From positions 1,758,001 to 1,822,000 of the forward strand of contig NZ_AP024480.1 in assembly GCF_017347585.1 (NCBI RefSeq): a stretch of DNA of 64,000 nt, given 5' to 3'. The position numbers and the translations under genes were made by a program. Origin of the DNA: Caldicellulosiruptor diazotrophicus. Its GTDB lineage: Bacteria > Bacillota > Thermoanaerobacteria > Caldicellulosiruptorales > Caldicellulosiruptoraceae. Shown here piece by piece: positions 1-64,000 of this stretch. Each line of letters starts with the position of its first letter. Position 1 is the stretch's first letter. Under the pieces are notes generated by a model. That model saw nothing but the letters and a program-made list of their open reading frames with translations, searched no databases and had not been told where the DNA came from.

Positions 1-33
1 TTTTTTACAAATCTATCAACAAGTTTGCCATCT

Positions 34-435
34 TCATAGCTCAGAAATTATTATCTCTTCAAACTTTAAAACCAACTTCCTAAATAGCTCTACATACTCA
101 AGTTTAATGTTTTGGTAAATCTCATAAGCCATTTTTTGGTCATATAAGTGAGAAGTCATATTTCTATCTGAAAGCATTTTAAGCCATTTGTCACCGTCTT
201 CTATAATGCCATTTTGATATGCATACTTTATAACGGTCCGAGGATTGTTAATCTCCAAACCAGTATACTTCAAATATTCCCTCATGAGCTTCCATGAAAG
301 TTCAAAGACAAATTCAAATCTCTGGATTGCCCCGTCCATAATAATATCCTTGTCCGGCTGTATACTTATACCTTCTTCTAATCTTTTTAAAGCAGTCTTA
401 AAATCTTCATACTTCTCTACTATTCTCTCTTTCAT
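34..435 (-). CDS. HEPN/HI0074-family protein, partner of MNT nucleotidyltransferase (HepT-like)
   Basis: A 133-residue, mostly helical protein of the nucleotidyltransferase substrate-binding (HI0074/HepT) family. The HEPN-type motif R-x4-H is visible as RNMTSH near residues 91-96, the position where HepT RNases carry their catalytic Arg and His. Its start overlaps the end of the upstream MNT-domain gene by 29 bases, so the two are translated as a pair. In characterised HepT/MntA modules the HEPN protein is a ribonuclease toxin and the MNT protein is an antitoxin that AMPylates it; whether this pair acts that way is inference. The alternative is a non-toxic nucleotidyltransferase/substrate-binding pair as in Haemophilus HI0073/HI0074. 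Confidence 0.8.
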   Translation of the reverse strand: MKERIVEKYEDFKTALKRLEEGISIQPDKDIIMDGAIQRFEFVFELSWKLMREYLKYTGLEINNPRTVIKYAYQNGIIEDGDKWLKMLSDRNMTSHLYDQKMAYEIYQNIKLEYVELFRKLVLKFEEIIISEL

Positions 436-748
436 ATATAATTACTCCTTCTTTTATGATACTTTCTTTGAGATTTTCTTTTGTAATGCTATCGAACGCA
501 ACAACATCAAACAGCAATATTGTATTAACTTCTTCTAATTCATCCTGGATTTTATAAATTGGATTTTCACTCTCCTCTTCAAGCCAAATACATATATCTA
601 CATCAGAACCTCTTCTATAGTCTCCTCTTGCCCTCGAACCAAAGATACAAGCTTTTCTCACTTGCTTGTATTTCTTAAAAATTTCGATAATCTTATTTAA
701 GATTTCTTCCTCTATTCCAAACCTTTTGGTTTCCACCTTCATTCTCAC
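407..748 (-). CDS. MNT-domain minimal nucleotidyltransferase (MntA-like)
   Basis: A 113-residue minimal nucleotidyltransferase of the polymerase-beta fold. The family motif GS-x10-D-x-D is intact: GSRARG followed by SDVD near residues 37-51, giving both metal-binding aspartates. The C-terminus overlaps the HEPN partner gene. It starts just downstream of the gatB terminator, so it may depend on read-through or on its own promoter, which I cannot place. Known MntA proteins AMPylate a tyrosine of the HepT toxin; a Tyr suitable for this (YDQKMAY, residues about 98-104) lies just after the R-x4-H motif in the partner. Function as antitoxin is inferred from gene pairing. Confidence 0.8.
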   Translation of the reverse strand: MRMKVETKRFGIEEEILNKIIEIFKKYKQVRKACIFGSRARGDYRRGSDVDICIWLEEESENPIYKIQDELEEVNTILLFDVVAFDSITKENLKESIIKEGVIIYERENSREV

Positions 749-758
749 CTTTTCAAAA

Positions 759-799
759 AATTTAAAAAAGAGGGAGCTTAAATTTTCTCAAGCTCCTCT
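759..799 (-). terminator. Intrinsic terminator after gatB
   Basis: An inverted repeat (arms 770-779 and 790-799) that includes the gatB stop codon, followed on the minus strand by a T-rich tract. It should end the gatCAB transcript before the MNT/HEPN pair. Confidence 0.7.
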
Positions 800-2220
800 C
801 TTAAGATTTCATTCACAAGCTGTGGATTGGCCTTGCCTTTTGTTATCTTCATAACCTGCCCCACCAAAAATCCAAACGCCTTGTCTTTGCCATTCTTGTA
901 ATCTTCTACTGATTTTGGATTGTTTGCTATTGCCTGTTTCACAGCTTCTAAAATTACGTTCTTGTCTGTTATCTGAACAAGCCCTTTTTCTTTTACAATA
1001 ACTTCAGGATCTTTGCCCGTTTCAAACATCTCTTCAAAGACTTGTTTTGCAATAGTGTTGGAAATTGTCTTGTTATCAACAAGGTTAATAAGGCTTGCAA
1101 GCTGATTTGGCTTAATCTTTATATTATTAATTTCCTCAGGTTCTAACCCTTTGTCATTTAAGATTCTCATAATCTCTCCCATCATCCAGTTGCTTGCAGC
1201 CTTTATGTTTTGCGTATATTTTATGCACTCTTCAAAATAGTTGGCTATAGCCTTTGATGAAGTCAGAACGCCGGCATCATATTCTGGAAGCCCATACTCT
1301 TTTATATACCTTTCCTTTTTCTGGTCAGGAAGCTCAGGAATTCTCTTTCTAATCTCCTCAATCCAGCTGTCGTCTACAACTATAGGTGGAAGGTCAGGCT
1401 CTGGGAAATACCTGTAGTCATGCGCTTCTTCTTTTGTCCTCATAGATAAACTTATACCTTTTGCATCATCCCAGCGCCTTGTCTCCTGAACAACAACACC
1501 GCCGCTTTCTAAAACCTCTATTTGTCTTCTTGCCTCATATTCTATTGCCCTCACAACAGATCTGAAAGAGTTTAAGTTTTTCATTTCTGTTCTTGTACCG
1601 AATTCTTTTGAACCTTTTGGTCGCACAGACAAATTCACATCCACTCTGAGCGAACCTTCCTGCATCTTGCAGTCAGAAACCTCTGTGTATTGCAAAATTG
1701 CTTTTAGCTTTTCAAGAAAAATTCGTGTCTCCTCACTTGAACGTAAATCCGGCTCTGTAACAATCTCAATCAAAGGAACACCGCACCTGTTAAAATCAAC
1801 AAGACTTCCTTCTTCCCACTGGTCATGAAGAAGCTTTCCAGCATCCTCTTCTATGTGAATTCTTTTTATTCCTATTCTCTTTTTCTGCCCATTTACCTCA
1901 ATGTCTATATAACCATTGTAACAGAGTGGCAAATCATACTGTGAAATCTGGTAAGCCTTTGGAAGGTCCGGATAAAAATAATTTTTTCTGTCTTGCTTAC
2001 TATATCTTGCTATCTGACAGTTTGTTGCAAGCCCTGCCATTATGGCATATTCAACTGCCTTTTTGTTCAAAACAGGAAGAACTCCTGGCATACCAGTGCA
2101 AATAGGACAGCAGTGGGTATTTGGCTCACCGCCAAACTCTGTTGTGCAGCTGCAAAATATTTTCGACTTTGTCGCAAGCTCAGCATGGACCTCTAAACCT
2201 ATCACAACCTCATATTCCAT
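778..2220 (-). CDS. gatB: Aspartyl/glutamyl-tRNA amidotransferase subunit B
   Basis: The 480-residue GatB subunit of the GatCAB complex, which amidates mis-acylated Glu-tRNA(Gln) and/or Asp-tRNA(Asn). The N-terminus [15 protein letters not shown] is the family hallmark, followed by the zinc-site cysteines in CSC and [10 protein letters not shown] (residues about 23-44). The C-terminal helical YqeY-like domain that binds tRNA is present (about residues 330-480). Length is normal. It is the last gene of gatC-gatA-gatB, 40 bases after gatA. The start ATG is preceded by AGAGGTG. No glutaminyl-tRNA synthetase is visible in the window, which fits the indirect route usual in Firmicutes. Confidence 0.97.
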
Positions 2221-2260
2221 CTTCTTATTTCACCTCTTGATTAATAACTTTTGTAGAGAT

Positions 2261-3721
2261 TTATAAATTCTTGGGTTTTAGGTTTTTATGTCCACTGTTT
2301 TGTTCATAGGTATATGCAACTTTTAAGATAGTCTCTTCATCAAACGCCTTTCCTATTATTTGAAGACCTATTGGAAGACCATTACTATCAAATCCGCATG
2401 GAATAGAAATAGCAGGAAGCCCAGCAATATTTACAGGCACTGTACATATATCAGACATATACATCTCAAGTGGATTTGAAACTCTTTCACCTATTTTAAA
2501 AGCTGTTGTTGGACTTGTAGGAGTAATTATTACGTCATATTTTTGGAAAGCTTCGTCAAATGCCCGCTTAATCAATGTCCTAACCTGAAGCCCTTTTTTG
2601 TAGTATGCATCATAATACCCCGCAGAAAGTGCATATGTGCCAAGCATAATTCTTCTTTTTACCTCAGGTCCAAATCCTTCAGACCTTGTCTTTTTGTATA
2701 AATCTATTAGGTCTTCATAGTTTTGCGTCCTGTACCCATATTTGATTCCATCATACCTTGCAAGGTTTGAACTTGCCTCAGATGATGCAATGATGTAGTA
2801 AGTTGGAAGAGCATACTCAACAATTGGTATAGAAAACTCTTCATAATCTGCACCCAAAGATTTTAAAAGCTCAAGAGCTTTTTCAACAGCTTTTTTTACT
2901 TCTTCATTTACACCTTTCTCCATATATTCTTTAGGCACACCTATTTTTAGACCTTTCACATCGTTTTTCAATGCTTTTGTAAAGTCAGGAACATCAACTG
3001 GTGCTGATGTTGCATCATATGGGTCATGTCCGCAGATGATATTCATAGCTAAAGCACAGTCTTCAACATCTTTTGTCAAAGGTCCTATCTGGTCAAGAGA
3101 AGATGCAAATGCAACAAGTCCAAATCGCGAAACCCTTCCATATGTTGGCTTCATGCCAACAACTCCACAAAGTGAAGCTGGCTGTCTGATAGACCCACCT
3201 GTGTCAGAACCAAGGGTGAAAAATGCTTCATCTGCCGCAACAGCCGCAGCAGACCCACCTGATGAACCCCCCGGAACTCTTTCCAAATCCCACGGATTTC
3301 TTGTTGTGTGGAAAGCAGAGTTTTCTGTTGATGAGCCCATTGCAAACTCGTCCATATTGAGCTTTCCTAAAAGCGTCATATTATTTTCTTTTAGCTTTTT
3401 CACAACAGTTGCATCGTAAGGGGGAACAAAGTTGTAAAGGATTTTAGATGCACAGGTTGTTTTTATTCCATTTGTGCAAAGATTATCTTTCAAGGCAATT
3501 GGAAGACCGTAAAGCACCCCTACATCTTCGCCTTTTGCTATCTTCTCATCAATCTTCTTCGCATTCTCTAAAGCTTCTTGTTCTGTGATTGTTATATACG
3601 ACTTTACTTTATCTTCAACCTGTTTAATTCTCTCAAGAACACTTTCAACAACTTCTTGGCACTTGACCTCTTTTTTCTTGATAAGATCAATTGCCTCGTG
3701 CGCAGTTAGTTTGTAGAGCAT
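2261..3721 (-). CDS. gatA: Aspartyl/glutamyl-tRNA amidotransferase subunit A
   Basis: The 486-residue glutaminase subunit of GatCAB; it releases ammonia from glutamine for channeling to GatB. The amidase signature is intact, with [13 protein letters not shown] (residues about 152-164) carrying the cis-Ser and the downstream [12 protein letters not shown] segment with the nucleophilic Ser; the catalytic Lys lies in ALKDN (about residue 78). Length is that of the family. It lies between gatC (30 bases upstream) and gatB (40 bases downstream) with no terminator, so it is cotranscribed. Confidence 0.97.
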
Positions 3722-3751
3722 CTTTTGTTTTGCCTCCTTACATATAAAGAT

Positions 3752-4036
3752 TTATTCTACTATTTTTGGGACTTTTATGCAAACATCGTCATGAGATGGA
3801 GCATTTTTCAAAATCTCTTCACGTGGATACGAAGGTTTTACCTCATCGCTTCTAAAAACATTGTAAAGATTCAGAACATGCGCAGTTGGTTCAATCCCTT
3901 CAGTATTTAGCTCAGAAAGCTTATTTGCAAATTCAATTATAGCACCAAGCTCTTTTGTCATCTTTTCTATCTCTTCTTCTGTTAAAGTTAGCCTTGCAAG
4001 GTTTGCAACATATTCAACATCGTTTCTTGTAATCAT
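3752..4036 (-). CDS. gatC: Aspartyl/glutamyl-tRNA amidotransferase subunit C
   Basis: The 94-residue small subunit that clamps GatA to GatB. The sequence opens MITRNDVEYVANLARLTL and contains the conserved PTAHVLNL stretch (residues about 50-57) and a C-terminal VPKIVE end, all typical of GatC. It is the first gene of the gatCAB operon, behind AAAGGAGATGAG and a recognisable promoter about 50 bases upstream. Confidence 0.95.
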   Translation of the reverse strand: MITRNDVEYVANLARLTLTEEEIEKMTKELGAIIEFANKLSELNTEGIEPTAHVLNLYNVFRSDEVKPSYPREEILKNAPSHDDVCIKVPKIVE

Positions 4037-4086
4037 GCTTTATCTCATCTCCTTTTGTTTTTAAAGCTTTTTTGCTACTCTTCTTT

Positions 4087-4115
4087 ATTTTATAGTAAAA
4101 AAATCTCATTATCAA
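4087..4115 (-). promoter_or_regulatory. gatC: Promoter of gatCAB
   Basis: On the minus strand TTGATA (4110-4115) and TAAAAT (4087-4092) are separated by exactly 17 bases. The site lies 50 bases upstream of gatC, a good housekeeping-sigma match. Confidence 0.55.
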
Positions 4116-4141
4116 GAAAAAGAAGAGGGGTACTTATCCAC

Positions 4142-4168
4142 AAAAAAATAAAGCCTTCTGTTAAGGCT
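4142..4168 (-). terminator. Terminator after the 411-residue membrane protein gene
   Basis: Minus-strand hairpin AGCCTT (4163-4168)/AAGGCT (4152-4157) with a 5-base loop, then a TTTATTTTTTT tract. A second imperfect hairpin (about 4174-4196) precedes it. Confidence 0.6.
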
Positions 4169-4256
4169 CTTATTTCCTTTAATCGCAATTAAGGAGGCTT
4201 TTGAAATTGGTAAGTTAACAAAGTGTTACAGCAAAGATTTTATTTCCTAAAGAAAA

Positions 4257-5492
4257 TTAAAATTTAAGTAACAAACCTTGGAGAATTATTACGCCACACA
4301 ACATTAAGAACTTAATTTTTTCATTTTGCCAAAAAATTTTCAACACAAAAAACAAGAGTGAATCTAATACTAAATACCAAATTACTTTGTAATACCAAAA
4401 CTGTTGTAAAAAGGCAAGTAGTAAGAAATTTAAAAATATGTTAATAAGCACAAAAGGCAATGCTGAAAATGTTAATTTTAAGTGGTTCAATCTATGCATA
4501 TAGAAATATATATGTTCTTTTGTATCCATCAAGTAGAATAGTAAAAGGTAAAATAACATAAAGCTATGAATGATAAAATAGCAATATAGTTGTACACTTA
4601 ATTGCAGTTTTGGCAGGATAATAACTGATAATACCGTTATCAACAATAACAATATTAATTGCCTCGAATAGACTCTTTTGAAAATCAAAAATTGGCATAA
4701 ATAGGCATTAAATGGAAATGACAGCGCCAAATCACAAGATTTCTTTTCATTAAAATCAATCAACTTCTTGTATTCTTCACCTACTTCTACAAGTAATCCC
4801 CAGTCACCTCTTGCAAATCCCCAGTTTGATTTATATATAATCTTGCTATAATTTAGCAATTTTTGTGTATCAACGTTTTTCAAAATTATGGGTATTAACA
4901 CTATCTCAATTGCTAATAATATAAGAAAAACCTTTTCATTTAAAAAATAAGCTAATAAAACAAATATCAACAACGATAGCGTTTTTATTATGAAAGAATA
5001 TTTTAAAAAAAGAGTAAACGAACAGATAAACTTGATTGACTCTGAAAAAATGTCTGTTACAATAAACAGAAATAAAATTTCCTTTGTTATAAAATAATGT
5101 AAATTATCACCAAATATATATATCATGATTTTATATAAAAAGTAAAATAAAAAACTTCTTGAAATTAAGTAGTTAATGAGTCTGATTATCATTACAAGTC
5201 CAAGTTTATAAAAATTTTGCGTATAAAAATGAACAAATGTAGGAAAATAAATATGGATGTTAGTATTCCTAAATATATATGTCTTCAATGCGAAGAATAA
5301 TGTAATAGCTAAAAGGATCATCCATTTATTTGCTAAATAATTAAATTTATTTAAAGAATGGTTATCAGTCAAACTTGGCGTCATCCAAAATAATAGTATC
5401 AATCCTAATACCAGTAACATTCCAAAACGTTTAAATATCAACATTTGCATTCGTAGTTTATCTTTATATTCAACTAAAAGCAACTTTAACAC
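4257..5492 (-). CDS. Polytopic membrane protein of unknown function
   Basis: A 411-residue, very hydrophobic protein with roughly ten predicted membrane segments spread over its whole length and only one larger polar loop (about residues 215-255). I see no catalytic motif. The layout resembles permease subunits of ABC-2 type exporters, but no ATPase gene is adjacent, so this is only a guess. Translation starts at GTG with AAGAGGAG upstream. A stop codon of an upstream reading frame ends one base before the start, suggesting translational coupling to a gene whose 5' part has been lost. Base composition is more AT-rich than the flanking gat and hppA genes, fitting an accessory insertion between them. 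Confidence 0.6.
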   Translation of the reverse strand: MLKLLLVEYKDKLRMQMLIFKRFGMLLVLGLILLFWMTPSLTDNHSLNKFNYLANKWMILLAITLFFALKTYIFRNTNIHIYFPTFVHFYTQNFYKLGLVMIIRLINYLISRSFLFYFLYKIMIYIFGDNLHYFITKEILFLFIVTDIFSESIKFICSFTLFLKYSFIIKTLSLLIFVLLAYFLNEKVFLILLAIEIVLIPIILKNVDTQKLLNYSKIIYKSNWGFARGDWGLLVEVGEEYKKLIDFNEKKSCDLALSFPFNAYLCQFLIFKRVYSRQLILLLLITVLSVIILPKLQLSVQLYCYFIIHSFMLFYLLLFYLMDTKEHIYFYMHRLNHLKLTFSALPFVLINIFLNFLLLAFLQQFWYYKVIWYLVLDSLLFFVLKIFWQNEKIKFLMLCGVIILQGLLLKF

Positions 5493-5493
5493 T

Positions 5494-5691
5494 TTACTCT
5501 ACACTCCTCTTAAGTTCAATCTCTCTGTCTATCAAACCTTTTACATATTCAACCTCGTTATTTTTTTTATCACACCACCTATGCGCACAATAGAGATTGT
5601 GACCGTACATCAAAAGTAAGATTGCTCTAATCTTAGTATATTCCTCTGTCTTACATAGCAGTATTTTCCACTCATTATCCGTATACTTTTG
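5494..5691 (-). pseudogene. Truncated reading frame coupled to the membrane protein gene
   Basis: A 65-codon open frame on the minus strand, without a convincing start or ribosome site, ends TAA one base before the GTG of the 411-residue membrane protein gene. It reads as a plausible soluble, charged C-terminus (ending REIELKRSVE, with a Cys/His-rich stretch LYCAHRWC in the middle). It looks like the 3' end of a gene that once led the operon. I do not recognise the family. Confidence 0.35.
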
Positions 5692-5696
5692 CTAAA

Positions 5697-5938
5697 TATA
5701 GCTTTTGTGTTTTTTTCTTGTTCTATTATGATTTTTGCTACAATTAATCTTTTAACCACTTATTCCCTGTAGTTTTCTGTTAAAATTTTATACAACTACT
5801 TGCAACTTTGTCAATGATCAATTTTGCTTTTTTTCGTCAAAGTAATTTCATTTTTTGAGTTTAGATCTCGATTAAATTAAAAATTCCCACCTCAATATAT
5901 TTTTCTGTAGAAGAGTAAATATTTTGACATATTTAGTC
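5697..5938. other. AT-rich intergenic stretch, no gene seen
   Basis: Both strands are broken by stops in all frames. I see no RNA gene, repeat array or convincing promoter here. Confidence 0.5.
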
Positions 5939-5969
5939 CAAAAAATAAAGGACTGCAAAGCGCAGTCCC
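5939..5969 (-). terminator. Terminator after the 108-residue hypothetical gene
   Basis: Perfect 7-base-pair hairpin GGACTGC (5951-5957)/GCAGTCC (5963-5969) with a 5-base loop, followed on the minus strand by TTTATTTTTT. Confidence 0.8.
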
Positions 5970-6010
5970 TCTCCTTACAAAACACCTTTCAAGCATATAC
6001 TTACCTCACC

Positions 6011-6337
6011 TTAGCTTGCCATCCTCTTTGTCAGAACCTCGCAAACTCTCTCTTCAATACCAAGTAAGTAAATCTTATAATCTTTTGTTGCAATCACTGT
6101 TCTTCTGTCACCTGTTTTGCTGGGGTATGCATCTTTAAAATCTGTCCATTTAACAACTCCAAAGTGTTTTTTTGATGGGTCAATTAGGTAAAAACCGTTT
6201 TGGCAGACATGCAACTTCATTCTACCCTGATACTTTATGTCTGGATGACCTTCAATGTACTCAACATCAAGCGGCTCACAGATGTCACGTCCTAGCTCTT
6301 TTATCTGTTTTGGAACACCTAACCCAAACAGACCCAT
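6011..6337 (-). CDS. Conserved hypothetical small protein
   Basis: A 108-residue soluble protein starting MGLFGLGVPK with GGGGGATC upstream. Composition is mixed alpha/beta with no signal peptide or membrane segment. I recognise no domain and no catalytic motif. It stands alone with its own downstream terminator, between the AT-rich gap and hppA, both transcribed the same way. The orderly coding character, ribosome site and terminator make it a real gene; function unknown. Confidence 0.7.
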   Translation of the reverse strand: MGLFGLGVPKQIKELGRDICEPLDVEYIEGHPDIKYQGRMKLHVCQNGFYLIDPSKKHFGVVKWTDFKDAYPSKTGDRRTVIATKDYKIYLLGIEERVCEVLTKRMAS

Positions 6338-6462
6338 CTGTGATCCCCCCTATTCATTTCCTAATTTTATTATACCATTTTTGAAAATTGTTTAACAACT
6401 TTAATCTAATTTCTGATTACGCTGATTTAATTCAGTTCAGCCTTCATTACTAAAAGAACAAA

Positions 6463-6495
6463 AAGGGAAGAAGGATTACATTCCCTTCTTCCCTT
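6463..6495. terminator. hppA: Terminator after hppA
   Basis: Perfect 12-base-pair hairpin (6463-6474 with 6484-6495) built on AAGGGAAGAAGG. A-rich sequence on its left and T-rich on its right let it work in both directions; it serves hppA on the minus strand. Confidence 0.85.
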
Positions 6496-6515
6496 TTGTT
6501 TTTCTAATTAAATTC

Positions 6516-8651
6516 TTATCTGAACAAGGATACAAATACTAATGTAATAGTTGATATGAGCTTTACAAGAACATGCAAAGATGGACCTGCTGTGTCTTTG
6601 CAAGGATCTCCAACTGTGTCACCAACAACTGCTGCCTTATGTGCATCAGATCTCTTGCCACCGTAGTTACCAAGTTCTATGAACTTCTTTGCATTGTCCC
6701 AAGCACCACCGCCATTGTTGAGGAAAAGTGCCAATATAACACCTGCAATAGTACCTATCATTAAAAATCCTGCTGCTGCCTCTTTACCAAGAAGTATTCC
6801 AACAAGTATTGGCGCAATAACAACTATCATACCAGGAACAACCATCTCTTTCAAAGCACCTTTTGTAACAATGTCAACACACTTTGCATAATCTGGCTTT
6901 GCTCTTCCTTCCATGATACCTGGGATTTCTTTGAACTGACGTCTTACTTCTAAAATAACATATTGGGCTGCTCTTCCAACCGCCCTTATTGCTGTTGAGC
7001 TGAAAAGGTAAACAACCATCGCACCGATAAATGCACCGATGAATACTTCAGGTTTTCCAATATCAACAGAAAACCATGACTCAAGTGGTCTTCCCAGTAT
7101 CTTTTTGACCTCATCAAGGTAAGCAGAGAAAAGTAAGAAAGTTGCAAGTGCCGCAGAACCAATAGCATAACCTTTTGTCAGAGCCTTTGTTGTATTTCCA
7201 CAAGCATCAAGCCTGTCTGTAACATTTCTTACCTCTTCAGGTGCACCTGACATCTCAGTGATACCACCTGCATTGTCTGTAATCGGTCCAAATGTGTCCA
7301 TTGCTAAAATGTATGCACAGGTTGAAAGCATACCCATTGTCGCAATTGCTGTTCCGTAAAGTCCTCCGTTTGCAAACCCAGGAAGTGCATGTTCACCAAG
7401 CTTGTATGCGATATAAATCGCAATTGAGATAAATATAACCGGCAACGCTGTTGATTCCATACCAACAGACATACCTGTTATGATATTTGTTGCAGGACCG
7501 GTAGTTGATGCTTTAGCTATCTCCTGAACAGGTCTGTAGTGGTATGAGGTATAAAAGTCTGTTAGCCATACGAAAATATAGCTCAATATAATTCCGGCAA
7601 CTGCACAGCCATACAAAAGCCACCAGTTAACCTCTTGACCGTTTGGAAGTTTCCCAGAGAGCATTGCTTTAACTATGAAAATCAATACTATCAAGTTCAA
7701 AATTGTTGTGACAAAGTAGCCCTTGTTCAAAGCCTTCATTGGGTCTTTGCTTTCATCCTTTGTGTTGACAAAGAAAAGTCCAATAACAGACGAAACAATA
7801 CCTATAGCACGTGCAACAAGCGGGAACAAAATTCCTTTCCAACCGAACACCGGATACAGTGCAACACCCAATATCATCGCACCTATATTCTCAGCTGCTG
7901 TTGACTCAAAAAGGTCTGCACCACGGCCTGCACAGTCTCCAACATTGTCACCAACAAGGTCAGCAACAACAGCTGGGTTCCTCGGATCATCCTCGGGAAT
8001 CCCTGCTTCTACCTTACCAACAAGGTCAGCGCCAACGTCAGCAGCCTTTGTATAAATTCCACCGCCCAGCTGGGCAAAAAGAGCCACAAATGATGCACCA
8101 AATCCAAAACCAACAATCAGCGAAGGTGCTTCTTTTATAAGATTTTCTTTCCCAGAAGCTCCTCCATACAGTAAAAACAGTGTTGCAACACCCAAAAGAG
8201 ATAGCGCGGTCACAGCCAAACCTGTCACTGCACCGCCACGAAGAGCTATCTGTAAGGCTCTATTTAAACCTTTTCTTGCACCTGCTGCAGCTCTGACATT
8301 AGAATTCACTGCAATATACATTCCCAAATACCCAGATATTGCTGAGCAGAGTGCACCTGTTATAAAAGCAAAACCTATGTGAAAAGCAATTGAAACAGCA
8401 TGTGACGAACCTTTTGAAAGGTTACCAAAATAGTTTGCAATGATGATTATAATAGCAACAATCAATGCCAGAATCCCTATAGTTTTGTACTGCCTGTTTA
8501 AAAATGCCATGGCACCTTCTCTGATTGCACCTGCAATCTCCTGCATCTTTTCATTGCCTTTTTCTTGAGAAAAGATAAACCTGACAAGACCAATGATTAC
8601 AAGAATTGCAAATACAATAACTCCATAGATTAAAGCTATGTAGGCTCCCAC
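6516..8651 (-). CDS. hppA: Membrane-bound, K+-independent H+-translocating pyrophosphatase
   Basis: A 711-residue integral membrane pyrophosphatase with about 16 membrane segments, coupling hydrolysis of pyrophosphate to ion pumping. The substrate motif region DVGADLVGKVEAG and the following DDPRNPAVVADLVGDNVGD (residues about 210-245) are intact, as are GGGAWDNAKK and the C-terminal DTVGDPCKDTAGP with its Asp ligands. The diagnostic segment reads GNTTKALTKG: Lys and Thr at the two positions that are Ala and Gly in potassium-dependent enzymes. From that established rule it should be K+-independent and proton-pumping. The start is GTG behind AAGGAGGG. It is monocistronic, with its own promoter and strong terminator. 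Confidence 0.95.
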   Translation of the reverse strand: MGAYIALIYGVIVFAILVIIGLVRFIFSQEKGNEKMQEIAGAIREGAMAFLNRQYKTIGILALIVAIIIIIANYFGNLSKGSSHAVSIAFHIGFAFITGALCSAISGYLGMYIAVNSNVRAAAGARKGLNRALQIALRGGAVTGLAVTALSLLGVATLFLLYGGASGKENLIKEAPSLIVGFGFGASFVALFAQLGGGIYTKAADVGADLVGKVEAGIPEDDPRNPAVVADLVGDNVGDCAGRGADLFESTAAENIGAMILGVALYPVFGWKGILFPLVARAIGIVSSVIGLFFVNTKDESKDPMKALNKGYFVTTILNLIVLIFIVKAMLSGKLPNGQEVNWWLLYGCAVAGIILSYIFVWLTDFYTSYHYRPVQEIAKASTTGPATNIITGMSVGMESTALPVIFISIAIYIAYKLGEHALPGFANGGLYGTAIATMGMLSTCAYILAMDTFGPITDNAGGITEMSGAPEEVRNVTDRLDACGNTTKALTKGYAIGSAALATFLLFSAYLDEVKKILGRPLESWFSVDIGKPEVFIGAFIGAMVVYLFSSTAIRAVGRAAQYVILEVRRQFKEIPGIMEGRAKPDYAKCVDIVTKGALKEMVVPGMIVVIAPILVGILLGKEAAAGFLMIGTIAGVILALFLNNGGGAWDNAKKFIELGNYGGKRSDAHKAAVVGDTVGDPCKDTAGPSLHVLVKLISTITLVFVSLFR

Positions 8652-8678
8652 TGCAATCCCTCCTTAAAGTAAAATTTC

Positions 8679-8742
8679 TTGTCAATAATTTGACAACCTT
8701 TAAAAAAGCGTACAATATATTTTTATTCGACACAAAGCTCAA
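8679..8742 (-). promoter_or_regulatory. hppA: hppA promoter region with inverted repeat and one 0A-type box
   Basis: On the minus strand TTGAGC (8737-8742) and TATATT (8714-8719) are 17 bases apart. Their spacer holds one TGTCGAA (8726-8732), matching the Spo0A box, but single copies are expected by chance in a sequence this size. Downstream, an inverted repeat TTGTCAA-N4-TTGACAA (8679-8696) lies in the 5' leader and could be an operator. Confidence 0.4.
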
Positions 8743-8756
8743 AAAATCCTTCTTTA

Positions 8757-8791
8757 GAAAAACAAAAACCTGCTCACTTCTTTTGAGCAGG
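8757..8791 (-). terminator. Terminator of the tRNA cluster
   Basis: Hairpin CCTGCTC (8769-8775)/GAGCAGG (8785-8791) followed on the minus strand by TTTTTGTTTTT. It lies 20 bases after tRNA-Cys. Confidence 0.85.
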
Positions 8792-8810
8792 TTTGATAAT
8801 TTTCACATAC

Positions 8811-8885
8811 TGGAGGCGCCACCCGGATTTGAACCGGGGAATCAGGATTTTGCAGACCCTTGCCTTACCGCTTGGCTATGGCGCC
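8811..8885 (-). tRNA. tRNA-Cys(GCA)
   Basis: A 75-base cloverleaf with acceptor GGCGCCA/TGGCGCC, anticodon loop CTGCAAA (GCA) and an encoded CCA end. It is the last of five tRNAs in the cluster. Confidence 0.97.
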
Positions 8886-8913
8886 ACGTCTTCCTTTATA
8901 TAAAATAAAATTT

Positions 8914-8989
8914 TGGAGCGGGAAACGGGACTCGAACCCGCGACATCTACCTTGGCAAGGTAGCGCTCTACCACCTGAGCTATTCCCGC
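8914..8989 (-). tRNA. tRNA-Gly(GCC)
   Basis: A 76-base cloverleaf, acceptor GCGGGAA/TTCCCGC, anticodon loop TTGCCAA (GCC), CCA encoded. Confidence 0.97.
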
Positions 8990-9002
8990 TCATTTTAAAA
9001 AC

Positions 9003-9078
<76 letters not shown>

Positions 9079-9092
9079 ACATTTATTTTATA

Positions 9093-9169
9093 TGGCGACC
9101 CAGAAGGGACTCGAACCCTCGACCTCCAGCGTGACAGGCTGGCGCTCTAACCGACTGAGCTACTGGGCC
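9093..9169 (-). tRNA. tRNA-Asp(GTC)
   Basis: A 77-base cloverleaf, acceptor GGCCCAG/CTGGGTC with one G-U pair, anticodon loop CTGTCAC (GTC), CCA encoded. Confidence 0.97.
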
Positions 9170-9178
9170 AATTTAAAA

Positions 9179-9254
9179 TGGTGGGCAGTGCAGGGCTCGA
9201 ACCTGCGACCCCCTGCTTGTAAGGCAGGTGCTCTCCCAGCTGAGCTAACCGCCC
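9179..9254 (-). tRNA. tRNA-Val(TAC)
   Basis: A 76-base cloverleaf, acceptor GGGCGGT/ACTGCCC, anticodon loop CTTACAA (TAC), CCA encoded. First tRNA of the cluster. Confidence 0.97.
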
Positions 9255-9262
9255 ATTTTTTC

Positions 9263-9323
9263 AACCGCCGCTTCAATCAGCGGCGACATGTTTTATTATA
9301 CTTAAGATGCGCGTTTTTTTCAA
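9263..9323 (-). promoter_or_regulatory. tRNA cluster promoter and leader hairpin
   Basis: Minus strand TTGAAA (9318-9323), 17-base spacer, consensus TATAAT (9295-9300): the strongest promoter in the window. Between it and tRNA-Val the leader carries a GC-rich hairpin, CGCCGCT/AGCGGCG, at about 9266-9285, in otherwise AT-rich sequence; it may mark the boundary for 5' processing. Confidence 0.8.
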
Positions 9324-9421
9324 TAGTGTTTTTTGGGCAAATTTTTATTAAATTCAGCCGTTTTAGCTCAAAATTGAGCTTCTTCTTACTATTGCTAAAT
9401 AAATCTCGATTTTTCTCTCAA

Positions 9422-10276
9422 TTATTCACCATATTTAATTTTAAAAGCTTCTTCTCTGGAAAAATAGTATTTTTTCTGGCAAAAAGTGCATACAATTTCG
9501 ATGGTCTCATCTGAAATTTCTTCATCTTTTAAAAGCGGAATTATAGATTCTACCTTTTCTTTAGAACAGTCACACTTGTACACTGGCTGGTGCTTAGCTA
9601 AAACTTCATATTCTATACTGCCAAAAAGTTCTTTTACAATCTCTTCAATGCTTTTATTTTCAAGCACTGATGAGATGTTCGTAAAATTTTTCAATTTCTG
9701 CTCAAGGTCAAAAATAACTTTTTCATCTGTCTCAGGCAAAACCTGAACAATGAAACCTCCTGCTGACTTTATACTTTCATCTCTGTCAATCAGAACACCA
9801 AGCGCAACAGCTGAAGGAATTTGTTCTGACAGTGCAAAATAATGTGTTATATCTTCAGCAATTTCGCCAGATACAAGTTCAATTTGACCTATATATGGTT
9901 CTTTCAATCCCAAATCCTTTATAACCGTGAGCGTGCCTTCTCCAATTGCTCCTTTTACATTCAACTTCCCTCTCTCATCAATTTCTGTGAGCACCTCCTT
10001 ATTTTTAACATACCCTTTTACATTCCCTTTTGAGTCAGAAACAGCAACCAAGCCTTTGAGTACACCTGAACATGATATTTGAACTGACACAGAATGATTT
10101 TCTCCTTTGAGCATTATGCCCATCATGGATGTTGCTGTCAATAACCTTCCTAAAGCTGCTGCAGGAATAGGTGGAAGGTTATGTATTTTGCGCGCATATT
10201 CTACTATATCTGTTGAGTCCATGATAAAGATTGCTATGTTTTTGTCTTTTGACAGAGCTCTCAAGATTTGTGCCAT
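9422..10276 (-). CDS. hslO: Redox-regulated chaperone Hsp33
   Basis: The cytosolic holdase Hsp33, 284 residues from the ATG at 10276, which has GGAGGGAG ten bases upstream; a longer frame would begin inside that ribosome site. The C-terminal redox switch is complete: C-D-C in YKCDCSKE and C-x2-C in CTFCQKKY (about residues 230-265), four cysteines that bind zinc when reduced and form disulfides on oxidative unfolding. Conserved substrate-binding core motifs such as GYVKN are present. It is monocistronic between the tRNA cluster and the cold-shock gene. Confidence 0.95.
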   Translation of the reverse strand: MAQILRALSKDKNIAIFIMDSTDIVEYARKIHNLPPIPAAALGRLLTATSMMGIMLKGENHSVSVQISCSGVLKGLVAVSDSKGNVKGYVKNKEVLTEIDERGKLNVKGAIGEGTLTVIKDLGLKEPYIGQIELVSGEIAEDITHYFALSEQIPSAVALGVLIDRDESIKSAGGFIVQVLPETDEKVIFDLEQKLKNFTNISSVLENKSIEEIVKELFGSIEYEVLAKHQPVYKCDCSKEKVESIIPLLKDEEISDETIEIVCTFCQKKYYFSREEAFKIKYGE

Positions 10277-10337
10277 ATAAATTCTCCCTCCGAAATTCAA
10301 TTTATTGAGAGTTTTATAAGTCTATTTTAATCCAAAA

Positions 10338-10371
10338 ACAAAAAAGCTTCCAGCAAAACTGCCAGAAGCTT
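10338..10371 (-). terminator. Terminator after the cold-shock gene
   Basis: Imperfect hairpin with outer arms AGCTTC/GAAGCT (about 10344-10371), overlapping the stop codon, followed on the minus strand by TTTTTTGTTTTTG. Confidence 0.7.
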
Positions 10372-10570
10372 ATTTTACCTTCCTTACATTCATAGCCTGA
10401 TTGCCTCTTTCTGTCTTCACAATGTCAAATTCAACCGTCTGCCCTTCTGCAAGTGTCTTGTACCCCTCCATATTGATAGCAGAGAAGTGCACAAACACAT
10501 CTTCACCATTGTCAGTACTTATAAACCCATAACCTTTTTCGGGATTAAACCATTTAACTCTTCCTCGCAT
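10370..10570 (-). CDS. Cold-shock protein (CspA family)
   Basis: A 66-residue single-stranded nucleic-acid-binding beta barrel. Both RNA-binding motifs are present: KGYGFIS (RNP1, residues 12-18) and VFVHFSAI (RNP2, residues 25-32). Full length for the family. Such proteins act as RNA chaperones even in thermophiles and need not be cold-induced. It is monocistronic with its own terminator. Confidence 0.95.
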
Positions 10571-10639
10571 CTTTAAAAATCCACCTTCTTCTAAAATGAT
10601 TTACACAGAATATTATTCTCTCTTTTGTGATATTATTAT

Positions 10640-11371
10640 TCACCAAATCTTTTTACACACATAACACACTTTTGACGAAAATTTGGTTCTAAAAGGCAGC
10701 CTGTAATCATACACTTTTTTTAAGACCTCAAAACCACAGTCTTTTAAGATATTCTCAATAAATTCTTCCTCATATATAAACTGGTATATATCTTCTGAAA
10801 CATTCTCACAATTTTTTTCTTTTACTGAAAAATTTATTTTGAGATACCTTGAGCTCAAGCTAAACTTCCATCTCACAAGTGTTCCTTCAATTTTTCTCAC
10901 AATAAATTTTCTCTTGCCAAGTTTTTGTAGGTATTCTTTGGTATTTATATCAAAAATAAATATTCCATTTTTCTTCAAAATGATATTGGTATTTCTAAAA
11001 AATCTAAATATCTCCTTCTTAGGAATGTGATTTATAACATCCACTGTGCACAGAGCAACATCAAACCTTTTTCTTGACGTAAAATTCAAAAAATTCAGAT
11101 TGTAAAGCTTTATCCCCTTTGAAACGGCTCTTTCGAAAGCAAGTTCTATCATCTTTGAAGAAATATCAATTCCATAAAGCTTTTTAAAACTTCTCCTTTT
11201 TAAAAGAAATAACAGTTTGGCATCTGCACAGCCAATGTCCAATATCTTACAATCTTTTCTAACCCCAAAATTCAAAAAACTTTTTTCAATAAACCTGAGA
11301 ATGTCTTTTCTGCAAAAAAACAATGACGAAAATTTTGAATAGTAAACAGCTATTTTACTATACGAATTCAT
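10640..11371 (-). CDS. Class I SAM-dependent methyltransferase, substrate unknown
   Basis: A 243-residue methyltransferase of the Methyltransf_25/UbiE-like class. Motif I, LDIGCADAKLLFLL (about residues 45-58), binds SAM; the acidic residue of motif II is in YGIDISSKM. The basic N-terminus and YSKFSSLFF resemble small-molecule methyltransferases. It follows plsY by 5 bases and is the last gene of the der operon. A target cannot be read from the sequence. Confidence 0.8.
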   Translation of the reverse strand: MNSYSKIAVYYSKFSSLFFCRKDILRFIEKSFLNFGVRKDCKILDIGCADAKLLFLLKRRSFKKLYGIDISSKMIELAFERAVSKGIKLYNLNFLNFTSRKRFDVALCTVDVINHIPKKEIFRFFRNTNIILKKNGIFIFDINTKEYLQKLGKRKFIVRKIEGTLVRWKFSLSSRYLKINFSVKEKNCENVSEDIYQFIYEEEFIENILKDCGFEVLKKVYDYRLPFRTKFSSKVCYVCKKIW

Positions 11372-11376
11372 TCTGT

Positions 11377-11985
11377 TTATTGAAGCTTAACCCTTTCCCC
11401 TACCTTTCTTTCTGTACCATTTAAAAGCCTTTTAATATTTTCTCTGTGTCTTACGATTATAACTACTAAAATAATTAAAGCTAAAAACCAATACTCTCTT
11501 TCAAATATCAAAACTGCAAAGAAATACAAAATTGATCCAACAATCACTGTTAAAGACATATACCTTTTGATGGCAAGAACAATAAGCGCTAAAGCAATCA
11601 CAACAATGGTTATGGTAGGTGTCGCAACAAGCGCAACACCAATCGAAGTTGCCGCTGCCTTTCCTCCCCTGAATCCGAAATAAAGTGGAAAAGTATGTCC
11701 CCAAATAACCGCAAATCCAGCTAAAGTAACACCAAGTACAACGTCATCTGGCATTACTATCTTTGCAAACAAGGTAGCAACAACTCCTTTTAAAACGTCA
11801 ATTGCAAAAACCAAAATTGCAGGACCAATTCCAAGAGTCCTTAAAACATTTGTTGTTCCGGGATTTCCACTACCATACTTTCTAATATCAATACCATTTA
11901 CCATCTTGCCGATTATGAGGGCTGGAAGAACGCTTCCCAGCAAATAACCCACTGCAAGAACAATCAAAATCTGAAGTGCTTTCAT
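11377..11985 (-). CDS. plsY: Acyl-phosphate:glycerol-3-phosphate acyltransferase
   Basis: A 202-residue membrane enzyme that acylates glycerol-3-phosphate at position 1 using acyl-phosphate from PlsX, the first committed step of phospholipid synthesis. Five or so membrane segments. Motif 1 KYGSGNPGTTNVLR (residues about 36-49), motif 2 FRGGKAAATSIG (about 105-116) and the RHRENIKRLLNG end (about 180-191) are all present. Its ATG overlaps the der stop (ATGA), so the two are coupled; der-plsY is a common Firmicute neighbourhood. Confidence 0.95.
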   Translation of the reverse strand: MKALQILIVLAVGYLLGSVLPALIIGKMVNGIDIRKYGSGNPGTTNVLRTLGIGPAILVFAIDVLKGVVATLFAKIVMPDDVVLGVTLAGFAVIWGHTFPLYFGFRGGKAAATSIGVALVATPTITIVVIALALIVLAIKRYMSLTVIVGSILYFFAVLIFEREYWFLALIILVVIIVRHRENIKRLLNGTERKVGERVKLQ

Positions 11986-13304
11986 TTGTCCTGTTCCCCT
12001 TTCTCTCTAATGAGAAATATTATTGGAACTCCAGTAAAGTCGAAAGTTTTTCTCAAATAATTCTCAATATACCGTTGATATGAAAAATGAAACAGGTCTT
12101 TGCTGTTCACAAAAACAGCTATTTTGGGCGGTTTTTCACCCACCTGAGTCATGTAATAGATTTTGAGCTGCTTTCCTTTGTCGCTTGGTGGCTGATAGAC
12201 TGTAGTTGCTTCTGCTAAAACATCATTTAACTGACCAGTAGTGATTCTTTTAGTATAATTACCATATACATATAATACTGTCTCAAGCAGTTTCTTAACT
12301 CTGAACCCTGTTTTTGCCGAAATAAAAAGTACAGGTGCAAATTTTAGAAAACTGAGCTTTTCTTCTATCTGTTTTTTGTACTCATCAGCCGTTTTTTCAT
12401 CCTTCTCAACAGCATCCCATTTATTGACTGCCACAATACAACCTTTCCCAGCCTCATAAGCATATCCTGCAACCTTTGCATCCTGTTCAGAAACATTTTC
12501 TGTTCCATCAAGTAAAATTATACAGATATCACTTCTTTCTATTGCCTGAAGAGTTCTCAGCATACTATACCTTTCCACGTTGTCATATATTTTGCTTTTT
12601 CGTCTAAGTCCTGCCGTGTCAATCAAAGTCATAGGAATGCCTTCAAATTCAAATGTAGAGTCAATAGCATCGCGCGTTGTTCCAGGAATATCGCTCACAA
12701 TAACCCTTTCCTCACCCAGAATATAATTTACAAGAGAGGACTTTCCTGTGTTTGGCTTCCCTATTATCGCCACCTTTATTGTACCTTCCTCTATTTCATT
12801 TATTCCCTCTTTATTAAAGTAATTAACAACTGCATCTAAAACATCTCCAACTCCTGTTCCATGCTCAGCAGACATTGCTATCGGGTCAGAAAGCCCAAGC
12901 TCATAAAATTCATATATTATAGCCTGCTGTGAAATATTATCAATCTTATTTACAGCAAGAACAATTGGTTTTTTTGAACTTCTGAGCATGTTGGCAACTT
13001 CTCTATCTGCATCAGTAAGACCAGTCTTGCCATCAACCATGAAAATAATAACGTCAGACATATCAATTGCAAACTGGGCTTGTCTTCTCATTTGTTTTAA
13101 TATTATGTCTTCAGAGTACGGCTCAATTCCACCAGTGTCAATCACATTAAAAGTAATTCCTCTCCATTCTGTCTCACCAATTATTCTGTCACGGGTAATA
13201 CCCGGTGTATCATCCACAATTGCCCGTCTTTCGCCAATGAGCCTGTTAAAAAGTGTTGACTTACCTACATTTGGCCTTCCAACTATTGCAACTGTTGGCT
13301 TCAA
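11982..13304 (-). CDS. der: Ribosome biogenesis GTPase Der (EngA)
   Basis: A 440-residue double GTPase needed for 50S assembly. Two G1 loops are visible, GRPNVGKS (residues 8-15) and GKPNTGKS (about 182-189), each with its NKxD motif (NKID, NKWD) and DTAG/DTGG switch. The C-terminal KH-like domain (about 350-440) is present. Start ATG overlaps the stop of the DUF512 gene by four bases and the 3' end overlaps plsY, so translation is coupled along the operon. Confidence 0.97.
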   Translation of the reverse strand: MKPTVAIVGRPNVGKSTLFNRLIGERRAIVDDTPGITRDRIIGETEWRGITFNVIDTGGIEPYSEDIILKQMRRQAQFAIDMSDVIIFMVDGKTGLTDADREVANMLRSSKKPIVLAVNKIDNISQQAIIYEFYELGLSDPIAMSAEHGTGVGDVLDAVVNYFNKEGINEIEEGTIKVAIIGKPNTGKSSLVNYILGEERVIVSDIPGTTRDAIDSTFEFEGIPMTLIDTAGLRRKSKIYDNVERYSMLRTLQAIERSDICIILLDGTENVSEQDAKVAGYAYEAGKGCIVAVNKWDAVEKDEKTADEYKKQIEEKLSFLKFAPVLFISAKTGFRVKKLLETVLYVYGNYTKRITTGQLNDVLAEATTVYQPPSDKGKQLKIYYMTQVGEKPPKIAVFVNSKDLFHFSYQRYIENYLRKTFDFTGVPIIFLIREKGEQDK

Positions 13305-14602
13305 TTCCCCTCACCACCTTTCAAAAGGTAATACAAAAGTTTTCTGCCATGATTTTGCACAGGATATACAGGCTTTTTTATTTCTTTGGCAACATCATCT
13401 ATATGAACATCATCCAAGAATTTATTTTCATGATTGAGAGCACATGCAGGAACCAAAACATAATCTCCCAGTTCTTTGCACATTAGCTGGTTTATAATGT
13501 CCTGGCCAGTTAAAAGCCCTGCAACAGTGACATTTTCACCAAAAAAATTATTGACAACAGCCACAACATCAACCTTTATATTTGGGTACTTCTGGTTAAA
13601 AGTTTCAATTAGTTCTTTCATAAACTTATATGCTGCCACAGATGTCACAAGAGTTATACGTTTTTTTAATTTAACATTTGGTTTTAGTTTTTTTAAGCTA
13701 CTTAAAAACTGTTTTTTAAAAAGGGCTAGAAGACCTACCCCATTTTCAATTTGTCTAAACTCCTCATAAAATCTATAATCAGGTATTTTCTCTTCTGCCT
13801 TTACATAAAACTCATCTGAAGCAAATACAAGTTTGGTCCCAAATCTTCTTTCAAACTCTTTTTGCCATTTTGATATCTGCAAAATAACCTCTTTTGCATC
13901 CTCTTTTGAAAAAGGCTCAAGCTCAAAAAGCCCCTCTCTATACTTGGTAAGTCCAACAGGCACAACTGCAATTGACCTAAGATTAGGATAAAAATCAGCA
14001 AGGTCTGAGATTGTTTTGTCAAGATTATCCTTATCATTGATATTTTTCATTAATACTACCTGAACATCAAACTCAATACCATGCTGCGATAAATATTTAA
14101 GTTGTTTTAATATCATAGATGCTTTAGGGTTTTTCAAAATAAATACTCTGAGTTGTGGGTCCGTGGTGTGTACAGAAATTTTCAATGGACTCAAGTGAAA
14201 CTTTACTATCCTTTCAAAATCTTTCTCTCTCAAGTTCGTGAGAGTGATATAATTTCCATTCAAAACAGAAAGAACAGTATCATCATCTTTTATATAAAGA
14301 GTTTCTCTCATTCCTTGGGGAAGCTGGTCTATAAAACAAAAAATGCATTTATTCGTGCATCTTCTCACATTTTCATATTCAAATTCTATTCCAAGAGGTT
14401 TTAACTTTCTGTTTATAAGACCAACCTTTTGAATATTCCCATCCCTCAAATACTCTATTAAAAGAATCTCATCCTTAGAGTAATACATATAATCAAGAAC
14501 ATCATTAATTTCATTACCATTTATATTTAAAATTATATCGCCTTGTTTGATGCCACATTTGTAAGCCAAACTTTTTTCCAACACTTTTGAAACTTTTAAC
14601 AT
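13301..14602 (-). CDS. DUF512 radical-SAM protein with N-terminal PDZ domain
   Basis: A 433-residue member of the TIGR03279-type family usually encoded beside der. An N-terminal PDZ-like domain (about residues 1-60, with YKCGIKQGDIILNING) is followed by a radical-SAM core whose cluster cysteines are CTNKCIFCF (about 82-90, C-x3-C-x2-C). The DUF512 region at the C-terminus holds GQDI and VLVPACALN with a further conserved Cys. Enzymatic reaction unknown; the constant link to Der suggests ribosome or envelope biogenesis, which is inference. Its stop overlaps the der start. Confidence 0.88.
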   Translation of the reverse strand: MLKVSKVLEKSLAYKCGIKQGDIILNINGNEINDVLDYMYYSKDEILLIEYLRDGNIQKVGLINRKLKPLGIEFEYENVRRCTNKCIFCFIDQLPQGMRETLYIKDDDTVLSVLNGNYITLTNLREKDFERIVKFHLSPLKISVHTTDPQLRVFILKNPKASMILKQLKYLSQHGIEFDVQVVLMKNINDKDNLDKTISDLADFYPNLRSIAVVPVGLTKYREGLFELEPFSKEDAKEVILQISKWQKEFERRFGTKLVFASDEFYVKAEEKIPDYRFYEEFRQIENGVGLLALFKKQFLSSLKKLKPNVKLKKRITLVTSVAAYKFMKELIETFNQKYPNIKVDVVAVVNNFFGENVTVAGLLTGQDIINQLMCKELGDYVLVPACALNHENKFLDDVHIDDVAKEIKKPVYPVQNHGRKLLYYLLKGGEGN

Positions 14603-14626
14603 CTTTTCACCTTTTGGTTGTCATAT

Positions 14627-15424
14627 TTAATCTAAAAAGCCTTCTCTCGCCATTGTAATATATTCCATACAAAACTCATCCTGCCCAGACAAAGTCTCAG
14701 AAGCATAAATGAGCTTCATCAAAACATCGTCAAGAGGGTCAGCAATACAGCTATTTAGTCCAAAGTAGATTGCAATAGGCAAAAATGCTCTGTTTATCCA
14801 CCTTCTTTTTGGCAAGCCAAAGGATATATTTGAAAGTCCGCATATGATATTCACATTCTCAAACTCATTCCTCAAAAGCCTGATTGTCTCAAGTGCAATA
14901 TCGACATATCTTTTATCCACAGAAACTGGCTGAACCATCGGGTCCAAAAAAATGTCCTCAAGCAAGATTCCTTCCTTGTCAAATCTGTCAACAAGTCGTT
15001 TTGCTATCTCAAGCCTTTCTTTTGGGTCTTCTGGAATGCCACTATCTTCCATCAAAAGTGCAACAACTTTCATGTTGTACTCTTTTATCACGGGCAGAGC
15101 TTTGTTTAAGATTCCTTGCTCATATATCACAGAATTGAAAATTGCTCTTTGTCCTTTGTAGACTTTCATAACCTCAGAAATTACCTCTGGTCGTGGACTG
15201 TCAATTGAAAGTGGGATGTCAACTTTGCTTTGAATGCTTTGAACCATCTTTTTTAGTATTTCCGCCTCAAGGTCGACAAACGCTCCAGCGTTTACATCTA
15301 TATAATGAGCCCCTGCTTTTGCCTGTTTTTCTGCAAGGGATACTATAAAATTATAATCTTCATTTTTTATAGCCTCTGCAACGTTTTTAACTGTTGAATT
15401 TATTTTCTCACCAATAATTATCAT
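14627..15424 (-). CDS. Pterin-binding methyltetrahydrofolate:corrinoid methyltransferase-like protein
   Basis: A 265-residue TIM-barrel protein of the dihydropteroate synthase/MeTr (AcsE) family. Pterin-site residues are visible: DVNAG (residues about 43-47), NSVIYEQ (about 96-102), DPMVQP (about 161-166) and CGLSNISFG (about 195-203), matching the Asp/Asn set of methyltetrahydrofolate methyltransferases. It lacks cobalamin or zinc/homocysteine domains, so it would have to hand a methyl group to a separate corrinoid protein; none is in the window. It overlaps the DUF402 gene by 17 bases and sits in the der operon, an odd setting for one-carbon metabolism. Alternative: a stand-alone methionine synthase module. 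Confidence 0.75.
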   Translation of the reverse strand: MIIIGEKINSTVKNVAEAIKNEDYNFIVSLAEKQAKAGAHYIDVNAGAFVDLEAEILKKMVQSIQSKVDIPLSIDSPRPEVISEVMKVYKGQRAIFNSVIYEQGILNKALPVIKEYNMKVVALLMEDSGIPEDPKERLEIAKRLVDRFDKEGILLEDIFLDPMVQPVSVDKRYVDIALETIRLLRNEFENVNIICGLSNISFGLPKRRWINRAFLPIAIYFGLNSCIADPLDDVLMKLIYASETLSGQDEFCMEYITMAREGFLD

Positions 15425-15899
15425 TCTGGTTTTTCACTCCTTTTTCTCTAAGATACTCTTCTACCTTGTCCAGTTTAAAGCCATTGTAAATGTCATTCAA
15501 AAGAAAATTGAGTTTAAAAAGTGCATCTAAAAGCATCTCTTCAGAGATTTTATTTTCTCTTCTCAGCATTACAAGCTCATCTATGTCCATTATTTTGTAG
15601 CTGCCGTCAGGATATACTACAACATCAACAAGCAGATCTTCTGTGACAATCTTTTCTTCGTCTTTCCGTGTATTAATGATATCACAATAGGTATAAATTA
15701 GTCTATCATCATTTCCATAGACTTTGCTAATTTTTATTCCTTTGTCAAAATATATGCAAGAAGCTCCCCATTTTATATCCTCTCTTTTTTTGATTGGAAG
15801 CCACTTGGTGACCAATACTTGTTCGCCAAGGTATACTATTTGGTCAGATGAGATATCTATTTCTTCTTCTGGGTAAAATCTTTTTCTTATAAGCCTCAA
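15408..15899 (-). CDS. DUF402 domain protein
   Basis: A 163-residue protein with the DUF402 fold of nucleoside-phosphatase/YgaC-like proteins: WGASCIYFDKGI, then LIYTYCDI, DLLVDVVVYPDG and MDIDEL in the expected order with their acidic residues. I place the start at TTG 15899, which has AAAAGGAG eight bases upstream; the longer frame reaching 15989 runs through the promoter and is not credible. It leads the operon that continues with the pterin-binding protein and der. Diphosphatase activity is known for relatives; the substrate here is unknown. Confidence 0.75.
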   Translation of the reverse strand: MRLIRKRFYPEEEIDISSDQIVYLGEQVLVTKWLPIKKREDIKWGASCIYFDKGIKISKVYGNDDRLIYTYCDIINTRKDEEKIVTEDLLVDVVVYPDGSYKIMDIDELVMLRRENKISEEMLLDALFKLNFLLNDIYNGFKLDKVEEYLREKGVKNQNDNYW

Positions 15900-15918
15900 T
15901 TTTATTCTCCTTTTTCGA

Positions 15919-15966
15919 TTGATTTTTTTGAGAATTATTATATAATGATAGATAGAGGTTTGTAAA
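15919..15966. promoter_or_regulatory. Divergent promoters sharing a palindromic -10
   Basis: The palindrome ATTATATAAT (15937-15946) supplies a TATAAT to both strands. Leftward: TTTACA (15961-15966), 18-base spacer, TATAAT (15937-15942), for the DUF402-der operon. Rightward: TTGATT (15919-15924), 16-base spacer, TATAAT (15941-15946), for tRNA-Pro. Confidence 0.6.
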
Positions 15967-15994
15967 CTTCTTTTCAAAAAATAAAACAAAAGGT

Positions 15995-16071
15995 CGGGAT
16001 GTGGCTCAGCTTGGTAGAGCGCCTGGTTCGGGACCAGGAGGTCGCAGGTTCAAGTCCTGTCATCCCGACCA
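15995..16071 (+). tRNA. tRNA-Pro(CGG)
   Basis: A 77-base cloverleaf with acceptor CGGGATG/CATCCCG, anticodon loop TTCGGGA (CGG) and encoded CCA. It is the only plus-strand gene in the first 32 kb and ends three bases from the sigK stop, with no visible terminator between them. Confidence 0.96.
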
Positions 16072-16073
16072 TT

Positions 16074-16811
16074 TTAAAAATTATCACTTAAATTTTGAAG
16101 TTCTCCATAAAGTTTTTGAAGTGCTTTTTTTTCTATTCGTGAGACGTATGAGCGGGAAATGCCAAGCAAATTTGCAACTTCCAATTGTGTTTTTGCTTTA
16201 CCATTTTTTAGACCATATCTCAGCTCAATTATTTTTCTTTCACGGCCTTTTAAAATTTTGTTAAGCCTTTTCAGAAGATTTTTTATCTTGATTTTTAAAT
16301 CAATTTGCTCCTCTATATCTTCTTGATCGTTTTGCAAAACATCCATGAGTGTTATTTCATTTCCGTCCTTATCACTGCCAATTGGATTTTCAAGTGAAAG
16401 CTGGGAAAAAAACTTTTTATTTTGTCTAAGATACATAAGTATCTCATTCTCAATACATTTTGCAGCATATGTAGAAAGCTTTGTACACTTTGTTGAAGAA
16501 TAAGTCTCAATTGCTTTTATAAGCCCAATTGTCCCAACAGAAATGATATCATCTGTTAAATTTGGAAATGAAAATGTGTATTTTTTTGCTATATGCGCAA
16601 CAAGACGCAGATTTTTTTCAATGAGAATATTTCGAGCTTCTTTGCAGCCTTCCCACATCTTGTTCAGATACATTTCCTCTTCTTCAGAAGACATTGGTTG
16701 GGGGAATGAACTTTGATTTTCGATGTAAAACATTTTAAATATCCCCGCCACACTTTTTAAGGTCAGCATATAGTTTATGCTCATTCCCCCATTTTGTTGC
16801 ATGTCCACCAT
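16074..16811 (-). CDS. sigK: Sporulation-type sigma factor, SigK family, with pro-sequence
   Basis: A sigma-70 family factor of up to 245 residues that I recognise as SigK. Region 2 contains RNILIEKNLRLVAHIAKKY, DDIISVGTIGLIKAIETY and KLSTYAAKCIENEI; region 4 ends in the helix-turn-helix GISRSYVSRIEKKAL. Upstream of the conserved FPQPMSSEEE is a hydrophobic 20-odd residue leader resembling the cleaved pro-peptide of Bacillus SigK. The start is uncertain: ATG at 16784 (MSINYML) has GGGGGA very close, the longer one has no clear ribosome site. The gene is uninterrupted (no skin element). It lies 6 bases after trhP. In a non-sporing host it may serve another regulon. Confidence 0.85.
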   Translation of the reverse strand: MVDMQQNGGMSINYMLTLKSVAGIFKMFYIENQSSFPQPMSSEEEEMYLNKMWEGCKEARNILIEKNLRLVAHIAKKYTFSFPNLTDDIISVGTIGLIKAIETYSSTKCTKLSTYAAKCIENEILMYLRQNKKFFSQLSLENPIGSDKDGNEITLMDVLQNDQEDIEEQIDLKIKIKNLLKRLNKILKGRERKIIELRYGLKNGKAKTQLEVANLLGISRSYVSRIEKKALQKLYGELQNLSDNF

Positions 16812-16817
16812 TAATTT

Positions 16818-18047
16818 TTAATTTTCTACCTTCTTTCTTAGCATTGCAAATTCTACAACAGGCCTGTCAAATTTTATTTTTGTAAGCTGCTGTGCATGAG
16901 GGACAACCTCTAAGGGATTTCCTTCAAGGTCATAAATTCTATCTATCCTTTGTACAAAATATGTCCCATTTGGAAGCATAACCTCAACAGTATCTCCTTT
17001 GAAAAACCTGTTTCTCTGCTCGACCACAGCCCAGCCATCATTCAATACTTCTTTGACAATTCCCACAAATTCATATTCCCTGACATATTTGCTTGACTCA
17101 AATCTATAGTCGTCATGATCTGGCTTTCCAAAATAAAAGTTTGTTGTGTAACTTCTGTGAGAACACTTTGCAATTTCTTCAAGCCATTCTTTTTCAGGTT
17201 CAAAATGTTCAGGGTCTTCTATAAACTTGTCAATTGCTTTTCTGTACACACTTACAACTGTTGCAACGTAGAAACTACTTTTCATCCTTCCTTCAATCTT
17301 AAAAGCGTCAATACCTGCAAAAGCAAGCTTGTCAATGTGCTCAACCATGCAAAGGTCTTTCGAGTTAAAGATATAAGTACCATCAACATCTTCAAATACC
17401 TCAAAATACTGGCCTGGTCTTTTTTCTTCCATGACATAATATTTATACCTGCACGGATGAGCACACTCGCCTCTGTTTGCGTCTCTGTATGTCATATACG
17501 CACTTAGAAAACACCTGCCTGAATATGAAATACAGACCGCTCCATGAACAAAAGCTTCAAGTTCAAGGCTCTCGGGAATATTCTCTCTTATTTCTCTGAT
17601 TTCATCCAAAGACAGCTCTCTTGCAAGCACAATTCTTTTTGCACCAAGCTGATGCCAAAAACGGGCAGATTCATAGTTTGTTGTATTTGCCTGAGTGCTT
17701 ATATGAATTGGTATCCCAAGATTTTTAGCCTTCATGAATATCCCTGGGTCAGACACAATTATTCCATCAAATTCAAAATTTTTTATAATATCAAAAAACT
17801 CATTTATTTTCCTAATATCTTCATTCCTTGCGAATATGTTAGCTGTAAGATACACCTTTTTACCATGTTTATGTGCAAAATCAATGCCTTCTTTCATCTC
17901 ATCAAAATCAAAATTGCCCGCATATTTTCTGAGCCCAAATTCTTTACCACCAATATACACGCTATCTGCACCATACAAAATTGCAGTTTTTAGCCTTTCC
18001 AAATCGCCCGCAGGTGCAACAAGCTCAGGCTTTTTTATCTTCATCAT
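16818..18047 (-). CDS. U32-family protein, tRNA 5-hydroxyuridine synthesis (TrhP-like)
   Basis: A 409-residue U32 peptidase-family protein. The family signature ELEAFVHGAVCISYSGRC (residues about 160-177) and the four cluster cysteines (C168/C175 region, then CAHPCRY) are present; the C-terminal beta domain binds the tRNA. In Bacillus the equivalent genes yrrN/yrrO (TrhP1/P2) make 5-hydroxyuridine at wobble position 34 from prephenate, and the product is methylated by TrmR, whose gene is 28 bases upstream here. Only one TrhP-type gene is present instead of two. Start ATG follows GGAGG. Confidence 0.85.
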   Translation of the reverse strand: MMKIKKPELVAPAGDLERLKTAILYGADSVYIGGKEFGLRKYAGNFDFDEMKEGIDFAHKHGKKVYLTANIFARNEDIRKINEFFDIIKNFEFDGIIVSDPGIFMKAKNLGIPIHISTQANTTNYESARFWHQLGAKRIVLARELSLDEIREIRENIPESLELEAFVHGAVCISYSGRCFLSAYMTYRDANRGECAHPCRYKYYVMEEKRPGQYFEVFEDVDGTYIFNSKDLCMVEHIDKLAFAGIDAFKIEGRMKSSFYVATVVSVYRKAIDKFIEDPEHFEPEKEWLEEIAKCSHRSYTTNFYFGKPDHDDYRFESSKYVREYEFVGIVKEVLNDGWAVVEQRNRFFKGDTVEVMLPNGTYFVQRIDRIYDLEGNPLEVVPHAQQLTKIKFDRPVVEFAMLRKKVEN

Positions 18048-18075
18048 CTTCTAAAAAACCTCCGCAAACCTTTTT

Positions 18076-18717
18076 TTATTTTTTCCTTACGGCTATCAAC
18101 ACTCCATCGCTAATGGGAAGAAGTGTCATTACAAAGTCAGGGTCATCTTCTATCATTTTTATGAACTTGTTCATTCTTTTTGCAATTGTTATCATCCTTC
18201 TTTTAAGATATCTTCTTCCCACAACCATTCCCTTAAAAAGCACGTTGTCACATATAAGGAGGCAATTTTTAGCCATCTTCTCCTTGGTAAGGTTGAAATA
18301 ATCAATGTACTGAGCTTTTGCAGCATCAAAAAATATCATGTCAAACTCACCTTCAATTGCCTCTAAAACCTCTTCCGCCTCACCACCAATAACAACTATT
18401 TTGTCCTGTGCACCAAACTCTTTTATATTTTTCTTAGCCTCCATGACCATGTCAAAGTCCATCTCTATTGTAATAATCTTTGCTTCAGGGAAGCCTAAGT
18501 GCATGGACAGCGTTGAAAATCCCACTGCAGTGCCAATCTCCAATATTCTCTTTGGTTTTTTCAGCATTGAAAGTATTGTTAATAGCCGCGATACTTCTTT
18601 TGAAACTATTGGTATATTTTTCTTTTGAGCCTCCTTTTCAATTTTTAAAAGTCTTGGATCCATATTTGTAAGCTTACTTCTTATAAACTGGTTTAAAATG
18701 TCCTGTGATATATCCAT
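18076..18717 (-). CDS. trmR: tRNA 5-hydroxyuridine methyltransferase
   Basis: A 213-residue O-methyltransferase of the catechol-O-methyltransferase fold. SAM motif ILEIGTAVGFSTLSM (about residues 57-71), metal-binding Asp in FDMIFFDAAKAQY and DNVLFKG are visible. Position between mltG and the TrhP gene repeats the Bacillus yrrL-yrrM-yrrN order, supporting assignment as TrmR, which turns 5-hydroxyuridine-34 into 5-methoxyuridine. Ribosome site GAAGGG. The alternative is a generic caffeoyl-CoA-type O-methyltransferase, less likely in this setting. Confidence 0.82.
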   Translation of the reverse strand: MDISQDILNQFIRSKLTNMDPRLLKIEKEAQKKNIPIVSKEVSRLLTILSMLKKPKRILEIGTAVGFSTLSMHLGFPEAKIITIEMDFDMVMEAKKNIKEFGAQDKIVVIGGEAEEVLEAIEGEFDMIFFDAAKAQYIDYFNLTKEKMAKNCLLICDNVLFKGMVVGRRYLKRRMITIAKRMNKFIKMIEDDPDFVMTLLPISDGVLIAVRKK

Positions 18718-18719
18718 TT

Positions 18720-19736
18720 TTATTTTTTCCCTTCTTCTATTTGTTTTTGAGCCTTCAAATGGTCTTCAAATGTCTTTGAAAATATATGAGTTCCATCCTT
18801 TTTGGCAACAAAAAATAGATAATCTGTTTTTGTAGGAGCTAAAGCCGCAAGAAGACTTTTTCTGCCAGGGTTGCAGATAGCAGAAGGTGGCAATCCTTTA
18901 TTTAAGTATGTATTGTATGAAGATTTTATTTTCACATCCTGCAAAGAAAGAACCTCTTTGTGAACAGGCAACACATATTCTACCGTTGCACAGCTTTCAA
19001 GTTTTATGTTTTTTTGTAGCCTGTTTAAAAACACACCAGCAATAATCCCTCTTTCGTTATCTTTTTTTGCCTCTTTTTCAACAATTGAAGCAAGTATAAT
19101 CGTTTGAATATCATCTAAATTTGTTGTCTTTTTATCCTTTATGCTTTCATACACTTCTAAAAATCTATTTAGCATCATCTTTATAATATCCTTTTCAGAA
19201 GTGCGGGGATATACTTCATATGTATCGGGGAACAAAAACCCTTCAAGCTTGTACTTTACTTCTTTTGAACTGTATTTATACTTAAAATTAAAGTCATAAC
19301 TATTCACAGTTTCCAAAAACTTGTTTTCATCTACAAGTCCAAGACTTTGAAGTTTTTTGGCAATTTGCTGGGCTGTAAACCCTTCTGGAATAGTAAACTT
19401 AATAGCAACTTTTGGAACAAAACCTTTTTCAAGAGCTCTACAAAGCTCTCTATATGTCATATCAGACGAAAGCTTGTATTTTCCTGCTGCTATTTTGTAG
19501 TTATTTAATTTGACATAAAACATAAAAAAGTACGGGTTTTTTATAATCCCATTTTTCTTCAAAATCATAGCCACATCTTTTGTGGATGTATTTTGTGGAA
19601 TTTCAACCACAGTTTCGATTACCTTTTCTCTTTGAGATTTAAATGATACATAAACAAGTGAAACCATTAAGACTAAGAAGAGTAATACAACCAAATAATA
19701 TTTAAAACCTTTTTGCCATAACCTCATAAGTACCAC
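18720..19736 (-). CDS. mltG: Endolytic murein transglycosylase MltG
   Basis: A 338-residue single-pass membrane protein that cuts nascent peptidoglycan strands. One N-terminal membrane segment (about residues 14-32), a LysM-like subdomain, then the YceG catalytic domain with its Glu in ASIVEKEA (about residue 218), VFLNRL, and the SSYNTYLNKGLPPSAICNPG signature. It leads the operon mltG-trmR-trhP-sigK. The start may be the GTG at 19736 or the ATG three codons later. Confidence 0.93.
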   Translation of the reverse strand: MVLMRLWQKGFKYYLVVLLFLVLMVSLVYVSFKSQREKVIETVVEIPQNTSTKDVAMILKKNGIIKNPYFFMFYVKLNNYKIAAGKYKLSSDMTYRELCRALEKGFVPKVAIKFTIPEGFTAQQIAKKLQSLGLVDENKFLETVNSYDFNFKYKYSSKEVKYKLEGFLFPDTYEVYPRTSEKDIIKMMLNRFLEVYESIKDKKTTNLDDIQTIILASIVEKEAKKDNERGIIAGVFLNRLQKNIKLESCATVEYVLPVHKEVLSLQDVKIKSSYNTYLNKGLPPSAICNPGRKSLLAALAPTKTDYLFFVAKKDGTHIFSKTFEDHLKAQKQIEEGKK

Positions 19737-19771
19737 TTACCCCAAAACTTTTCTTTGATTTTCATGCTCAT

Positions 19772-19793
19772 ATTATATCACAATGAAAATCAA
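19772..19793 (-). promoter_or_regulatory. mltG: Extended -10 promoter of the mltG operon
   Basis: Minus strand TGATATAAT (TATAAT at 19772-19777) is an extended -10; the -35 region falls in the T-tract of the typA terminator and is poor. Confidence 0.45.
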
Positions 19794-19825
19794 AAAAGAA
19801 AAAAGAGCCTTCAACAAACAGGCTC
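19793..19825 (-). terminator. typA: Terminator after typA
   Basis: Hairpin GAGCCT (19805-19810)/AGGCTC (19820-19825) overlapping the typA stop, then a minus-strand CTTTTTTC-type tract. Confidence 0.65.
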
Positions 19826-21661
19826 CTTTTCTTCTTTTTTAGCTCTTGCCTCCATCTTCTTTCTCATCTCATGATTTAAAATCTTTTTCCTAAGCCTTAA
19901 GCTCTTTGGTGTCACTTCCAAAAGTTCATCCTCTGCCAGAAATTCTATACATTCTTCAAGCGAAAGCTGCAGAGGAGGAGTTAAACGCAAAGCCTCATCA
20001 GCTGTGGCTGAACGCATGTTAGTAAGATGTTTTTTCTTGCAAACATTCACAATAATATCTTCAGGGCGCGAACTTTCACCAACAATCATACCTTCATATA
20101 CTTCAGTTCCAGGTCCAATGAAAAGTCGACCTCTCTCCTGGGCATTGTAAAGACCATATGCCACAGCCTCTCCAGTTTCAAAAGCTATAAGTGCTCCTCT
20201 GTTTCTTTCTGGAATGTCACCAGCATATGGCATATAGTCATAAAACACATGGTTCATAATACCATTGCCTTTGGTATCTGTCAAAAACTCAGACCTAAAA
20301 CCTATAAGTCCTCTTGCAGGTATTATAAACTCAAGACGCATAAATCCATCATTTAAAATGGTCATGTTCTGAAGCTGTGCTCTTCGCGGACCCAATTTTT
20401 CCATGACAGTGCCCATAAACTCTTCTGGAACATCAATTATCAAATATTCATACGGCTCATAAAGTTCACCATTTACAATCTTTGTTATAACCTGTGGCTT
20501 TGAAACCTGAAACTCATAGCCCTCTCTCCGCATGGTTTCAATCAATATTGCTAAATGAAGCTCCCCTCTTCCTGACACCTTAAATGAATCGGATGAATCG
20601 GTCTCCTCAACTTTCAATCCTACATTTCTCTCAAGTTCCTTAAAAAGGCGCTCTCGTAAGTGCCTTGATGTTACATACTCACCTTCTTTTCCTGCAAAAG
20701 GTGAGTCGTTTGTTGAAAATATCATAGAGATTGTTGGTTCATCAATCTTGATAAACTCCAACGCCTCTGGATTTTCTGCATCTGCCACAGTCTGACCAAT
20801 GTTGATACCATCTATTCCGGCAATTGCAACAATATCACCAAGCTTTGCCTCGCTACATTCTACCCTTTTTAAACCTTCAAACTGATACAGCTTTGTAACC
20901 CTTGTCTTTTGTAAAACCCCATCTTGTCTTGTGCAAACTGCAACCTGCTGATTGAGTTTTACACTACCTCTTACAACCTTTCCAATAGCAATTCTTCCAA
21001 GATAATTGTCATAGTCAATTGAAGTTACAATCATCTGGAAAGGTGCATCAATTTCACCAGTTGGTGCTGGAATATTGTTTATAATCATCTCAAAAAGTGG
21101 TTCTAAATTGTAACTTTCATCTTCTAAATCAAACTTTGCGATACCTTCTTTTGCTGATGCAAAAACATATGGAAAATCAAGCTGGTCTTCATCTGCTCCA
21201 AGTTCAATAAAAAGGTCCAAGACCTTATCCAAAACCTCATAAGGCCTTGCAAATGGCCTGTCAATTTTATTTATAACAACAACTGGCTTGAGTTTAAGCT
21301 GTAGGGCTTTTCTTAAAACAAACTTTGTCTGGGGCATTGGACCCTCATAGGCATCAACAACAAGAAGCACACCATCTGCCATAACAAGCGCTCTTTCAAC
21401 TTCACTTCCAAAATCTGCATGGCCCGGTGTGTCTATGATGTTTATCTTTATGCCTTTGTACATAATTGCTGTGTTTTTGGCCATTATGGTAATTCCTTTT
21501 TCTCTTTCAAGCTGGTTTGAATCTAAAACTCTTTCTTCAACTACCTGATTTTCACGGAATATTCCACTTTGTTTTAGCATGCTATCTACAAGGGTTGTTT
21601 TACCATGGTCAACATGGGCAATTATAGCGATGTTTCTAATGTCAGTTCTTTGGGTTAGCAT
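19811..21661 (-). CDS. typA: Ribosome-associated GTPase TypA/BipA
   Basis: A 616-residue translational GTPase. G1 AHVDHGKTT (residues 15-23), G2/G3 with EREKGITI and DTPGHADFG, NKID at about 130-133, followed by EF-G-like domains and the TypA-specific C-terminal domain with PARGLIGFRSEF. Length is standard. It binds the ribosome at the EF-G site and aids 50S assembly under stress. Single gene with its own promoter and terminator. Confidence 0.97.
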   Translation of the reverse strand: MLTQRTDIRNIAIIAHVDHGKTTLVDSMLKQSGIFRENQVVEERVLDSNQLEREKGITIMAKNTAIMYKGIKINIIDTPGHADFGSEVERALVMADGVLLVVDAYEGPMPQTKFVLRKALQLKLKPVVVINKIDRPFARPYEVLDKVLDLFIELGADEDQLDFPYVFASAKEGIAKFDLEDESYNLEPLFEMIINNIPAPTGEIDAPFQMIVTSIDYDNYLGRIAIGKVVRGSVKLNQQVAVCTRQDGVLQKTRVTKLYQFEGLKRVECSEAKLGDIVAIAGIDGINIGQTVADAENPEALEFIKIDEPTISMIFSTNDSPFAGKEGEYVTSRHLRERLFKELERNVGLKVEETDSSDSFKVSGRGELHLAILIETMRREGYEFQVSKPQVITKIVNGELYEPYEYLIIDVPEEFMGTVMEKLGPRRAQLQNMTILNDGFMRLEFIIPARGLIGFRSEFLTDTKGNGIMNHVFYDYMPYAGDIPERNRGALIAFETGEAVAYGLYNAQERGRLFIGPGTEVYEGMIVGESSRPEDIIVNVCKKKHLTNMRSATADEALRLTPPLQLSLEECIEFLAEDELLEVTPKSLRLRKKILNHEMRKKMEARAKKEEKEPVC

Positions 21662-21708
21662 TTTTAGATCTTTGGCTGCCTCCTTTTAAAGTTTAAAGAT
21701 AGCTTACT

Positions 21709-21737
21709 ATTTTAAATGTATGTAAGTAAAAAGTCAA
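21709..21737 (-). promoter_or_regulatory. typA: typA promoter
   Basis: Minus strand TTGACT (21732-21737), 17-base spacer, TAAAAT (21709-21714), about 50 bases upstream of the start codon. Confidence 0.65.
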
Positions 21738-21762
21738 TAACTAAATAACCTGACAAATCAAA

Positions 21763-21787
21763 AGCAGGGGAATGAGTAACCCCTGCT
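21763..21787. terminator. Hairpin, probable terminator
   Basis: Perfect 8-base-pair hairpin AGCAGGGG (21763-21770)/CCCCTGCT (21780-21787), followed on the minus strand by TTTTGATTTG. It could end transcription coming from the accessory region, but its T-tract is weak. Confidence 0.5.
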
Positions 21788-21934
21788 CTTAATATGCATA
21801 ACCTATGGTTGTTATGTTTTTGCACTATAATATTTTATGACAACGGGGACATTTTTTTATCTCTTGTTTAACTTTTTTGCCTTCAATAACTATATCTTCT
21901 ATTTAACAATTTTTATTTTCATAAAAATCCATCC

Positions 21935-22411
21935 TCATATTTTCACAATTCCAGATGCAATGTGTTGGGCAATTAATTCTTTATCATAATAAATATCAGT
22001 TTTTTCCAATACTCCTGTTGCTTTAAGTTCAAATATCGATTTATATTTTAATAATTCTTTTTCGTATGTAAAATCCTTAAATAGATTATCCTTGCATTCC
22101 ACTAAATGCTTAGCCCTAGCTTCTTTTAAAAAATCATATACTTGATTTGTACCAATTGGACATTTATTCAAAACATAACCAACATAATCACATATCCATA
22201 CTACTTTATTACTGTCTTTCTCAATTATTATTTCAACCCCTGCATAGGGATTAAATCCACGATAAAAATCTTTAAAAATATATCGGTTTATCTCCTTTTT
22301 AAACTCCCAATCGTAAACATCTGATTTTTTATATGGATTAAACTCCTTAGTTTTCTTCACATAGCAAGACAATCTTCCTTCAATTATTGTCCTTTGCAAT
22401 AAGTCCAACAT
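21935..22411 (-). CDS. DUF5680-like hypothetical protein
   Basis: A 158-residue soluble protein. The pattern FKDFYRGFNPYAGVEIII followed by VVWICDYVGYVLN and a C-terminal YKSIFELKATGVLEKTDIYY resembles DUF5680 proteins (a conserved aromatic and glycine pattern around a short beta sheet). No signal peptide or catalytic motif. AGGAGGG stands in front of the start. It is the first gene of the accessory stretch beyond typA. Family call from memory; function unknown. Confidence 0.55.
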   Translation of the reverse strand: MLDLLQRTIIEGRLSCYVKKTKEFNPYKKSDVYDWEFKKEINRYIFKDFYRGFNPYAGVEIIIEKDSNKVVWICDYVGYVLNKCPIGTNQVYDFLKEARAKHLVECKDNLFKDFTYEKELLKYKSIFELKATGVLEKTDIYYDKELIAQHIASGIVKI

Positions 22412-22508
22412 AGTAATATTCCCTCCTAACCGTTTAGTAGATTTAAATTGTTTACCTCCAGACCTTTAAAAATGTTTATTTTCTCAATATTTCAAATTAA
22501 TCGTTATT

Positions 22509-23217
22509 TTAGTATCCAAAATTACTTATATTCACGTTTAATTCCGCAAGCATCTGATTCACAATTAAGTAATTATAAACTGGAATAACACCATCCCAAT
22601 AACTGATATTAAAACCAATTGGATTGAGGTAACTTTTAAAGGAAATTTTTTCGGCTTCTTTAAAAGCTTCTTTTGGAGGGTTAGGGAATAAAACATCTTT
22701 CCCAAATTTGATGTTATCAAGGGTTATTTGCAATGTTGTAAAATTACCATTGTAAGTAATAATTATTTTCTTAGTTTTATAGTCATTTTCATCAATATAA
22801 AAGTTATATTTAACAGGATTTAATAGGTATCATTTCAAGCAAGTCATCACTTACAAGATTTAAGAGATTAGTTACAACATCCAGACTCCCAGTCACATCT
22901 CCTTTATCTCCCAATACTTCATTTACACTATCTCCTACTAATCTTCCAAATATATTTGCTACGCTAAATAACTTTTTAATATTTTCTTTCAAGAATTTTT
23001 TGGTGCATGCTTCCATTTTACTTTGAGAAACAGTAATTAATGCATTTTTTGTCTTTAATTTTTACACTCCAACAACCACTATTTGGTCGAAAAACTTTGC
23101 TTTCTCACTTAGAATAGCATTTTTAAGATCCTGGTTGAATTCTTTTCTACTTTTTAACGTTAAAACCTGTTAATCTGTTTCTTTCAACGAGCTATTTTTT
23201 AATTTAAATAAAGCCAT
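22509..23217 (-). pseudogene. Decayed gene, two in-frame stops and a frameshift
   Basis: Reading from an ATG at 23217, one frame runs with plausible protein sequence across two stop codons (23170-23172 and 23062-23064) to a third stop at 22810-22812. At about 22813 the coding sense moves to another frame that stays open from there to 22509. The last part (KYNFYIDENDYKTKKIIITY) resembles the C-terminal half of LolA-fold outer-membrane-sorting-like lipoproteins common in Firmicutes. No ribosome site or signal peptide is left. I cannot name the family. Alternatively only the short open pieces (22810-23016, 22509-22733) are translated, which I doubt. Confidence 0.5.
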
Positions 23218-23246
23218 CTTCAAAGATAATTTATTATAACCGCAAC

Positions 23247-26081
23247 TTATCTTAGCTGATTGCTTAATCTTAATTTAAGTATAAATGCATCATCTAACCC
23301 TTGATTAATGCAATCAAAATCTCCATCTTCTGAAGAGGTACTTCCTAAAATGACATAACTATCTTCCCCATCCTGAATAATTTTAAAAGGTTTATCACAT
23401 CTTTTTCCACTTATCAATGTTTTCCATATAATATCTCCATTGGAATAATATGCTACTAAAACAATGTCACCCCATATTTCATTCCATTCTCTTTTCAATC
23501 CCATATCTACTAAATCTGTCAGGTCCCCATTAATTGAATCTGACAAACCTACTGCCATAATTATATCACCATTGAAGATTATATCTTTGAACGAATCTTT
23601 CCTACTTCCACCAAATATTTTCTTCCAAATTACGTTACCTTTACTATCGTATTTGACAATAATTCCATCGGGACAATCATCAGTTATAAGATGTGAAGAT
23701 TTCTTTACAACATCATACATATCTAAATCTTTTGAACTTGAATCACCCACAACAAAAATTTCGTCCTTAGCTGTAACTGTCACCGATAAAAATCTATCAT
23801 CCCCTGTGCCTTTAAATAACTTCTCCCATAATACATTCCCTTTTAAGTCAAACAATCCTATGAAACCTTCACAGTCTCCTCCATAGCTGCTTTTCCAATC
23901 TCTTTCCTTAGCTGTTACCCAACCGACTGCAACAATACTTCCATTTTGTAATTTCGTAACTTTTTCAATACATCCGTGTTTGCTATCTTGATGTATATAT
24001 TTAATCCATTCAACATCACCATTAGAATTTAACTTTAATATGGCAGCCTTACCAAACAACTGTCCACCTATAACTAAACCACCGTCTAATGTCTCAATAA
24101 CAGAACTAAATACTGTTAATTCTGAACTATTATGACCTTTCATATCATTTCCTATACTCTTTCTCCAAAGAATATTTCCATCTTTATCAAATTTGAGTAT
24201 TAATCCATATGAAGGTCGATTATTATATTGCTCTACTGAACCTATTGCAATAAAATTGTTATCAGAAGTTTTTATTACATAATTTAGTTGATTTATTAAA
24301 CAATATTCATCACCAAAAATACTTTTTTTCCAGATGACTTGACCGTTCTTGTTAAATCTGAGTATTAATCCAATTGTTGTGTTTCCAGGAATATTTCTTC
24401 TTAATTCTTTTAAATCTTCATAGAAAGAGCTTGAGTATCCTACGACAATAAGTTCTGAGTTATTGAAAGATACACCAGAAGTAAAAACATCATTATTCTC
24501 TCCTCCAAATAACTTAACCCACTCTATATTTCTTAATATTTCCTCTTCAATAGATACTATAATAGGAATAGGATGTGAAAAATGCTTCTGTGTTATCCTA
24601 TTATCAAAATTGCCATCATAAGAATTAGTATCTCCCGAAACTATAATATTTTTCTCTGTGCAATGCAGTATTGAATAAAAGCTGTCATAATTACTTCCAC
24701 CAAAAACTTTTTTCCATATTATATTTCCATTTTTATCTAACTTAATAATACCGGCGTTAAAATATTTTTTATCAAAATCAATTTGAGTTTGTGGCGCAAA
24801 ATCTCCATCTTGTGAAGTTGTACTTATGCTCAGTATTATATTGCCTTTTTCAGTTAATGCAATATCTTTCAATATATCAGTATCACTACCACCAAAACAT
24901 CTTTCCCATTGAATATTAAATTTTAAATCTGTTTTATATATATAAATTCCTTTCTCACTTCGATCTATCTCATAATTTGCACCAACAATAAAACTTCCAT
25001 TTGGTAATGGCAAAATAGTCTCAACTCCTTTTTTGAATAATTTAGCATTAGTTATCTGTCCTTTAGAATCATATTTTAATAATAGATCTCCACGTACATA
25101 ATTGTCTAAACCAGTAAATTTTTTTATGTCACCACCTTTACATATACTTACATTTATTGACATAATAATACCGGTTTTATGCCTAACAACAGTATTTACC
25201 ATTTCATCACCTGTTCCCCCAAAAACCTTCTTCCATAATAAATTTCCTTTGTCATCCCATTTTGTTATTAGGACATCTCCTCTATACTTGTCAGTGTCTT
25301 TTTTTAAATTTCTAATGTCTTTATCAACAGAAAGTACATTTCCAACTGCAACATAACTTTTATCATCCATTGAAATAATAAAATTAAAGTAATCAATATT
25401 TGAACCTCCAAAAGTTTTTTTCCATTGAATTTTCCCTTTTCTATCATACTTTACAATCAATGCGTCTGATTCACCTTTTGATAAACCTTTTAAATCTCCA
25501 TCAATAGAATTAGAAGAGCCTACAACTATAAACCCTCCATCGACAGATTCTACTACCATTTTAAACTCATCACATCCCTTACCACCAAACACACTTTTCC
25601 ACACAAGCCTGCCAGTTTTATCATATCTTATTATAAAAGCATCCTTATCACCTTTCGCCAAGCCTTTCAAATCTCCGTCTTTGGATGTAGTAGTTCCAAC
25701 AACTACAATTCCACCATCTCTTAACGTTTCTAAAAAATAAGGAACGTCATCTCCTTTTCCGCCAAAAATTCTCTGCCATTTTAATTGTCCATCAGCATTC
25801 CATTTCGATATTATTACATTGCAATTTTGGATAAATCCACCTGAAATTGTCCCTGAACCACTTATAACTCCTACTGTTACAAAACCTAAATCTGTTGTAG
25901 ACTTAACAATTCTGAATGGATCCCCAGCTAAGTTTTCAAAAGTTTTTATATACTTTATTTTAGGTATAACTTTCAATGTATATTTTTGATTATTTGATAA
26001 AGAATTGGCAAAACCATATTGTAAGCTAAGCAATAGCACTATGTTAAAAAGTATTAGAAAAATTTTCTTCATTTTAATCAT
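23247..26081 (-). CDS. Secreted repeat protein, probably two seven-bladed beta-propellers
   Basis: A 941-944 residue exported protein; the better start is ATG 26072 (MKKIFLILF) with GGTGGTGA upstream. A signal peptide covers about the first 25 residues and ends near GFANS. The remainder is about 14 repeats of 50-70 residues, each ending in a hydrophobic-W-K-K-x-FGG strand after a K-x-D-x-x-G turn, with a DGGFIVVG-like strand and an SxxGDL loop between. Fourteen blades suggest two seven-bladed propellers (inference). Repeats are most regular near the N-terminus and degrade toward the middle. No catalytic residues or anchor motif are evident. Probably a cell-surface or extracellular binding protein. 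Confidence 0.7.
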   Translation of the reverse strand: MIKMKKIFLILFNIVLLLSLQYGFANSLSNNQKYTLKVIPKIKYIKTFENLAGDPFRIVKSTTDLGFVTVGVISGSGTISGGFIQNCNVIISKWNADGQLKWQRIFGGKGDDVPYFLETLRDGGIVVVGTTTSKDGDLKGLAKGDKDAFIIRYDKTGRLVWKSVFGGKGCDEFKMVVESVDGGFIVVGSSNSIDGDLKGLSKGESDALIVKYDRKGKIQWKKTFGGSNIDYFNFIISMDDKSYVAVGNVLSVDKDIRNLKKDTDKYRGDVLITKWDDKGNLLWKKVFGGTGDEMVNTVVRHKTGIIMSINVSICKGGDIKKFTGLDNYVRGDLLLKYDSKGQITNAKLFKKGVETILPLPNGSFIVGANYEIDRSEKGIYIYKTDLKFNIQWERCFGGSDTDILKDIALTEKGNIILSISTTSQDGDFAPQTQIDFDKKYFNAGIIKLDKNGNIIWKKVFGGSNYDSFYSILHCTEKNIIVSGDTNSYDGNFDNRITQKHFSHPIPIIVSIEEEILRNIEWVKLFGGENNDVFTSGVSFNNSELIVVGYSSSFYEDLKELRRNIPGNTTIGLILRFNKNGQVIWKKSIFGDEYCLINQLNYVIKTSDNNFIAIGSVEQYNNRPSYGLILKFDKDGNILWRKSIGNDMKGHNSSELTVFSSVIETLDGGLVIGGQLFGKAAILKLNSNGDVEWIKYIHQDSKHGCIEKVTKLQNGSIVAVGWVTAKERDWKSSYGGDCEGFIGLFDLKGNVLWEKLFKGTGDDRFLSVTVTAKDEIFVVGDSSSKDLDMYDVVKKSSHLITDDCPDGIIVKYDSKGNVIWKKIFGGSRKDSFKDIIFNGDIIMAVGLSDSINGDLTDLVDMGLKREWNEIWGDIVLVAYYSNGDIIWKTLISGKRCDKPFKIIQDGEDSYVILGSTSSEDGDFDCINQGLDDAFILKLRLSNQLR

Positions 26082-26151
26082 TCACCACCCAGATATAAAT
26101 ATCCAAATTCTGTATTTATAATTAATTTCCATTCGCCAAATTTTATGGGTT

Positions 26152-26961
26152 CTAATTTATTTGAATTTTAAGAAACCCAAACTTCCCATCTTTATATACA
26201 ACATAGTCCCATTCTGTGCTATATTCTATAGGAACTAAAATATAACTAAAATCAATATTTAATTTATTAACCTTATTTCCTGTTTTATCTATAAAGTAAT
26301 AACCATCGTCAGTGCTTACCAAAGAAAAACCCTTTTTAAAACTTTCAGCATCATTATATTGAGGTTTTATTATTTCATTACCCATTTTATCTACAAATCC
26401 CCATTTACCATTTATTTCTACTGCCGCTAATCCTTCTTTATAGCCTTTTACAAAATCGTATTTTGGTTTTACAACTTCATTACCATTTATATCTATAAAA
26501 CCCCACTTTTTATCGACACTAACTGTAATCAGTCCCTCACTAACCTCTCCAATATAATCATACCTTGGAGTTAATAATTCTTTTCCCGTTTGTCTGTCTA
26601 CGAGTCCCCATTTACCACCAATTCTAACCTTTACAAATTTATTTCCCTTTGAATAATAGTCTACAAAGTCATATTTGGGAGAAATTATTTCTTTACCTGT
26701 GTTTATATCTACAAAACCATACTTAATTTTTCCTTGTTGTAAAATTTCAACCATTACAACATTGCTACTGAAGTATTCAATCTCATTATATATTGGCTTT
26801 ATTATCTCTTTTTTTGTTCTTTTATCTATAATCCCCCATTTACCTCTTACCTTAACCTTAACTAACATCTTATTAATTCGGAGTAAATCATCAAAAAATA
26901 ATTTAACTTCATCATACTGAGGCTTAAAAACTTCCTTGCCAGTCTTATCAATAAAACCCCC
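26152..26961 (-). pseudogene. WG-repeat protein, 3' part after a frameshift
   Basis: Continuation of the WG-repeat gene whose 5' part is at 26948-27835. After the G5 run at 26957-26961 the sense frame reads GGFIDKTGKEVFKPQYDE and continues without a stop into the open frame ending at 26152 (a 238-residue piece from an internal ATG at 26868). About seven more repeats follow (KWGIIDK, KYGFVDI, KWGLVDR, KWGFIDI, KWGFVDK and others). The internal ATG has no convincing ribosome site, so independent expression of this part is doubtful. Confidence 0.75.
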
Positions 26962-27835
26962 ACTTAGGATTATTCCATCCTATCCCAAAAGCAGCTAAAC
27001 CTTCATGAAAACTATCAACAAAGCCCATTAATGTTCTGTCATATGGTAATTTTATAACTACTTTTCCTGACTTGTCTATAAAAAACCACGAAATTCCGTC
27101 TACAACTGGTGCTGATCCTTCGCTGAAAACTCCTGCATAGTTATATCGGGGTTCTATCAATGTTTTTCCGTTTTTAACATCAACAAATCCAAATAGACCA
27201 TTCACTGTAACTGTAGCAATATCTCCTTCTCCAATTCCTCTGATTTCATCATATATAGGTTTTATAATCTCTATTCCATTTTTGTTTACAAGACCTACTT
27301 TTCTATTTAATTTAATTTCAACTAGATAACTTCCATTATAGTCAGAAAAAGCACCAAGAAAAGAATCATAGTCATATTTGATTGGTAATACTTCTCTACC
27401 AGTAATCTTACTAACCAATCCACGTTTATTGTTTACTATCACAGGTACTAAATTTTCAAAATTGTCACTATAATCGATATAATCATATTTTGGTGCAACT
27501 ATTTCTTCTCCTGTTTTCTTATCCACAAAGCCATATTTATCTTTGTACTTAACCTCAATCAAATTATCACTAAATGAACAGTTTATTTCTTTATATTTTG
27601 CAGGTATAAGAATCTTAAAGCTTTTTATATCAAAAACACCATATTTATTACCATTACTCCTGTATATACCTATATTAGACCCCATCCATACTACTTCACC
27701 TTCATGTTTTGGTTCCACTATTATATAAATTTTATTGCTAAATCCCAAACTAATTTTGGTTATTGATACAGATATTATCAAGAATATTATTAATAAAATA
27801 ATTTTTGGCCTTCTATTAAACATCATTTTCACCAT
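26948..27835 (-). pseudogene. WG-repeat exported protein, 5' part, broken by one-base insertion
   Basis: A 295-residue frame with an N-terminal membrane/signal segment (PKIILLIIFLIISVSI, about residues 10-25) and about six WG-type repeats of 40-45 residues (KYGFVDKKTGEEIVAPKYD is typical). It stops directly after KWGFY, in the middle of a repeat. Dropping one G from the run of five at 26957-26961 restores KWGFIDK and joins it to the next frame, giving one protein of about 560 residues and 13 repeats. Mutation, slippage-based switching and sequencing error are all possible. WG-repeat proteins are usually surface or periplasmic; function unknown. Confidence 0.75.
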
Positions 27836-27981
27836 CCCAAAGTTAATTAATATATTTCAAACACTTGTTCTCAAATTTTTGCTTTTAAATATCTCACTTT
27901 AATTTATAACTGCATATCTACTCAGCAAAGTTATACGTAAATCTTAGTCCTTCTCTTTAAATATCATGTTCTTCAACACAA

Positions 27982-28118
27982 TTAGTCCTTCAAGGTTATT
28001 TTACTAATACAAGCAAATTCACTTGTAAACCCACTTGCTGCGTCATAATTAGGTTCAACTATCCAGTTCCAACTTTTATCAATATAGCTATATTCTATTT
28101 TTACAAACTAATGCCAAA
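27982..28118 (-). pseudogene. Remnant of a WG repeat
   Basis: The minus strand reads YSYIDKSWNWIVEPNYDAAS and on to a stop at 27982, matching the WG-repeat pattern of the neighbouring gene. Upstream, ALVCKNRI in another frame looks like the preceding half repeat. Only one repeat is left, without start or ribosome site. It lies in the gap between the lipoprotein gene and the WG-repeat gene, so a second WG gene, or an earlier 5' extension of it, once stood here. Confidence 0.5.
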
Positions 28119-28146
28119 ATTGTTTCAGGGAAAATTATATGTTCAA

Positions 28147-29400
28147 TTAATTTCTCTTTACAATAACATCCACAATTACCAATTCATTGGAGTCAACAGA
28201 TTTCCGTCCACATTCAAAGTAAATATTAATTCCATTACTTAACTCACATATGATAACTTCATCAGAATCCGCACCTTGCCCTCTTGTAACTTTTTTTATT
28301 GCCCCAGATTTGTTCTTTCTGAGAATTTCATAAGCTTGCTCAGGTGTCATTTTCATTATTTCGACACCTAAAATAGTTGCACCTTCATGAAAAAGAATTG
28401 CATTAGGAATTTTAGAATCTACATCTTTGTAATACCCATCTTCAGGATTAAAAGCCCACTCTAGGGCACCAATATTGTAATAAACTACACCTTCCCACAT
28501 ATAAGTTATATCACATAAACCAAAAATGGATTTTATATCTTTAAAGTTCATTTTCGTAAGCTTTTCTATTTCACTTAATGATTGAATATTTATTCTTTTT
28601 ATCACATTCTTATTTAACTCATCAAACTTAATATAAAAATTTGCTGAGTTTTTCCCATTGGGATCAATATCAAAAGAAGGAAAATATACTTCTATTCCAT
28701 CATCTTTTATAATAAACTTGTCATCTATTTGAATATCTGTATTTTCAGTTGCTTGATTAAGGCTTTCTTGATATTTTGGAGTTTTCAATTCAATATCTCT
28801 ACATGTTGCTGAAAGAAAAGTTATATAACTCCTTAATTTTTTTAAGGCATTGCTATCTATAATATCCTCTCTGGGCAACAATTTTCCATTAATAAGATTA
28901 AAATTGAATGTCATAGATTCGTAATATCCTCCACTTCCTCCTCCATCAATAAAAAATATTGTGGAAAAAATATCTTTTAATTTGTAATAATGGCATTCGT
29001 AAGTAATTCCTAATACAAAAGACTCTCCTGTCTTCTGTATTTCTTCTAATTTATTCTTGATAAAATGTTCAATTGTTTCATTTACTTTTTCAATCGCTGA
29101 TTGAGGATAACCACTTGCAATTATTACAGGATATTCTATTTTTATAATTTTGTTGCTTTCACTTTGTTCAATTGTCTTTTTATTAACTTTAACTACTTTT
29201 TCTACTTGCTTTCCAGAAATATTTTTATTTCCCAAGGATATGGTAGATTTTTCATCATTATAAACTACCTTACCAATATTCTGATTAGGTGACACATTTT
29301 CATTTTTGATTCTTTTAAATAATGTACAACCCGAAAGTAATAAACATACAATGCAAATTACAATTATTTTGAACATCACAGTTTTTCTAAGTCTATTCAT
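28147..29400 (-). CDS. Lipoprotein with DUF4163/DUF3298 (RsiV/PdaC-like) domains
   Basis: A 417-residue lipoprotein: signal segment FKIIVICIVCLLLSGC with the lipobox Cys at about residue 25. Residues about 85-270 match the DUF4163-DUF3298 pair seen in RsiV and PdaC: YPVIIASGYPQSAIEKVNE, the YYESMTFNFNLINGKLL strand and the KDDGIEVYFPSFDIDP loop. The remaining C-terminal 140 residues are a separate unknown domain. In RsiV this region binds lysozyme; here there is no sigma factor beside it, so a link to muramidase sensing is speculation. AAAGGTGG stands before the ATG. Confidence 0.7.
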   Translation of the reverse strand: MNRLRKTVMFKIIVICIVCLLLSGCTLFKRIKNENVSPNQNIGKVVYNDEKSTISLGNKNISGKQVEKVVKVNKKTIEQSESNKIIKIEYPVIIASGYPQSAIEKVNETIEHFIKNKLEEIQKTGESFVLGITYECHYYKLKDIFSTIFFIDGGGSGGYYESMTFNFNLINGKLLPREDIIDSNALKKLRSYITFLSATCRDIELKTPKYQESLNQATENTDIQIDDKFIIKDDGIEVYFPSFDIDPNGKNSANFYIKFDELNKNVIKRINIQSLSEIEKLTKMNFKDIKSIFGLCDITYMWEGVVYYNIGALEWAFNPEDGYYKDVDSKIPNAILFHEGATILGVEIMKMTPEQAYEILRKNKSGAIKKVTRGQGADSDEVIICELSNGINIYFECGRKSVDSNELVIVDVIVKRN

Positions 29401-29460
29401 AATTTTCCACCTTTCATTCTTAGATTTATTAAGTTCAATCTCAAAATCTCATTCTCATAT

Positions 29461-30600
29461 TTATCTAACCCTGTAAAACTCATACTTACCCCTACCCGAA
29501 CCAGGAATAGGCTCCAATATCAATTTATTGCCCTCAACTTTGTAATAATACCCTTCTTTTCCAGTTAATATTCCTGTAAGATATAACTTATTCCCATTTA
29601 TCTCCCAATTTCCACCTAACCAATAATAATTAGCCTTAAATGTTCCATCTGAGTTGAACGTAATAGTATCTTTATCATCTGACCAGGTACCAATAATGCT
29701 ATTTGAACTAAAACTTGTCGTACCAACTCCTCCTGAGCTTGCCATTCCATTAGCTAAGGCAAACATGACTATTGCTACAACAATAATGCATACGATATAC
29801 GTTGTCGCAGTGATGTAAAGCGCTGTAGTATCTTTATTTTGTGATAAAGTCCTAATTGACCAAAAGTTAAGAATTGTATTTGTGATAATACCAAAAATAC
29901 CTAATAAAATTACAAGCCATATAGCAATAAACTGCAATAACAGATTTAATAATACTACCCATACAATTGGAATAAGGCTTACTCCAACCGCACCTAATAT
30001 AGCTTTAAAATCTACACTTTCTTTAATTATCATAAACGCTAACTTGAGAGTACCGCAATATAGAAGATACAAAAGAAACAAAATTATGAAGTTGTACAAA
30101 AAGGTTTTAAAGGATGAATAAGAATACAAAAGCCCTGATATTCCGATAAAATCTTCAACTAACTTTATACCCCTCCCCGCTAAAACAAGATTTTGAATAG
30201 AAACAAATACAAAAGTAAGAGTAGCAAACAAAACACCTACTTTGTAATCATTATTCTGTATAACCTTTGAAATAAAAACAAATGGATTTTTCAAAAATGC
30301 CCAAGCAAACTTTATTGTAAGATAACAATATCGAACTGCTGAGTTAATTACATCATTTAGGGTTAAAGTATTAGTAGATTCCTTTTTCTTTTCTTCAGCG
30401 GTATTTACAGTCTGCTCAATACTTTCGCTTTTAACATCCTCACTAGCTTTCGCAGTATTTTGAGTATCGTTCAATGCTTCACCGCTTGTAACTTGATTGC
30501 CAGTTGTCTGACTCACCATCGTTTGATTTGTTTGGCAAGTGCAAACCTCACATTCCTGAAGTTCTCTACCACAGTATGGACACTTTGTCATTTCAATCAC
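29461..30600 (-). CDS. Zinc-ribbon membrane protein with Yip1-like domain
   Basis: A 376-379 residue protein. An N-terminal zinc ribbon (CPYCGRELQECEVCTC, about residues 7-22) and a Ser/Thr/Glu-rich linker lead to five or six membrane segments (about 105-285) of Yip1/YIF1-like spacing, then a C-terminal extracytoplasmic beta domain (IIGTWSDDKDTITFNSDGTF) like small lipocalin-type META/DUF5640 modules. The start overlaps the end of the TcaA-like gene (GTG at 30600 or ATG at 30591), so both proteins are made from one transcript and probably act together. Function unknown. Confidence 0.65.
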   Translation of the reverse strand: MIEMTKCPYCGRELQECEVCTCQTNQTMVSQTTGNQVTSGEALNDTQNTAKASEDVKSESIEQTVNTAEEKKKESTNTLTLNDVINSAVRYCYLTIKFAWAFLKNPFVFISKVIQNNDYKVGVLFATLTFVFVSIQNLVLAGRGIKLVEDFIGISGLLYSYSSFKTFLYNFIILFLLYLLYCGTLKLAFMIIKESVDFKAILGAVGVSLIPIVWVVLLNLLLQFIAIWLVILLGIFGIITNTILNFWSIRTLSQNKDTTALYITATTYIVCIIVVAIVMFALANGMASSGGVGTTSFSSNSIIGTWSDDKDTITFNSDGTFKANYYWLGGNWEINGNKLYLTGILTGKEGYYYKVEGNKLILEPIPGSGRGKYEFYRVR

Positions 30601-32153
30601 ACACTCCCTTCATCTAGTTTGTATTCTTTAATCTTGCCATCTTCCGGCCAATTATAAAACCATGGAGCCTCTATTCCAACAATAATAAAGTTCTTTGTAT
30701 TTTCATCCCATACAAGCGTGTAAACCTGTGCAGTTACTTTTTCAGGAATATCTTGTGGTGGAGAATCGTCCTTGTAATATACTGCATCTTTATAGTAAAT
30801 TTTTGCAGTAACTTTTAATGTTATTTTTCCCTCTTCATCTTTAAACAATTGTAATGTTCCAAAATTAAACTCTGTTTTTGTAACTTTACCTGTAAATTTT
30901 TGTTCATAATCTTTTAGTTCCTGAATTCTATTTGAAAATGTTTGTTTTAATTCATCAGAAATGTGCAAAAACTTATTCGGATCCTGAGATGTCATAGCAG
31001 TTCTGTAAGACTTTTCAAAATCATTAATAACAGAAGCAACCTTTTCGAAGGTCGAATTATTAGTATCATCGTTTGAAAGTGTATTTGGAATTGTAATGCT
31101 ATTTGACCAGCTGCCAAGTTTTACAGAAGTTGTTTTCACTTCACCCCATGGAAGTTTTATTTTTGCATTAAATTCACTTCCGTCACTTACAGGTCCAAAT
31201 TTAGACGCATCTTTTACCAAAACACCAGTTGGCTTACCGTTCAAAACTATCTCTGCATCTTCAAAATCTGAGTTTACCTCTACATAGCGCGGATAAAGAT
31301 ATAGTTCAGCTGTGTATTGGTTATAGTTACTAAAATCTGTACTGTAAATTTCTTCTTCATCAATCTTTTCTAATGTACAATACGGACCTTTATATTCAGC
31401 TTTAACCTTGTATATCCCAGCAATCAATGGACCTATTGAAATTTCCTGAGATGGATCTGAAACTGAAGCAATGTTTTTACCATTCAAGTATATTTTTGCG
31501 TCCTTTGTATCACACTTCACTTTTAAAAAGTAATTTTTTGCTGCAATCTTATATTTCGTGAAGAAGATCAAGCCTTTGCCTGTAGGTTTTAAGAGAAAAT
31601 CATTTGAATAATCTTGAGTTGAGAAAAGATCAGATAAAATATCAGTTAGAGATCTATTCTTTTTATCTGAGGATGAATTTGAAATTGATTGAATTGCTTC
31701 ATCTAACGCTTTGAAAACACCGTTTATGTATTCAGGCTTTGTCTGACACAACTCTAAGAAAGCTTTTAGATTATCTTGTGAAATTTGTTCACCTGTTTCA
31801 TGAACAAGTATTTGGGAAAGCATTTTTGTGTCTTTATTTTTAACAGCTTCCTTGAATTCATTCACAACCCTTTGGGGAGAATATATTGACTTTCCAATCG
31901 TTACAAACAATATTAAGAACACTAGGAAACCTACAATTCCGCAAAGCCAAGGCAAAAGTTTTCTGTCAAATTTAAATTTTAAGCTTGGAACTCTAAATTC
32001 TTTTGTTTGGCCCTCAAAGTATTTCTCTAAGAAGAACTCTTTCTTTGTCCTTTGCAAATTACTCAAAATCTTTGACTTTAAGCTCTCTCCACACTGAATA
32101 CATACTTTCTTCCCATTTTCAATTGTAGCACCACACTTGGGACAGTAAAGCAA
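30597..32153 (-). CDS. TcaA/YvbJ-like zinc-ribbon membrane protein
   Basis: A 518-residue protein starting at TTG with GGGAGGG upstream. Zinc ribbon CPKCGATIENGKKVCIQCGE (residues about 4-23), one membrane segment (about 69-90), then extracytoplasmic TcaA-type domains: a helical first domain, two Ig-like PEGA-like repeats (DAKIYLNGKNIASV and DAEIVLNGKPTGVL), and a C-terminal NTF2-like domain. Staphylococcus TcaA is tied to cell-wall stress and glycopeptide response; the role here is unknown. Its promoter region holds three phased TGTCGAA boxes. Confidence 0.75.
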   Translation of the reverse strand: MLYCPKCGATIENGKKVCIQCGESLKSKILSNLQRTKKEFFLEKYFEGQTKEFRVPSLKFKFDRKLLPWLCGIVGFLVFLILFVTIGKSIYSPQRVVNEFKEAVKNKDTKMLSQILVHETGEQISQDNLKAFLELCQTKPEYINGVFKALDEAIQSISNSSSDKKNRSLTDILSDLFSTQDYSNDFLLKPTGKGLIFFTKYKIAAKNYFLKVKCDTKDAKIYLNGKNIASVSDPSQEISIGPLIAGIYKVKAEYKGPYCTLEKIDEEEIYSTDFSNYNQYTAELYLYPRYVEVNSDFEDAEIVLNGKPTGVLVKDASKFGPVSDGSEFNAKIKLPWGEVKTTSVKLGSWSNSITIPNTLSNDDTNNSTFEKVASVINDFEKSYRTAMTSQDPNKFLHISDELKQTFSNRIQELKDYEQKFTGKVTKTEFNFGTLQLFKDEEGKITLKVTAKIYYKDAVYYKDDSPPQDIPEKVTAQVYTLVWDENTKNFIIVGIEAPWFYNWPEDGKIKEYKLDEGSV

Positions 32154-32180
32154 CTTTTTTCCCTCCCATCATCATTCTTT

Positions 32181-32214
32181 AATATAATTCGACACTATTC
32201 GACATTATTCGACA
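32181..32214 (-). promoter_or_regulatory. Three tandem Spo0A-type boxes at the tcaA-like promoter
   Basis: On the minus strand TGTCGAA occurs three times (32208-32214, 32198-32204, 32188-32194) with an exact 10-base period, one helical turn, all in the same orientation. A TATATT at 32181-32186 just downstream would place the boxes over the -35 region, as at Spo0A-activated promoters; a second TATAAT lies on the other side at about 32216-32221. TGTCGAA is the established 0A-box consensus. Confidence 0.65.
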
Positions 32215-32300
32215 AATTATATACTTTTAAGGTGTAATCTTGATTTAATTATAATTTTTCTCGTATATAAATGCAAGAGCTTATTTATCTCAAAATATGG

Positions 32301-32329
32301 TTGACATTAAGTTTTTCGTTTTGTATATT
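32301..32329 (+). promoter_or_regulatory. Promoter of the NPCBM-like exported protein
   Basis: TTGACA (32301-32306), 17-base spacer, TATATT (32324-32329), about 40 bases upstream of the start codon. Confidence 0.75.
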
Positions 32330-32369
32330 AAATAGCAGGAACAAAATCTCTTCTAGGGAGGTTTAGGAA

Positions 32370-33221
32370 ATGAAAAAGCACATCTCAGTATTTATAACCA
32401 TATTTGCTGTTATCTTTTGTTTTGTTGCAGTTGCGTCATCTCCAACAAATTATAAGACAATGTACGAAAAACTTTTGAAAGATTACAATTCTCTAAAAAC
32501 TCAATATGACAAGCTAAAAAAAGAAAATGCTAATCTTCAAGCAAAGGTGAATGAACTTAGCAAAAAGGTATCGACAAGCCCAGTTTATGAGTATCAAAGA
32601 GATATTATCCTAAATGGAGTAACACTCAAATACAAAGTTCCATTTTTAAACTATAAAGGGATGAGATTTGTTCATCTTGACTCTATTCTTTACTGTTTCT
32701 ACAATAAAAATATTGCACCTTGGAAAATTGATGACAACAAAAAAGCATTGGTTATTGGACCTAATTTAACACCAAATGGAGGCATCTTTTTGACTGATTT
32801 GCCATTAAGCGACTATTATTCAATAGACTTTAATCCAGTTTCTAATTCAAATGAGGTCACAATATTAGGCGCAACAAAGGGCAAAAATATTGTGTGGCGA
32901 GCATATAACACACAATGGTGGGATGAAAATGATAGTAGAAGATATACTTTTGTTCAATATAAACTCAATGGAGATTATAAAAAGTTAAATCTAACCCTTG
33001 GGCTTGACGATGATACAGATGTCGGGGCAAGTGGTGTCTTCAGAATCTATTTAGATGGTGAAAAGAAATATGAAAGCCCAATTGCAAAGGGTGAAAAAAC
33101 TAAAAATGTATCATTAGAAGTTGTAGGAGGAAATACGTTAAAAATTGAATTTTATATAAATCAACACTATAGAAATCTTCAAGCCTTTCCTGTCGTTGTT
33201 GATGCAGTATTATATAAATAA
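32370..33221 (+). CDS. Exported protein with coiled coil and NPCBM-like beta-sandwich
   Basis: A 283-residue secreted protein behind AGGGAGG. Signal peptide over residues 1-23 (MKKHISVFIT start, cut near VASS), a coiled coil of about 40 residues (LLKDYNSLKTQYDKLKKENANLQ region), a short copper-amine-oxidase-N/stalk-like segment (ILNGVTLKYKVPFLNYKGMRFVHLDSI), and a C-terminal beta-sandwich resembling NPCBM domains (FVQYKLNGDYKKLNLTLGLDD, then FRIYLDGEKKYES and a VDAVLY end) that bind carbohydrate in glycosidases. It probably sits on the cell surface; ligand unknown. Divergent to the TcaA-like gene, single gene with a shared terminator. Confidence 0.7.
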   Translation: MKKHISVFITIFAVIFCFVAVASSPTNYKTMYEKLLKDYNSLKTQYDKLKKENANLQAKVNELSKKVSTSPVYEYQRDIILNGVTLKYKVPFLNYKGMRFVHLDSILYCFYNKNIAPWKIDDNKKALVIGPNLTPNGGIFLTDLPLSDYYSIDFNPVSNSNEVTILGATKGKNIVWRAYNTQWWDENDSRRYTFVQYKLNGDYKKLNLTLGLDDDTDVGASGVFRIYLDGEKKYESPIAKGEKTKNVSLEVVGGNTLKIEFYINQHYRNLQAFPVVVDAVLYK

Positions 33222-33248
33222 AGTGTAAAATCGATGAACTCTGTAACA

Positions 33249-33287
33249 AAAGCAGGGACTACCTGCTCAAAGGTAGACCCTGCTTTT
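33249..33287. terminator. Bidirectional terminator between the exported protein gene and rpoD
   Basis: A long hairpin: AAGCAGGG and CTACC on the left pair with GGTAG and CCCTGCTT on the right (33249-33287), with A and T tracts on the two sides. Confidence 0.85.
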
Positions 33288-33292
33288 TATTA

Positions 33293-34546
33293 CTATTCCA
33301 AAAAATCCTTAAGCTTCTTACTCCTGCTTGGATGTCTGAGTTTTCTCAAAGCCTTTGCCTCAATTTGACGAATTCTTTCACGTGTCACGTTGAACTCCTT
33401 GCCAACTTCTTCCAAGGTGCGGGCCCTGCCATCTTCAAGGCCAAATCTGAGCTTTAAAACCTTCTTTTCTCTTTCGTTCAAAGAATCCAAAACCTCTAAA
33501 AGCTGCTCTTTTAACATTGAATATGCAGCTGCTTCAGATGGTGCAAGAGCATCATCATCAGGGATAAAGTCACCCAAGTGGCTGTCTTCTTCCTCACCGA
33601 TTGGCGTTTCCAATGATACAGGCTCCTGAGCAATCTTCAAAATCTCACGCACCTTTTCAACAGGCATGTTCATCTCTTTTGCAATCTCTTCAGGCGTTGG
33701 CTCTCTTCCTTTTTCTTGAAGAAGCTGGCGTGATACCCTAACTAACTTGTTTATTGTCTCAACCATATGAACAGGAATTCTTATAGTTCTTGCCTGGTCG
33801 GCAATTGCTCTTGTTATTGCCTGGCGAATCCACCAGGTTGCATATGTTGAGAATTTATAGCCCTTTCTGTAGTCAAACTTCTCAACTGCTTTTAAAAGTC
33901 CCAAATTACCTTCTTGAATCAGGTCTAAGAATAACATTCCACGTCCTACATATCTTTTTGCAATGCTAACAACAAGCCTCAAGTTTGCCTCAGCAAGCCT
34001 CTTTTTTGCCTCTTCATCGCCCTGTTCAATCCTCTTTGCAAGTTCAATCTCCTCTTCTGGTGTCAAAAGAGGAATTTTGCCAATCTCTTTGAGATACATT
34101 CTAACAGGGTCATCTATAGCAATACCTTCAGGTAGATTTTCCAAGTCGTCTTTTAAAAGCTCCTCTTCAGATACTCTGTCGTCAACCACATCAATTCCCA
34201 TACTCTCTAAGGTATCATAAATGTTCTCAATCTGGCTTGCATCAAGCTCTACCTTGTCAAGAATTTCCTGTATTTCAGAATATGTCAGAAAACCTTTGCT
34301 CTGACCAAGTGATATTAACTCCCTGACCTTCTCTCGTATAAGTGTCTTCTTTTCCTCACTTATTTTCTTACTTTCTGATTTATTTTCTGAACTCTTTTTA
34401 CCAGACTGCTTTTCCTGATTTTCATTTTTCTGTGATACAAACAATTGTTCATCAACTTCTTGTCGATTTTCGTTCTCATTATTTTTATTTATATTTTCCC
34501 CATTGAGTTTTTTTACCTCATTGTTCTCCATGTTCTGCTCTGGCAT
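33293..34546 (-). CDS. rpoD: Primary sigma factor RpoD/SigA
   Basis: A 417-residue housekeeping sigma factor. After an acidic, low-complexity N-terminus comes region 1.1 ([18 protein letters not shown]), region 1.2 ([11 protein letters not shown]), region 2 ([17 protein letters not shown], -10 recognition), region 3 and region 4.2 ([17 protein letters not shown], -35 recognition), ending LKDFLE like other SigA proteins. It follows dnaG by three bases, the classical macromolecular synthesis operon order. Consensus-like promoters in this window fit its specificity. Confidence 0.98.
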
Positions 34547-34549
34547 CCC

Positions 34550-36313
34550 TCAAATTCCCTCCTTTCTATCTTTGATTCTCCTAATTTGCGTTTGCAACCT
34601 TAACACCTTTTCATTGTCTCCTCTCTTTTGTGCTTCCAACATTTCTCGTTTTAGCCATAACATTTTATTATTATTTGTTTTAAGCTCATCTATTGCCTTT
34701 TTGGCTGCTTCTTCTGTTTCGAATCCTTTTGAGGAAAAGCTTGTTAGTTCTGATAATATCTTCTCGTCATTGACAAATGTCAAAAGCATCGAATAGGTCA
34801 ATTCCATCCCCTCATTAATTAAGTTTTTTATTGAACTAAAAAGCATTTTTATATCCTCGGTACAGAAATCATCTTCAGTAACAGAGTTTTTGATACTTTC
34901 TGACTTGTTAGCCCATTCTACATAGATGGATAAAAGGTCTATATCATTCTTTTTGATTCTTTCTTCTTCTGATAAATTACTCTTTTGCTGAACTTCCCTA
35001 AAATGTTGAATACTTTCTAAACGTTTTAGTTTTATGTTTTCACTTTTGGTAAATTCTTTTAATATTACTTCTTCATCAATTTGTGCAAGTTGTGATAATT
35101 TTCTTACATATTCCTGTCTCTCAACCTCATTTGTGATTGGCATTAAAATCTTTTCAAAGTATTCTTTGATAAATTTAAACTTCTGATCTGATTTTGATAA
35201 ATCATAGTTAGAAGAAATCTGCTTTACTTTAAAATCTATTACAAACATAGCATTTTGTTTTTTTAGTAAAAACGCATCTTTCCCAAATTTTTTTATAAAC
35301 TCGTCAGGGTCTTTAGCATTTTCAAGTTCCATAACCTTTACCATAAGGCCGCTTTGGTAAAGTATATCAGCAGTTCTAAATGTAGCGTTTTTGCCTGCTT
35401 GGTCACTATCTAAACAAAGAACAACCTCATTTTTGTATCGCCTCAGAAGAAAACTATGATCTTGTGTAAGTGCTGTGCCTAAAACCCCCACAACATTGTC
35501 TATACCTTCTTGATGAAGCGAAATTACATCCATATACCCCTCAACAATTACAAAATCTTTTTCTTTACTTGATTTTGCAATGTTAAGACCATATAAAATT
35601 TTTGATTTTGAAAATATTAGAGTATCTGGAGAATTCATATATTTAGGTGTTTGCGAATCATCAATTATACGACCACCAAATCCAATTACTCTGCCCATTG
35701 TATCGAATATAGGAAAAATGAGTCTTCCTTCGAATCTACAATAATTTTTTCCATTTCTCTCAATAAAAATTCCACTTTTATCAATAATCTCTTTGGAATA
35801 CTTTCTTGAGAGCATCTCATACAAATTATTATTATAAGGACAATATCCAAGCCCAAACTGCTTTGCAGTTTCTTTTTTGATCCCCCTTTTCAAAACATAC
35901 CTTGCAGCATCTATATTTTCTCTTAAATACAATTGCCTCTGAAAATATTCTAAACAATCATGGTGAAGAGAAATAAGCTCTTCTTTTTGTTTAGCTAACG
36001 CTTTATCTCTTGACGACTGAGCCTGAGTAAAATCTACATCAATCTTAGCCTTCTCCGCTAAAACCTTAAGTGCTTCTGTAAATGTTAAATTTTCCATCCG
36101 CATTACAAAATGAATAGCATTACCTCCAACTCCACATCCGAAACAGTGAAATATCTGTTTTGCCGGCGAGACATAAAAAGAGGGCGTCCTTTCTTGATGA
36201 AAAGGACAAAGCGCTCTGAAGTTCACTCCCACTTTTTTAAGTGGCACATACATTGAGACAACATCAACAATGTCAATTTTGCTTAAAACCTGTTCTACAA
36301 CTCTTTCCAACAC
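34550..36313 (-). CDS. dnaG: DNA primase
   Basis: Primase of 587 residues from the GTG at 36313, which has GAAGGTGA before it and begins at the point where DnaG homology begins; a longer frame starts at 36415 and overlaps dgt, adding 34 residues unlike any DnaG. Zinc-binding CPFHQERTPSF...CFGCGVGGN (residues about 35-65), Toprim core with VIVEGYMDV and LCLDSDQAG, and a C-terminal DnaB-interacting region are present. It primes replication. Cotranscribed with dgt upstream and rpoD downstream. Confidence 0.95.
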   Translation of the reverse strand: MLERVVEQVLSKIDIVDVVSMYVPLKKVGVNFRALCPFHQERTPSFYVSPAKQIFHCFGCGVGGNAIHFVMRMENLTFTEALKVLAEKAKIDVDFTQAQSSRDKALAKQKEELISLHHDCLEYFQRQLYLRENIDAARYVLKRGIKKETAKQFGLGYCPYNNNLYEMLSRKYSKEIIDKSGIFIERNGKNYCRFEGRLIFPIFDTMGRVIGFGGRIIDDSQTPKYMNSPDTLIFSKSKILYGLNIAKSSKEKDFVIVEGYMDVISLHQEGIDNVVGVLGTALTQDHSFLLRRYKNEVVLCLDSDQAGKNATFRTADILYQSGLMVKVMELENAKDPDEFIKKFGKDAFLLKKQNAMFVIDFKVKQISSNYDLSKSDQKFKFIKEYFEKILMPITNEVERQEYVRKLSQLAQIDEEVILKEFTKSENIKLKRLESIQHFREVQQKSNLSEEERIKKNDIDLLSIYVEWANKSESIKNSVTEDDFCTEDIKMLFSSIKNLINEGMELTYSMLLTFVNDEKILSELTSFSSKGFETEEAAKKAIDELKTNNNKMLWLKREMLEAQKRGDNEKVLRLQTQIRRIKDRKEGI

Positions 36314-36399
36314 ATTATGTTCACCTTCGCATTTTTTAAGACAATTTAATTTTATTTCGACAAATTTTTTAAAATACCTTTTAGCATTTTTAATAAAAA

Positions 36400-37404
36400 T
36401 CAAAGTTTGTTCCATGGTGATGGTAAGAATAATTCATAAAACTTTCGCATAGCATATCTATCTGTCATTCCAGCTATATAGTCAACTATTGCTTGTTCCT
36501 TGCCAAACCTGTCGATATTCCTTTTCACATCGTCTGGTAAAGCATCACAGTTCGACATAAAATACTCATACAGAGCTTGTATAATATACTTAGCTTTACT
36601 TTCATCCTTCTTTGCCTCGGAACCAATATAAACATTTTCAAACATGAACCTTCGCAAAGTTTGCATAGCATAAAAAACATCTTCACTCATGGAGATTTCT
36701 GGCTTGTCCATACTATTTTTTATTATATCCCTAATTAATGTATTAATTCTCTCTCTCTTAGAATATCCAAGTATTTTAAGACAGTCTTTCGGCAGGTCAT
36801 CTTCTTTCAATATGCCCGCTCTCATAGCATCGTCAATATCATGGTTAATATAAGCAATTCTGTCAGCAAACTGGACAACTCTACCCTCTAAAGTGGCAGG
36901 CGTTCTTCCCCACACATGATTCAAAATCCCATCTCTTACTTCAAATGTTAAATTAAGACCTTCTTCACCTTCCAAGAAATCTACAACCCGCAAACTCTGG
37001 ACATTGTGTGAAAATCCGATTGTAGTTATTTTATTTAAGATGTCCTCGCCTGCATGACCAAATGGTGTGTGACCCAAATCATGACCAAGTGCTATTGCTT
37101 CTGTCAAATCTTCGTTGAGCCTCAGTGCTCTTGCAATGGTTCTTGCAATCTGGGCAACCTCTAAAGCGTGTGTAAGTCTTGTTCTGTAATGGTCACCTTC
37201 TGGAGATATGAACACTTGGGTTTTATGTTTTAGCCTTCTGAAAGATTTGGAATGTATTATCCTATCTCTATCTCTTTGAAACTCTGTCCTTACATCACAT
37301 TTTTGTTCTGGTTTTTGCCTTCCTTTTGAATTTTTTGAAAGTGTTGCATAGGGAGAAAGAATCTTTTCTTCTAAACTCTCCTGATACTCTCTTATTTTTA
37401 ACAA
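36400..37404 (-). CDS. dgt: dGTPase-like HD-domain triphosphohydrolase
   Basis: A 334-residue HD phosphohydrolase that removes triphosphate from dNTPs. The metal site is intact: HALEVAQIAR (first His), GHDLGHTPFGHAGE (HD pair) and the later IAYINHDIDDA Asp (about residue 190). N-terminal RDRDRIIHSKSFRRLKHKTQVF is the family signature. Its position directly before dnaG and rpoD is common in Firmicutes and links nucleotide pool control to replication. Confidence 0.93.
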   Translation of the reverse strand: MLKIREYQESLEEKILSPYATLSKNSKGRQKPEQKCDVRTEFQRDRDRIIHSKSFRRLKHKTQVFISPEGDHYRTRLTHALEVAQIARTIARALRLNEDLTEAIALGHDLGHTPFGHAGEDILNKITTIGFSHNVQSLRVVDFLEGEEGLNLTFEVRDGILNHVWGRTPATLEGRVVQFADRIAYINHDIDDAMRAGILKEDDLPKDCLKILGYSKRERINTLIRDIIKNSMDKPEISMSEDVFYAMQTLRRFMFENVYIGSEAKKDESKAKYIIQALYEYFMSNCDALPDDVKRNIDRFGKEQAIVDYIAGMTDRYAMRKFYELFLPSPWNKL

Positions 37405-37510
37405 AACTTCTCACCGGACCTTTTAAAAGTTTCTTTTTTGTCTTATTTATATTCCACTTATTATAATATCTAAATTCTCTACAAACTCAAAATTCCCTTC
37501 TTTGAAACGA

Positions 37511-37554
37511 AAAATTCAAAAAGAAGAAGGCTGGTATGTTTATCCAGCCTTCTT
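37511..37554 (-). terminator. clpX: Terminator after clpX
   Basis: Perfect 11-base-pair hairpin (37524-37534 with 37544-37554) followed on the minus strand by TTTTTGAATTTTT. Confidence 0.85.
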
Positions 37555-37588
37555 CCTATATCGTCAGTTCTACATCTCAAATTTTGTG

Positions 37589-38890
37589 TTATGAGACATT
37601 TCCTCTTCTTTCCTGAAGTCGATGTTTTAGTCTCGGCCTTTTCTGAACTTTCTTGTTCTCATTTATTATTACAATAGGTTTGTCTTCTTTTAAAACAGCA
37701 GCTTTTGTAATAACAACCTTTTCTATTTTATCATTTGACGGAATCTCAAACATTACATCAAGCATAATCTCTTCCATTATAGCTCTAAGCCCTCTTGCAC
37801 CAGTGTTGCGTTCAATAGCCTTGTCAGCAATTGCTTCTAATGCATCTTTTTCAAACTCCAGCTCAACGCCATCCATCGCAAAAAGTTTCTGGTACTGTTT
37901 TACAAGAGCATTTTTAGGTTCTGTTAGTATCTTTATCAAAGCTTCCTTGTCAAGTGCATCTAATGTAACTATTATAGGCACACGTCCTATAAATTCAGGA
38001 ATCATTCCAAACTTTAGGAGGTCCTGAGGCATTATTTGTCTTAATATATCCCCAATCTTTTTCTCTTTTTTGCTCTCAATCTTTGCGTTAAAACCAAGTG
38101 TCTTTTCACCAATTCTCTTTTCAATTATCTTTTCAATACCCTCAAAAGCCCCGCCACAGATAAACAGGATGTTTGTTGTGTCTATCTGTATAAACTCCTG
38201 GTGCGGATGTTTTCTCCCACCCTGTGGCGGTACAGAAGCAATAGTCCCTTCCAAAATTTTGAGCAGTGCCTGCTGCACGCCTTCGCCTGAAACATCTCTT
38301 GTGATAGACGGATTGTCAGACTTTCTTGCAATCTTGTCAATCTCATCTATATAAATTATACCACGCTCTGCTCTTTCAATATCATAGTCAGCATTCTGTA
38401 TGAGCCTGAGCAGGATATTTTCAACGTCTTCACCAACATAACCTGCTTCTGTCAAAGTTGTTGCATCAGCTATTGCAAATGGGACATTTAACATTTTTGC
38501 AAGAGTCTGTGCAAGGTATGTTTTTCCAGACCCTGTTGGTCCAAGCATCAAGATATTGCTCTTTTGAAGTTCAACATCGTCTTTTTTAGTGTCGTGGTAG
38601 TATATCCTCTTGTAGTGGTTATATACAGCAACAGACAAAATCTTTTTTGCGTGGTCCTGACCAACAACGTATTGGTCTAAAAAATCTTTTATTTCCTTTG
38701 GAGTTGGAAGTCTGTCGTCAAACTCATTGTATTCTTCTTCTTCAAAATCCTCTGAGATTATTTCAGAACAAAGCTCAATGCACTCATCACAGATATAAAC
38801 CCCGGGACCAGCAACAAGCCGTCTTACTTCATCCTGTGACTTCCCACAGAATGAACATCTTAGCTGTTTCTTTTCTTCAAATTTAGCCAA
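37589..38890 (-). CDS. clpX: ATP-dependent Clp protease ATP-binding subunit ClpX
   Basis: A 433-residue AAA+ unfoldase. C4 zinc finger (CSFCGKSQ and CDECIELC, residues about 12-40), Walker A GPTGSGKT (about 115-122), pore loop GYVGED, Walker [12 protein letters not shown] loop GRKHPHQEF, and the IGF-like ClpP-contact loop as LGFNAK. It feeds substrates to ClpP, encoded 30 bases upstream. Last gene of tig-clpP-clpX. Confidence 0.98.
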
Positions 38891-38920
38891 TTTTGAATCA
38901 CCTCAAATTAAAAGAAGAAT

Positions 38921-39508
38921 TTATGGACGCCTTTCAATCACCTTGTCAATGATACCGTATTTTAAAGCCTCTTCTGCTGTCATGAAAAAGTCGCGGTCTG
39001 TATCACGTTCAATAACTTCAATTGGTTGACCGGTCCTCTCTGACAAGATTTTATTTATTCTGTTTTTTATCTTCAAAATCCATTCAGCATGAATTTTTAT
39101 ATCTGTTGCCTGACCGCGAACACCACCAAGCGGCTGATGTATCATTATCTCGCTGTTTGGTAGGGCAAACCTCTTACCTTTTGCACCTGCCGCAAGCAGG
39201 AACGCACCCATTGACGCTGCCATACCAACACAGATTGTTGAAACATCAGGTTTTATATATTGCATTGTGTCATAGATTGCAAAGCCTGCTGTAACAGAAC
39301 CACCAGGTGAGTTTATATAAAGGTAAATATCTTTGTCAGGGTCTTCAGCCTCTAAGAAAAGAAGCTGAGCAACTATAAGTGATGCAATATCGTCTGTAAT
39401 CTCACCGCTTAGGATTACTATTCTATCTTTTAAAAGCCTTGAATATATATCATATGCTCTCTCGCCACGGTTTGTCTGCTCTATAACTATTGGAACAAGT
39501 GCAGACAT
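38921..39508 (-). CDS. clpP: ATP-dependent Clp protease proteolytic subunit
   Basis: A 195-residue serine peptidase. Catalytic Ser in GMAASMGAF (about residue 98), His in MIHQPLGG (about 123) and Asp in ERDTDRDFF (about 172) are all present. N-terminal processing site region [12 protein letters not shown] is normal. It assembles into the tetradecamer capped by ClpX. Second gene of the tig operon, 77 bases after tig. Confidence 0.98.
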
Positions 39509-39585
39509 AATTTTTCCCTCCTTTATCCAATAAACAATTTAGTGACACTAAAAATATCAATTCTCACTCAAAAGCTTGGTTTAAT

Positions 39586-40902
39586 TCAATTCTCCTGATT
39601 TTCAATTTGATTATCTTCACTTATAATTTTAGCATTTTCGTAAATAAAATCTATAGCCTTATTTAGGATTATACCCTCTTTTATATATTCAATATCATCT
39701 TCAGAAAGTCTTTCTTTGAGCTTATCAACTTCCAAATTATACATCTTTGCAAGTCTTTCAAGCTCTTTTTGAAGCTCTTCATCTGTTGCCTGGATATTTT
39801 CTACCCTTGCAATCTTTTCCAGGATAAGGTTATTTCTTACAGCTTTTTTTGCTCTTTCTCTAAACTGGCTTCTAAATTCCTTGTCAGTCTTTCCTATAGC
39901 TTGCAGGTATCTATCGTATGTCATGCCAAAGTACTGCAGGTTTCTTACAACATCTTCAACATAATAATTTATCTGATTTTCAATCATTGGTTCAGGAATA
40001 TCTATTGAAGTATTTTGGGCAATTTTTTCTAAAATCGCATCAATCATCTCGTCTTTTGCTCGTTGGTCATTTTTCTCTTTAATTCTGTTTCTGATGCTTT
40101 CCTTCAATTCTTCTAACGTTTCAAATTCACTGACATCTTTTGCAAACTCGTCGTCAAGCTCAGGAAGCTCTTTTACTTTTATATCTTTCACTTTCACCTT
40201 AAAAGTTGCTTTTTTACCAGCAAGCGAAGGTTCTTGATAATCTTCTGGGAATGTTACCTTTATTTCCTTTTCCTCACCCTTGTTCATACCAATAATCTGC
40301 TCTTCAAACCCCGGTATAAATGCGTTAGAACCTATTGTAAGCTCATAATCATGAGCAGCACCACCTTTAATCGGCTCTCCATCCACAAACCCTTCAAAGT
40401 CGATCGTGACAATATCGCCTTGCATAACTTCCCTTTCAACAGGAACAAACCTTGCATTTTCCTCTCTCAAGTGTTCAAGCTCGTGTTCTACTTCTTCTTC
40501 AGCAACAGGATATTCAATCTTTTTGATTTCAATTCCCTTATATTGTCCAAGCTCAAACTCAGGTTTTATATACACTTCAGCTTTGTATATTAAGCTCTTT
40601 CCTCTCTCGACCTGAACAATATTTACTTCTGGCCTTGAAACAACTTCAAGTTTGCTCTCTTCAATCACTTTTGGATATGTCTCATTTAAAACATAGTCAA
40701 TAGCATCATCATAAAATACCTCTTCGCCATAAGCTCTCTCTATCAAAGACCTTGGAGCCTTGCCAGGTCTAAAACCTGGAATTTTGAAATATTTTGCGTT
40801 TTTCAAATAAGACTTTTGAAGACCTTCTTCAAACTTTTCAGCCTCAACCTCAACCTCAATTATTGCTTTGTTTGTACCTTTTCTTTCAATCTTGAACTCC
40901 AT
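39586..40902 (-). CDS. tig: Trigger factor
   Basis: A 438-residue ribosome-bound chaperone. The ribosome-binding signature GFRPGKAP (about residues 44-51) lies in the N-terminal domain, followed by the FKBP-type prolyl isomerase domain (about 160-240, GDIVTIDFEGFVDG) and the helical C-terminal domain. Length standard. It leads the tig-clpP-clpX operon, divergent from the fucose isomerase gene; I cannot place its promoter with confidence. Confidence 0.97.
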   Translation of the reverse strand: MEFKIERKGTNKAIIEVEVEAEKFEEGLQKSYLKNAKYFKIPGFRPGKAPRSLIERAYGEEVFYDDAIDYVLNETYPKVIEESKLEVVSRPEVNIVQVERGKSLIYKAEVYIKPEFELGQYKGIEIKKIEYPVAEEEVEHELEHLREENARFVPVEREVMQGDIVTIDFEGFVDGEPIKGGAAHDYELTIGSNAFIPGFEEQIIGMNKGEEKEIKVTFPEDYQEPSLAGKKATFKVKVKDIKVKELPELDDEFAKDVSEFETLEELKESIRNRIKEKNDQRAKDEMIDAILEKIAQNTSIDIPEPMIENQINYYVEDVVRNLQYFGMTYDRYLQAIGKTDKEFRSQFRERAKKAVRNNLILEKIARVENIQATDEELQKELERLAKMYNLEVDKLKERLSEDDIEYIKEGIILNKAIDFIYENAKIISEDNQIENQEN

Positions 40903-41090
40903 TCTAATCCTCCCTCAAAAAGATTTATTTTAAATTTTTCATTGCTGTCGGTCTAATAAAAAGTTATATTTTAACTATGATATTGTAGCATAAAAGTTTT
41001 TATTTTAAAAGTGGATTTTGAAAAGTTTGCTTCCCAACTTGTATGTGAACAATTTTTTGATTTTAAATGGAATATAATGGAATTATTTTA

Positions 41091-41119
41091 TTGTATGCAC
41101 AAGTTGAAAGGTATATAAT
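41091..41119 (+). promoter_or_regulatory. Promoter of the L-fucose isomerase-like gene
   Basis: TTGTAT (41091-41096), 17-base spacer, TATAAT (41114-41119), about 55 bases before the start codon. Confidence 0.65.
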
Positions 41120-41174
41120 TAAATTATAAAAACATTTCTGAATTTATAAGAACATTTTGGAGGGAATATTTAAG

Positions 41175-42659
41175 ATGATTCAAAACATACCTGAAGTAAA
41201 ACTTGGAATTGTGGCAGTTAGCAGAGACTGTTTTCCAATTACACTTTCTGAAAAAAGAAGAAAAGCGGTAGTTGAAGCGTGCAAACGTCTTGGCATTGAC
41301 ATCTTTGAGGCGAAGACAACAGTAGAAAATGAAAACGACGTTTTAAAAGCCTTAGACGAACTTAAAGCAGCAGGTGTAAATGCTCTTGTTGTGTATCTTG
41401 GAAACTTTGGTCCAGAAGGACCTGAAACAATGCTTGCACAAAAGTTCGACGGACCTTCCATGTTTGTCGCAGCAGCTGAAGAGACACAAGAAAATCTGTT
41501 TGACGGTCGTGGCGATGCTTACTGTGGTATGCTAAACGCTTCGTACAACATAGGTCTTAGAAAGCTCAATCCTTACATTCCTGAGTATCCTGTTGGAGAT
41601 AGCAGCGAGGTTGCAAACATGATTGCACATTTTGTAGATGTTGCAAGGGTTGTGATAGGAGTAAAGAACCTTAAAATCTTCAGTTTTGGACCACGTCCAC
41701 AGGATTTCCTTGCATGTAACGCACCAATAAAACCTCTTTATGACCTTGGTATAGAAATAATGGAAAACTCTGAGCTTGACCTGTTTGAGGCATTCAACAA
41801 CCACAAAGATGACCCACGTATACCTGAGATTGTAAAACAAATGCAAGATGAGCTTGGCACTGGAAACAAACACCCAGGTATTTTGCCAAAGCTTGCTCAA
41901 TATGAGCTCACCTTGATGGACTGGTATGAAAAATATCGTGGCAGCTGCAAGTTTGCAATATTTGCTAACAAGTGCTGGCCAGCTTTTCAGACACAGTTTG
42001 GGTTTGTTCCATGCTATGTAAACGCAAGGCTTGCATCAAGAGGTATTCCAGTTGCATGTGAAGTTGATATATACGGGGCACTGAGCGAATATATAGTGAC
42101 ACTTGCAACACAGCTTCCCGCAACAATCCTTGATATAAACAACACAGTGCCAAAAGATATGTACGAGGCAAATAAGGACAAGTTCAAAGATTATAAGTTA
42201 ACAGACCTTTTTATGGGATTCCACTGCGGAAATACTCCAATTTGCCATATGAAATATGCAGAGATGAGATACCAGCTCATTATGCACAGACTTTTAGAAC
42301 CTGACAAAGAACCTGATATCACTCGCGGAACACTTGAAGGCGCAATAAAACCTGGTGAAATAACAATATTCAGGCTTCAGTCAACAGCTGACTGTCAGCT
42401 CAGGTCGTACATTGCACAGGGTGAGGTAATTGACATTGACCCACGATCATTTGGTGGAATTGGTGTGTTTGCAATAAAAGAAATGGGAAGATTCTACAGA
42501 TACGTTCTGATTCAAAAGAGATTCCCGCATCACACAGCAGTTGCATTCAAACATGTTGGAAAAGTTCTATTTGACGCAATGAAAATGCTGGGTGTTGATG
42601 ACATATCGTTCAATCAACCAGCAAATATGCTCTACAAGGACGAAAATCCGTTTAAATAA
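41175..42659 (+). CDS. L-fucose/L-arabinose isomerase family protein
   Basis: A 494-residue aldose-ketose isomerase from the ATG at 41175, which has GGAGGG ten bases upstream; a frame opening at 41157 begins with that ribosome site. Metal ligands of the family are recognisable: Glu in ACEVDIYGA, Asp in LDINNT and His in GFHCGNTP. It is about 100 residues shorter than E. coli FucI and belongs to the shorter branch. Likely substrates are L-fucose, D-arabinose or a related deoxy- or pentose sugar; the sequence does not decide. It stands alone, convergent to the rhamnose isomerase operon, from which it is separated by a two-way terminator. Confidence 0.85.
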   Translation: MIQNIPEVKLGIVAVSRDCFPITLSEKRRKAVVEACKRLGIDIFEAKTTVENENDVLKALDELKAAGVNALVVYLGNFGPEGPETMLAQKFDGPSMFVAAAEETQENLFDGRGDAYCGMLNASYNIGLRKLNPYIPEYPVGDSSEVANMIAHFVDVARVVIGVKNLKIFSFGPRPQDFLACNAPIKPLYDLGIEIMENSELDLFEAFNNHKDDPRIPEIVKQMQDELGTGNKHPGILPKLAQYELTLMDWYEKYRGSCKFAIFANKCWPAFQTQFGFVPCYVNARLASRGIPVACEVDIYGALSEYIVTLATQLPATILDINNTVPKDMYEANKDKFKDYKLTDLFMGFHCGNTPICHMKYAEMRYQLIMHRLLEPDKEPDITRGTLEGAIKPGEITIFRLQSTADCQLRSYIAQGEVIDIDPRSFGGIGVFAIKEMGRFYRYVLIQKRFPHHTAVAFKHVGKVLFDAMKMLGVDDISFNQPANMLYKDENPFK

Positions 42660-42674
42660 TGTGGATATAAAAAG

Positions 42675-42722
42675 GGCTGCAGCCGGTTTTATGTAACCTA
42701 ACCGCAAGCTGCAGCCTTTTTT
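42675..42722. terminator. Bidirectional terminator between fucose and rhamnose isomerase genes
   Basis: Hairpin GGCTGCAGC (42675-42683)/GCTGCAGCC (42708-42716) with an inner CGGTT/AACCG stem, then TTTTTTT on the plus strand and an A-rich tract on the other side. Confidence 0.85.
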
Positions 42723-42728
42723 TGTTTT

Positions 42729-44009
42729 TTATATCCTACTTTTCAACACCTTATCCTCGTATTCCTTTACTTTGTCAAGCCAGCTGCTTCCAACAGGGAC
42801 GTTACTTTCATAGCAGAACTTGTTCCACACAGCACCAAATGGCAAAGTTTTGAACTCTTCTAAAAGCGCAAGCCGTTTCCCAAAATCCCCTTCATTTTCA
42901 GCTTCATTTAAAAGATGTGTTGGTTCAAGCAAAGCGTACAGAATTGATTTTAATGCAGATCTTGCGCCTGTCACCCAAGCAGTAATCCTGTTTATGCTTG
43001 CATCAAAAAAGTCCAATGCAAAAAACACCCTGTCAAAAGCATCTGCCCTTTTTACTTCCTGCGAAACAGACAATACCTCATCGTTCAGCACAACAACATG
43101 GTCACTGTCCCATCTCATACCACGGCTCAAATGCAAAAGCACCTTCTTTGAAAATGTTATAACTGATGAAATCTTGTCAGCCACACTTTCTGTTGGATGG
43201 AAATGTCCAAGGTCAAAACAAATTGCTATATCATGCTTGCTTGTAAAAACATAGCCCATGTAAAACTCATGAGAACCAACAACAAATGCCTCAGACCCAA
43301 TTCCGAAAAGCTTGCTCTCAACAGAATCAACAAGATAGGTTTTGTCAACCGACGCAGCAAATATTTCATCTAAAGACTCTTTCAAAATCTTCCTGTACTC
43401 ATACCTCTTTGCTGTAAAGTCTTTCGACCCATCAGGAATCCAAATGTTGTTTATACAAGTCTTTTTTAGTTCTTTCCCTATTTGGGATGCAATTTCTCTT
43501 GATTTTACGCCATGCTTTATCCAAAACTTTCTGACACCTTTATCTGTGCTTGAGAGCGTGTATCCTGACTGTGCCTTTGGATGGGCAAAAAATGTGGGAT
43601 TAAAATCAAGCCCTATATCCTTTTCTTTTGCCCACTTGAGCCACTTTTCAAAGTGGTCAATTGAAAGCTCATCCCTGTCAACCTTTTTCCCATCTGTCTC
43701 AGCATATATTGCGTGAAGATTTACCTTGTGCTTGCCAGGAATGAGGCTCATAGCAAACTCTAAATCAGACCTGAGTTCATCGCCGTTTCTCGCCCTGCCA
43801 AAATAGTTTCCTGTTGCTAAAATTCCGCCACCGCCCATGCCTTTCGTTGCTTCTTCAAACCCTGTCACATCATCGCCCTGCCAGCAGTGAAGTGAAATAC
43901 TAATCCCTTTCATCTTCTTTAGAACTTCATCTGTGTCAATACCAAAAGTTTTGTATACCTCTTTTGCTCTTTCATAATCAGCAAGAATTTTTTCGTAATC
44001 TAAGCTCAT
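42729..44009 (-). CDS. rhaA: L-rhamnose isomerase
   Basis: A 426-residue TIM-barrel isomerase from the ATG at 44009, behind GGGAGGGAAGG; it converts L-rhamnose to L-rhamnulose. Family signatures are present: LHCWQGDDVTGFE (residues about 41-53), CFDLGHFHPTESVADK (metal site) and HLSRGMRWDSDHVV. It is the last gene of the operon E2-E3-E1-deoR-rhaA. No rhamnulokinase is encoded nearby, so the next step is not obvious from this window. Confidence 0.95.
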   Translation of the reverse strand: MSLDYEKILADYERAKEVYKTFGIDTDEVLKKMKGISISLHCWQGDDVTGFEEATKGMGGGGILATGNYFGRARNGDELRSDLEFAMSLIPGKHKVNLHAIYAETDGKKVDRDELSIDHFEKWLKWAKEKDIGLDFNPTFFAHPKAQSGYTLSSTDKGVRKFWIKHGVKSREIASQIGKELKKTCINNIWIPDGSKDFTAKRYEYRKILKESLDEIFAASVDKTYLVDSVESKLFGIGSEAFVVGSHEFYMGYVFTSKHDIAICFDLGHFHPTESVADKISSVITFSKKVLLHLSRGMRWDSDHVVVLNDEVLSVSQEVKRADAFDRVFFALDFFDASINRITAWVTGARSALKSILYALLEPTHLLNEAENEGDFGKRLALLEEFKTLPFGAVWNKFCYESNVPVGSSWLDKVKEYEDKVLKSRI

Positions 44010-44032
44010 AAAAACCTTCCCTCCCTTTTCCC

Positions 44033-44800
44033 TCAATATAAAATCTCAACTCCACTTTCACGGGCAGCCTTTTCTATGTCTTCTGGAAGTGCTTTTTCGC
44101 AAACCCATATGTCAATCTCCTCAAGCCTTGCGTACGAAAACGGCATGTTTTTGCCCACTTTTGAAGTGTCCATAAGCATAACCACTTTCTGACTCCGGTC
44201 GATTATCCTTCTTTTGAGATCACCTTCATATGCATTTGAAACACTAAATCCTGTTTCAAGACAAAAACCTGATGCGCTCATAAAAGCAATGTCAATGTTC
44301 ATTCTATCAAGAGAAAATATGGCATTTGGACCAGACACTGATAAGGTGTTGCTATTGACAATCCCGCCAAGCATCACAACAAAGACACTTTTCTTTTTCA
44401 CAAGTTCGAGTGCAATATTAAGCCCGCTTGTGATGATTGTGAAATTGTCACTATCGAGTATTTTGGCAAGCCACATGATGGTAGAACCTGCGTCAAAATA
44501 TATTGACCTGTTTTTTTCAACAAGTCCCTTTGCAATATTTGCAATCTTCATTTTTGCTTCAATATTTTCCTGAGCACGCTTTGAATATTCGTCTTCCTGG
44601 CCAGTCAGCTGCCACAGCTTCTTTGTGCTGATAGCACCACCATGCGTCCGAATGAGGTGTCCTTCCTTTTCAAGCGCAATCAAATCACGTCGCAGCGTCA
44701 TGGTTGATACGTCCGGAAAAAACTCTTTGAGTTTTTGAAGCTGGATTTCCCCTTTTTGTTCTAATATATCAAGGATTTTTTGCCTTCTAAAATCATTCAC
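44033..44800 (-). CDS. DeoR-family transcriptional regulator
   Basis: A 255-residue DeoR/GlpR-type regulator: N-terminal winged helix (residues about 1-55, with TMTLRRDLIALEKEGHLIRTHGGA) and a C-terminal sugar-phosphate-sensing domain (YFDAGSTIMWLAK, IITSGLNIA, VMLGGIVN). It is encoded between the E1 gene and rhaA in one transcript, so it probably controls the locus and responds to a phosphorylated intermediate. That implies a phosphorylation step even though no kinase is seen here. Start is GTG with a weak ribosome site. Confidence 0.9.
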   Translation of the reverse strand: MNDFRRQKILDILEQKGEIQLQKLKEFFPDVSTMTLRRDLIALEKEGHLIRTHGGAISTKKLWQLTGQEDEYSKRAQENIEAKMKIANIAKGLVEKNRSIYFDAGSTIMWLAKILDSDNFTIITSGLNIALELVKKKSVFVVMLGGIVNSNTLSVSGPNAIFSLDRMNIDIAFMSASGFCLETGFSVSNAYEGDLKRRIIDRSQKVVMLMDTSKVGKNMPFSYARLEEIDIWVCEKALPEDIEKAARESGVEILY

Positions 44801-44839
44801 AACACCACATCCCGAAAACTCATCTTGGATTTAAAAGTA

Positions 44840-47311
44840 TTATATACCAAGTCTATTTGTCCTTAAAATCTCATTTGTTGTGAAGTTGTTCTTTGGCACA
44901 TGACCTTTGAGCGGCATAATCCTCTCATGGATTGCATCAATGATCCAGTCAGCCTGCGGGAAGAAATAGTTTTCAAATTCGTATGCAGGTACAATCCAGT
45001 TTTTAGAACCAACTACAACAGGTGGCGCGTCAAGATAGTCAAATGCGAGGTCGGCAATTGTTGCTGCCATGTCTTTCAAAATTGAGCCCCTTGCACATGC
45101 GTCAGAAGCCAGCACAATTTTCCCTGTTTTTTTGACAGATTCAATCACCTTCTCATAGTTAAAAGGTACGAGCGACCGCGCATCAATGATTTCAGCACTA
45201 ACACCATACTTTTCTTCCAAGATTTTGGCTGCATCAAGTGCTCTGTACAGTGTTGCTCCAACTGTCAGGATTGTAATGTCCTTACCTTCTTTTTTGATAT
45301 CAGGTTCGCCAATTGGAACCTCATAATATCCTTCCGGTACGCCTTCTTTGTGGAAAAGCTCTCCAATGTCATACAGTCTTTGGCTTTCAAAAAAAATCAC
45401 TGGGTCTGTGGAAGACAGTGCGCTGTTCATAAGACCTTTTGCATCGTAAGGTGTTGCTGGGAATACAACTTTAAGTCCAGGAATGTGAGAGACAATAGAA
45501 GACCAGTCCTGTGAGTGCTGTGCACCATATTTTGAACCAACAGAAACCCTCACAACAACAGGCATTTTCAATGTCCCTGCGCTCATTGCCTGCCATTTTG
45601 CAAGCTGATTGAATATCTCATCCCCTGCTCTTCCGATAAAATCACAGTACATTATCTCCACAACAACCCTACCACCACACATCCCATATCCAACTGCAGA
45701 CCCAACTATTGCACCTTCTGAGATACAGGTGTTAAACAGTCTGTGGTATGGGAGCGACTCAGTAAGTCCTCTGTAGACCGCAAAAGCTCCGCCCCAGTCG
45801 CGCAAGTCTTCTCCGTATGAGATAAGTGTTGGATCTGTGTAGAACTTGTCAAGCAGCGCTTCAAATATTGCATCTCTGAGATTGAACACCTTTGCCTTTG
45901 GAACAGGTTTCCCGTCAACAATTCCTACTCTTATTTTGTTTTTTATCTGTTTTACACGCGGATTTTCTTCTTTTGGAATCAAAACCTCAGGAGTTCTGTC
46001 TTCCATCTTCTCAATCTTCTGGTTTGAGAACATATATCTTGCTATACCATCAGGGTCTTTCACAAGATTTATTCTTGGCGAAACATTTTCATCAACAGCA
46101 AGAGCACATATCTTTGTTATAAGATCTTTCACATAGCTTTGAATCTCCTCTATCTTTTCTTCTGTCATAACACCTGCTTTGATTAACTCATCCTTATAAG
46201 TTACAACTGGGTCTTGAGCTGCCCATGCCTCAATCTCCTCTTTTGTCCTGTAAGAAGATGAATCAGATGGAGAATGACCTGTGAGCCTGTATGTGACAAT
46301 GTCCAAAAGTACCGGGCCTTGTTTTTGTTGCAGCAGGTATTTCTTTCTCTTCATTGCATCAATTACAGCCAGTGGATTGTAGCCATCAACACGCTCAGCA
46401 TGCATCTGCTCAGGGTTAACGCCTGCTCCGACTCTTGCAAGCATGTCATATCCCATTGTCTCGCCGCGTGTCTGCCCGCCCATAGCATATTGATTGTCCA
46501 TAAAATTGAAGATTATTGGAAGACCACCTCTGTATTCATCATCCCACAATTTTTTGTATTGGTCCATTGAAGCAAGGCACATAGCCTCCCATACAGGTCC
46601 ACACGCCATCGAACCATCGCCAATATTGACAACAACAATGCCATTTTTCTTATTGATTTTCTTAAACAAAGCTGCTCCTACTGCAATGTCAGCAGACCCG
46701 CCAACAATTGCATTGTTCGGGTAAATTCCAAATGGTGGGAAGAACACATGCATAGACCCGCCAAGCCCTTTTTGAAAGCCTGTTTCTCTTCCAAATATCT
46801 CGGCAAGCGTGCCATACAAGAAAAAGTTGACTGCAAGTTCTTTAATGCTTGAGATATTTTTTAAGTTTTCTTCCACAACTCTAAGTATTGCTCCATTAAA
46901 ATAACTTTCCATAATTTTTAAAAGCTCATTGTCACTGAGCTTTTCAATTGTTGAAAGGCCCTTAGCAATAACCTCTCCATGACTTCTATGTGAACCAAAT
47001 ATAAAGTCATCTTTATCAAGCACAAAAGCCTGGCCCACCGCTGCTGCTTCCTGACCAATCGACAGGTGTGCCGGTCCCGGGTAGTCATACTTTATTCCAT
47101 TGTACTTCCCAGTCGTTTTTATTAAAGAGAGCATTGTTTCAAATTCGCGGATTATAAGCATGTCTCTGTAAATTCTAATCAGCTGGTCATCCGAAAAGTT
47201 TTGTCTCTCCTCTTCTAAGGTTTTGTTATACTGGTTTACAGGAATATCAAAAAATTTTATCCAGCCACTTTTTCTTACCTCGTTCGGGTCAATAAACTGT
47301 GACTTTGGCAT
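44840..47311 (-). CDS. Thiamine-dependent 2-oxoacid/acetoin dehydrogenase E1, alpha-beta fusion
   Basis: An 823-residue fusion of the E1 alpha and beta subunits, from ATG 47311 behind GGGGGAGG. Alpha half (about residues 45-430): [12 protein letters not shown], the ThDP motif [13 protein letters not shown] ending in [11 protein letters not shown], and the [10 protein letters not shown] phosphorylation-loop-like stretch. Beta half (about 480-820): [29 protein letters not shown] and [15 protein letters not shown]. It decarboxylates a 2-oxo acid, or cleaves an acetoin-like ketone, passing the acyl group to E2 lipoate. The substrate is not readable. Last of the E2-E3-E1 set, upstream of deoR and rhaA. 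Confidence 0.88.
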
Positions 47312-47337
47312 CTTTAAACCAACCTCCCCCACAAATT

Positions 47338-48702
47338 CTATAGCTCAAATATGACCTCTCTTACGATTTCGCTAACCGTCGGATGTGGAAATACAATATC
47401 TTTTATATCTTCAACTCTCAGTTGCATCTCAATCATCACACCAACACCGAAAATTATTTCTGAGCTGTAGTTTCCTATCATGTGACAGCCAAGTATTGTT
47501 CTCTTCTTTCTATCAATCAATATTTTGCAAAGCCCGTCAAATTCTTCATTTTCGGCAACAAACCTTCCACTGTAAAGCATAGGAAGTTTTACAACTTCAT
47601 ATTCCAAAGCTTTTTCTTTTGCCGACTCTTCGCTCTCGCCCACCCATGCAACCTCCGGGTTTGTATATACAACAGAAGGAATAGAATTGTAGTTCACCTT
47701 CATCCTTCTTCCAAGCATATTCCATACAGCAACCTCTGCTTCTCTGTACGCTGTGTGAGCAAGCATGAGCTTTCCATTTACATCCCCCGCAGCATACACC
47801 TCTTGAACATTTGTCTTCATTCTCTCATCTGTTTTTATACACTCTTTTTCAACCTCAACTCCTATGTTTTCAAGTCCAAACCCTGTTATATTTGGTCTTC
47901 TTCCGACGCTCAGCAAAACTTTCTCTGCCTCTTTTTCGAAGATCTTTCCATCTTTTTCATACACCACTTTTCGGTCATCAATTTTAGTAACTCTTGCTGA
48001 AAGTTCAAACTCAACTCCCTTTTTCTTGTATGCTTCAAGCAGTATATTCGAAATTTCCCTGTCCATGCCGCCGCCAATGTGGTCAAGCATTTCAATCACA
48101 GTCACTTTTGAACCTGCCGAATTGAAATATGACGCCATCTCAAGCCCAACAATTCCCCCACCAATCACAACCATCGATGCTGGAACACTTTCAATCTCAA
48201 GAATTTCTCTGTTGGTCAGCACAAAACCTTTTTCAAGCCCCTCTTTCACGCCCTCAATTGGTGGAATGAAAGGCGAAGAACCGGTGGCAATCAAAAGCCT
48301 ATCTGTAGCAAATTCTTTATCGCCCACCGCTACAATATATCCTTTGCTGTTTCTTCCCAAAATCTCTCCATGGCCGCTGAGTATTTCAGCACCGCTTTTT
48401 CTGAGCTTACTTTTTATTCCTGTCACAAGAGTTTTTATTACTTTGTCTTTTCTTTCAAGCACCTTTTTATGGTTTAACGTGATATTTTTTACTTCAACAC
48501 CATATTTAAAACCATGCTTTGCCCCTTCTAAAATCTTTGCACTGTACAGTAAAGTCTTTGTAGGAATACAGCCTTCATTGAGACAAACACCGCCCAAATA
48601 CCTTTCTTCTATCAAGAGCGTTTTAAGTCCTCCTTTTGAAGCCCTTTCCGCTGCCAGATACCCCGCAGGTCCACCACCTATGATTATAAGGTCGTATTTC
48701 AT
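47338..48702 (-). CDS. Dihydrolipoyl dehydrogenase (E3)
   Basis: A 454-residue flavoprotein that reoxidises the E2 lipoate with NAD+. FAD motif [13 protein letters not shown] (residues 8-20), redox-active disulfide [14 protein letters not shown] (C-x4-C, about 38-51), NAD site [12 protein letters not shown], second FAD motif YAAGDVNG, and C-terminal HPTVSE with the catalytic His-Glu. It lies between E2 (25 bases upstream) and E1 (26 bases downstream) and is dedicated to this complex. Confidence 0.93.
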
Positions 48703-48727
48703 CTAAGTTTTCACCCTTTCTTCAGAA

Positions 48728-50089
48728 TCAGAGTGCCAAAAGCAAATCAAAGTTTTCTAAAAGCTCCTTTAAATCCTTCAAAAACCTTGCTGCATCGGCT
48801 CCATCTAATGCCCTGTGGTCAAATGTTAGTGATAGCCCCATTGCAGGATAGAACTTTATATGTCCATCTTCTTCCTTAGGCCTTTGGACAATTGTATTTA
48901 CACCCAAAATCCCTGTCTGAGGAGGATTTAGGACAGGCGTAAAACTTTCTATGCCAAAGCTTCCTAAGTTAGTGACAGTGAATGTTGCTCCTTTCAAAAG
49001 GTCTGGTGAGATTGTTCCTTTTTTGCAAAGGCCAATTAGCTCCTTTGCTTCTTTTGAGATTTGACTCAAACTCTTTTGGTTACAATTGAATATTGTTGGT
49101 ACCATAAGACCACGCTCTGTGTCAACTGCAAACCCAAGATGAACATTCTTGAAATATCTCATTTTATCATCCAAAAAATGGCTATTGAGCAACTTATGTT
49201 TTGGTAAAACCCTTGAGACAGCAAAAAGGATTACATCGTTTATTGTGATATCCTCAAGTCCCAGTTTTTCTCTGTTTTCTTTTACTTTCTTTCTAAACTC
49301 AAGGACTTTACTTGCATCAAATGATGTATGTAATGTCAGCTGAGCTGTTGTGGTAAGTGATAGATACATAGCCTTTGCGATAGCCTTTCTGATGTTAGAT
49401 AGCGGCACATCTTCATATTCTACATTCTGCCCAGAAGACTCAGAAGTTTTTGAGACATAGCTTTCCTGCTTTGCCCTTTCAATGTCAAAAGTTGTAATTC
49501 TACCACCAATGCCAGTTGGATCTAAAACTTCAACATCTTCAATTTCTTTTGCTTCCTGCTTTGCCGCACTTGTGAACACAGGCCCTGACTCAAAAAGTTT
49601 TAAAATGTCTCTTTCAATTATTCTTCCGTCCGGTCCTGAAGGTTTTGCAAACCTAAAATCAACATTTAACTTTTCAGCTAAGTTCTTTGCCCTGGGCGAA
49701 ATTTTTATTTTCCCTTCAATTGGAGAATAGTGCTTTGAAATTTCTGTTTGAGTTTCCATCGGGACGTCTTGCTCAGCTGTCTGCAAATGTGAGATGTGAT
49801 CTTTTTGATCTTCCAAGAAGGTCTTTGGATTGAACTTAAGTACATCCTCACCAGGTTCACCAATCACACACACATTTGTCAAGACAGGAACCTCTTCACC
49901 CTCTTCAAAGAAGATGTCAAGAAGCACACCACTTACCTTTGCCTCCTCATCAAAGCTTGCCTTGTCGGTCTCATAAGAAAATAAAAGGTCGCCAACCTCA
50001 ACCTTATCACCTTTTTTCTTGTGCCACTTTGTAATTATACAGCTTTCAACAGTCTGCCCTTGCTTGGGCATTATTACAGGTGTTGCCAT
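48728..50089 (-). CDS. Dihydrolipoamide acyltransferase (E2)
   Basis: A 453-residue E2 core. Lipoyl domain at residues 1-80 with the lipoylated Lys in YETDKASFDE (about 43). A peripheral-subunit-binding domain (ISPRAKNLAEKLNVD to GPDGRIIERDILK, about 130-165) is followed by a second, half-length copy (LDPTGIGGRITTFDIERA), then the catalytic domain (about 220-453) with FDHRALDGADAARF. The second half-copy is unusual. First gene of the E2-E3-E1-deoR-rhaA operon, behind GGAGG and a clear promoter. Acyl specificity unknown. Confidence 0.9.
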   Translation of the reverse strand: MATPVIMPKQGQTVESCIITKWHKKKGDKVEVGDLLFSYETDKASFDEEAKVSGVLLDIFFEEGEEVPVLTNVCVIGEPGEDVLKFNPKTFLEDQKDHISHLQTAEQDVPMETQTEISKHYSPIEGKIKISPRAKNLAEKLNVDFRFAKPSGPDGRIIERDILKLFESGPVFTSAAKQEAKEIEDVEVLDPTGIGGRITTFDIERAKQESYVSKTSESSGQNVEYEDVPLSNIRKAIAKAMYLSLTTTAQLTLHTSFDASKVLEFRKKVKENREKLGLEDITINDVILFAVSRVLPKHKLLNSHFLDDKMRYFKNVHLGFAVDTERGLMVPTIFNCNQKSLSQISKEAKELIGLCKKGTISPDLLKGATFTVTNLGSFGIESFTPVLNPPQTGILGVNTIVQRPKEEDGHIKFYPAMGLSLTFDHRALDGADAARFLKDLKELLENFDLLLAL

Positions 50090-50155
50090 CTCAAAAAAAC
50101 CTCCATTTGAGCTGTTTATTTATTTCTCAATACTTGATATATTTTTTCAGATACT

Positions 50156-50211
50156 TTGTTAATTTTGTTCATTTTCAATTCAATAATATCATTTTGTTTG
50201 TTTTTTGTCAA
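50156..50211 (-). promoter_or_regulatory. Promoter of the E2-E3-E1-deoR-rhaA operon, with direct repeats
   Basis: Minus strand TTGACA (50206-50211), 17-base spacer, TATTAT (50183-50188). Just downstream, over the likely start point, the plus strand shows TTGTTAATT and TTGTTCATT as a 9-base-period direct repeat (50156-50173), a possible operator. Confidence 0.7.
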
Positions 50212-50239
50212 TGTTATTTTGATTATTGTATTTTTAATT

Positions 50240-51115
50240 TTATATTTTGCGTATATTTTCAATTATATCTTTTGCATTCTCTGCCATATATGAACTTCTC
50301 ACAAGAGGACCTGACATAACAAACTTAAATCCAATTGAAATTGCAAATTCTTTGTACTCTTCAAAGACATCTGGATGAACAAACTCAACAACAGGATGGT
50401 GATTCTTGGAAGGGGATAGGTATTGTCCTATTGTTACAAAATCACACTCTGCTTTCCTTAAGTCTTCAAGCGCCTTTTTAACTTCATCTTTTGTCTCACC
50501 AAGTCCAACCATGATACCCGATTTTGTAAATATATTCTTATCAATCTCTTTTACCATCCTCAAGACATCAAGCGACCTTTTATAACTTGCCAAAGGTCTT
50601 ACGCAGGGATATAACCTTTCGATGGTCTCTATGTTGTGTGCAACAACATCAGGTGAAGCTTCTACAACCTTTGAAACTGATTCAAAACTACCTTTAAAGT
50701 CAGGAATTAGAACCTCAATCTTTGTGTGTGGGCTTTTTCCTTTTATGCTTCTTATGCACTCTGCAAAGTGAAAAGCTCCTCCATCTGGCAAATCATCCCT
50801 TGTAACAGAGGTTATAACAACATACTTTAGTCCCAATGCACCTACAGCATTTGCAACCATCTTAGGCTCATCACTATTTAACTTCACAGGTTTCCCTTTC
50901 TTGACATCACAAAATGTGCAGTTTCTTGTGCATACATCTCCCATAATCAAAAAAGTAGCAGTTTTTTTTGAAAAGCACTCATAAATGTTTGGACACTGAG
51001 CTTCTTCACACACCGTGTGAAGAGAAAACATTTTTAAAATTTCTATGACATCATCTATTTTTTGATCTGCCTTTACTCTTATCTTAAGCCAATCAGGCTT
51101 TTTTAGATAGCTCAT
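50240..51115 (-). CDS. lipA: Lipoyl synthase
   Basis: A 291-residue radical-SAM enzyme that inserts two sulfurs into octanoyl-E2. Auxiliary cluster cysteines CEEAQCPNIYEC (residues about 36-47), radical-SAM cluster CTRNCTFCDV (about 62-71) and the C-terminal RSSYMAE serine ligand are all present. It overlaps lipB by ATGA. Placement beside E1-E2-E3 suggests that lipoate is made for this complex. Confidence 0.96.
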   Translation of the reverse strand: MSYLKKPDWLKIRVKADQKIDDVIEILKMFSLHTVCEEAQCPNIYECFSKKTATFLIMGDVCTRNCTFCDVKKGKPVKLNSDEPKMVANAVGALGLKYVVITSVTRDDLPDGGAFHFAECIRSIKGKSPHTKIEVLIPDFKGSFESVSKVVEASPDVVAHNIETIERLYPCVRPLASYKRSLDVLRMVKEIDKNIFTKSGIMVGLGETKDEVKKALEDLRKAECDFVTIGQYLSPSKNHHPVVEFVHPDVFEEYKEFAISIGFKFVMSGPLVRSSYMAENAKDIIENIRKI

Positions 51116-51822
51116 CTTTCCATACCTTCTTGTGTTTGAATTTTTAGCAAATTGAAAAGCTCTTCTTTGTCCAAGATATTTAAACTCCTGCCGAAAACCT
51201 TTCCAAAATAAGTCTGAACCTTATCAACCACATCTTCAAACCGAATTGTGCTTCCAATCAGTCTTTCTAAGGATGTAACACCTCTATCTTTCAGTCCGCA
51301 CGGAACAATCCATGAAAAGTGTTCAAGATCTGTATTTACATTGAAAGCAAACCCGTGCATGGTCACCCACTTTTTAACTGCTATACCTATAGCAACTATC
51401 TTGTCATTGCCAACCCAAACACCCGTGTATTTATCTTCATCCCTGTGCGCTTCAACATCATATTGGTCTTTTAAAAGCCTTATAAAAACCTCTTCTAAAA
51501 GATACACAAACTTTTTTATATCTCTATCTGTCAAAGCCAAATCAAAAATTGGGTATCCTACAAGCTGACCAGGACCGTGGTATGTCACATCCCCACCACG
51601 GCTTACCTCAAACACCTCGACATCCATTTTCTCTAAAAATTCCTCTGACACAAGTATGTTATTCCTACTGCCACGTCTTCCTATTGTGATAACAGGTGGA
51701 TGTTCAAGCAACAGCAGTGTGTCACCAATCTTCTTTTCAACCCTCAAAGACCAAATGCTCTCTTGAATTGAAAGAGATTCCTGATAGTCTACCTTTTCTA
51801 AATAACAAACATTTATACACAC
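51112..51822 (-). CDS. lipB: Octanoyl-(acyl carrier protein):protein octanoyltransferase
   Basis: About 236 residues from a GTG at 51822 preceded by AAAGGAAG; a longer frame to 51858 is possible. It transfers octanoate from ACP to lipoyl domains. Signatures: RGGDVTYHGPGQLVGYP (substrate loop), the catalytic Lys in AVKKWVTMHGFAFNV and the catalytic Cys in WIVPCGLKDRGVTS. Coupled to lipA downstream and 10-46 bases after the SorE-like dehydrogenase gene, so the three form one transcript. Confidence 0.94.
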   Translation of the reverse strand: MCINVCYLEKVDYQESLSIQESIWSLRVEKKIGDTLLLLEHPPVITIGRRGSRNNILVSEEFLEKMDVEVFEVSRGGDVTYHGPGQLVGYPIFDLALTDRDIKKFVYLLEEVFIRLLKDQYDVEAHRDEDKYTGVWVGNDKIVAIGIAVKKWVTMHGFAFNVNTDLEHFSWIVPCGLKDRGVTSLERLIGSTIRFEDVVDKVQTYFGKVFGRSLNILDKEELFNLLKIQTQEGMER

Positions 51823-51867
51823 TTTGCATATCTTCCTTTCATCATTGCCAATATACAATTTTAACTG

Positions 51868-53133
51868 TCAAATCTTTTTAGCATTCTCTAAAAGAAAATC
51901 TTCTGCCTCTTTGCACCAAAGACCATTATTTCTTTCAACAATCTTTGCAAGCTCTGCAAAAAGAGGATTTTCTTTGCCTTTTTCTTTGAAATCTTCTATT
52001 GCCACAAGTTCAAGCTCTATGTTTGTGTATATAAGCTTTTTTCCGCCAGGGATTTTGGGAAGATTTAGAGTTGTTTGCGCTACACAATTGAGCCCTCCAA
52101 TATGAGTAATCATTGCAGCGGGGTTGACGATACCTTTTGCCATCAAATCAAGCGCTTCAATCATGTCATCGGTATTGCCACCACTTGTTCCAACAACGTG
52201 CGTTGAGTTGTAATGGACATTGTAAAAGTTCAAAAGTGCTGAAAAATTGGGGTCGCTCGGTCCTGCAAAAAAGTTTAGGCACCCATCTCTTGCAAGAATT
52301 TTATCTGCAAGTTCAACAAGTTCTCTGACTGGAGCAAAGACAAAAACATCGTCAAAGCCTCTGCCATCAGTAAATGAAAGAAGATAATTCTCAACATCAT
52401 CTATATTGGCAGTATTGACATAATAAAGGTCAACACCATGCTTTTTAGCATCTTCTTGAGTATATATTGAGGCTGCTCTATCTAACCTTTCCTGGTTTAT
52501 ATCTGTCACAACAAGCAGCTTTGGTGGTTTAGGGCCGTGCACAGCATAGTCAATAGCACCAAGGCCCATTGGACCAGCACCTGCTAAGATTGCCATAAAA
52601 CCATTTTCCAATGTACCCATTATGTGTATATACTTGCCTTGCTGTGTGTGATAGCTTGCATGAAATGCACCAATAATGCACGACATTGGCTCTGCGAGTG
52701 AGCCGTAAAAAAAAGCATCACCCTCATATTTTAAAAGACAGTTTTGTTCCATCACCTCATTGGGAATAATGATGTATGTTGCATCACCACCAATGTACTG
52801 AAACGAATAGCCTGGCGCTGCATATGGATTGTCTTTGAGATTCAGCGCAGGCTGAACCGTGAATTTGTCACCTGGCTTGAATTTATCCTGCCACTTTTTA
52901 CCTACCTCTACTATCTGCCCACAAAATTCATGACCTATTATAACAGGGTTTTTATCTATGTCTTTTGGTACTCTTTTGTGGTCACTTCCTTGAATTGCTG
53001 CCTTATAAGAAGACATACAAAGACTATCAGAAATTACTTTTGCCAGGATTTCATCTTCTCTTATTGGTGGAAGTTCAAATTCTTCAAGTCTCAAATCGTT
53101 TTTGCCATATAATCTCACAGCTTTTGTCTTCAT
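51868..53133 (-). CDS. Zinc-dependent dehydrogenase, L-sorbose-1-phosphate reductase (SorE)-like
   Basis: A 421-residue medium-chain dehydrogenase. The sequence DSLCMSSYKAAIQGSDHKR followed by VIIGHEFCGQIVEVGKKW, and SLAEPMSCIIGAFHASYHT further on, is what I recall of SorE, which reduces L-sorbose-1-phosphate to glucitol-6-phosphate. Zinc ligands Cys (DSLCMS) and His-Glu (GHEF) are present; the structural-zinc loop is absent. Nucleotide site AGAGPMGLGAIDYAV. It leads the transcript sorE-like-lipB-lipA, behind AAAGGAGG and an operator-like palindrome. The natural substrate here may be another ketose-phosphate, for example from rhamnose or fucose. Confidence 0.75.
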   Translation of the reverse strand: MKTKAVRLYGKNDLRLEEFELPPIREDEILAKVISDSLCMSSYKAAIQGSDHKRVPKDIDKNPVIIGHEFCGQIVEVGKKWQDKFKPGDKFTVQPALNLKDNPYAAPGYSFQYIGGDATYIIIPNEVMEQNCLLKYEGDAFFYGSLAEPMSCIIGAFHASYHTQQGKYIHIMGTLENGFMAILAGAGPMGLGAIDYAVHGPKPPKLLVVTDINQERLDRAASIYTQEDAKKHGVDLYYVNTANIDDVENYLLSFTDGRGFDDVFVFAPVRELVELADKILARDGCLNFFAGPSDPNFSALLNFYNVHYNSTHVVGTSGGNTDDMIEALDLMAKGIVNPAAMITHIGGLNCVAQTTLNLPKIPGGKKLIYTNIELELVAIEDFKEKGKENPLFAELAKIVERNNGLWCKEAEDFLLENAKKI

Positions 53134-53159
53134 TTTTATATCCTCCTTTATAAATCAAA

Positions 53160-53222
53160 ATCTTATCTATAACATTAGGGTTGTTATAAGATAATGATAA
53201 TATATCTTAGCCAAAAAATCAA
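53160..53222 (-). promoter_or_regulatory. Promoter and operator-like palindrome of the SorE-like gene
   Basis: Minus strand TTGATT (53217-53222), 17-base spacer, TATCAT (53194-53199). Directly downstream, over the likely start point, ATCTTAT (53160-53166) and ATAAGAT (53186-53192) form an inverted repeat, a typical repressor position. Confidence 0.45.
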
Positions 53223-53249
53223 TAAAGTCAAAAATAAATCAAATTGATA

Positions 53250-53279
53250 TAGACATAAACACAACATATATTGTATAAT
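53250..53279 (+). promoter_or_regulatory. Promoter of the SDR-PHP transcript
   Basis: TAGACA (53250-53255), 18-base spacer, TATAAT (53274-53279). ACAA-N6-TTGT (53261-53274) spans the spacer and may be an operator half. Confidence 0.5.
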
Positions 53280-53339
53280 TAATTGTAGACAAAGCAAAAA
53301 GACAACATGTTAAAACAATATCAAAGGGGGTATTATAAT

Positions 53340-54119
53340 ATGTACTGCAAACGATTAGAAGGACAGGTTGCGATTGTTACAGGGGCTGCCCAGGGGCTTG
53401 GCGAGGCTTTAGCAAGAAGACTTGACAAAGAAGGATGCAAGGTTGTTGTTGCAGATATAAACATCGAAGGTGCTCAAAAAGTTGCAAGTGAGTTGTCTTG
53501 TGCCATTGCTGTAAAGTGTGATGTTACAAACGAACAAGATGTCGAAGCAATGGTTGACAAGACAATTGAAACTTTTGGCCAGCTTGATTTGATGGTCGCA
53601 AATGCCGGAATACTTATTGCAAAACCTATCACAGAATTTTCACTTGCTGAGTGGAAAAAGGTAATCGATGTAAACCTCATTGGATATTTCTTGTGTGCAA
53701 GAGCCGCAGCAAGAGTGATGATTCCACGCCGAAAAGGAAATATAATCCAGATAAATAGTAAGTCTGGAAAGAAAGGATCATACAAAAACTCCGCATACTC
53801 TGCATCAAAGTTTGGTGGTATTGGTCTTACCCAGAGCTTGGCACTTGAGCTTGCAGAGTACGGGATTAGAGTAAATGCTATATGCCCGGGAAATTTGCTT
53901 GACTCACCTTTGTGGGTAAACAGCCTTTATGAGCAGTACTCCAAAAATCAGGGACTTACACCAGAACAGATAAGAGAAAAGTATTTGAGCCAGGTACCTT
54001 TAAGGCGTGCATGCACATATGACGATGTTGCAAACGTGTTAGTATTTTTAGCATCTGATGAGGCAAGCTACATGACAGGGCAGGCTATAAATGTAACAGG
54101 TGGTCAGGAAATGAGATAA
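53340..54119 (+). CDS. Short-chain dehydrogenase, sorbitol-6-phosphate 2-dehydrogenase (SrlD)-like
   Basis: A 259-residue SDR from the ATG at 53340, behind AAAGGGGG. Cofactor motif TGAAQGLGEAL (residues about 12-22), NAG at about 87-89, catalytic Ser in QINSKSGKKGS and Y-x3-K in YSASKFGGIGLTQS, and a C-terminal TGQAINVTGGQEM. The stretch from INSKSGK to TQSLALELAEYGI is close to what I recall of SrlD/GutD, which oxidises glucitol-6-phosphate to fructose-6-phosphate. Divergent from the SorE-like gene; together they could convert a ketose-1-phosphate through a polyol phosphate. Specificity unproven. Confidence 0.78.
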   Translation: MYCKRLEGQVAIVTGAAQGLGEALARRLDKEGCKVVVADINIEGAQKVASELSCAIAVKCDVTNEQDVEAMVDKTIETFGQLDLMVANAGILIAKPITEFSLAEWKKVIDVNLIGYFLCARAAARVMIPRRKGNIIQINSKSGKKGSYKNSAYSASKFGGIGLTQSLALELAEYGIRVNAICPGNLLDSPLWVNSLYEQYSKNQGLTPEQIREKYLSQVPLRRACTYDDVANVLVFLASDEASYMTGQAINVTGGQEMR

Positions 54120-54147
54120 ATCTTGAAAAAGGAGAAAGATTTGAAAC

Positions 54148-55455
54148 ATGGCACAAGTTGAGTTTGATCTTGAAAAAGAGCTAAATCATGAAGATAAGGA
54201 AAGAAGACTTGAAGCTCTTTCAAACTTCTTTAAGCTTGTCAGGCAAGGCAAGATTGCCCTGCCACCAAAAAGTAGCGTCATAAACAATCACATACATACA
54301 TTTTACTCATTTTCACCATACTCTCCTTCAAAGGCAATCTATATGGCCGCAAAAAGCGGTCTTCCGACAGCAGGCATAATGGACCATGATACTATAGCAG
54401 GTAGCAATGAATTTATTGTTGCTGGTAAATTAGCAGGTATTGCAACAACAATTGGTGTTGAATGCAGAGCTGATTTTTCAAAAACTTTGCTTTCTGGCAA
54501 AAAGATAAATAATCCTGACCAGCATTCAATTGCTTATGTTGCAATTCATGGAATTCCACATAACCAAATTGAAACTGTAATGAATTTTTTTAAGCCGTAC
54601 GTGGAGAGGAGAATGAGAAGAAATAGGCTGATGGTAGAAAACATTAATAGCCTTCTTTCAAAGTACGAAATTGCTTTGGATTTTGAAAAGGATGTTGTGG
54701 GTATTTCAAAATATAAAGAAGGGGGCACTGTCACAGAAAGGCACATACTTTTTGCTCTGGCAAAAAAACTTGTTGAAATACTTGGAAAAGGAGAGAAGCT
54801 GATAAGATTTCTTAAAAATGAGCTCGAAATTGATATTAACCCAAAAGTAGAAAGCTTTCTCAATGATGAGCAAAATCCTTTTTATGAGTATGATCTTTTA
54901 GGTCTTCTTAAGAGCGATTTTACTCCAAAGTTCTACATAAATGCCACAGATGAGTGCCCTGACATAAAAGAGGTTGTAGAGTTTTCACATAAGATAGGTG
55001 CAATAATTGCATATGCCTACCTTGGTGATGTTGTTGAATCTGTCACAGGCGATAAAAGAAGAGAAAAATTTGAAGATGATTATCTTGAACTTCTGTTTGA
55101 GGTTTTAAATGAGCTTGGCATAAAAGCAGTAACATACATGCCCTCAAGAAATACTCTTTCTCAGCTCAAAAGAGTTAAAAACTTATGTGAAAAATATGAC
55201 TTTCTCCAGATAAGCGGAGAAGACATAAACTCACCCCGCCAAAGGTTTATATGTGAAGCATTAAAACAGGATGAGTTTAAACATTTGATAGACACTACAT
55301 GGGCTTTGATTGGACATGAGATAATGGCAACAGAGGATAAAGAGTTTGGATTTTTTTCAGACAAAATACGAGAGAAATTTCCAAGTTTGAAAGATAGAAT
55401 TGAGTATTTTAAAAATATTGGATTGAAAATGTGGCAAAACCAAACTAAAAAATGA
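54148..55455 (+). CDS. PHP-domain phosphoesterase
   Basis: A 435-residue protein with a PHP metal-dependent phosphoesterase domain: first metal motif NNHIHTFYSFSPYS (residues about 48-61, H-x-H), MDHDTIAGSNEF (D-H-D, about 78-89), and later GVECRADF (Glu) and HGIPH (His). A long helical insertion separates these from the C-terminal part with SGEDIN. It follows the SDR gene by 28 bases in the same transcript. PHP enzymes hydrolyse phosphate esters such as histidinol phosphate; here a sugar phosphate is the likely target, but that is inference. Confidence 0.75.
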   Translation: MAQVEFDLEKELNHEDKERRLEALSNFFKLVRQGKIALPPKSSVINNHIHTFYSFSPYSPSKAIYMAAKSGLPTAGIMDHDTIAGSNEFIVAGKLAGIATTIGVECRADFSKTLLSGKKINNPDQHSIAYVAIHGIPHNQIETVMNFFKPYVERRMRRNRLMVENINSLLSKYEIALDFEKDVVGISKYKEGGTVTERHILFALAKKLVEILGKGEKLIRFLKNELEIDINPKVESFLNDEQNPFYEYDLLGLLKSDFTPKFYINATDECPDIKEVVEFSHKIGAIIAYAYLGDVVESVTGDKRREKFEDDYLELLFEVLNELGIKAVTYMPSRNTLSQLKRVKNLCEKYDFLQISGEDINSPRQRFICEALKQDEFKHLIDTTWALIGHEIMATEDKEFGFFSDKIREKFPSLKDRIEYFKNIGLKMWQNQTKK

Positions 55456-55474
55456 CACTTTCCCCCAATATTAA

Positions 55475-55508
55475 AAGGCAACAAGCAGTTGTGCCTACTT
55501 GTTGCCTT
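55475..55508. terminator. Bidirectional terminator between PHP and aldolase genes
   Basis: Perfect 11-base-pair hairpin AAGGCAACAAG (55475-55485)/CTTGTTGCCTT (55498-55508) between convergent genes. Confidence 0.8.
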
Positions 55509-55509
55509 A

Positions 55510-56589
55510 TTATTTTGCAAATTCTTTTAATATTTCTTTTCTATATTTTTCACTTTCCCAGTTTTTGATATACTCCATTTCATTACGTGACATACTTTTT
55601 ATAGTAAGACCAAACTTATTTATTTTAGTTATCAGATAAAGATAAGCAAGTAAAGTTTCGTCGATTGCAACCGCCTCTGAATAGGTTGAGTTGTAGATAA
55701 CTGTTCCTCGTGGTAAATCTATTTCTATCTTTGGATTCTCTGTATACATACTTGAATTTATATAAACAAGCTGGTCAGGATAAAGAGGATACTTCTCAAA
55801 TAGATCAACTTCAAACCCTTCTGACTTTATAAAATCCAAAATAAACCTTGTTTTGCTCTGATATCTTTTATCACCAACTTGTTTTAATACACATGAAGGA
55901 TATCGTCCTCTTATTTTGAACCATCTTTTTATCAAAAGGTTAACCATTTCGTGTACTTCATATGCTTCTTTCAAATTATCTGAAGACACAACAAGCCCAT
56001 GATTTTCCATGAAGATTACTTTTGGTCTTTTATCTATAGCTGGCAGACTTCTAAGCTGGTTTGAAATTTCAAGGGTTAACGAAAAACCAGGATTGATATA
56101 AGGTACCCAGATAAGGCTAAAATTTCTATTTTCAAATATTTTATAGCACAACTGTCTGCCTTCACGTGAGCAAGTTAGGATATTTGCATATACAGAATGA
56201 GAGTGAATTACATATCTGTCAAGAATTGAATGAAATCCTACCTCCACTGAGGGTCTTAAAATCCTACCTGAAAAACTCAAAACACTTTTTTGGGCAATTT
56301 CTAAACTTTCTTTTTCATAATCTTTGACCACCGAAATATTTACACTCTCATAAAAGCTTTTTATTCTTTGATAATCTACAACAACGTAGCCATCTTCTTC
56401 TGTCACTTGGTCAAGCCTAAAACCAGAGGCTTTTATTGCCATATACTGAGAATCAAGCTTTACAGAAATGTTTCCCCCGCCACCCTGAACATAGTCAATT
56501 TTCCTGCCAATCTTCTGGCACAGCCATACAAGCTCTTGCAAACTTTTACTTTTTTCCATCTCATCATCCCTTTCAAAGTATTTTTTCAT
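55510..56589 (-). CDS. Class II aldolase/adducin family protein, RhaD/RhaE-type
   Basis: A 349-359 residue class II aldolase. Phosphate/substrate loop GGGGNISVKLD (residues about 36-46), catalytic Glu in RPSVEVGFHSIL, zinc ligands YVIHSHSVYAN (H-x-H) and FMENHGLVVS (third His). The pattern resembles the aldolase half of bifunctional rhamnulose-1-phosphate aldolases (RhaE) without their dehydrogenase half. The start is either the ATG overlapping the upstream stop (ATGA, 56589) or the ATG ten codons later, which has AAAGGG upstream. It probably cleaves a deoxyketose-1-phosphate to dihydroxyacetone phosphate and lactaldehyde; substrate inferred from context. Confidence 0.75.
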   Translation of the reverse strand: MKKYFERDDEMEKSKSLQELVWLCQKIGRKIDYVQGGGGNISVKLDSQYMAIKASGFRLDQVTEEDGYVVVDYQRIKSFYESVNISVVKDYEKESLEIAQKSVLSFSGRILRPSVEVGFHSILDRYVIHSHSVYANILTCSREGRQLCYKIFENRNFSLIWVPYINPGFSLTLEISNQLRSLPAIDKRPKVIFMENHGLVVSSDNLKEAYEVHEMVNLLIKRWFKIRGRYPSCVLKQVGDKRYQSKTRFILDFIKSEGFEVDLFEKYPLYPDQLVYINSSMYTENPKIEIDLPRGTVIYNSTYSEAVAIDETLLAYLYLITKINKFGLTIKSMSRNEMEYIKNWESEKYRKEILKEFAK

Positions 56590-57872
56590 AGTTTAAATGC
56601 ACTTTCTATCTCTTTAATCTCTTCTTGGCTTATTAGTACAACATCACCTAATTTTTTTGCATCTATTATTGCCTTTGCAGTAAACTCTAACACCTCAAGT
56701 TTGTCAAATGCATCTAAAAGGTCTTTGCCTACAACAATTACACAGTCATTTTCAACAATCACAGCTGGAGTTTCTTTGGAAAATACGTCTGCAGTCATTT
56801 TAGGCTGCATAAACGATGAACCAAATGGAATTTTTTTAACCTTTCTGAGATAAATATAAGTTTCAGGTATTGTTTTTGAATCAAAATCATTGTCTGTAAC
56901 TGCAAATGCCATTATGTTTGGCGGATGAGCAATGATTATCGCGTTGACCTCTGGATGCTTTTCATAAATAAACTTATGCAACAGAACCGACCTGCTTGGT
57001 TTTTTCCCAGCCTCCTTATACCCATTTTCTACTCTTACAATATCTTCTGGCTGAATATACTTCCTATCAACCATGTATGGTGTTATTATAAAAGAATTGT
57101 CACTAAGCCTTTGTGAAAATGTTCCTTGGGTACTTGTAAAAAGCCTCTGGTCATATGCCCTGTGGATAAGTTCACACATCTTTTTTCTTGACAATCTTTC
57201 AAAACTTGAATATGTTTTTGGAATAAACTCATCCATTTGAATATCTTGTTTTGCTTTTGAAATCTCAATATCTTTTGGCCTGAGTTGTCTAGGCTCACCA
57301 ATAAGCCTTGCCCTTATCTCAAGCTGAGCACAAAAATCAAGCGTTTCAAACGCCATAAACGCCTTGAAAAGGTTTTCTGCACCTACAACAATCCCATGGT
57401 TTGCCAAAACAGCTGTTGATATTCCTTTCTTGAATGTATCAGCTATCTTCTGACCAAGAACAGTACTTCCAGGTAAAGCATACTCAACAAGCTCAACCTC
57501 GCCACATATTAGATGGACATTTGGAATAAGCTTGGTATTTGGAATTTTGCGTGCCAGCGAAAATGCCATAATTGCTGGCGGGTGCGCGTGAATTATTGCT
57601 TTTATATCAGGCCTCGCACGGTATATCATCTCATGAAACGGAAGTTCGACAGAAGGCTTGTGTTTCCCAATAATCTCTCCATTTTCTTTTACCTGAACTA
57701 TATCGTTACTTTTTAAACTTCCTTTATCTATACCAGAGGGTGTAATCCAGATATCGCCATTGTCATCTTTAATTGATATATTGCCACCAGATGTTGTTGT
57801 CATACCATAGCCGTATATTCTTTCCATTATCATTACTATCTGGTCGGCTGGGTGTAGTAGTTCAAATTTCAT
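56586..57872 (-). CDS. Tandem class II aldolase/adducin protein with degenerate second domain
   Basis: A 428-residue protein made of two class II aldolase domains (about 5-205 and 215-425). Domain 1 has a full active site: SGGNISIKDD, PSVELPFHEMI (Glu), AIIHAHPPAIM (H-x-H) and VLANHGIVVG (third His). Domain 2 keeps the fold but not the site: the Glu loop reads PSRSVLLHKF, H-x-H reads IIIAHPPN with one His lost, and NHG reads ENDCVIV. Only domain 1 can be catalytic. Cotranscribed and coupled (ATGA) with the second aldolase downstream. Confidence 0.85.
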   Translation of the reverse strand: MKFELLHPADQIVMIMERIYGYGMTTTSGGNISIKDDNGDIWITPSGIDKGSLKSNDIVQVKENGEIIGKHKPSVELPFHEMIYRARPDIKAIIHAHPPAIMAFSLARKIPNTKLIPNVHLICGEVELVEYALPGSTVLGQKIADTFKKGISTAVLANHGIVVGAENLFKAFMAFETLDFCAQLEIRARLIGEPRQLRPKDIEISKAKQDIQMDEFIPKTYSSFERLSRKKMCELIHRAYDQRLFTSTQGTFSQRLSDNSFIITPYMVDRKYIQPEDIVRVENGYKEAGKKPSRSVLLHKFIYEKHPEVNAIIIAHPPNIMAFAVTDNDFDSKTIPETYIYLRKVKKIPFGSSFMQPKMTADVFSKETPAVIVENDCVIVVGKDLLDAFDKLEVLEFTAKAIIDAKKLGDVVLISQEEIKEIESAFKL

Positions 57873-58263
57873 AATTTTTTCCCCTTTCTATAACCGATAT
57901 TTGTGCAATTTTGATTTTATGTTTAATTATGCTTGATTTTTAAAGCTAAAGTTAAATAGTTTTGTATTTATGTGTTTTTATATTTGATTTTGATGCCTTT
58001 TATTAATTATTATAATACAACTCAGATATTTTGTCACTATAATTTATTTAAAATTTAAACTAATTAAATTGTTAATTTAATCTGCAAATTGTTGTGAGAT
58101 TATTAAAAATACACAAAAATCATTTCAAAATAAACCACTACAAAAAAAGTTTTACCCGACAATATTTTTCTTGCGCAAAGGTTTTTCATGTGCTATATTT
58201 TTAGCTAAATGCAACAAAGCTTCTACAGTTATCGGAACATATTCTCCAAAAAGGGGGCGCAAG
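57873..58263 (+). promoter_or_regulatory. AT-rich divergent intergenic region with permease promoter
   Basis: No gene is seen between the aldolase operon and the permease. A possible rightward promoter is TTGCGC (58171-58176), 17-base spacer, TATATT (58194-58199). The rest is AT-rich sequence with stops in all frames. Confidence 0.4.
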
Positions 58264-58749
58264 ATGGAAACAAATATTCTTCTTAAGAAAAATTTAAACA
58301 TATGGATGGCACTATCTTTAGTTGTGGGAATGGTAATCGGTTCAGGGGTATTTTTCAAAGCAACACCTGTTGCAAAGTACTCTGGAAGTTTTGTTTTTAT
58401 TTTTTTAGCATGGCTTTTAGGCGGGGTGATGTCACTTTGCGGTGCACTTGTTGCTGCTGAGTTTTCAGCAAGATATCCTCACACAGGTGGGCTTTATGTC
58501 TATCTTGAAAAGATTTATGGTGATGAAATTTCTTTTTTGTTCGGGTGGATGAATACTCTAATTTATACGCCCGCCATACTCTCTGCATTATCAGTTCTGT
58601 TTGCAGACCAAGTATCAATTATGTTAAATTTAAATCAAATAATACATGATATTTTAGCCATCTGCATTTTGACGGTTATAGTTACAATTAATGTTATTGG
58701 CAACAAATATAGTGGGGCTTTTCAACTTTTAGCTACGGTTTTAAACTAA
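58264..58749 (+). pseudogene. APC-family amino acid permease, 5' part before a frameshift
   Basis: From ATG 58264 (AAGGGGG upstream) the frame encodes the first five membrane segments of an APC transporter, with the signature GMVIGSGVFFKATPVAKYSG in TM1 and ALVAAEFSARYPHTGGLYVY. It stops right after LLATVLN. Adding one A to the AAA run at 58743-58745 restores LLATVLKLIPIFLIIF and joins the next frame, giving a normal 440-residue permease of the LAT/SteT-like branch. As written, the gene is broken. Substrate unknown; probably amino acids. Confidence 0.8.
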
Positions 58750-59585
58750 TACCAATTTTTTTAATTATATTTTTCGGTCTTACAAGACCTATTGAAGTTG
58801 CGAATTTTATGTCCTATGAACATTTTACAAAAAATTTTGGACTTGCAGTTTTATCTACACTGTGGGCTTACGATGGCTGGCTCTCTGTACCAAATGTAGC
58901 TGGAGAGATAAAAAATGCCAAGAGAAATTTAGTCTTGGTTTTAATATCTGGAATGTTGTTTGTCATGGTAGTTTATCTACTTGTAAATATTGCTTACATT
59001 AATGTCATTGGAATTGGAAAGCTTGCAACATCTGAAAACGCTATAAACATTATTTCTGAAAAGTTATTCGGTCAAATTGGAAAGGTTCTAATATCACTTG
59101 GTATAATTATCTCTATTGTTGGAACCTTAAATGGCTTTGCCCTGACAGGCATTAGAATTCCTTTTGCCATGGCAACAAATCAGCGATTTATTGCAAACAA
59201 TGTATTTTCAAAGCTTCATCCTCGTTTTGCAACACCTTTGAACTCAAGCATACTTGTTTATATTCTCTCAATCTTGTATACTTTCACACGAAGCTTTAAC
59301 AGGCTTACAGATCTTGCCATGTTTTCAACGTGGATATTCTATGTTCTGTTTTTTATTGGAATATTTATCAAGCGAAAAAGAGAAGGAAAAAACAAGGAAG
59401 GGTATAACACATTTTTGTACCCGATAACCCCACTTGTTGCAATCTTCAGTGGTTTTTACATTCTTGTAAACAACATATTTTCAAACCCTACAGACTCAAT
59501 TTTTTCTGTTTTAATTACTTTACTTGGCCTGCCTGTATATTTTCTATTTGTGAAAAACGTAATAAAAAATAAAGGCTCTTTGTAA
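58750..59585 (+). pseudogene. APC-family permease, 3' part
   Basis: The remaining seven or so membrane segments of the same permease, beginning in sense at KLIPIFLIIF and containing STLWAYDGWLSVPNVAGEIKN (TM6 region) and GIRIPFAMATNQRFI. The ATG at 58809 inside it has no ribosome site. The stop codon lies in the stem of the downstream terminator. Confidence 0.8.
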
Positions 59586-59609
59586 AAGCATTAACCACAA
59601 AGAGCCTTT
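59571..59609. terminator. Bidirectional terminator between permease and UPF0182 genes
   Basis: Perfect 13-base-pair hairpin (59571-59583 with 59597-59609) built on AAAGGCTCTTTGT, with A- and T-rich flanks, between convergent genes. Confidence 0.85.
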
Positions 59610-59613
59610 CCTT

Positions 59614-62346
59614 TTATTTTATATTTTTCATCATTTCATCAAGTTCTTTAAACTTCCTCCCAAATTCTTCCCAATTACCTTCTTTCAATGCTTTCTTAGC
59701 ATCTTCAAATATATCTTTTAGCCTTAAGATCTGATCAGAAAAGTTTTGAATTTCCTGAATACCTTGTTGCTGCTGTGTCGTTTGTAAATCTTGGTTAGTT
59801 TGCGTAAGCTGCTGTCCAATCAGCTGCGTGAGAGCATCACTTAAGCTGCTTCCCATTACAACTTTGCCATTGCAGGCGGCAATTACCCTTTTTACCTCTG
59901 GCAAAGCTGATGCGTTGTCAGATGCAATATAGATTGGTTCAATGTACAAAATCTTCTGGTTTATTGGCAGTGCCAATAAGTTTCCTCTTATTACTTTAGA
60001 GCCTCCCTGGTTCCAAAGAGACAAATCTTTTGAGATTTGAGGGTCCTGGTCAATCATATTTTCAACCTGTAGTGGTCCATATACAGTTGAACCTTTTGGA
60101 AACTTGTAAAGTACAAGTTTGCCATAACTTTCCTGGCTACTACCTGCTGCAAGCCATGCAATCATTGTATTGTATTTCAGAGGTGTAAATGGCACCATCA
60201 ATATCAACTCTTCTTTTTGCGAATCTGGAAGTTTCATAACACTGTAATACGGTGGAATGTAGTCGATAGCCCCATCAGGCGTTTTATGTTTTCCAAAATC
60301 CCACAAATCTTCCTTGTTGTAGAATACATTAGGGTTCGTCATGTGATATCTTTTCAACACACTTGCCTGAACCTTGAAGATATACTCTGGATATCGTATA
60401 TGCTCAGCGATATCCTTTGGAATATCTTCTTTTTCAAAAAGCTGAGGATATATGCTCCTGTAGACATTTACAATCGGGTCGCTCTTGTCAATAATGTAGA
60501 ACTTCAATGTACCATTGTACGCATCAATCAAAACCTTTACAGAGTTTCGGATATAATTAAAACCCTCTTCGGTTGGTTCTGAATATGGGAAATAGCCTGT
60601 CTTTGTATATGCATCCAAAACCCACACTAAACGGCCTTTCCCATCAATCAGGATATATGGGTCTGGGTCAAACTCCAAAAACGGAGCAACCTTTTTGGCT
60701 CTTTGAACAATGTTTCTGTTTATAAGAATCTTGCTGTTAGAATTTATCGCAGAGGAAACAAGAAGCCTAAAATCTTTGTATACATATGAAAATATCAGCC
60801 TGTTTATCAGTGAGAGTTTTATTCCTCCCTGACCTGTGTATCTGTAGAGCTTGTTTGAATCACCTTCCGGGTAATCAATCTCATCAACCTTTGTATTGAC
60901 TATTACATATGGGTCTGTCTTTTCTCCATAGTATATGCGCGGCTGGGTAACCTTTGGTGCACCATCCAAGCTTTTTACTGGAATATCCTTTATAATGAAC
61001 TTTGGTTGACCCTCTGGGGTGACCTCTGTCATAAGACTCATAACAACGCCGTAACCATGGGTATACTGAAATTTCTGGTTTATATATGTCTTTGTAGGAA
61101 TGCCCTCGTAATTAATCTCTCTTGCAGAAATAAATACAGATTTTACCCTGCCGTTTATGGTGTATTTTGCAATGTCTGCGTCATTAAAGATATAATATTG
61201 TTTAAACCGCTGAATCTGGTTTTGTATATCCAAGGTAGTTGGAAAATCTGTTATCCTTATATTTTCAACTGTTGCTTTATTTTGTTGTAAATCTTTTGCT
61301 GTTATATTATTTGATGTGTCTACAGGAAAATATTTCTCTTCGATGTTTTCTAAATTGTAAGCAAGACGTGTAAACTTTATATTCTTCTCTAAAAATGGCC
61401 TTTCATATACCTGTTCGTTTGGTGATACCACAAAGTACTGAAAACCTGCTGAAATTATGGTCCCTAAAACTGCCCATCCAACATAAGAAAGCATAACTTT
61501 TCCGATGTTTGTGTACTTTCCTTTTGCAAAAAAGGAAATACTCAGTACAATAACTGCAGCCAAGACTATATAGGAAAGCTTAAAGTAGTTCATTCTAATA
61601 TAATAGTCTGTATACCCAACACCGACAACCTCTCCAAAGAAAGAGTATAAAAGACCTTCCATTTCATACTTTAAAGTGAATATTTTTACAGCAAATATGA
61701 GTATAAGATTGAAAAATATATGAGACCTGACTTTTTTGTCAGATAGAATATCCCACGAACTTGCTCTGCTAACAAATGAAGCTGTGTAAAGAAGCAAATA
61801 TAACACCACTGTGTATATACATACAAATATCATCAAGAAAAAGAGGAAATTTACCACAGTCAGAAAAAAAGGTCTTTCAAATACAAAGTAACCTATGTCT
61901 TTCTTAAAGATTGGATCTTTGATATTAAAAGGTTTTGAATGTGTCAATGTCAAAAACTTTATATAGAGATTGTTTTCCAAATATTTACTTGTCACAAGTG
62001 CCAAGAAAATAGAAAGAATAATGTTGAGAATATTCTTCTTCAAAAAACCAATTTTCCCTACAATTCTTTCTACATTCTTTTTCACAATTGCATTGTTAGT
62101 AAAGAACACAAAAAACAATATAACAAAAGAAACTATTTGCACAGAAAGTTTCACATAGAAATTTTTCCAGAACACACTGATAAAATTCTTACCAATCTCT
62201 CTTATCTGGATTAGTTCCAAAAACAAATCAAATGCGATTGAAAACACAATTGCAGCCAAAATCAGCAGCGCCAAAACAAACCCTGCTCTTTTTAAAATCC
62301 TTTTCGTCTTTTCCCTTTTGTAATCATAAATTATTCTATCTGCCAT
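59614..62346 (-). CDS. UPF0182 family membrane protein
   Basis: A 910-residue protein of the UPF0182 family. Seven or eight membrane segments occupy residues 15-310; the rest is a large extracytoplasmic domain containing the conserved blocks QFYVVSPNEQVYERPFLEKN, TNPNVFYNKEDLW and MIAWLAAGS. The C-terminus is Gln-rich and then charged and helical (QDLQTTQQQQGIQEIQ). Function unknown; it is widespread in Firmicutes and Actinobacteria. A single gene, convergent to the permease. Confidence 0.9.
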   Translation of the reverse strand: MADRIIYDYKREKTKRILKRAGFVLALLILAAIVFSIAFDLFLELIQIREIGKNFISVFWKNFYVKLSVQIVSFVILFFVFFTNNAIVKKNVERIVGKIGFLKKNILNIILSIFLALVTSKYLENNLYIKFLTLTHSKPFNIKDPIFKKDIGYFVFERPFFLTVVNFLFFLMIFVCIYTVVLYLLLYTASFVSRASSWDILSDKKVRSHIFFNLILIFAVKIFTLKYEMEGLLYSFFGEVVGVGYTDYYIRMNYFKLSYIVLAAVIVLSISFFAKGKYTNIGKVMLSYVGWAVLGTIISAGFQYFVVSPNEQVYERPFLEKNIKFTRLAYNLENIEEKYFPVDTSNNITAKDLQQNKATVENIRITDFPTTLDIQNQIQRFKQYYIFNDADIAKYTINGRVKSVFISAREINYEGIPTKTYINQKFQYTHGYGVVMSLMTEVTPEGQPKFIIKDIPVKSLDGAPKVTQPRIYYGEKTDPYVIVNTKVDEIDYPEGDSNKLYRYTGQGGIKLSLINRLIFSYVYKDFRLLVSSAINSNSKILINRNIVQRAKKVAPFLEFDPDPYILIDGKGRLVWVLDAYTKTGYFPYSEPTEEGFNYIRNSVKVLIDAYNGTLKFYIIDKSDPIVNVYRSIYPQLFEKEDIPKDIAEHIRYPEYIFKVQASVLKRYHMTNPNVFYNKEDLWDFGKHKTPDGAIDYIPPYYSVMKLPDSQKEELILMVPFTPLKYNTMIAWLAAGSSQESYGKLVLYKFPKGSTVYGPLQVENMIDQDPQISKDLSLWNQGGSKVIRGNLLALPINQKILYIEPIYIASDNASALPEVKRVIAACNGKVVMGSSLSDALTQLIGQQLTQTNQDLQTTQQQQGIQEIQNFSDQILRLKDIFEDAKKALKEGNWEEFGRKFKELDEMMKNIK

Positions 62347-62378
62347 CTTCGAACAAATCCCCTCACTTTTGTTATTAC

Positions 62379-62738
62379 TTATTTATCTGCAAATCCCCAT
62401 AGCTCCTCTTTAAACTCAATACTGTCAGCAATGATTTTTGAAATGTCAGCAATGATTTTTGCCAGCATCATCTCAGCAGAAAGGTATTCTTCTATATCAG
62501 GATTTAGTGATATTATTTGATAAAGCTGCTGCAAGGAGTACACGTCAGAGCTTGTAACTTCCTCTCCTTTGAGGCGCTTTTGTTCAAGTTCGAACTGTTT
62601 CTTTTTAAAATCAGAAATCATCTGTTTTAGCTTTTCATCCTTTTCAATCTTTTCTTTTGCAGCTTTAAACCTTTTAAATTCGTTTGACTCCTTCAAAGCA
62701 GTGGCAAGTTCATATGCAATGTCATACACATTCCTCAT
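62379..62738 (-). CDS. YlbF/YmcA-family regulator
   Basis: About 119 residues from ATG 62738 (AGAGGTG upstream). All-helical with the conserved pattern YELATALKESNEF, KQMISDFKKKQFELEQ and the alternate NPDIEEYLSAE. In Bacillus, YlbF and YmcA act with YaaT as adaptors of RNase Y and affect Spo0A activation and biofilm; which paralogue this is cannot be told. 13 bases after the SPFH gene's stop. Confidence 0.85.
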   Translation of the reverse strand: MRNVYDIAYELATALKESNEFKRFKAAKEKIEKDEKLKQMISDFKKKQFELEQKRLKGEEVTSSDVYSLQQLYQIISLNPDIEEYLSAEMMLAKIIADISKIIADSIEFKEELWGFADK

Positions 62739-62766
62739 CTTTCGTTTTGTCACCTCTCATCATTTT

Positions 62767-63702
62767 TTATTGTGATGATGATTGAGAGTTTGTATTATCA
62801 TTTGTTCTTATCAACTCAGATGCACCAATAAGAGTTCCAAGATTTTTGAAGGCATCTGTTGGGATGTACACTTTATTTGCCGGATTTTTAGCAATCTCAA
62901 TTGCAGCCTCAATCTGTCTCATCGCAAGCACAACCGCATCTATTCCACTTTCTTTTATTGCCCTGTTGACATATGCAATAGCATTTGCCTGAGCTTTAGC
63001 TACCATCTCTATTGCCTGAGCCTGACCTTCTGCCTGCAAAATCTTTTGCTGCTTTTCACCTTCTGCTCTTTTTATAAGAGCTTGCTTGTACCCTTCTGCT
63101 TTAGCAATTTCACTTTCTCTTACACCTTCTGCCTCTAAAATCATTGCTCTTTTGTCTCGTTCAGCTTTCATCTGTTTTTCCATTGCCTGGGTAATTTCTG
63201 CTGGCGGAATAATATCTTTTATCTCAACCCTTTTAACCTTAACCCCATAATTATCTGTTATCTGGTCCAAAACAGATGTGAGCCTTGAGTTAATTACTTC
63301 TCTTGATGAAAATATCTCATCAAGTGTCATGTTACCAACAACATCTCTAAGGTTTGTGAGCACTGAATACATAATGGCTGCCTGATAATTTTGAATGTTG
63401 TAAGTACACATCTTTGCGTCAAATACCTCAAAAAACACAACAGAGTCAATCTTTATTCTAACGTTATCTTTTGTAATAACATCCTGTGGTGGAACATCTA
63501 ATATTCTTTCCTGCATATTTACCTTTGCTCTGACATTATCAATAAACGGTATGATGATATGAACGCCAGGTTCCAAAACCCTGTGAAACTGTCCAATTCT
63601 TTCAACAACATAGCAGTATTTTGTCCTTACAACCTTGATGCTTGAAAAGAAGAATATTAAAAATAGTCCCACAACAAGTATTACCCAACCCATTGTTGGC
63701 AT
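62767..63702 (-). CDS. SPFH/band 7 membrane protein (paraslipin, QmcA-like)
   Basis: A 311-residue protein with one N-terminal membrane segment (about residues 4-22), an SPFH domain (YCYVVERIGQFHRVLEPGVH to about residue 190) and a long Ala/Glu-rich helical tail (EAEGVRESEIAKAEGYKQA) that drives oligomerisation. Members form ring-like membrane microdomain assemblies and work with NfeD proteins; an NfeD-type gene is directly upstream, 14 bases away. Length typical. Confidence 0.92.
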   Translation of the reverse strand: MPTMGWVILVVGLFLIFFFSSIKVVRTKYCYVVERIGQFHRVLEPGVHIIIPFIDNVRAKVNMQERILDVPPQDVITKDNVRIKIDSVVFFEVFDAKMCTYNIQNYQAAIMYSVLTNLRDVVGNMTLDEIFSSREVINSRLTSVLDQITDNYGVKVKRVEIKDIIPPAEITQAMEKQMKAERDKRAMILEAEGVRESEIAKAEGYKQALIKRAEGEKQQKILQAEGQAQAIEMVAKAQANAIAYVNRAIKESGIDAVVLAMRQIEAAIEIAKNPANKVYIPTDAFKNLGTLIGASELIRTNDNTNSQSSSQ

Positions 63703-63716
63703 TTGCTTTCCCCTCC

Positions 63717-64000
63717 TTATACATTATCGTCAATTTTTTCAACAAAGATTTTGAGACCATCAACCTTTGTAACCCTTACTTTATCCCTAATTTGAAGTTT
63801 ATCTTGACTATAGACATTGTAAAATATTCCGTCTTTTTTTATCTTGCCAAAATATCCATCCTCAGATACTTCTTCAACAAAAAATTCTTCCCCTAAAGAC
63901 ACAAAGCTTTTATTTTCTATCCTTGGCATGTTTTGGAGAAACCTTTTTATCTTGGGTTTGAAAATTAAGAAAATAATGACTGTCAAGACAATAAATATTC
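63717..64000 (-). CDS. NfeD-like protein, C-terminal part (cut by window edge)
   Basis: The frame is open to the end of the window, so the 5' part lies outside. Visible are the end of a membrane segment (VLTVIIFLIF) and the small NfeD OB-fold domain (SLGEEFFVEEVSEDGYFGKI, DKLQIRDKVRVTKVDGLKIFVEKI). NfeD proteins pair with SPFH proteins, and the SPFH gene follows. Whether it is the short or the protease-bearing NfeD cannot be seen. Confidence 0.8.
   Translation of the reverse strand, partial: IFIVLTVIIFLIFKPKIKRFLQNMPRIENKSFVSLGEEFFVEEVSEDGYFGKIKKDGIFYNVYSQDKLQIRDKVRVTKVDGLKIFVEKIDDNV

Follow-up and report, generated by a model that had tools for sequence, protein, structure and literature searches.

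Described rhamnose clusters and the locus studied here

Rhamnose is a common sugar of pectin, and its textbook breakdown proceeds through a kinase, an aldolase and lactaldehyde. The Caldicellulosiruptor bacterium studied here is a heat-loving plant degrader. A rhamnose cluster (Csac_0865-0876) and a kinase locus (Csac_0989-0990) have been described in C. saccharolyticus, the cluster being strongly induced by rhamnose according to the text of that paper (PMC4187192), and rhamnose fermentation by this species yields 1,2-propanediol, acetate, H2 and CO2 at 1:1:1:1 (PMC4187192). In the RhaR2 cluster of C. bescii, Athe_0702-4 was called a 'novel three-subunit dehydrogenase homologous to acetoin dehydrogenase' and predicted for the lactaldehyde step (PMC8579813). 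Between them the two papers left the complex unassigned or proposed it for lactaldehyde oxidation, and the cluster is absent from two species of the genus that are unable to grow on rhamnose (PMC4187192, PMC8579813). No acyloin-cleaving route from rhamnulose or 1-deoxyfructose was found in the literature searched.

We analysed a stretch of 64,000 nucleotides from a Caldicellulosiruptor genome (the window) and identified genes by profile search against curated model cut-offs. All genes named in an initial annotation were found where it had placed them. The locus comprises the following features.

41157 to 42659, plus strand: FucI-like gene, superfamily match only (best NCBIfam model 76 bits, cut-off 700)
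42660 to 42728, no strand: stem-loop shared by rhaA and the FucI-like gene, which converge on it, likely a bidirectional terminator; the inverted repeat is almost perfect, surrounds GGCTGCAGCC and has T runs
42729 to 44036, minus strand: L-rhamnose isomerase RhaA (PRK01076 667 bits, cut-off 572; TIGR01748 607, cut-off 585; Pfam RhaA 625)
44033 to 44800, minus strand: DeoR-family regulator, RhaR2-like (HTH_DeoR and DeoRC; 4 bp overlap with rhaA)
44840 to 47332, minus strand: E1 component, fused alpha-beta, 830 aa, new ThDP-dependent subfamily (E1_dh, Transket_pyr and Transketolase_C)
47338 to 48702, minus strand: E3 dihydrolipoyl dehydrogenase (TIGR01350 485 bits, cut-off 409; redox motif CLNEGC)
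48728 to 50089, minus strand: E2 acyltransferase with one lipoyl domain (Biotin_lipoyl, E3_binding and 2-oxoacid_dh; lipoyl lysine ETDKA, catalytic HRALDG)
50240 to 51115, minus strand: lipoyl synthase LipA (TIGR00510 386 bits, cut-off 310)
51112 to 51858, minus strand: octanoyltransferase LipB (TIGR00214 160 bits, cut-off 83.6; PRK14345 184, cut-off 155)
51868 to 53133, minus strand: SorE-like Zn dehydrogenase, ketose-1-phosphate reductase type (53-56% identity to SorE/YggP, full length)
53307 to 54119, plus strand: SDR of the sorbitol-6-phosphate 2-dehydrogenase family (PRK12384 398.5 bits, cut-off 307; best PDB match 5o3z, 2.6e-74)
54148 to 55455, plus strand: PHP-domain metal-dependent phosphoesterase (Pfam PHP; AlphaFold model, mean pLDDT 92)
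55510 to 56589, minus strand: class II aldolase, 359 aa, RhaE-like candidate rhamnulose-1-phosphate aldolase (Aldolase_II)
56586 to 57872, minus strand: tandem class II aldolase-domain protein, 428 aa (Aldolase_II 249.5 bits over two stretches; two separate domain matches in the genome search)

The locus had been taken as undescribed, but its content matches the published Csac_0865-0876 / Athe_0702-4 cluster: same genus, isomerase, aldolase, DeoR regulator, three-subunit dehydrogenase and separate kinase locus (PMC4187192, PMC8579813). No difference from the published clusters was found, orthology here being judged by gene content rather than by sequence comparison. Likewise, the supposed lack of a sugar kinase holds only locally. 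A genome search placed a rhamnulokinase gene, rhaB, beside a DeoR gene some 118 kb from the locus (G000:C1:1680956-1682329, 458 bits); rhamnulokinase is by far its best family, yet the score lies under the strict TIGR02627 cut-off of 528. Phosphorylating L-rhamnose catabolism is further represented by the isomerase RhaA, above its cut-offs.

The gaps between rhaA, the regulator gene and the E1, E3 and E2 genes (the 4 bp overlap, then 39, 5 and 25 bp) fit the proposed single operon. The genes for LipA, LipB and the Zn dehydrogenase, assigned to a neighbouring transcript by the initial annotation, lie 150 bp upstream on the same strand; they may be transcribed on their own or at the beginning of the operon mRNA. 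The 'fucose-type isomerase' retained its superfamily match and lost its family-level identity; since this gene converges with rhaA across the shared stem-loop, it lies outside the rhamnose operon. Apart from that terminator stem, no operator motif common to the intergenic regions was found at 15 bases with one mismatch.

Family placement of the E1 component

The complex resembles pyruvate dehydrogenase (PDH) of the E1 alpha2beta2 type in its component set, catalytic histidines, ThDP motif and an E3 above cut-off, and the nearest solved structures and NCBIfam models for the E1 are pyruvate and 2-oxo acid E1s. It might thus be a PDH made only during growth on rhamnose, whose NADH, formed in place of reduced ferredoxin, would allow lactaldehyde to be reduced to propanediol. 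This would be consistent with the 1:1:1:1 products and would explain the reported need, under CO, for electron transfer from ferredoxin to NAD(P), for which there is no known gene (PMC4187192). We nevertheless consider it distinctly unlikely, because the window E1 scored under every PDH E1 cut-off (TIGR03182 213/394, TIGR03181 150/411, PRK09212 248/321). Both catalytic histidines are kept, but the ThDP-site motif, YR in the PDH and BCKDH references, is SHR in the window E1 and HR in 20/20 aligned module E1s, and there are family-specific residues beside the catalytic His; K601, Y602, N206 and W248 are specific to the family. Furthermore, the host genome encodes several PFOR-type genes, given which a PDH is not needed for pyruvate, and related E1s of aerobic rhizobia sit in sugar operons. 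Such alphaproteobacterial relatives (52-56%) in aerobes adjoin sugar kinases, a polyol dehydrogenase and sugar regulators.

The HR motif is the one found in E1 alpha (AcoA) of canonical acetoin operons. Together with the E1-E2-E3 layout, the split lipoyl plus alpha/beta hydrolase arrangement of the alphaproteobacterial relatives and the label of acetoin dehydrogenase homolog in C. bescii (PMC8579813), it would suit an acetoin dehydrogenase, or a complex for another small ketone, recruited to the rhamnose regulon; a lipA gene beside an acetoin operon also occurs in Acinetobacter. However, the window E1 is fused and differs from AcoAB in pocket residues and in its rhamnose context. In the E1 tree the module E1s formed a separate clade with 100% support and a very long stem, apart from canonical AcoAB and marked by a two-residue deletion beside the catalytic His. 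Reference acetoin operons carry a regulator, acoX, and butanediol dehydrogenase or acetoin reductase, whereas acoX, acoR/AcoR, butanediol dehydrogenase and acetoin reductase genes were not found in this locus, which makes recruitment of this kind very unlikely. Judged from sequence, the E1 is neither PDH, BCKDH nor a canonical acetoin dehydrogenase, and represents a deep separate clade. The initial annotation had suggested oxidation of a deoxyhexose fragment to an acyl-CoA or cleavage of an acetoin-like ketone; a plain PDH is not indicated, and the ketone cleavage fits best.

Conservation of the complex with rhamnose genes

Orthologs of the E1 with 62-77% identity were present in 80 named contigs from Clostridia, Bacteroidota, Planctomycetota, Sumerlaeota and Calditrichia, many of them adjoining RhaA, RhaB, RhaT, the Zn dehydrogenase, SDR and PHP genes, while some loci held just E2-E3-E1 and a regulator. 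The recurrence of this fused-E1 ortholog group with rhamnose genes in Clostridia, Bacteroidota and Planctomycetota is new here. Co-occurrence was counted in a phylum sample of 399 genomes, taking E1-bearing genomes from outside the genus. Rhamnulokinase was encoded in 10/11 of these and in 43/381 of the others (Fisher 9e-9), and RhaA in 6/11 versus 18/381 (1e-5). At least two of the E1-bearing genomes negative for RhaA encode RhaI above cut-off; the protein is also seen in another two. Three genomes carry a rhamnose operon (RhaI, aldolase, SorE-like dehydrogenase, PHP, SDR, RhaB) apart from E2-E3-E1, with both present. The association holds across phyla, even for genes that are not linked, and this ties the complex functionally to rhamnose, as had been proposed for this locus. 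A lipoyl complex conserved in this way would represent a part of deoxysugar metabolism that is missing from the textbook scheme.

LipA and LipB both scored above curated TIGR cut-offs, and a GcvH-like protein has Tyr at the lipoyl position. Two genus members without the E1 also miss lipA and rhaB. Lipoate synthesis thus seems dedicated to the complex, with lipA gone where the E1 is gone. Stop counts had suggested E1 decay in two genus members. The gene is intact in one (G011); in the other (G004) several genes of the stretch, including trigger factor, also look frameshifted or truncated, so that an assembly error is likelier than a pseudogene.

Partner enzymes and a proposed route from rhamnose

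In the L-sorbose pathway, SorE and SorD convert L-sorbose-1-phosphate via D-glucitol-6-phosphate to D-fructose-6-phosphate. The Zn dehydrogenase of the window is 53.5-53.7% identical to SorE of Klebsiella/Citrobacter and 55.4% to YggP. The SDR lies above the sorbitol-6-phosphate dehydrogenase equivalog cut-off in the window and in three further loci (L041, L053, L059), and its top PDB match is followed by a runner-up at 6.5e-54. Three genomes have a different SDR at this place; the two that were scored reached 418-420 bits with PRK06171 (cut-off 304), a family that includes SorD of the sor operon (Citrobacter SorD, 494 bits). By homology we assign the two proteins as putative SorE and SrlD types. 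They are the constant partners of the module, and such a pair would shift the ketone of a hexulose phosphate from one carbon to another. The setting differs from the sorbose pathway in lacking a sorbose PTS and having rhamnose isomerase and kinase instead, and the product would be a 1-deoxy sugar phosphate.

We tentatively favour a leading model in which the substrate of the lipoyl complex is an acyloin derived from the sugar, not pyruvate. RhaA would form L-rhamnulose and the unlinked RhaB L-rhamnulose-1-phosphate, whose C2 ketone the SorE-like dehydrogenase would reduce to a 6-deoxyhexitol-1-phosphate. The SrlD/SorD-type SDR would then oxidize the carbinol next to the methyl group, giving what, numbered from the other end, is a 1-deoxyhexulose-6-phosphate (CH3-CO-CHOH-...-CH2OP). 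E1 with ThDP would cleave its C2-C3 bond, leaving a tetrose-4-phosphate. In effect, a bond of the type made by DXS would be broken and the acetyl group then oxidized. E2, supplied by LipA/LipB, would pass the acetyl group to CoA, and E3 would form NADH. In a parallel branch a class II aldolase may split rhamnulose-1-phosphate into DHAP and lactaldehyde, the latter yielding 1,2-propanediol. The route draws on gene identities, placements, conservation and co-occurrence, all read from sequence; we infer every substrate downstream of rhamnulose-1-phosphate, the reaction of E1 and the further conversion of the tetrose phosphate.

Several observations speak against the leading model. The 1:1:1:1 products of C. 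saccharolyticus correspond to the aldolase route (PMC4187192); in that species, formation of acetyl-CoA from the methyl end cannot carry most of the flux. The same cluster encodes an aldolase with an intact active site: E116, H129, H131 and H197 of the 359-aa protein are invariant in 8 relatives, and its predicted structure matches 3m4r and FucA. A genome with the module and without an aldolase would have proved a non-aldolytic route; there was none among 13 E1-bearing genomes searched, all 13 of which hold class II aldolase-family genes. Finally, the SDR part of RhaEW (rhamnulose-1-phosphate aldolase / lactaldehyde dehydrogenase) was assayed as lactaldehyde dehydrogenase (PMC3870299), and in the Bacteroidota module the SDR is likewise fused to an aldolase domain.

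The intact aldolase and the SDR fusion would agree with disposal of lactaldehyde. Here the aldolase would form DHAP and L-lactaldehyde. The SDR, the complex or both would oxidize lactaldehyde, either directly to lactoyl-CoA or, through methylglyoxal, to acetyl-CoA plus formate; what is left would be reduced to 1,2-propanediol by the Zn dehydrogenase, in keeping with the propanediol yield. Such a role was proposed for Athe_0702-4 because the genus lacks the known lactaldehyde dehydrogenase and reductase (PMC8579813). We consider it unlikely, as enzymes of hexulose and hexitol phosphates are the closest relatives of the Zn dehydrogenase and of both SDR families. In addition, propanediol accounts for most of the lactaldehyde, so that not much would remain for the complex. 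RhaEW shares with the module a class II aldolase and an SDR, but in the window these are separate genes and the SDR is nearer to sorbitol-6-phosphate dehydrogenase. The fused Bacteroidota proteins scored 224-273, far under the RhaEW cut-off of 568 bits, and canonical RhaEW is at most a tentative label for them.

If the acyloin-cleaving route is true, carbon 6 of rhamnose would become the methyl group of acetate, ATP yield per rhamnose would be about doubled and toxic lactaldehyde bypassed. It would also explain why a fermenting anaerobe with PFOR genes has a lipoate pathway that is lost together with the complex. A wider reading, which we regard as possible but doubtful, is that the fused E1 marks a widespread family of lipoyl complexes which oxidatively cleave 1-deoxyketose phosphates by a reversal of DXS chemistry. 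The methyl end of 6-deoxyhexoses would then yield acetyl-CoA with no need for an aldolase. The SorE/SorD-type pair would first move the ketone in the rhamnose version, and the alphaproteobacterial relatives might do the same for other 1-deoxy sugars.

For the PHP protein, structure comparison gave a generic PHP phosphoesterase match only, its AlphaFold model matching 3o0f and 2yb1; the gene is also part of the module in other phyla.

Organization of the rhamnose locus

All genes named in the initial annotation were found in the window of this 2.6 Mb genome. The genome's second contig matches a plasmid of Caldicellulosiruptor bescii at 80% identity across 81% of the contig, which gives the genus as Caldicellulosiruptor. 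The minus strand encoded, in order of transcription, a SorE-like Zn dehydrogenase (ZnADH), LipB, LipA and, after a gap of 150 bp, E2, E3, a fused E1, a DeoR regulator and RhaA. Genes for an SDR and a PHP phosphoesterase were divergent from these, and beyond them an overlapping pair of class II aldolase genes lay on the minus strand.

41157-42659 (+): FucI-like gene
44840-47332 (-): fused alpha-beta E1, 830 aa
51868-53133 (-): ZnADH
53307-54119 (+): SDR
54148-55455 (+): PHP phosphoesterase
55510-56589 (-): class II aldolase, 359 aa
56586-57872 (-): tandem class II aldolase
58171-59585 (+): split amino acid permease gene

The FucI-like isomerase, initially counted into the system, was left out because its gene converges with rhaA across a stem-loop and was detected in none of 80 related loci. 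Either a frameshift or a sequencing error has broken the permease gene into ORFs of 192 and 258 aa that differ in frame, each matching one part of the AA_permease_2 profile. A related locus of the same genus (G004) contained several frameshifted genes (ZnADH, E3, E1, FucI-like and apparently trigger factor); these are probably assembly errors, and stop counts from this genome should therefore not be read as decay.

The cluster is already in print. In C. saccharolyticus, cluster Csac_0865-0876 contains rhamnose isomerase and rhamnulose-1-phosphate aldolase and is strongly induced by rhamnose, the kinase being encoded at a second locus; two species without growth on rhamnose lack both loci, and the remaining cluster genes were given no clear function (PMC4187192). 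Athe_0702-4, located in an RhaR2-regulated rhamnose cluster, was described as a new type of dehydrogenase with three subunits and homology to acetoin dehydrogenase, and predicted to take the final lactaldehyde step, because the genus lacks the known lactaldehyde dehydrogenase and reductase (PMC8579813). The window agrees with these clusters in content and genus, by which they were matched rather than by sequence alignment. The complex belongs to a published locus, but its function is not assigned in print. New here are the conservation of a rhamnose module across phyla, the recognition of the E1 as a family of its own and a model of the pathway that can be tested.

The reported absence of a sugar kinase held for the locus but not for the genome, in which a search found four FGGY kinases: a ribulokinase, two of xylulokinase type and one with rhamnulokinase as best family (458 bits versus a strict cut-off of 528). 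The last adjoins a DeoR gene and lies about 118 kb from rhaA. Rhamnulokinase was present in nine of ten E1-bearing genus members and in neither of the two without E1. One member (G001) encoded E1, LipA and RhaA, yet a rhamnulokinase match was absent at 1e-60, reflecting a broken gene, an assembly gap or a replaced kinase.

A distinct E1 family and its probable lipoyl acceptor

Judged by sequence, the E1 is not a pyruvate dehydrogenase (PDH). It reached the cut-off of none of the PDH E1 models. In a tree with PDH, BCKDH and AcoAB references picked by gene context, its orthologs and alphaproteobacterial relatives formed one clade outside all three (100% support); its stem was very long, and the placement of that stem among them was weakly supported. 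PDH and BCKDH have YR at the ThDP site, whereas the window E1 and its orthologs have HR, shared with canonical acetoin operons. The two catalytic histidines (H352, H606) are retained; K601, Y602, N206 and W248 are conserved family residues that the references seldom have or lack, and alignment to known E1s would place N206 near the aminopyrimidine site and K601/Y602 beside the beta histidine. A rival reading as a rhamnose-specific PDH would neatly explain an experiment under CO, in which a need to pass electrons from ferredoxin to NAD(P) was left unexplained (PMC4187192). Several POR-type genes were encoded in the genome.

LipA was missing from both genus members without E1 and from the sister genus. 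A short GcvH-like protein of this genome (L193 3380-3800; G000:C1 about 730456-730734), with a match in all genus members including those without lipA, has Tyr at the canonical lipoyl-lysine position in a by-eye alignment. Given the absence of lipA from E1-less genomes and this Tyr, lipoyl groups probably go mainly or solely to E2. Other lipoyl complexes also have a lipoate gene close by: lipA accompanies an Acinetobacter acetoin operon and lies near a related E1 on an Agrobacterium plasmid.

Fused E1 relatives (52-56% identity) were also found on plasmids of Rhizobium, Agrobacterium and Pleomorphomonas (L122, L123, L124, L125). Their neighbours there include a stand-alone lipoyl domain, an alpha/beta hydrolase, sugar kinases, ABC importers and regulators that sense sugars, and pRL8 has a homoserine dehydrogenase gene nearby. 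The L122-L125 complexes may cleave other deoxyketoses oxidatively.

Association with rhamnose across phyla

Orthologs of the fused E1 (62-77% identity) occurred on 80 named contigs of Clostridia, Bacteroidota, Planctomycetota, Sumerlaeota and Calditrichia. Within the up to 10 kb searched by tblastn, many contigs ending before that, its neighbours were E3 (70 loci), E2 (67), ZnADH (49), SDR (48), DeoR (39), aldolase (30), PHP (23), RhaB (19), tandem aldolase (16), RhaA (11) and LipA (3). The order in Bacteroidota was E2-E3-E1-PHP-[aldolase-SDR fusion]-ZnADH-tandem aldolase. RhaB-RhaA-RhaT and a gene resembling lipoate ligase were often present as well, RhaT and the ligase being identified by eye.

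The association is strongest in the co-occurrence of unlinked genes. Among 399 genomes of the phylum, compared outside the own genus, the kinase was found in 10 of 11 E1-bearing genomes versus 43 of 381 others (Fisher 9e-9) and RhaA in 6 of 11 versus 18 of 381 (1e-5), p-values that overstate independence because the 11 genomes belong to only five families. The alternative rhamnose isomerase RhaI scored above cut-off in G209 and G234, and the same protein was seen in G367 and G405. In G209, G367 and G405 the rhamnose operon comprised DeoR, RhaI, aldolase, ZnADH, PHP, SDR and RhaB, with E2-E3-E1 placed elsewhere beside a SorC-type regulator.

In two loci (L134, L135), E2-E3-E1 and a SorC-type regulator precede a phosphofructokinase-like gene and a class II aldolase encoded separately, by gene content another sugar context of the complex. 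A 125-127 aa protein (VWFIPDCYWPEIT...), which looks like the sensory-rhodopsin-transducer family, recurred beside class II aldolases or RhaA (L158, L167, L169, L173, L045).

Partner dehydrogenases and a putative cleavage route

Across its whole length, ZnADH shared 53-56% identity with YggP and with SorE from sorbose operons. The SDR scored 398.5 against an equivalog cut-off of 307 for sorbitol-6-phosphate dehydrogenase, also exceeded by the SDRs of three related loci (L041, L053, L059), and this enzyme was its nearest solved structure by twenty orders of magnitude. The three genomes with unlinked E2-E3-E1 had another SDR in its place; the two scored both fell into PRK06171, to which SorD of a genuine sor operon also belongs. 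SorE and SorD convert L-sorbose-1-P via D-glucitol-6-P to D-fructose-6-P, shifting the ketone end to end. By these homologies the partner enzymes point to a ketone-relocation mechanism, in which two such steps would turn L-rhamnulose-1-phosphate into 1-deoxyhexulose-6-phosphate, a methyl ketone with adjacent hydroxyl that would suit an acetoin-type E1. The predicted intermediate would be 1-deoxy-D-sorbose-6-P or 1-deoxy-L-fructose-6-P, depending on stereochemistry. The complex would then cleave it to acetyl-CoA and tetrose-4-phosphate. The bond should be of the right type for E1, because DXS forms compounds of this kind by joining hydroxyethyl-ThDP to an aldose phosphate. Every step after rhamnulose-1-phosphate is proposed by analogy.

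Alternatively, the complex might serve lactaldehyde or methylglyoxal oxidation. The SDR-aldolase fusion in Bacteroidota counts against ketone relocation, and RhaEW is likewise an SDR fused to an aldolase, the SDR half having been assayed as lactaldehyde dehydrogenase (PMC3870299). In the 359-aa aldolase the metal ligands and acid-base Glu are intact, and its predicted fold matches solved structures of a class II aldolase and of fuculose-1-phosphate aldolase. C. saccharolyticus ferments rhamnose to 1,2-propanediol, acetate, H2 and CO2 in a ratio of 1:1:1:1 (PMC4187192). With propanediol at 1:1, the aldolase route must dominate in this species under the conditions reported. A hypothetical branched pathway would reconcile this with ketone relocation, using the aldolase and propanediol to dump reducing power and the complex when H2 escapes; by our own count, the complex route would give about 4 ATP per rhamnose versus 2.
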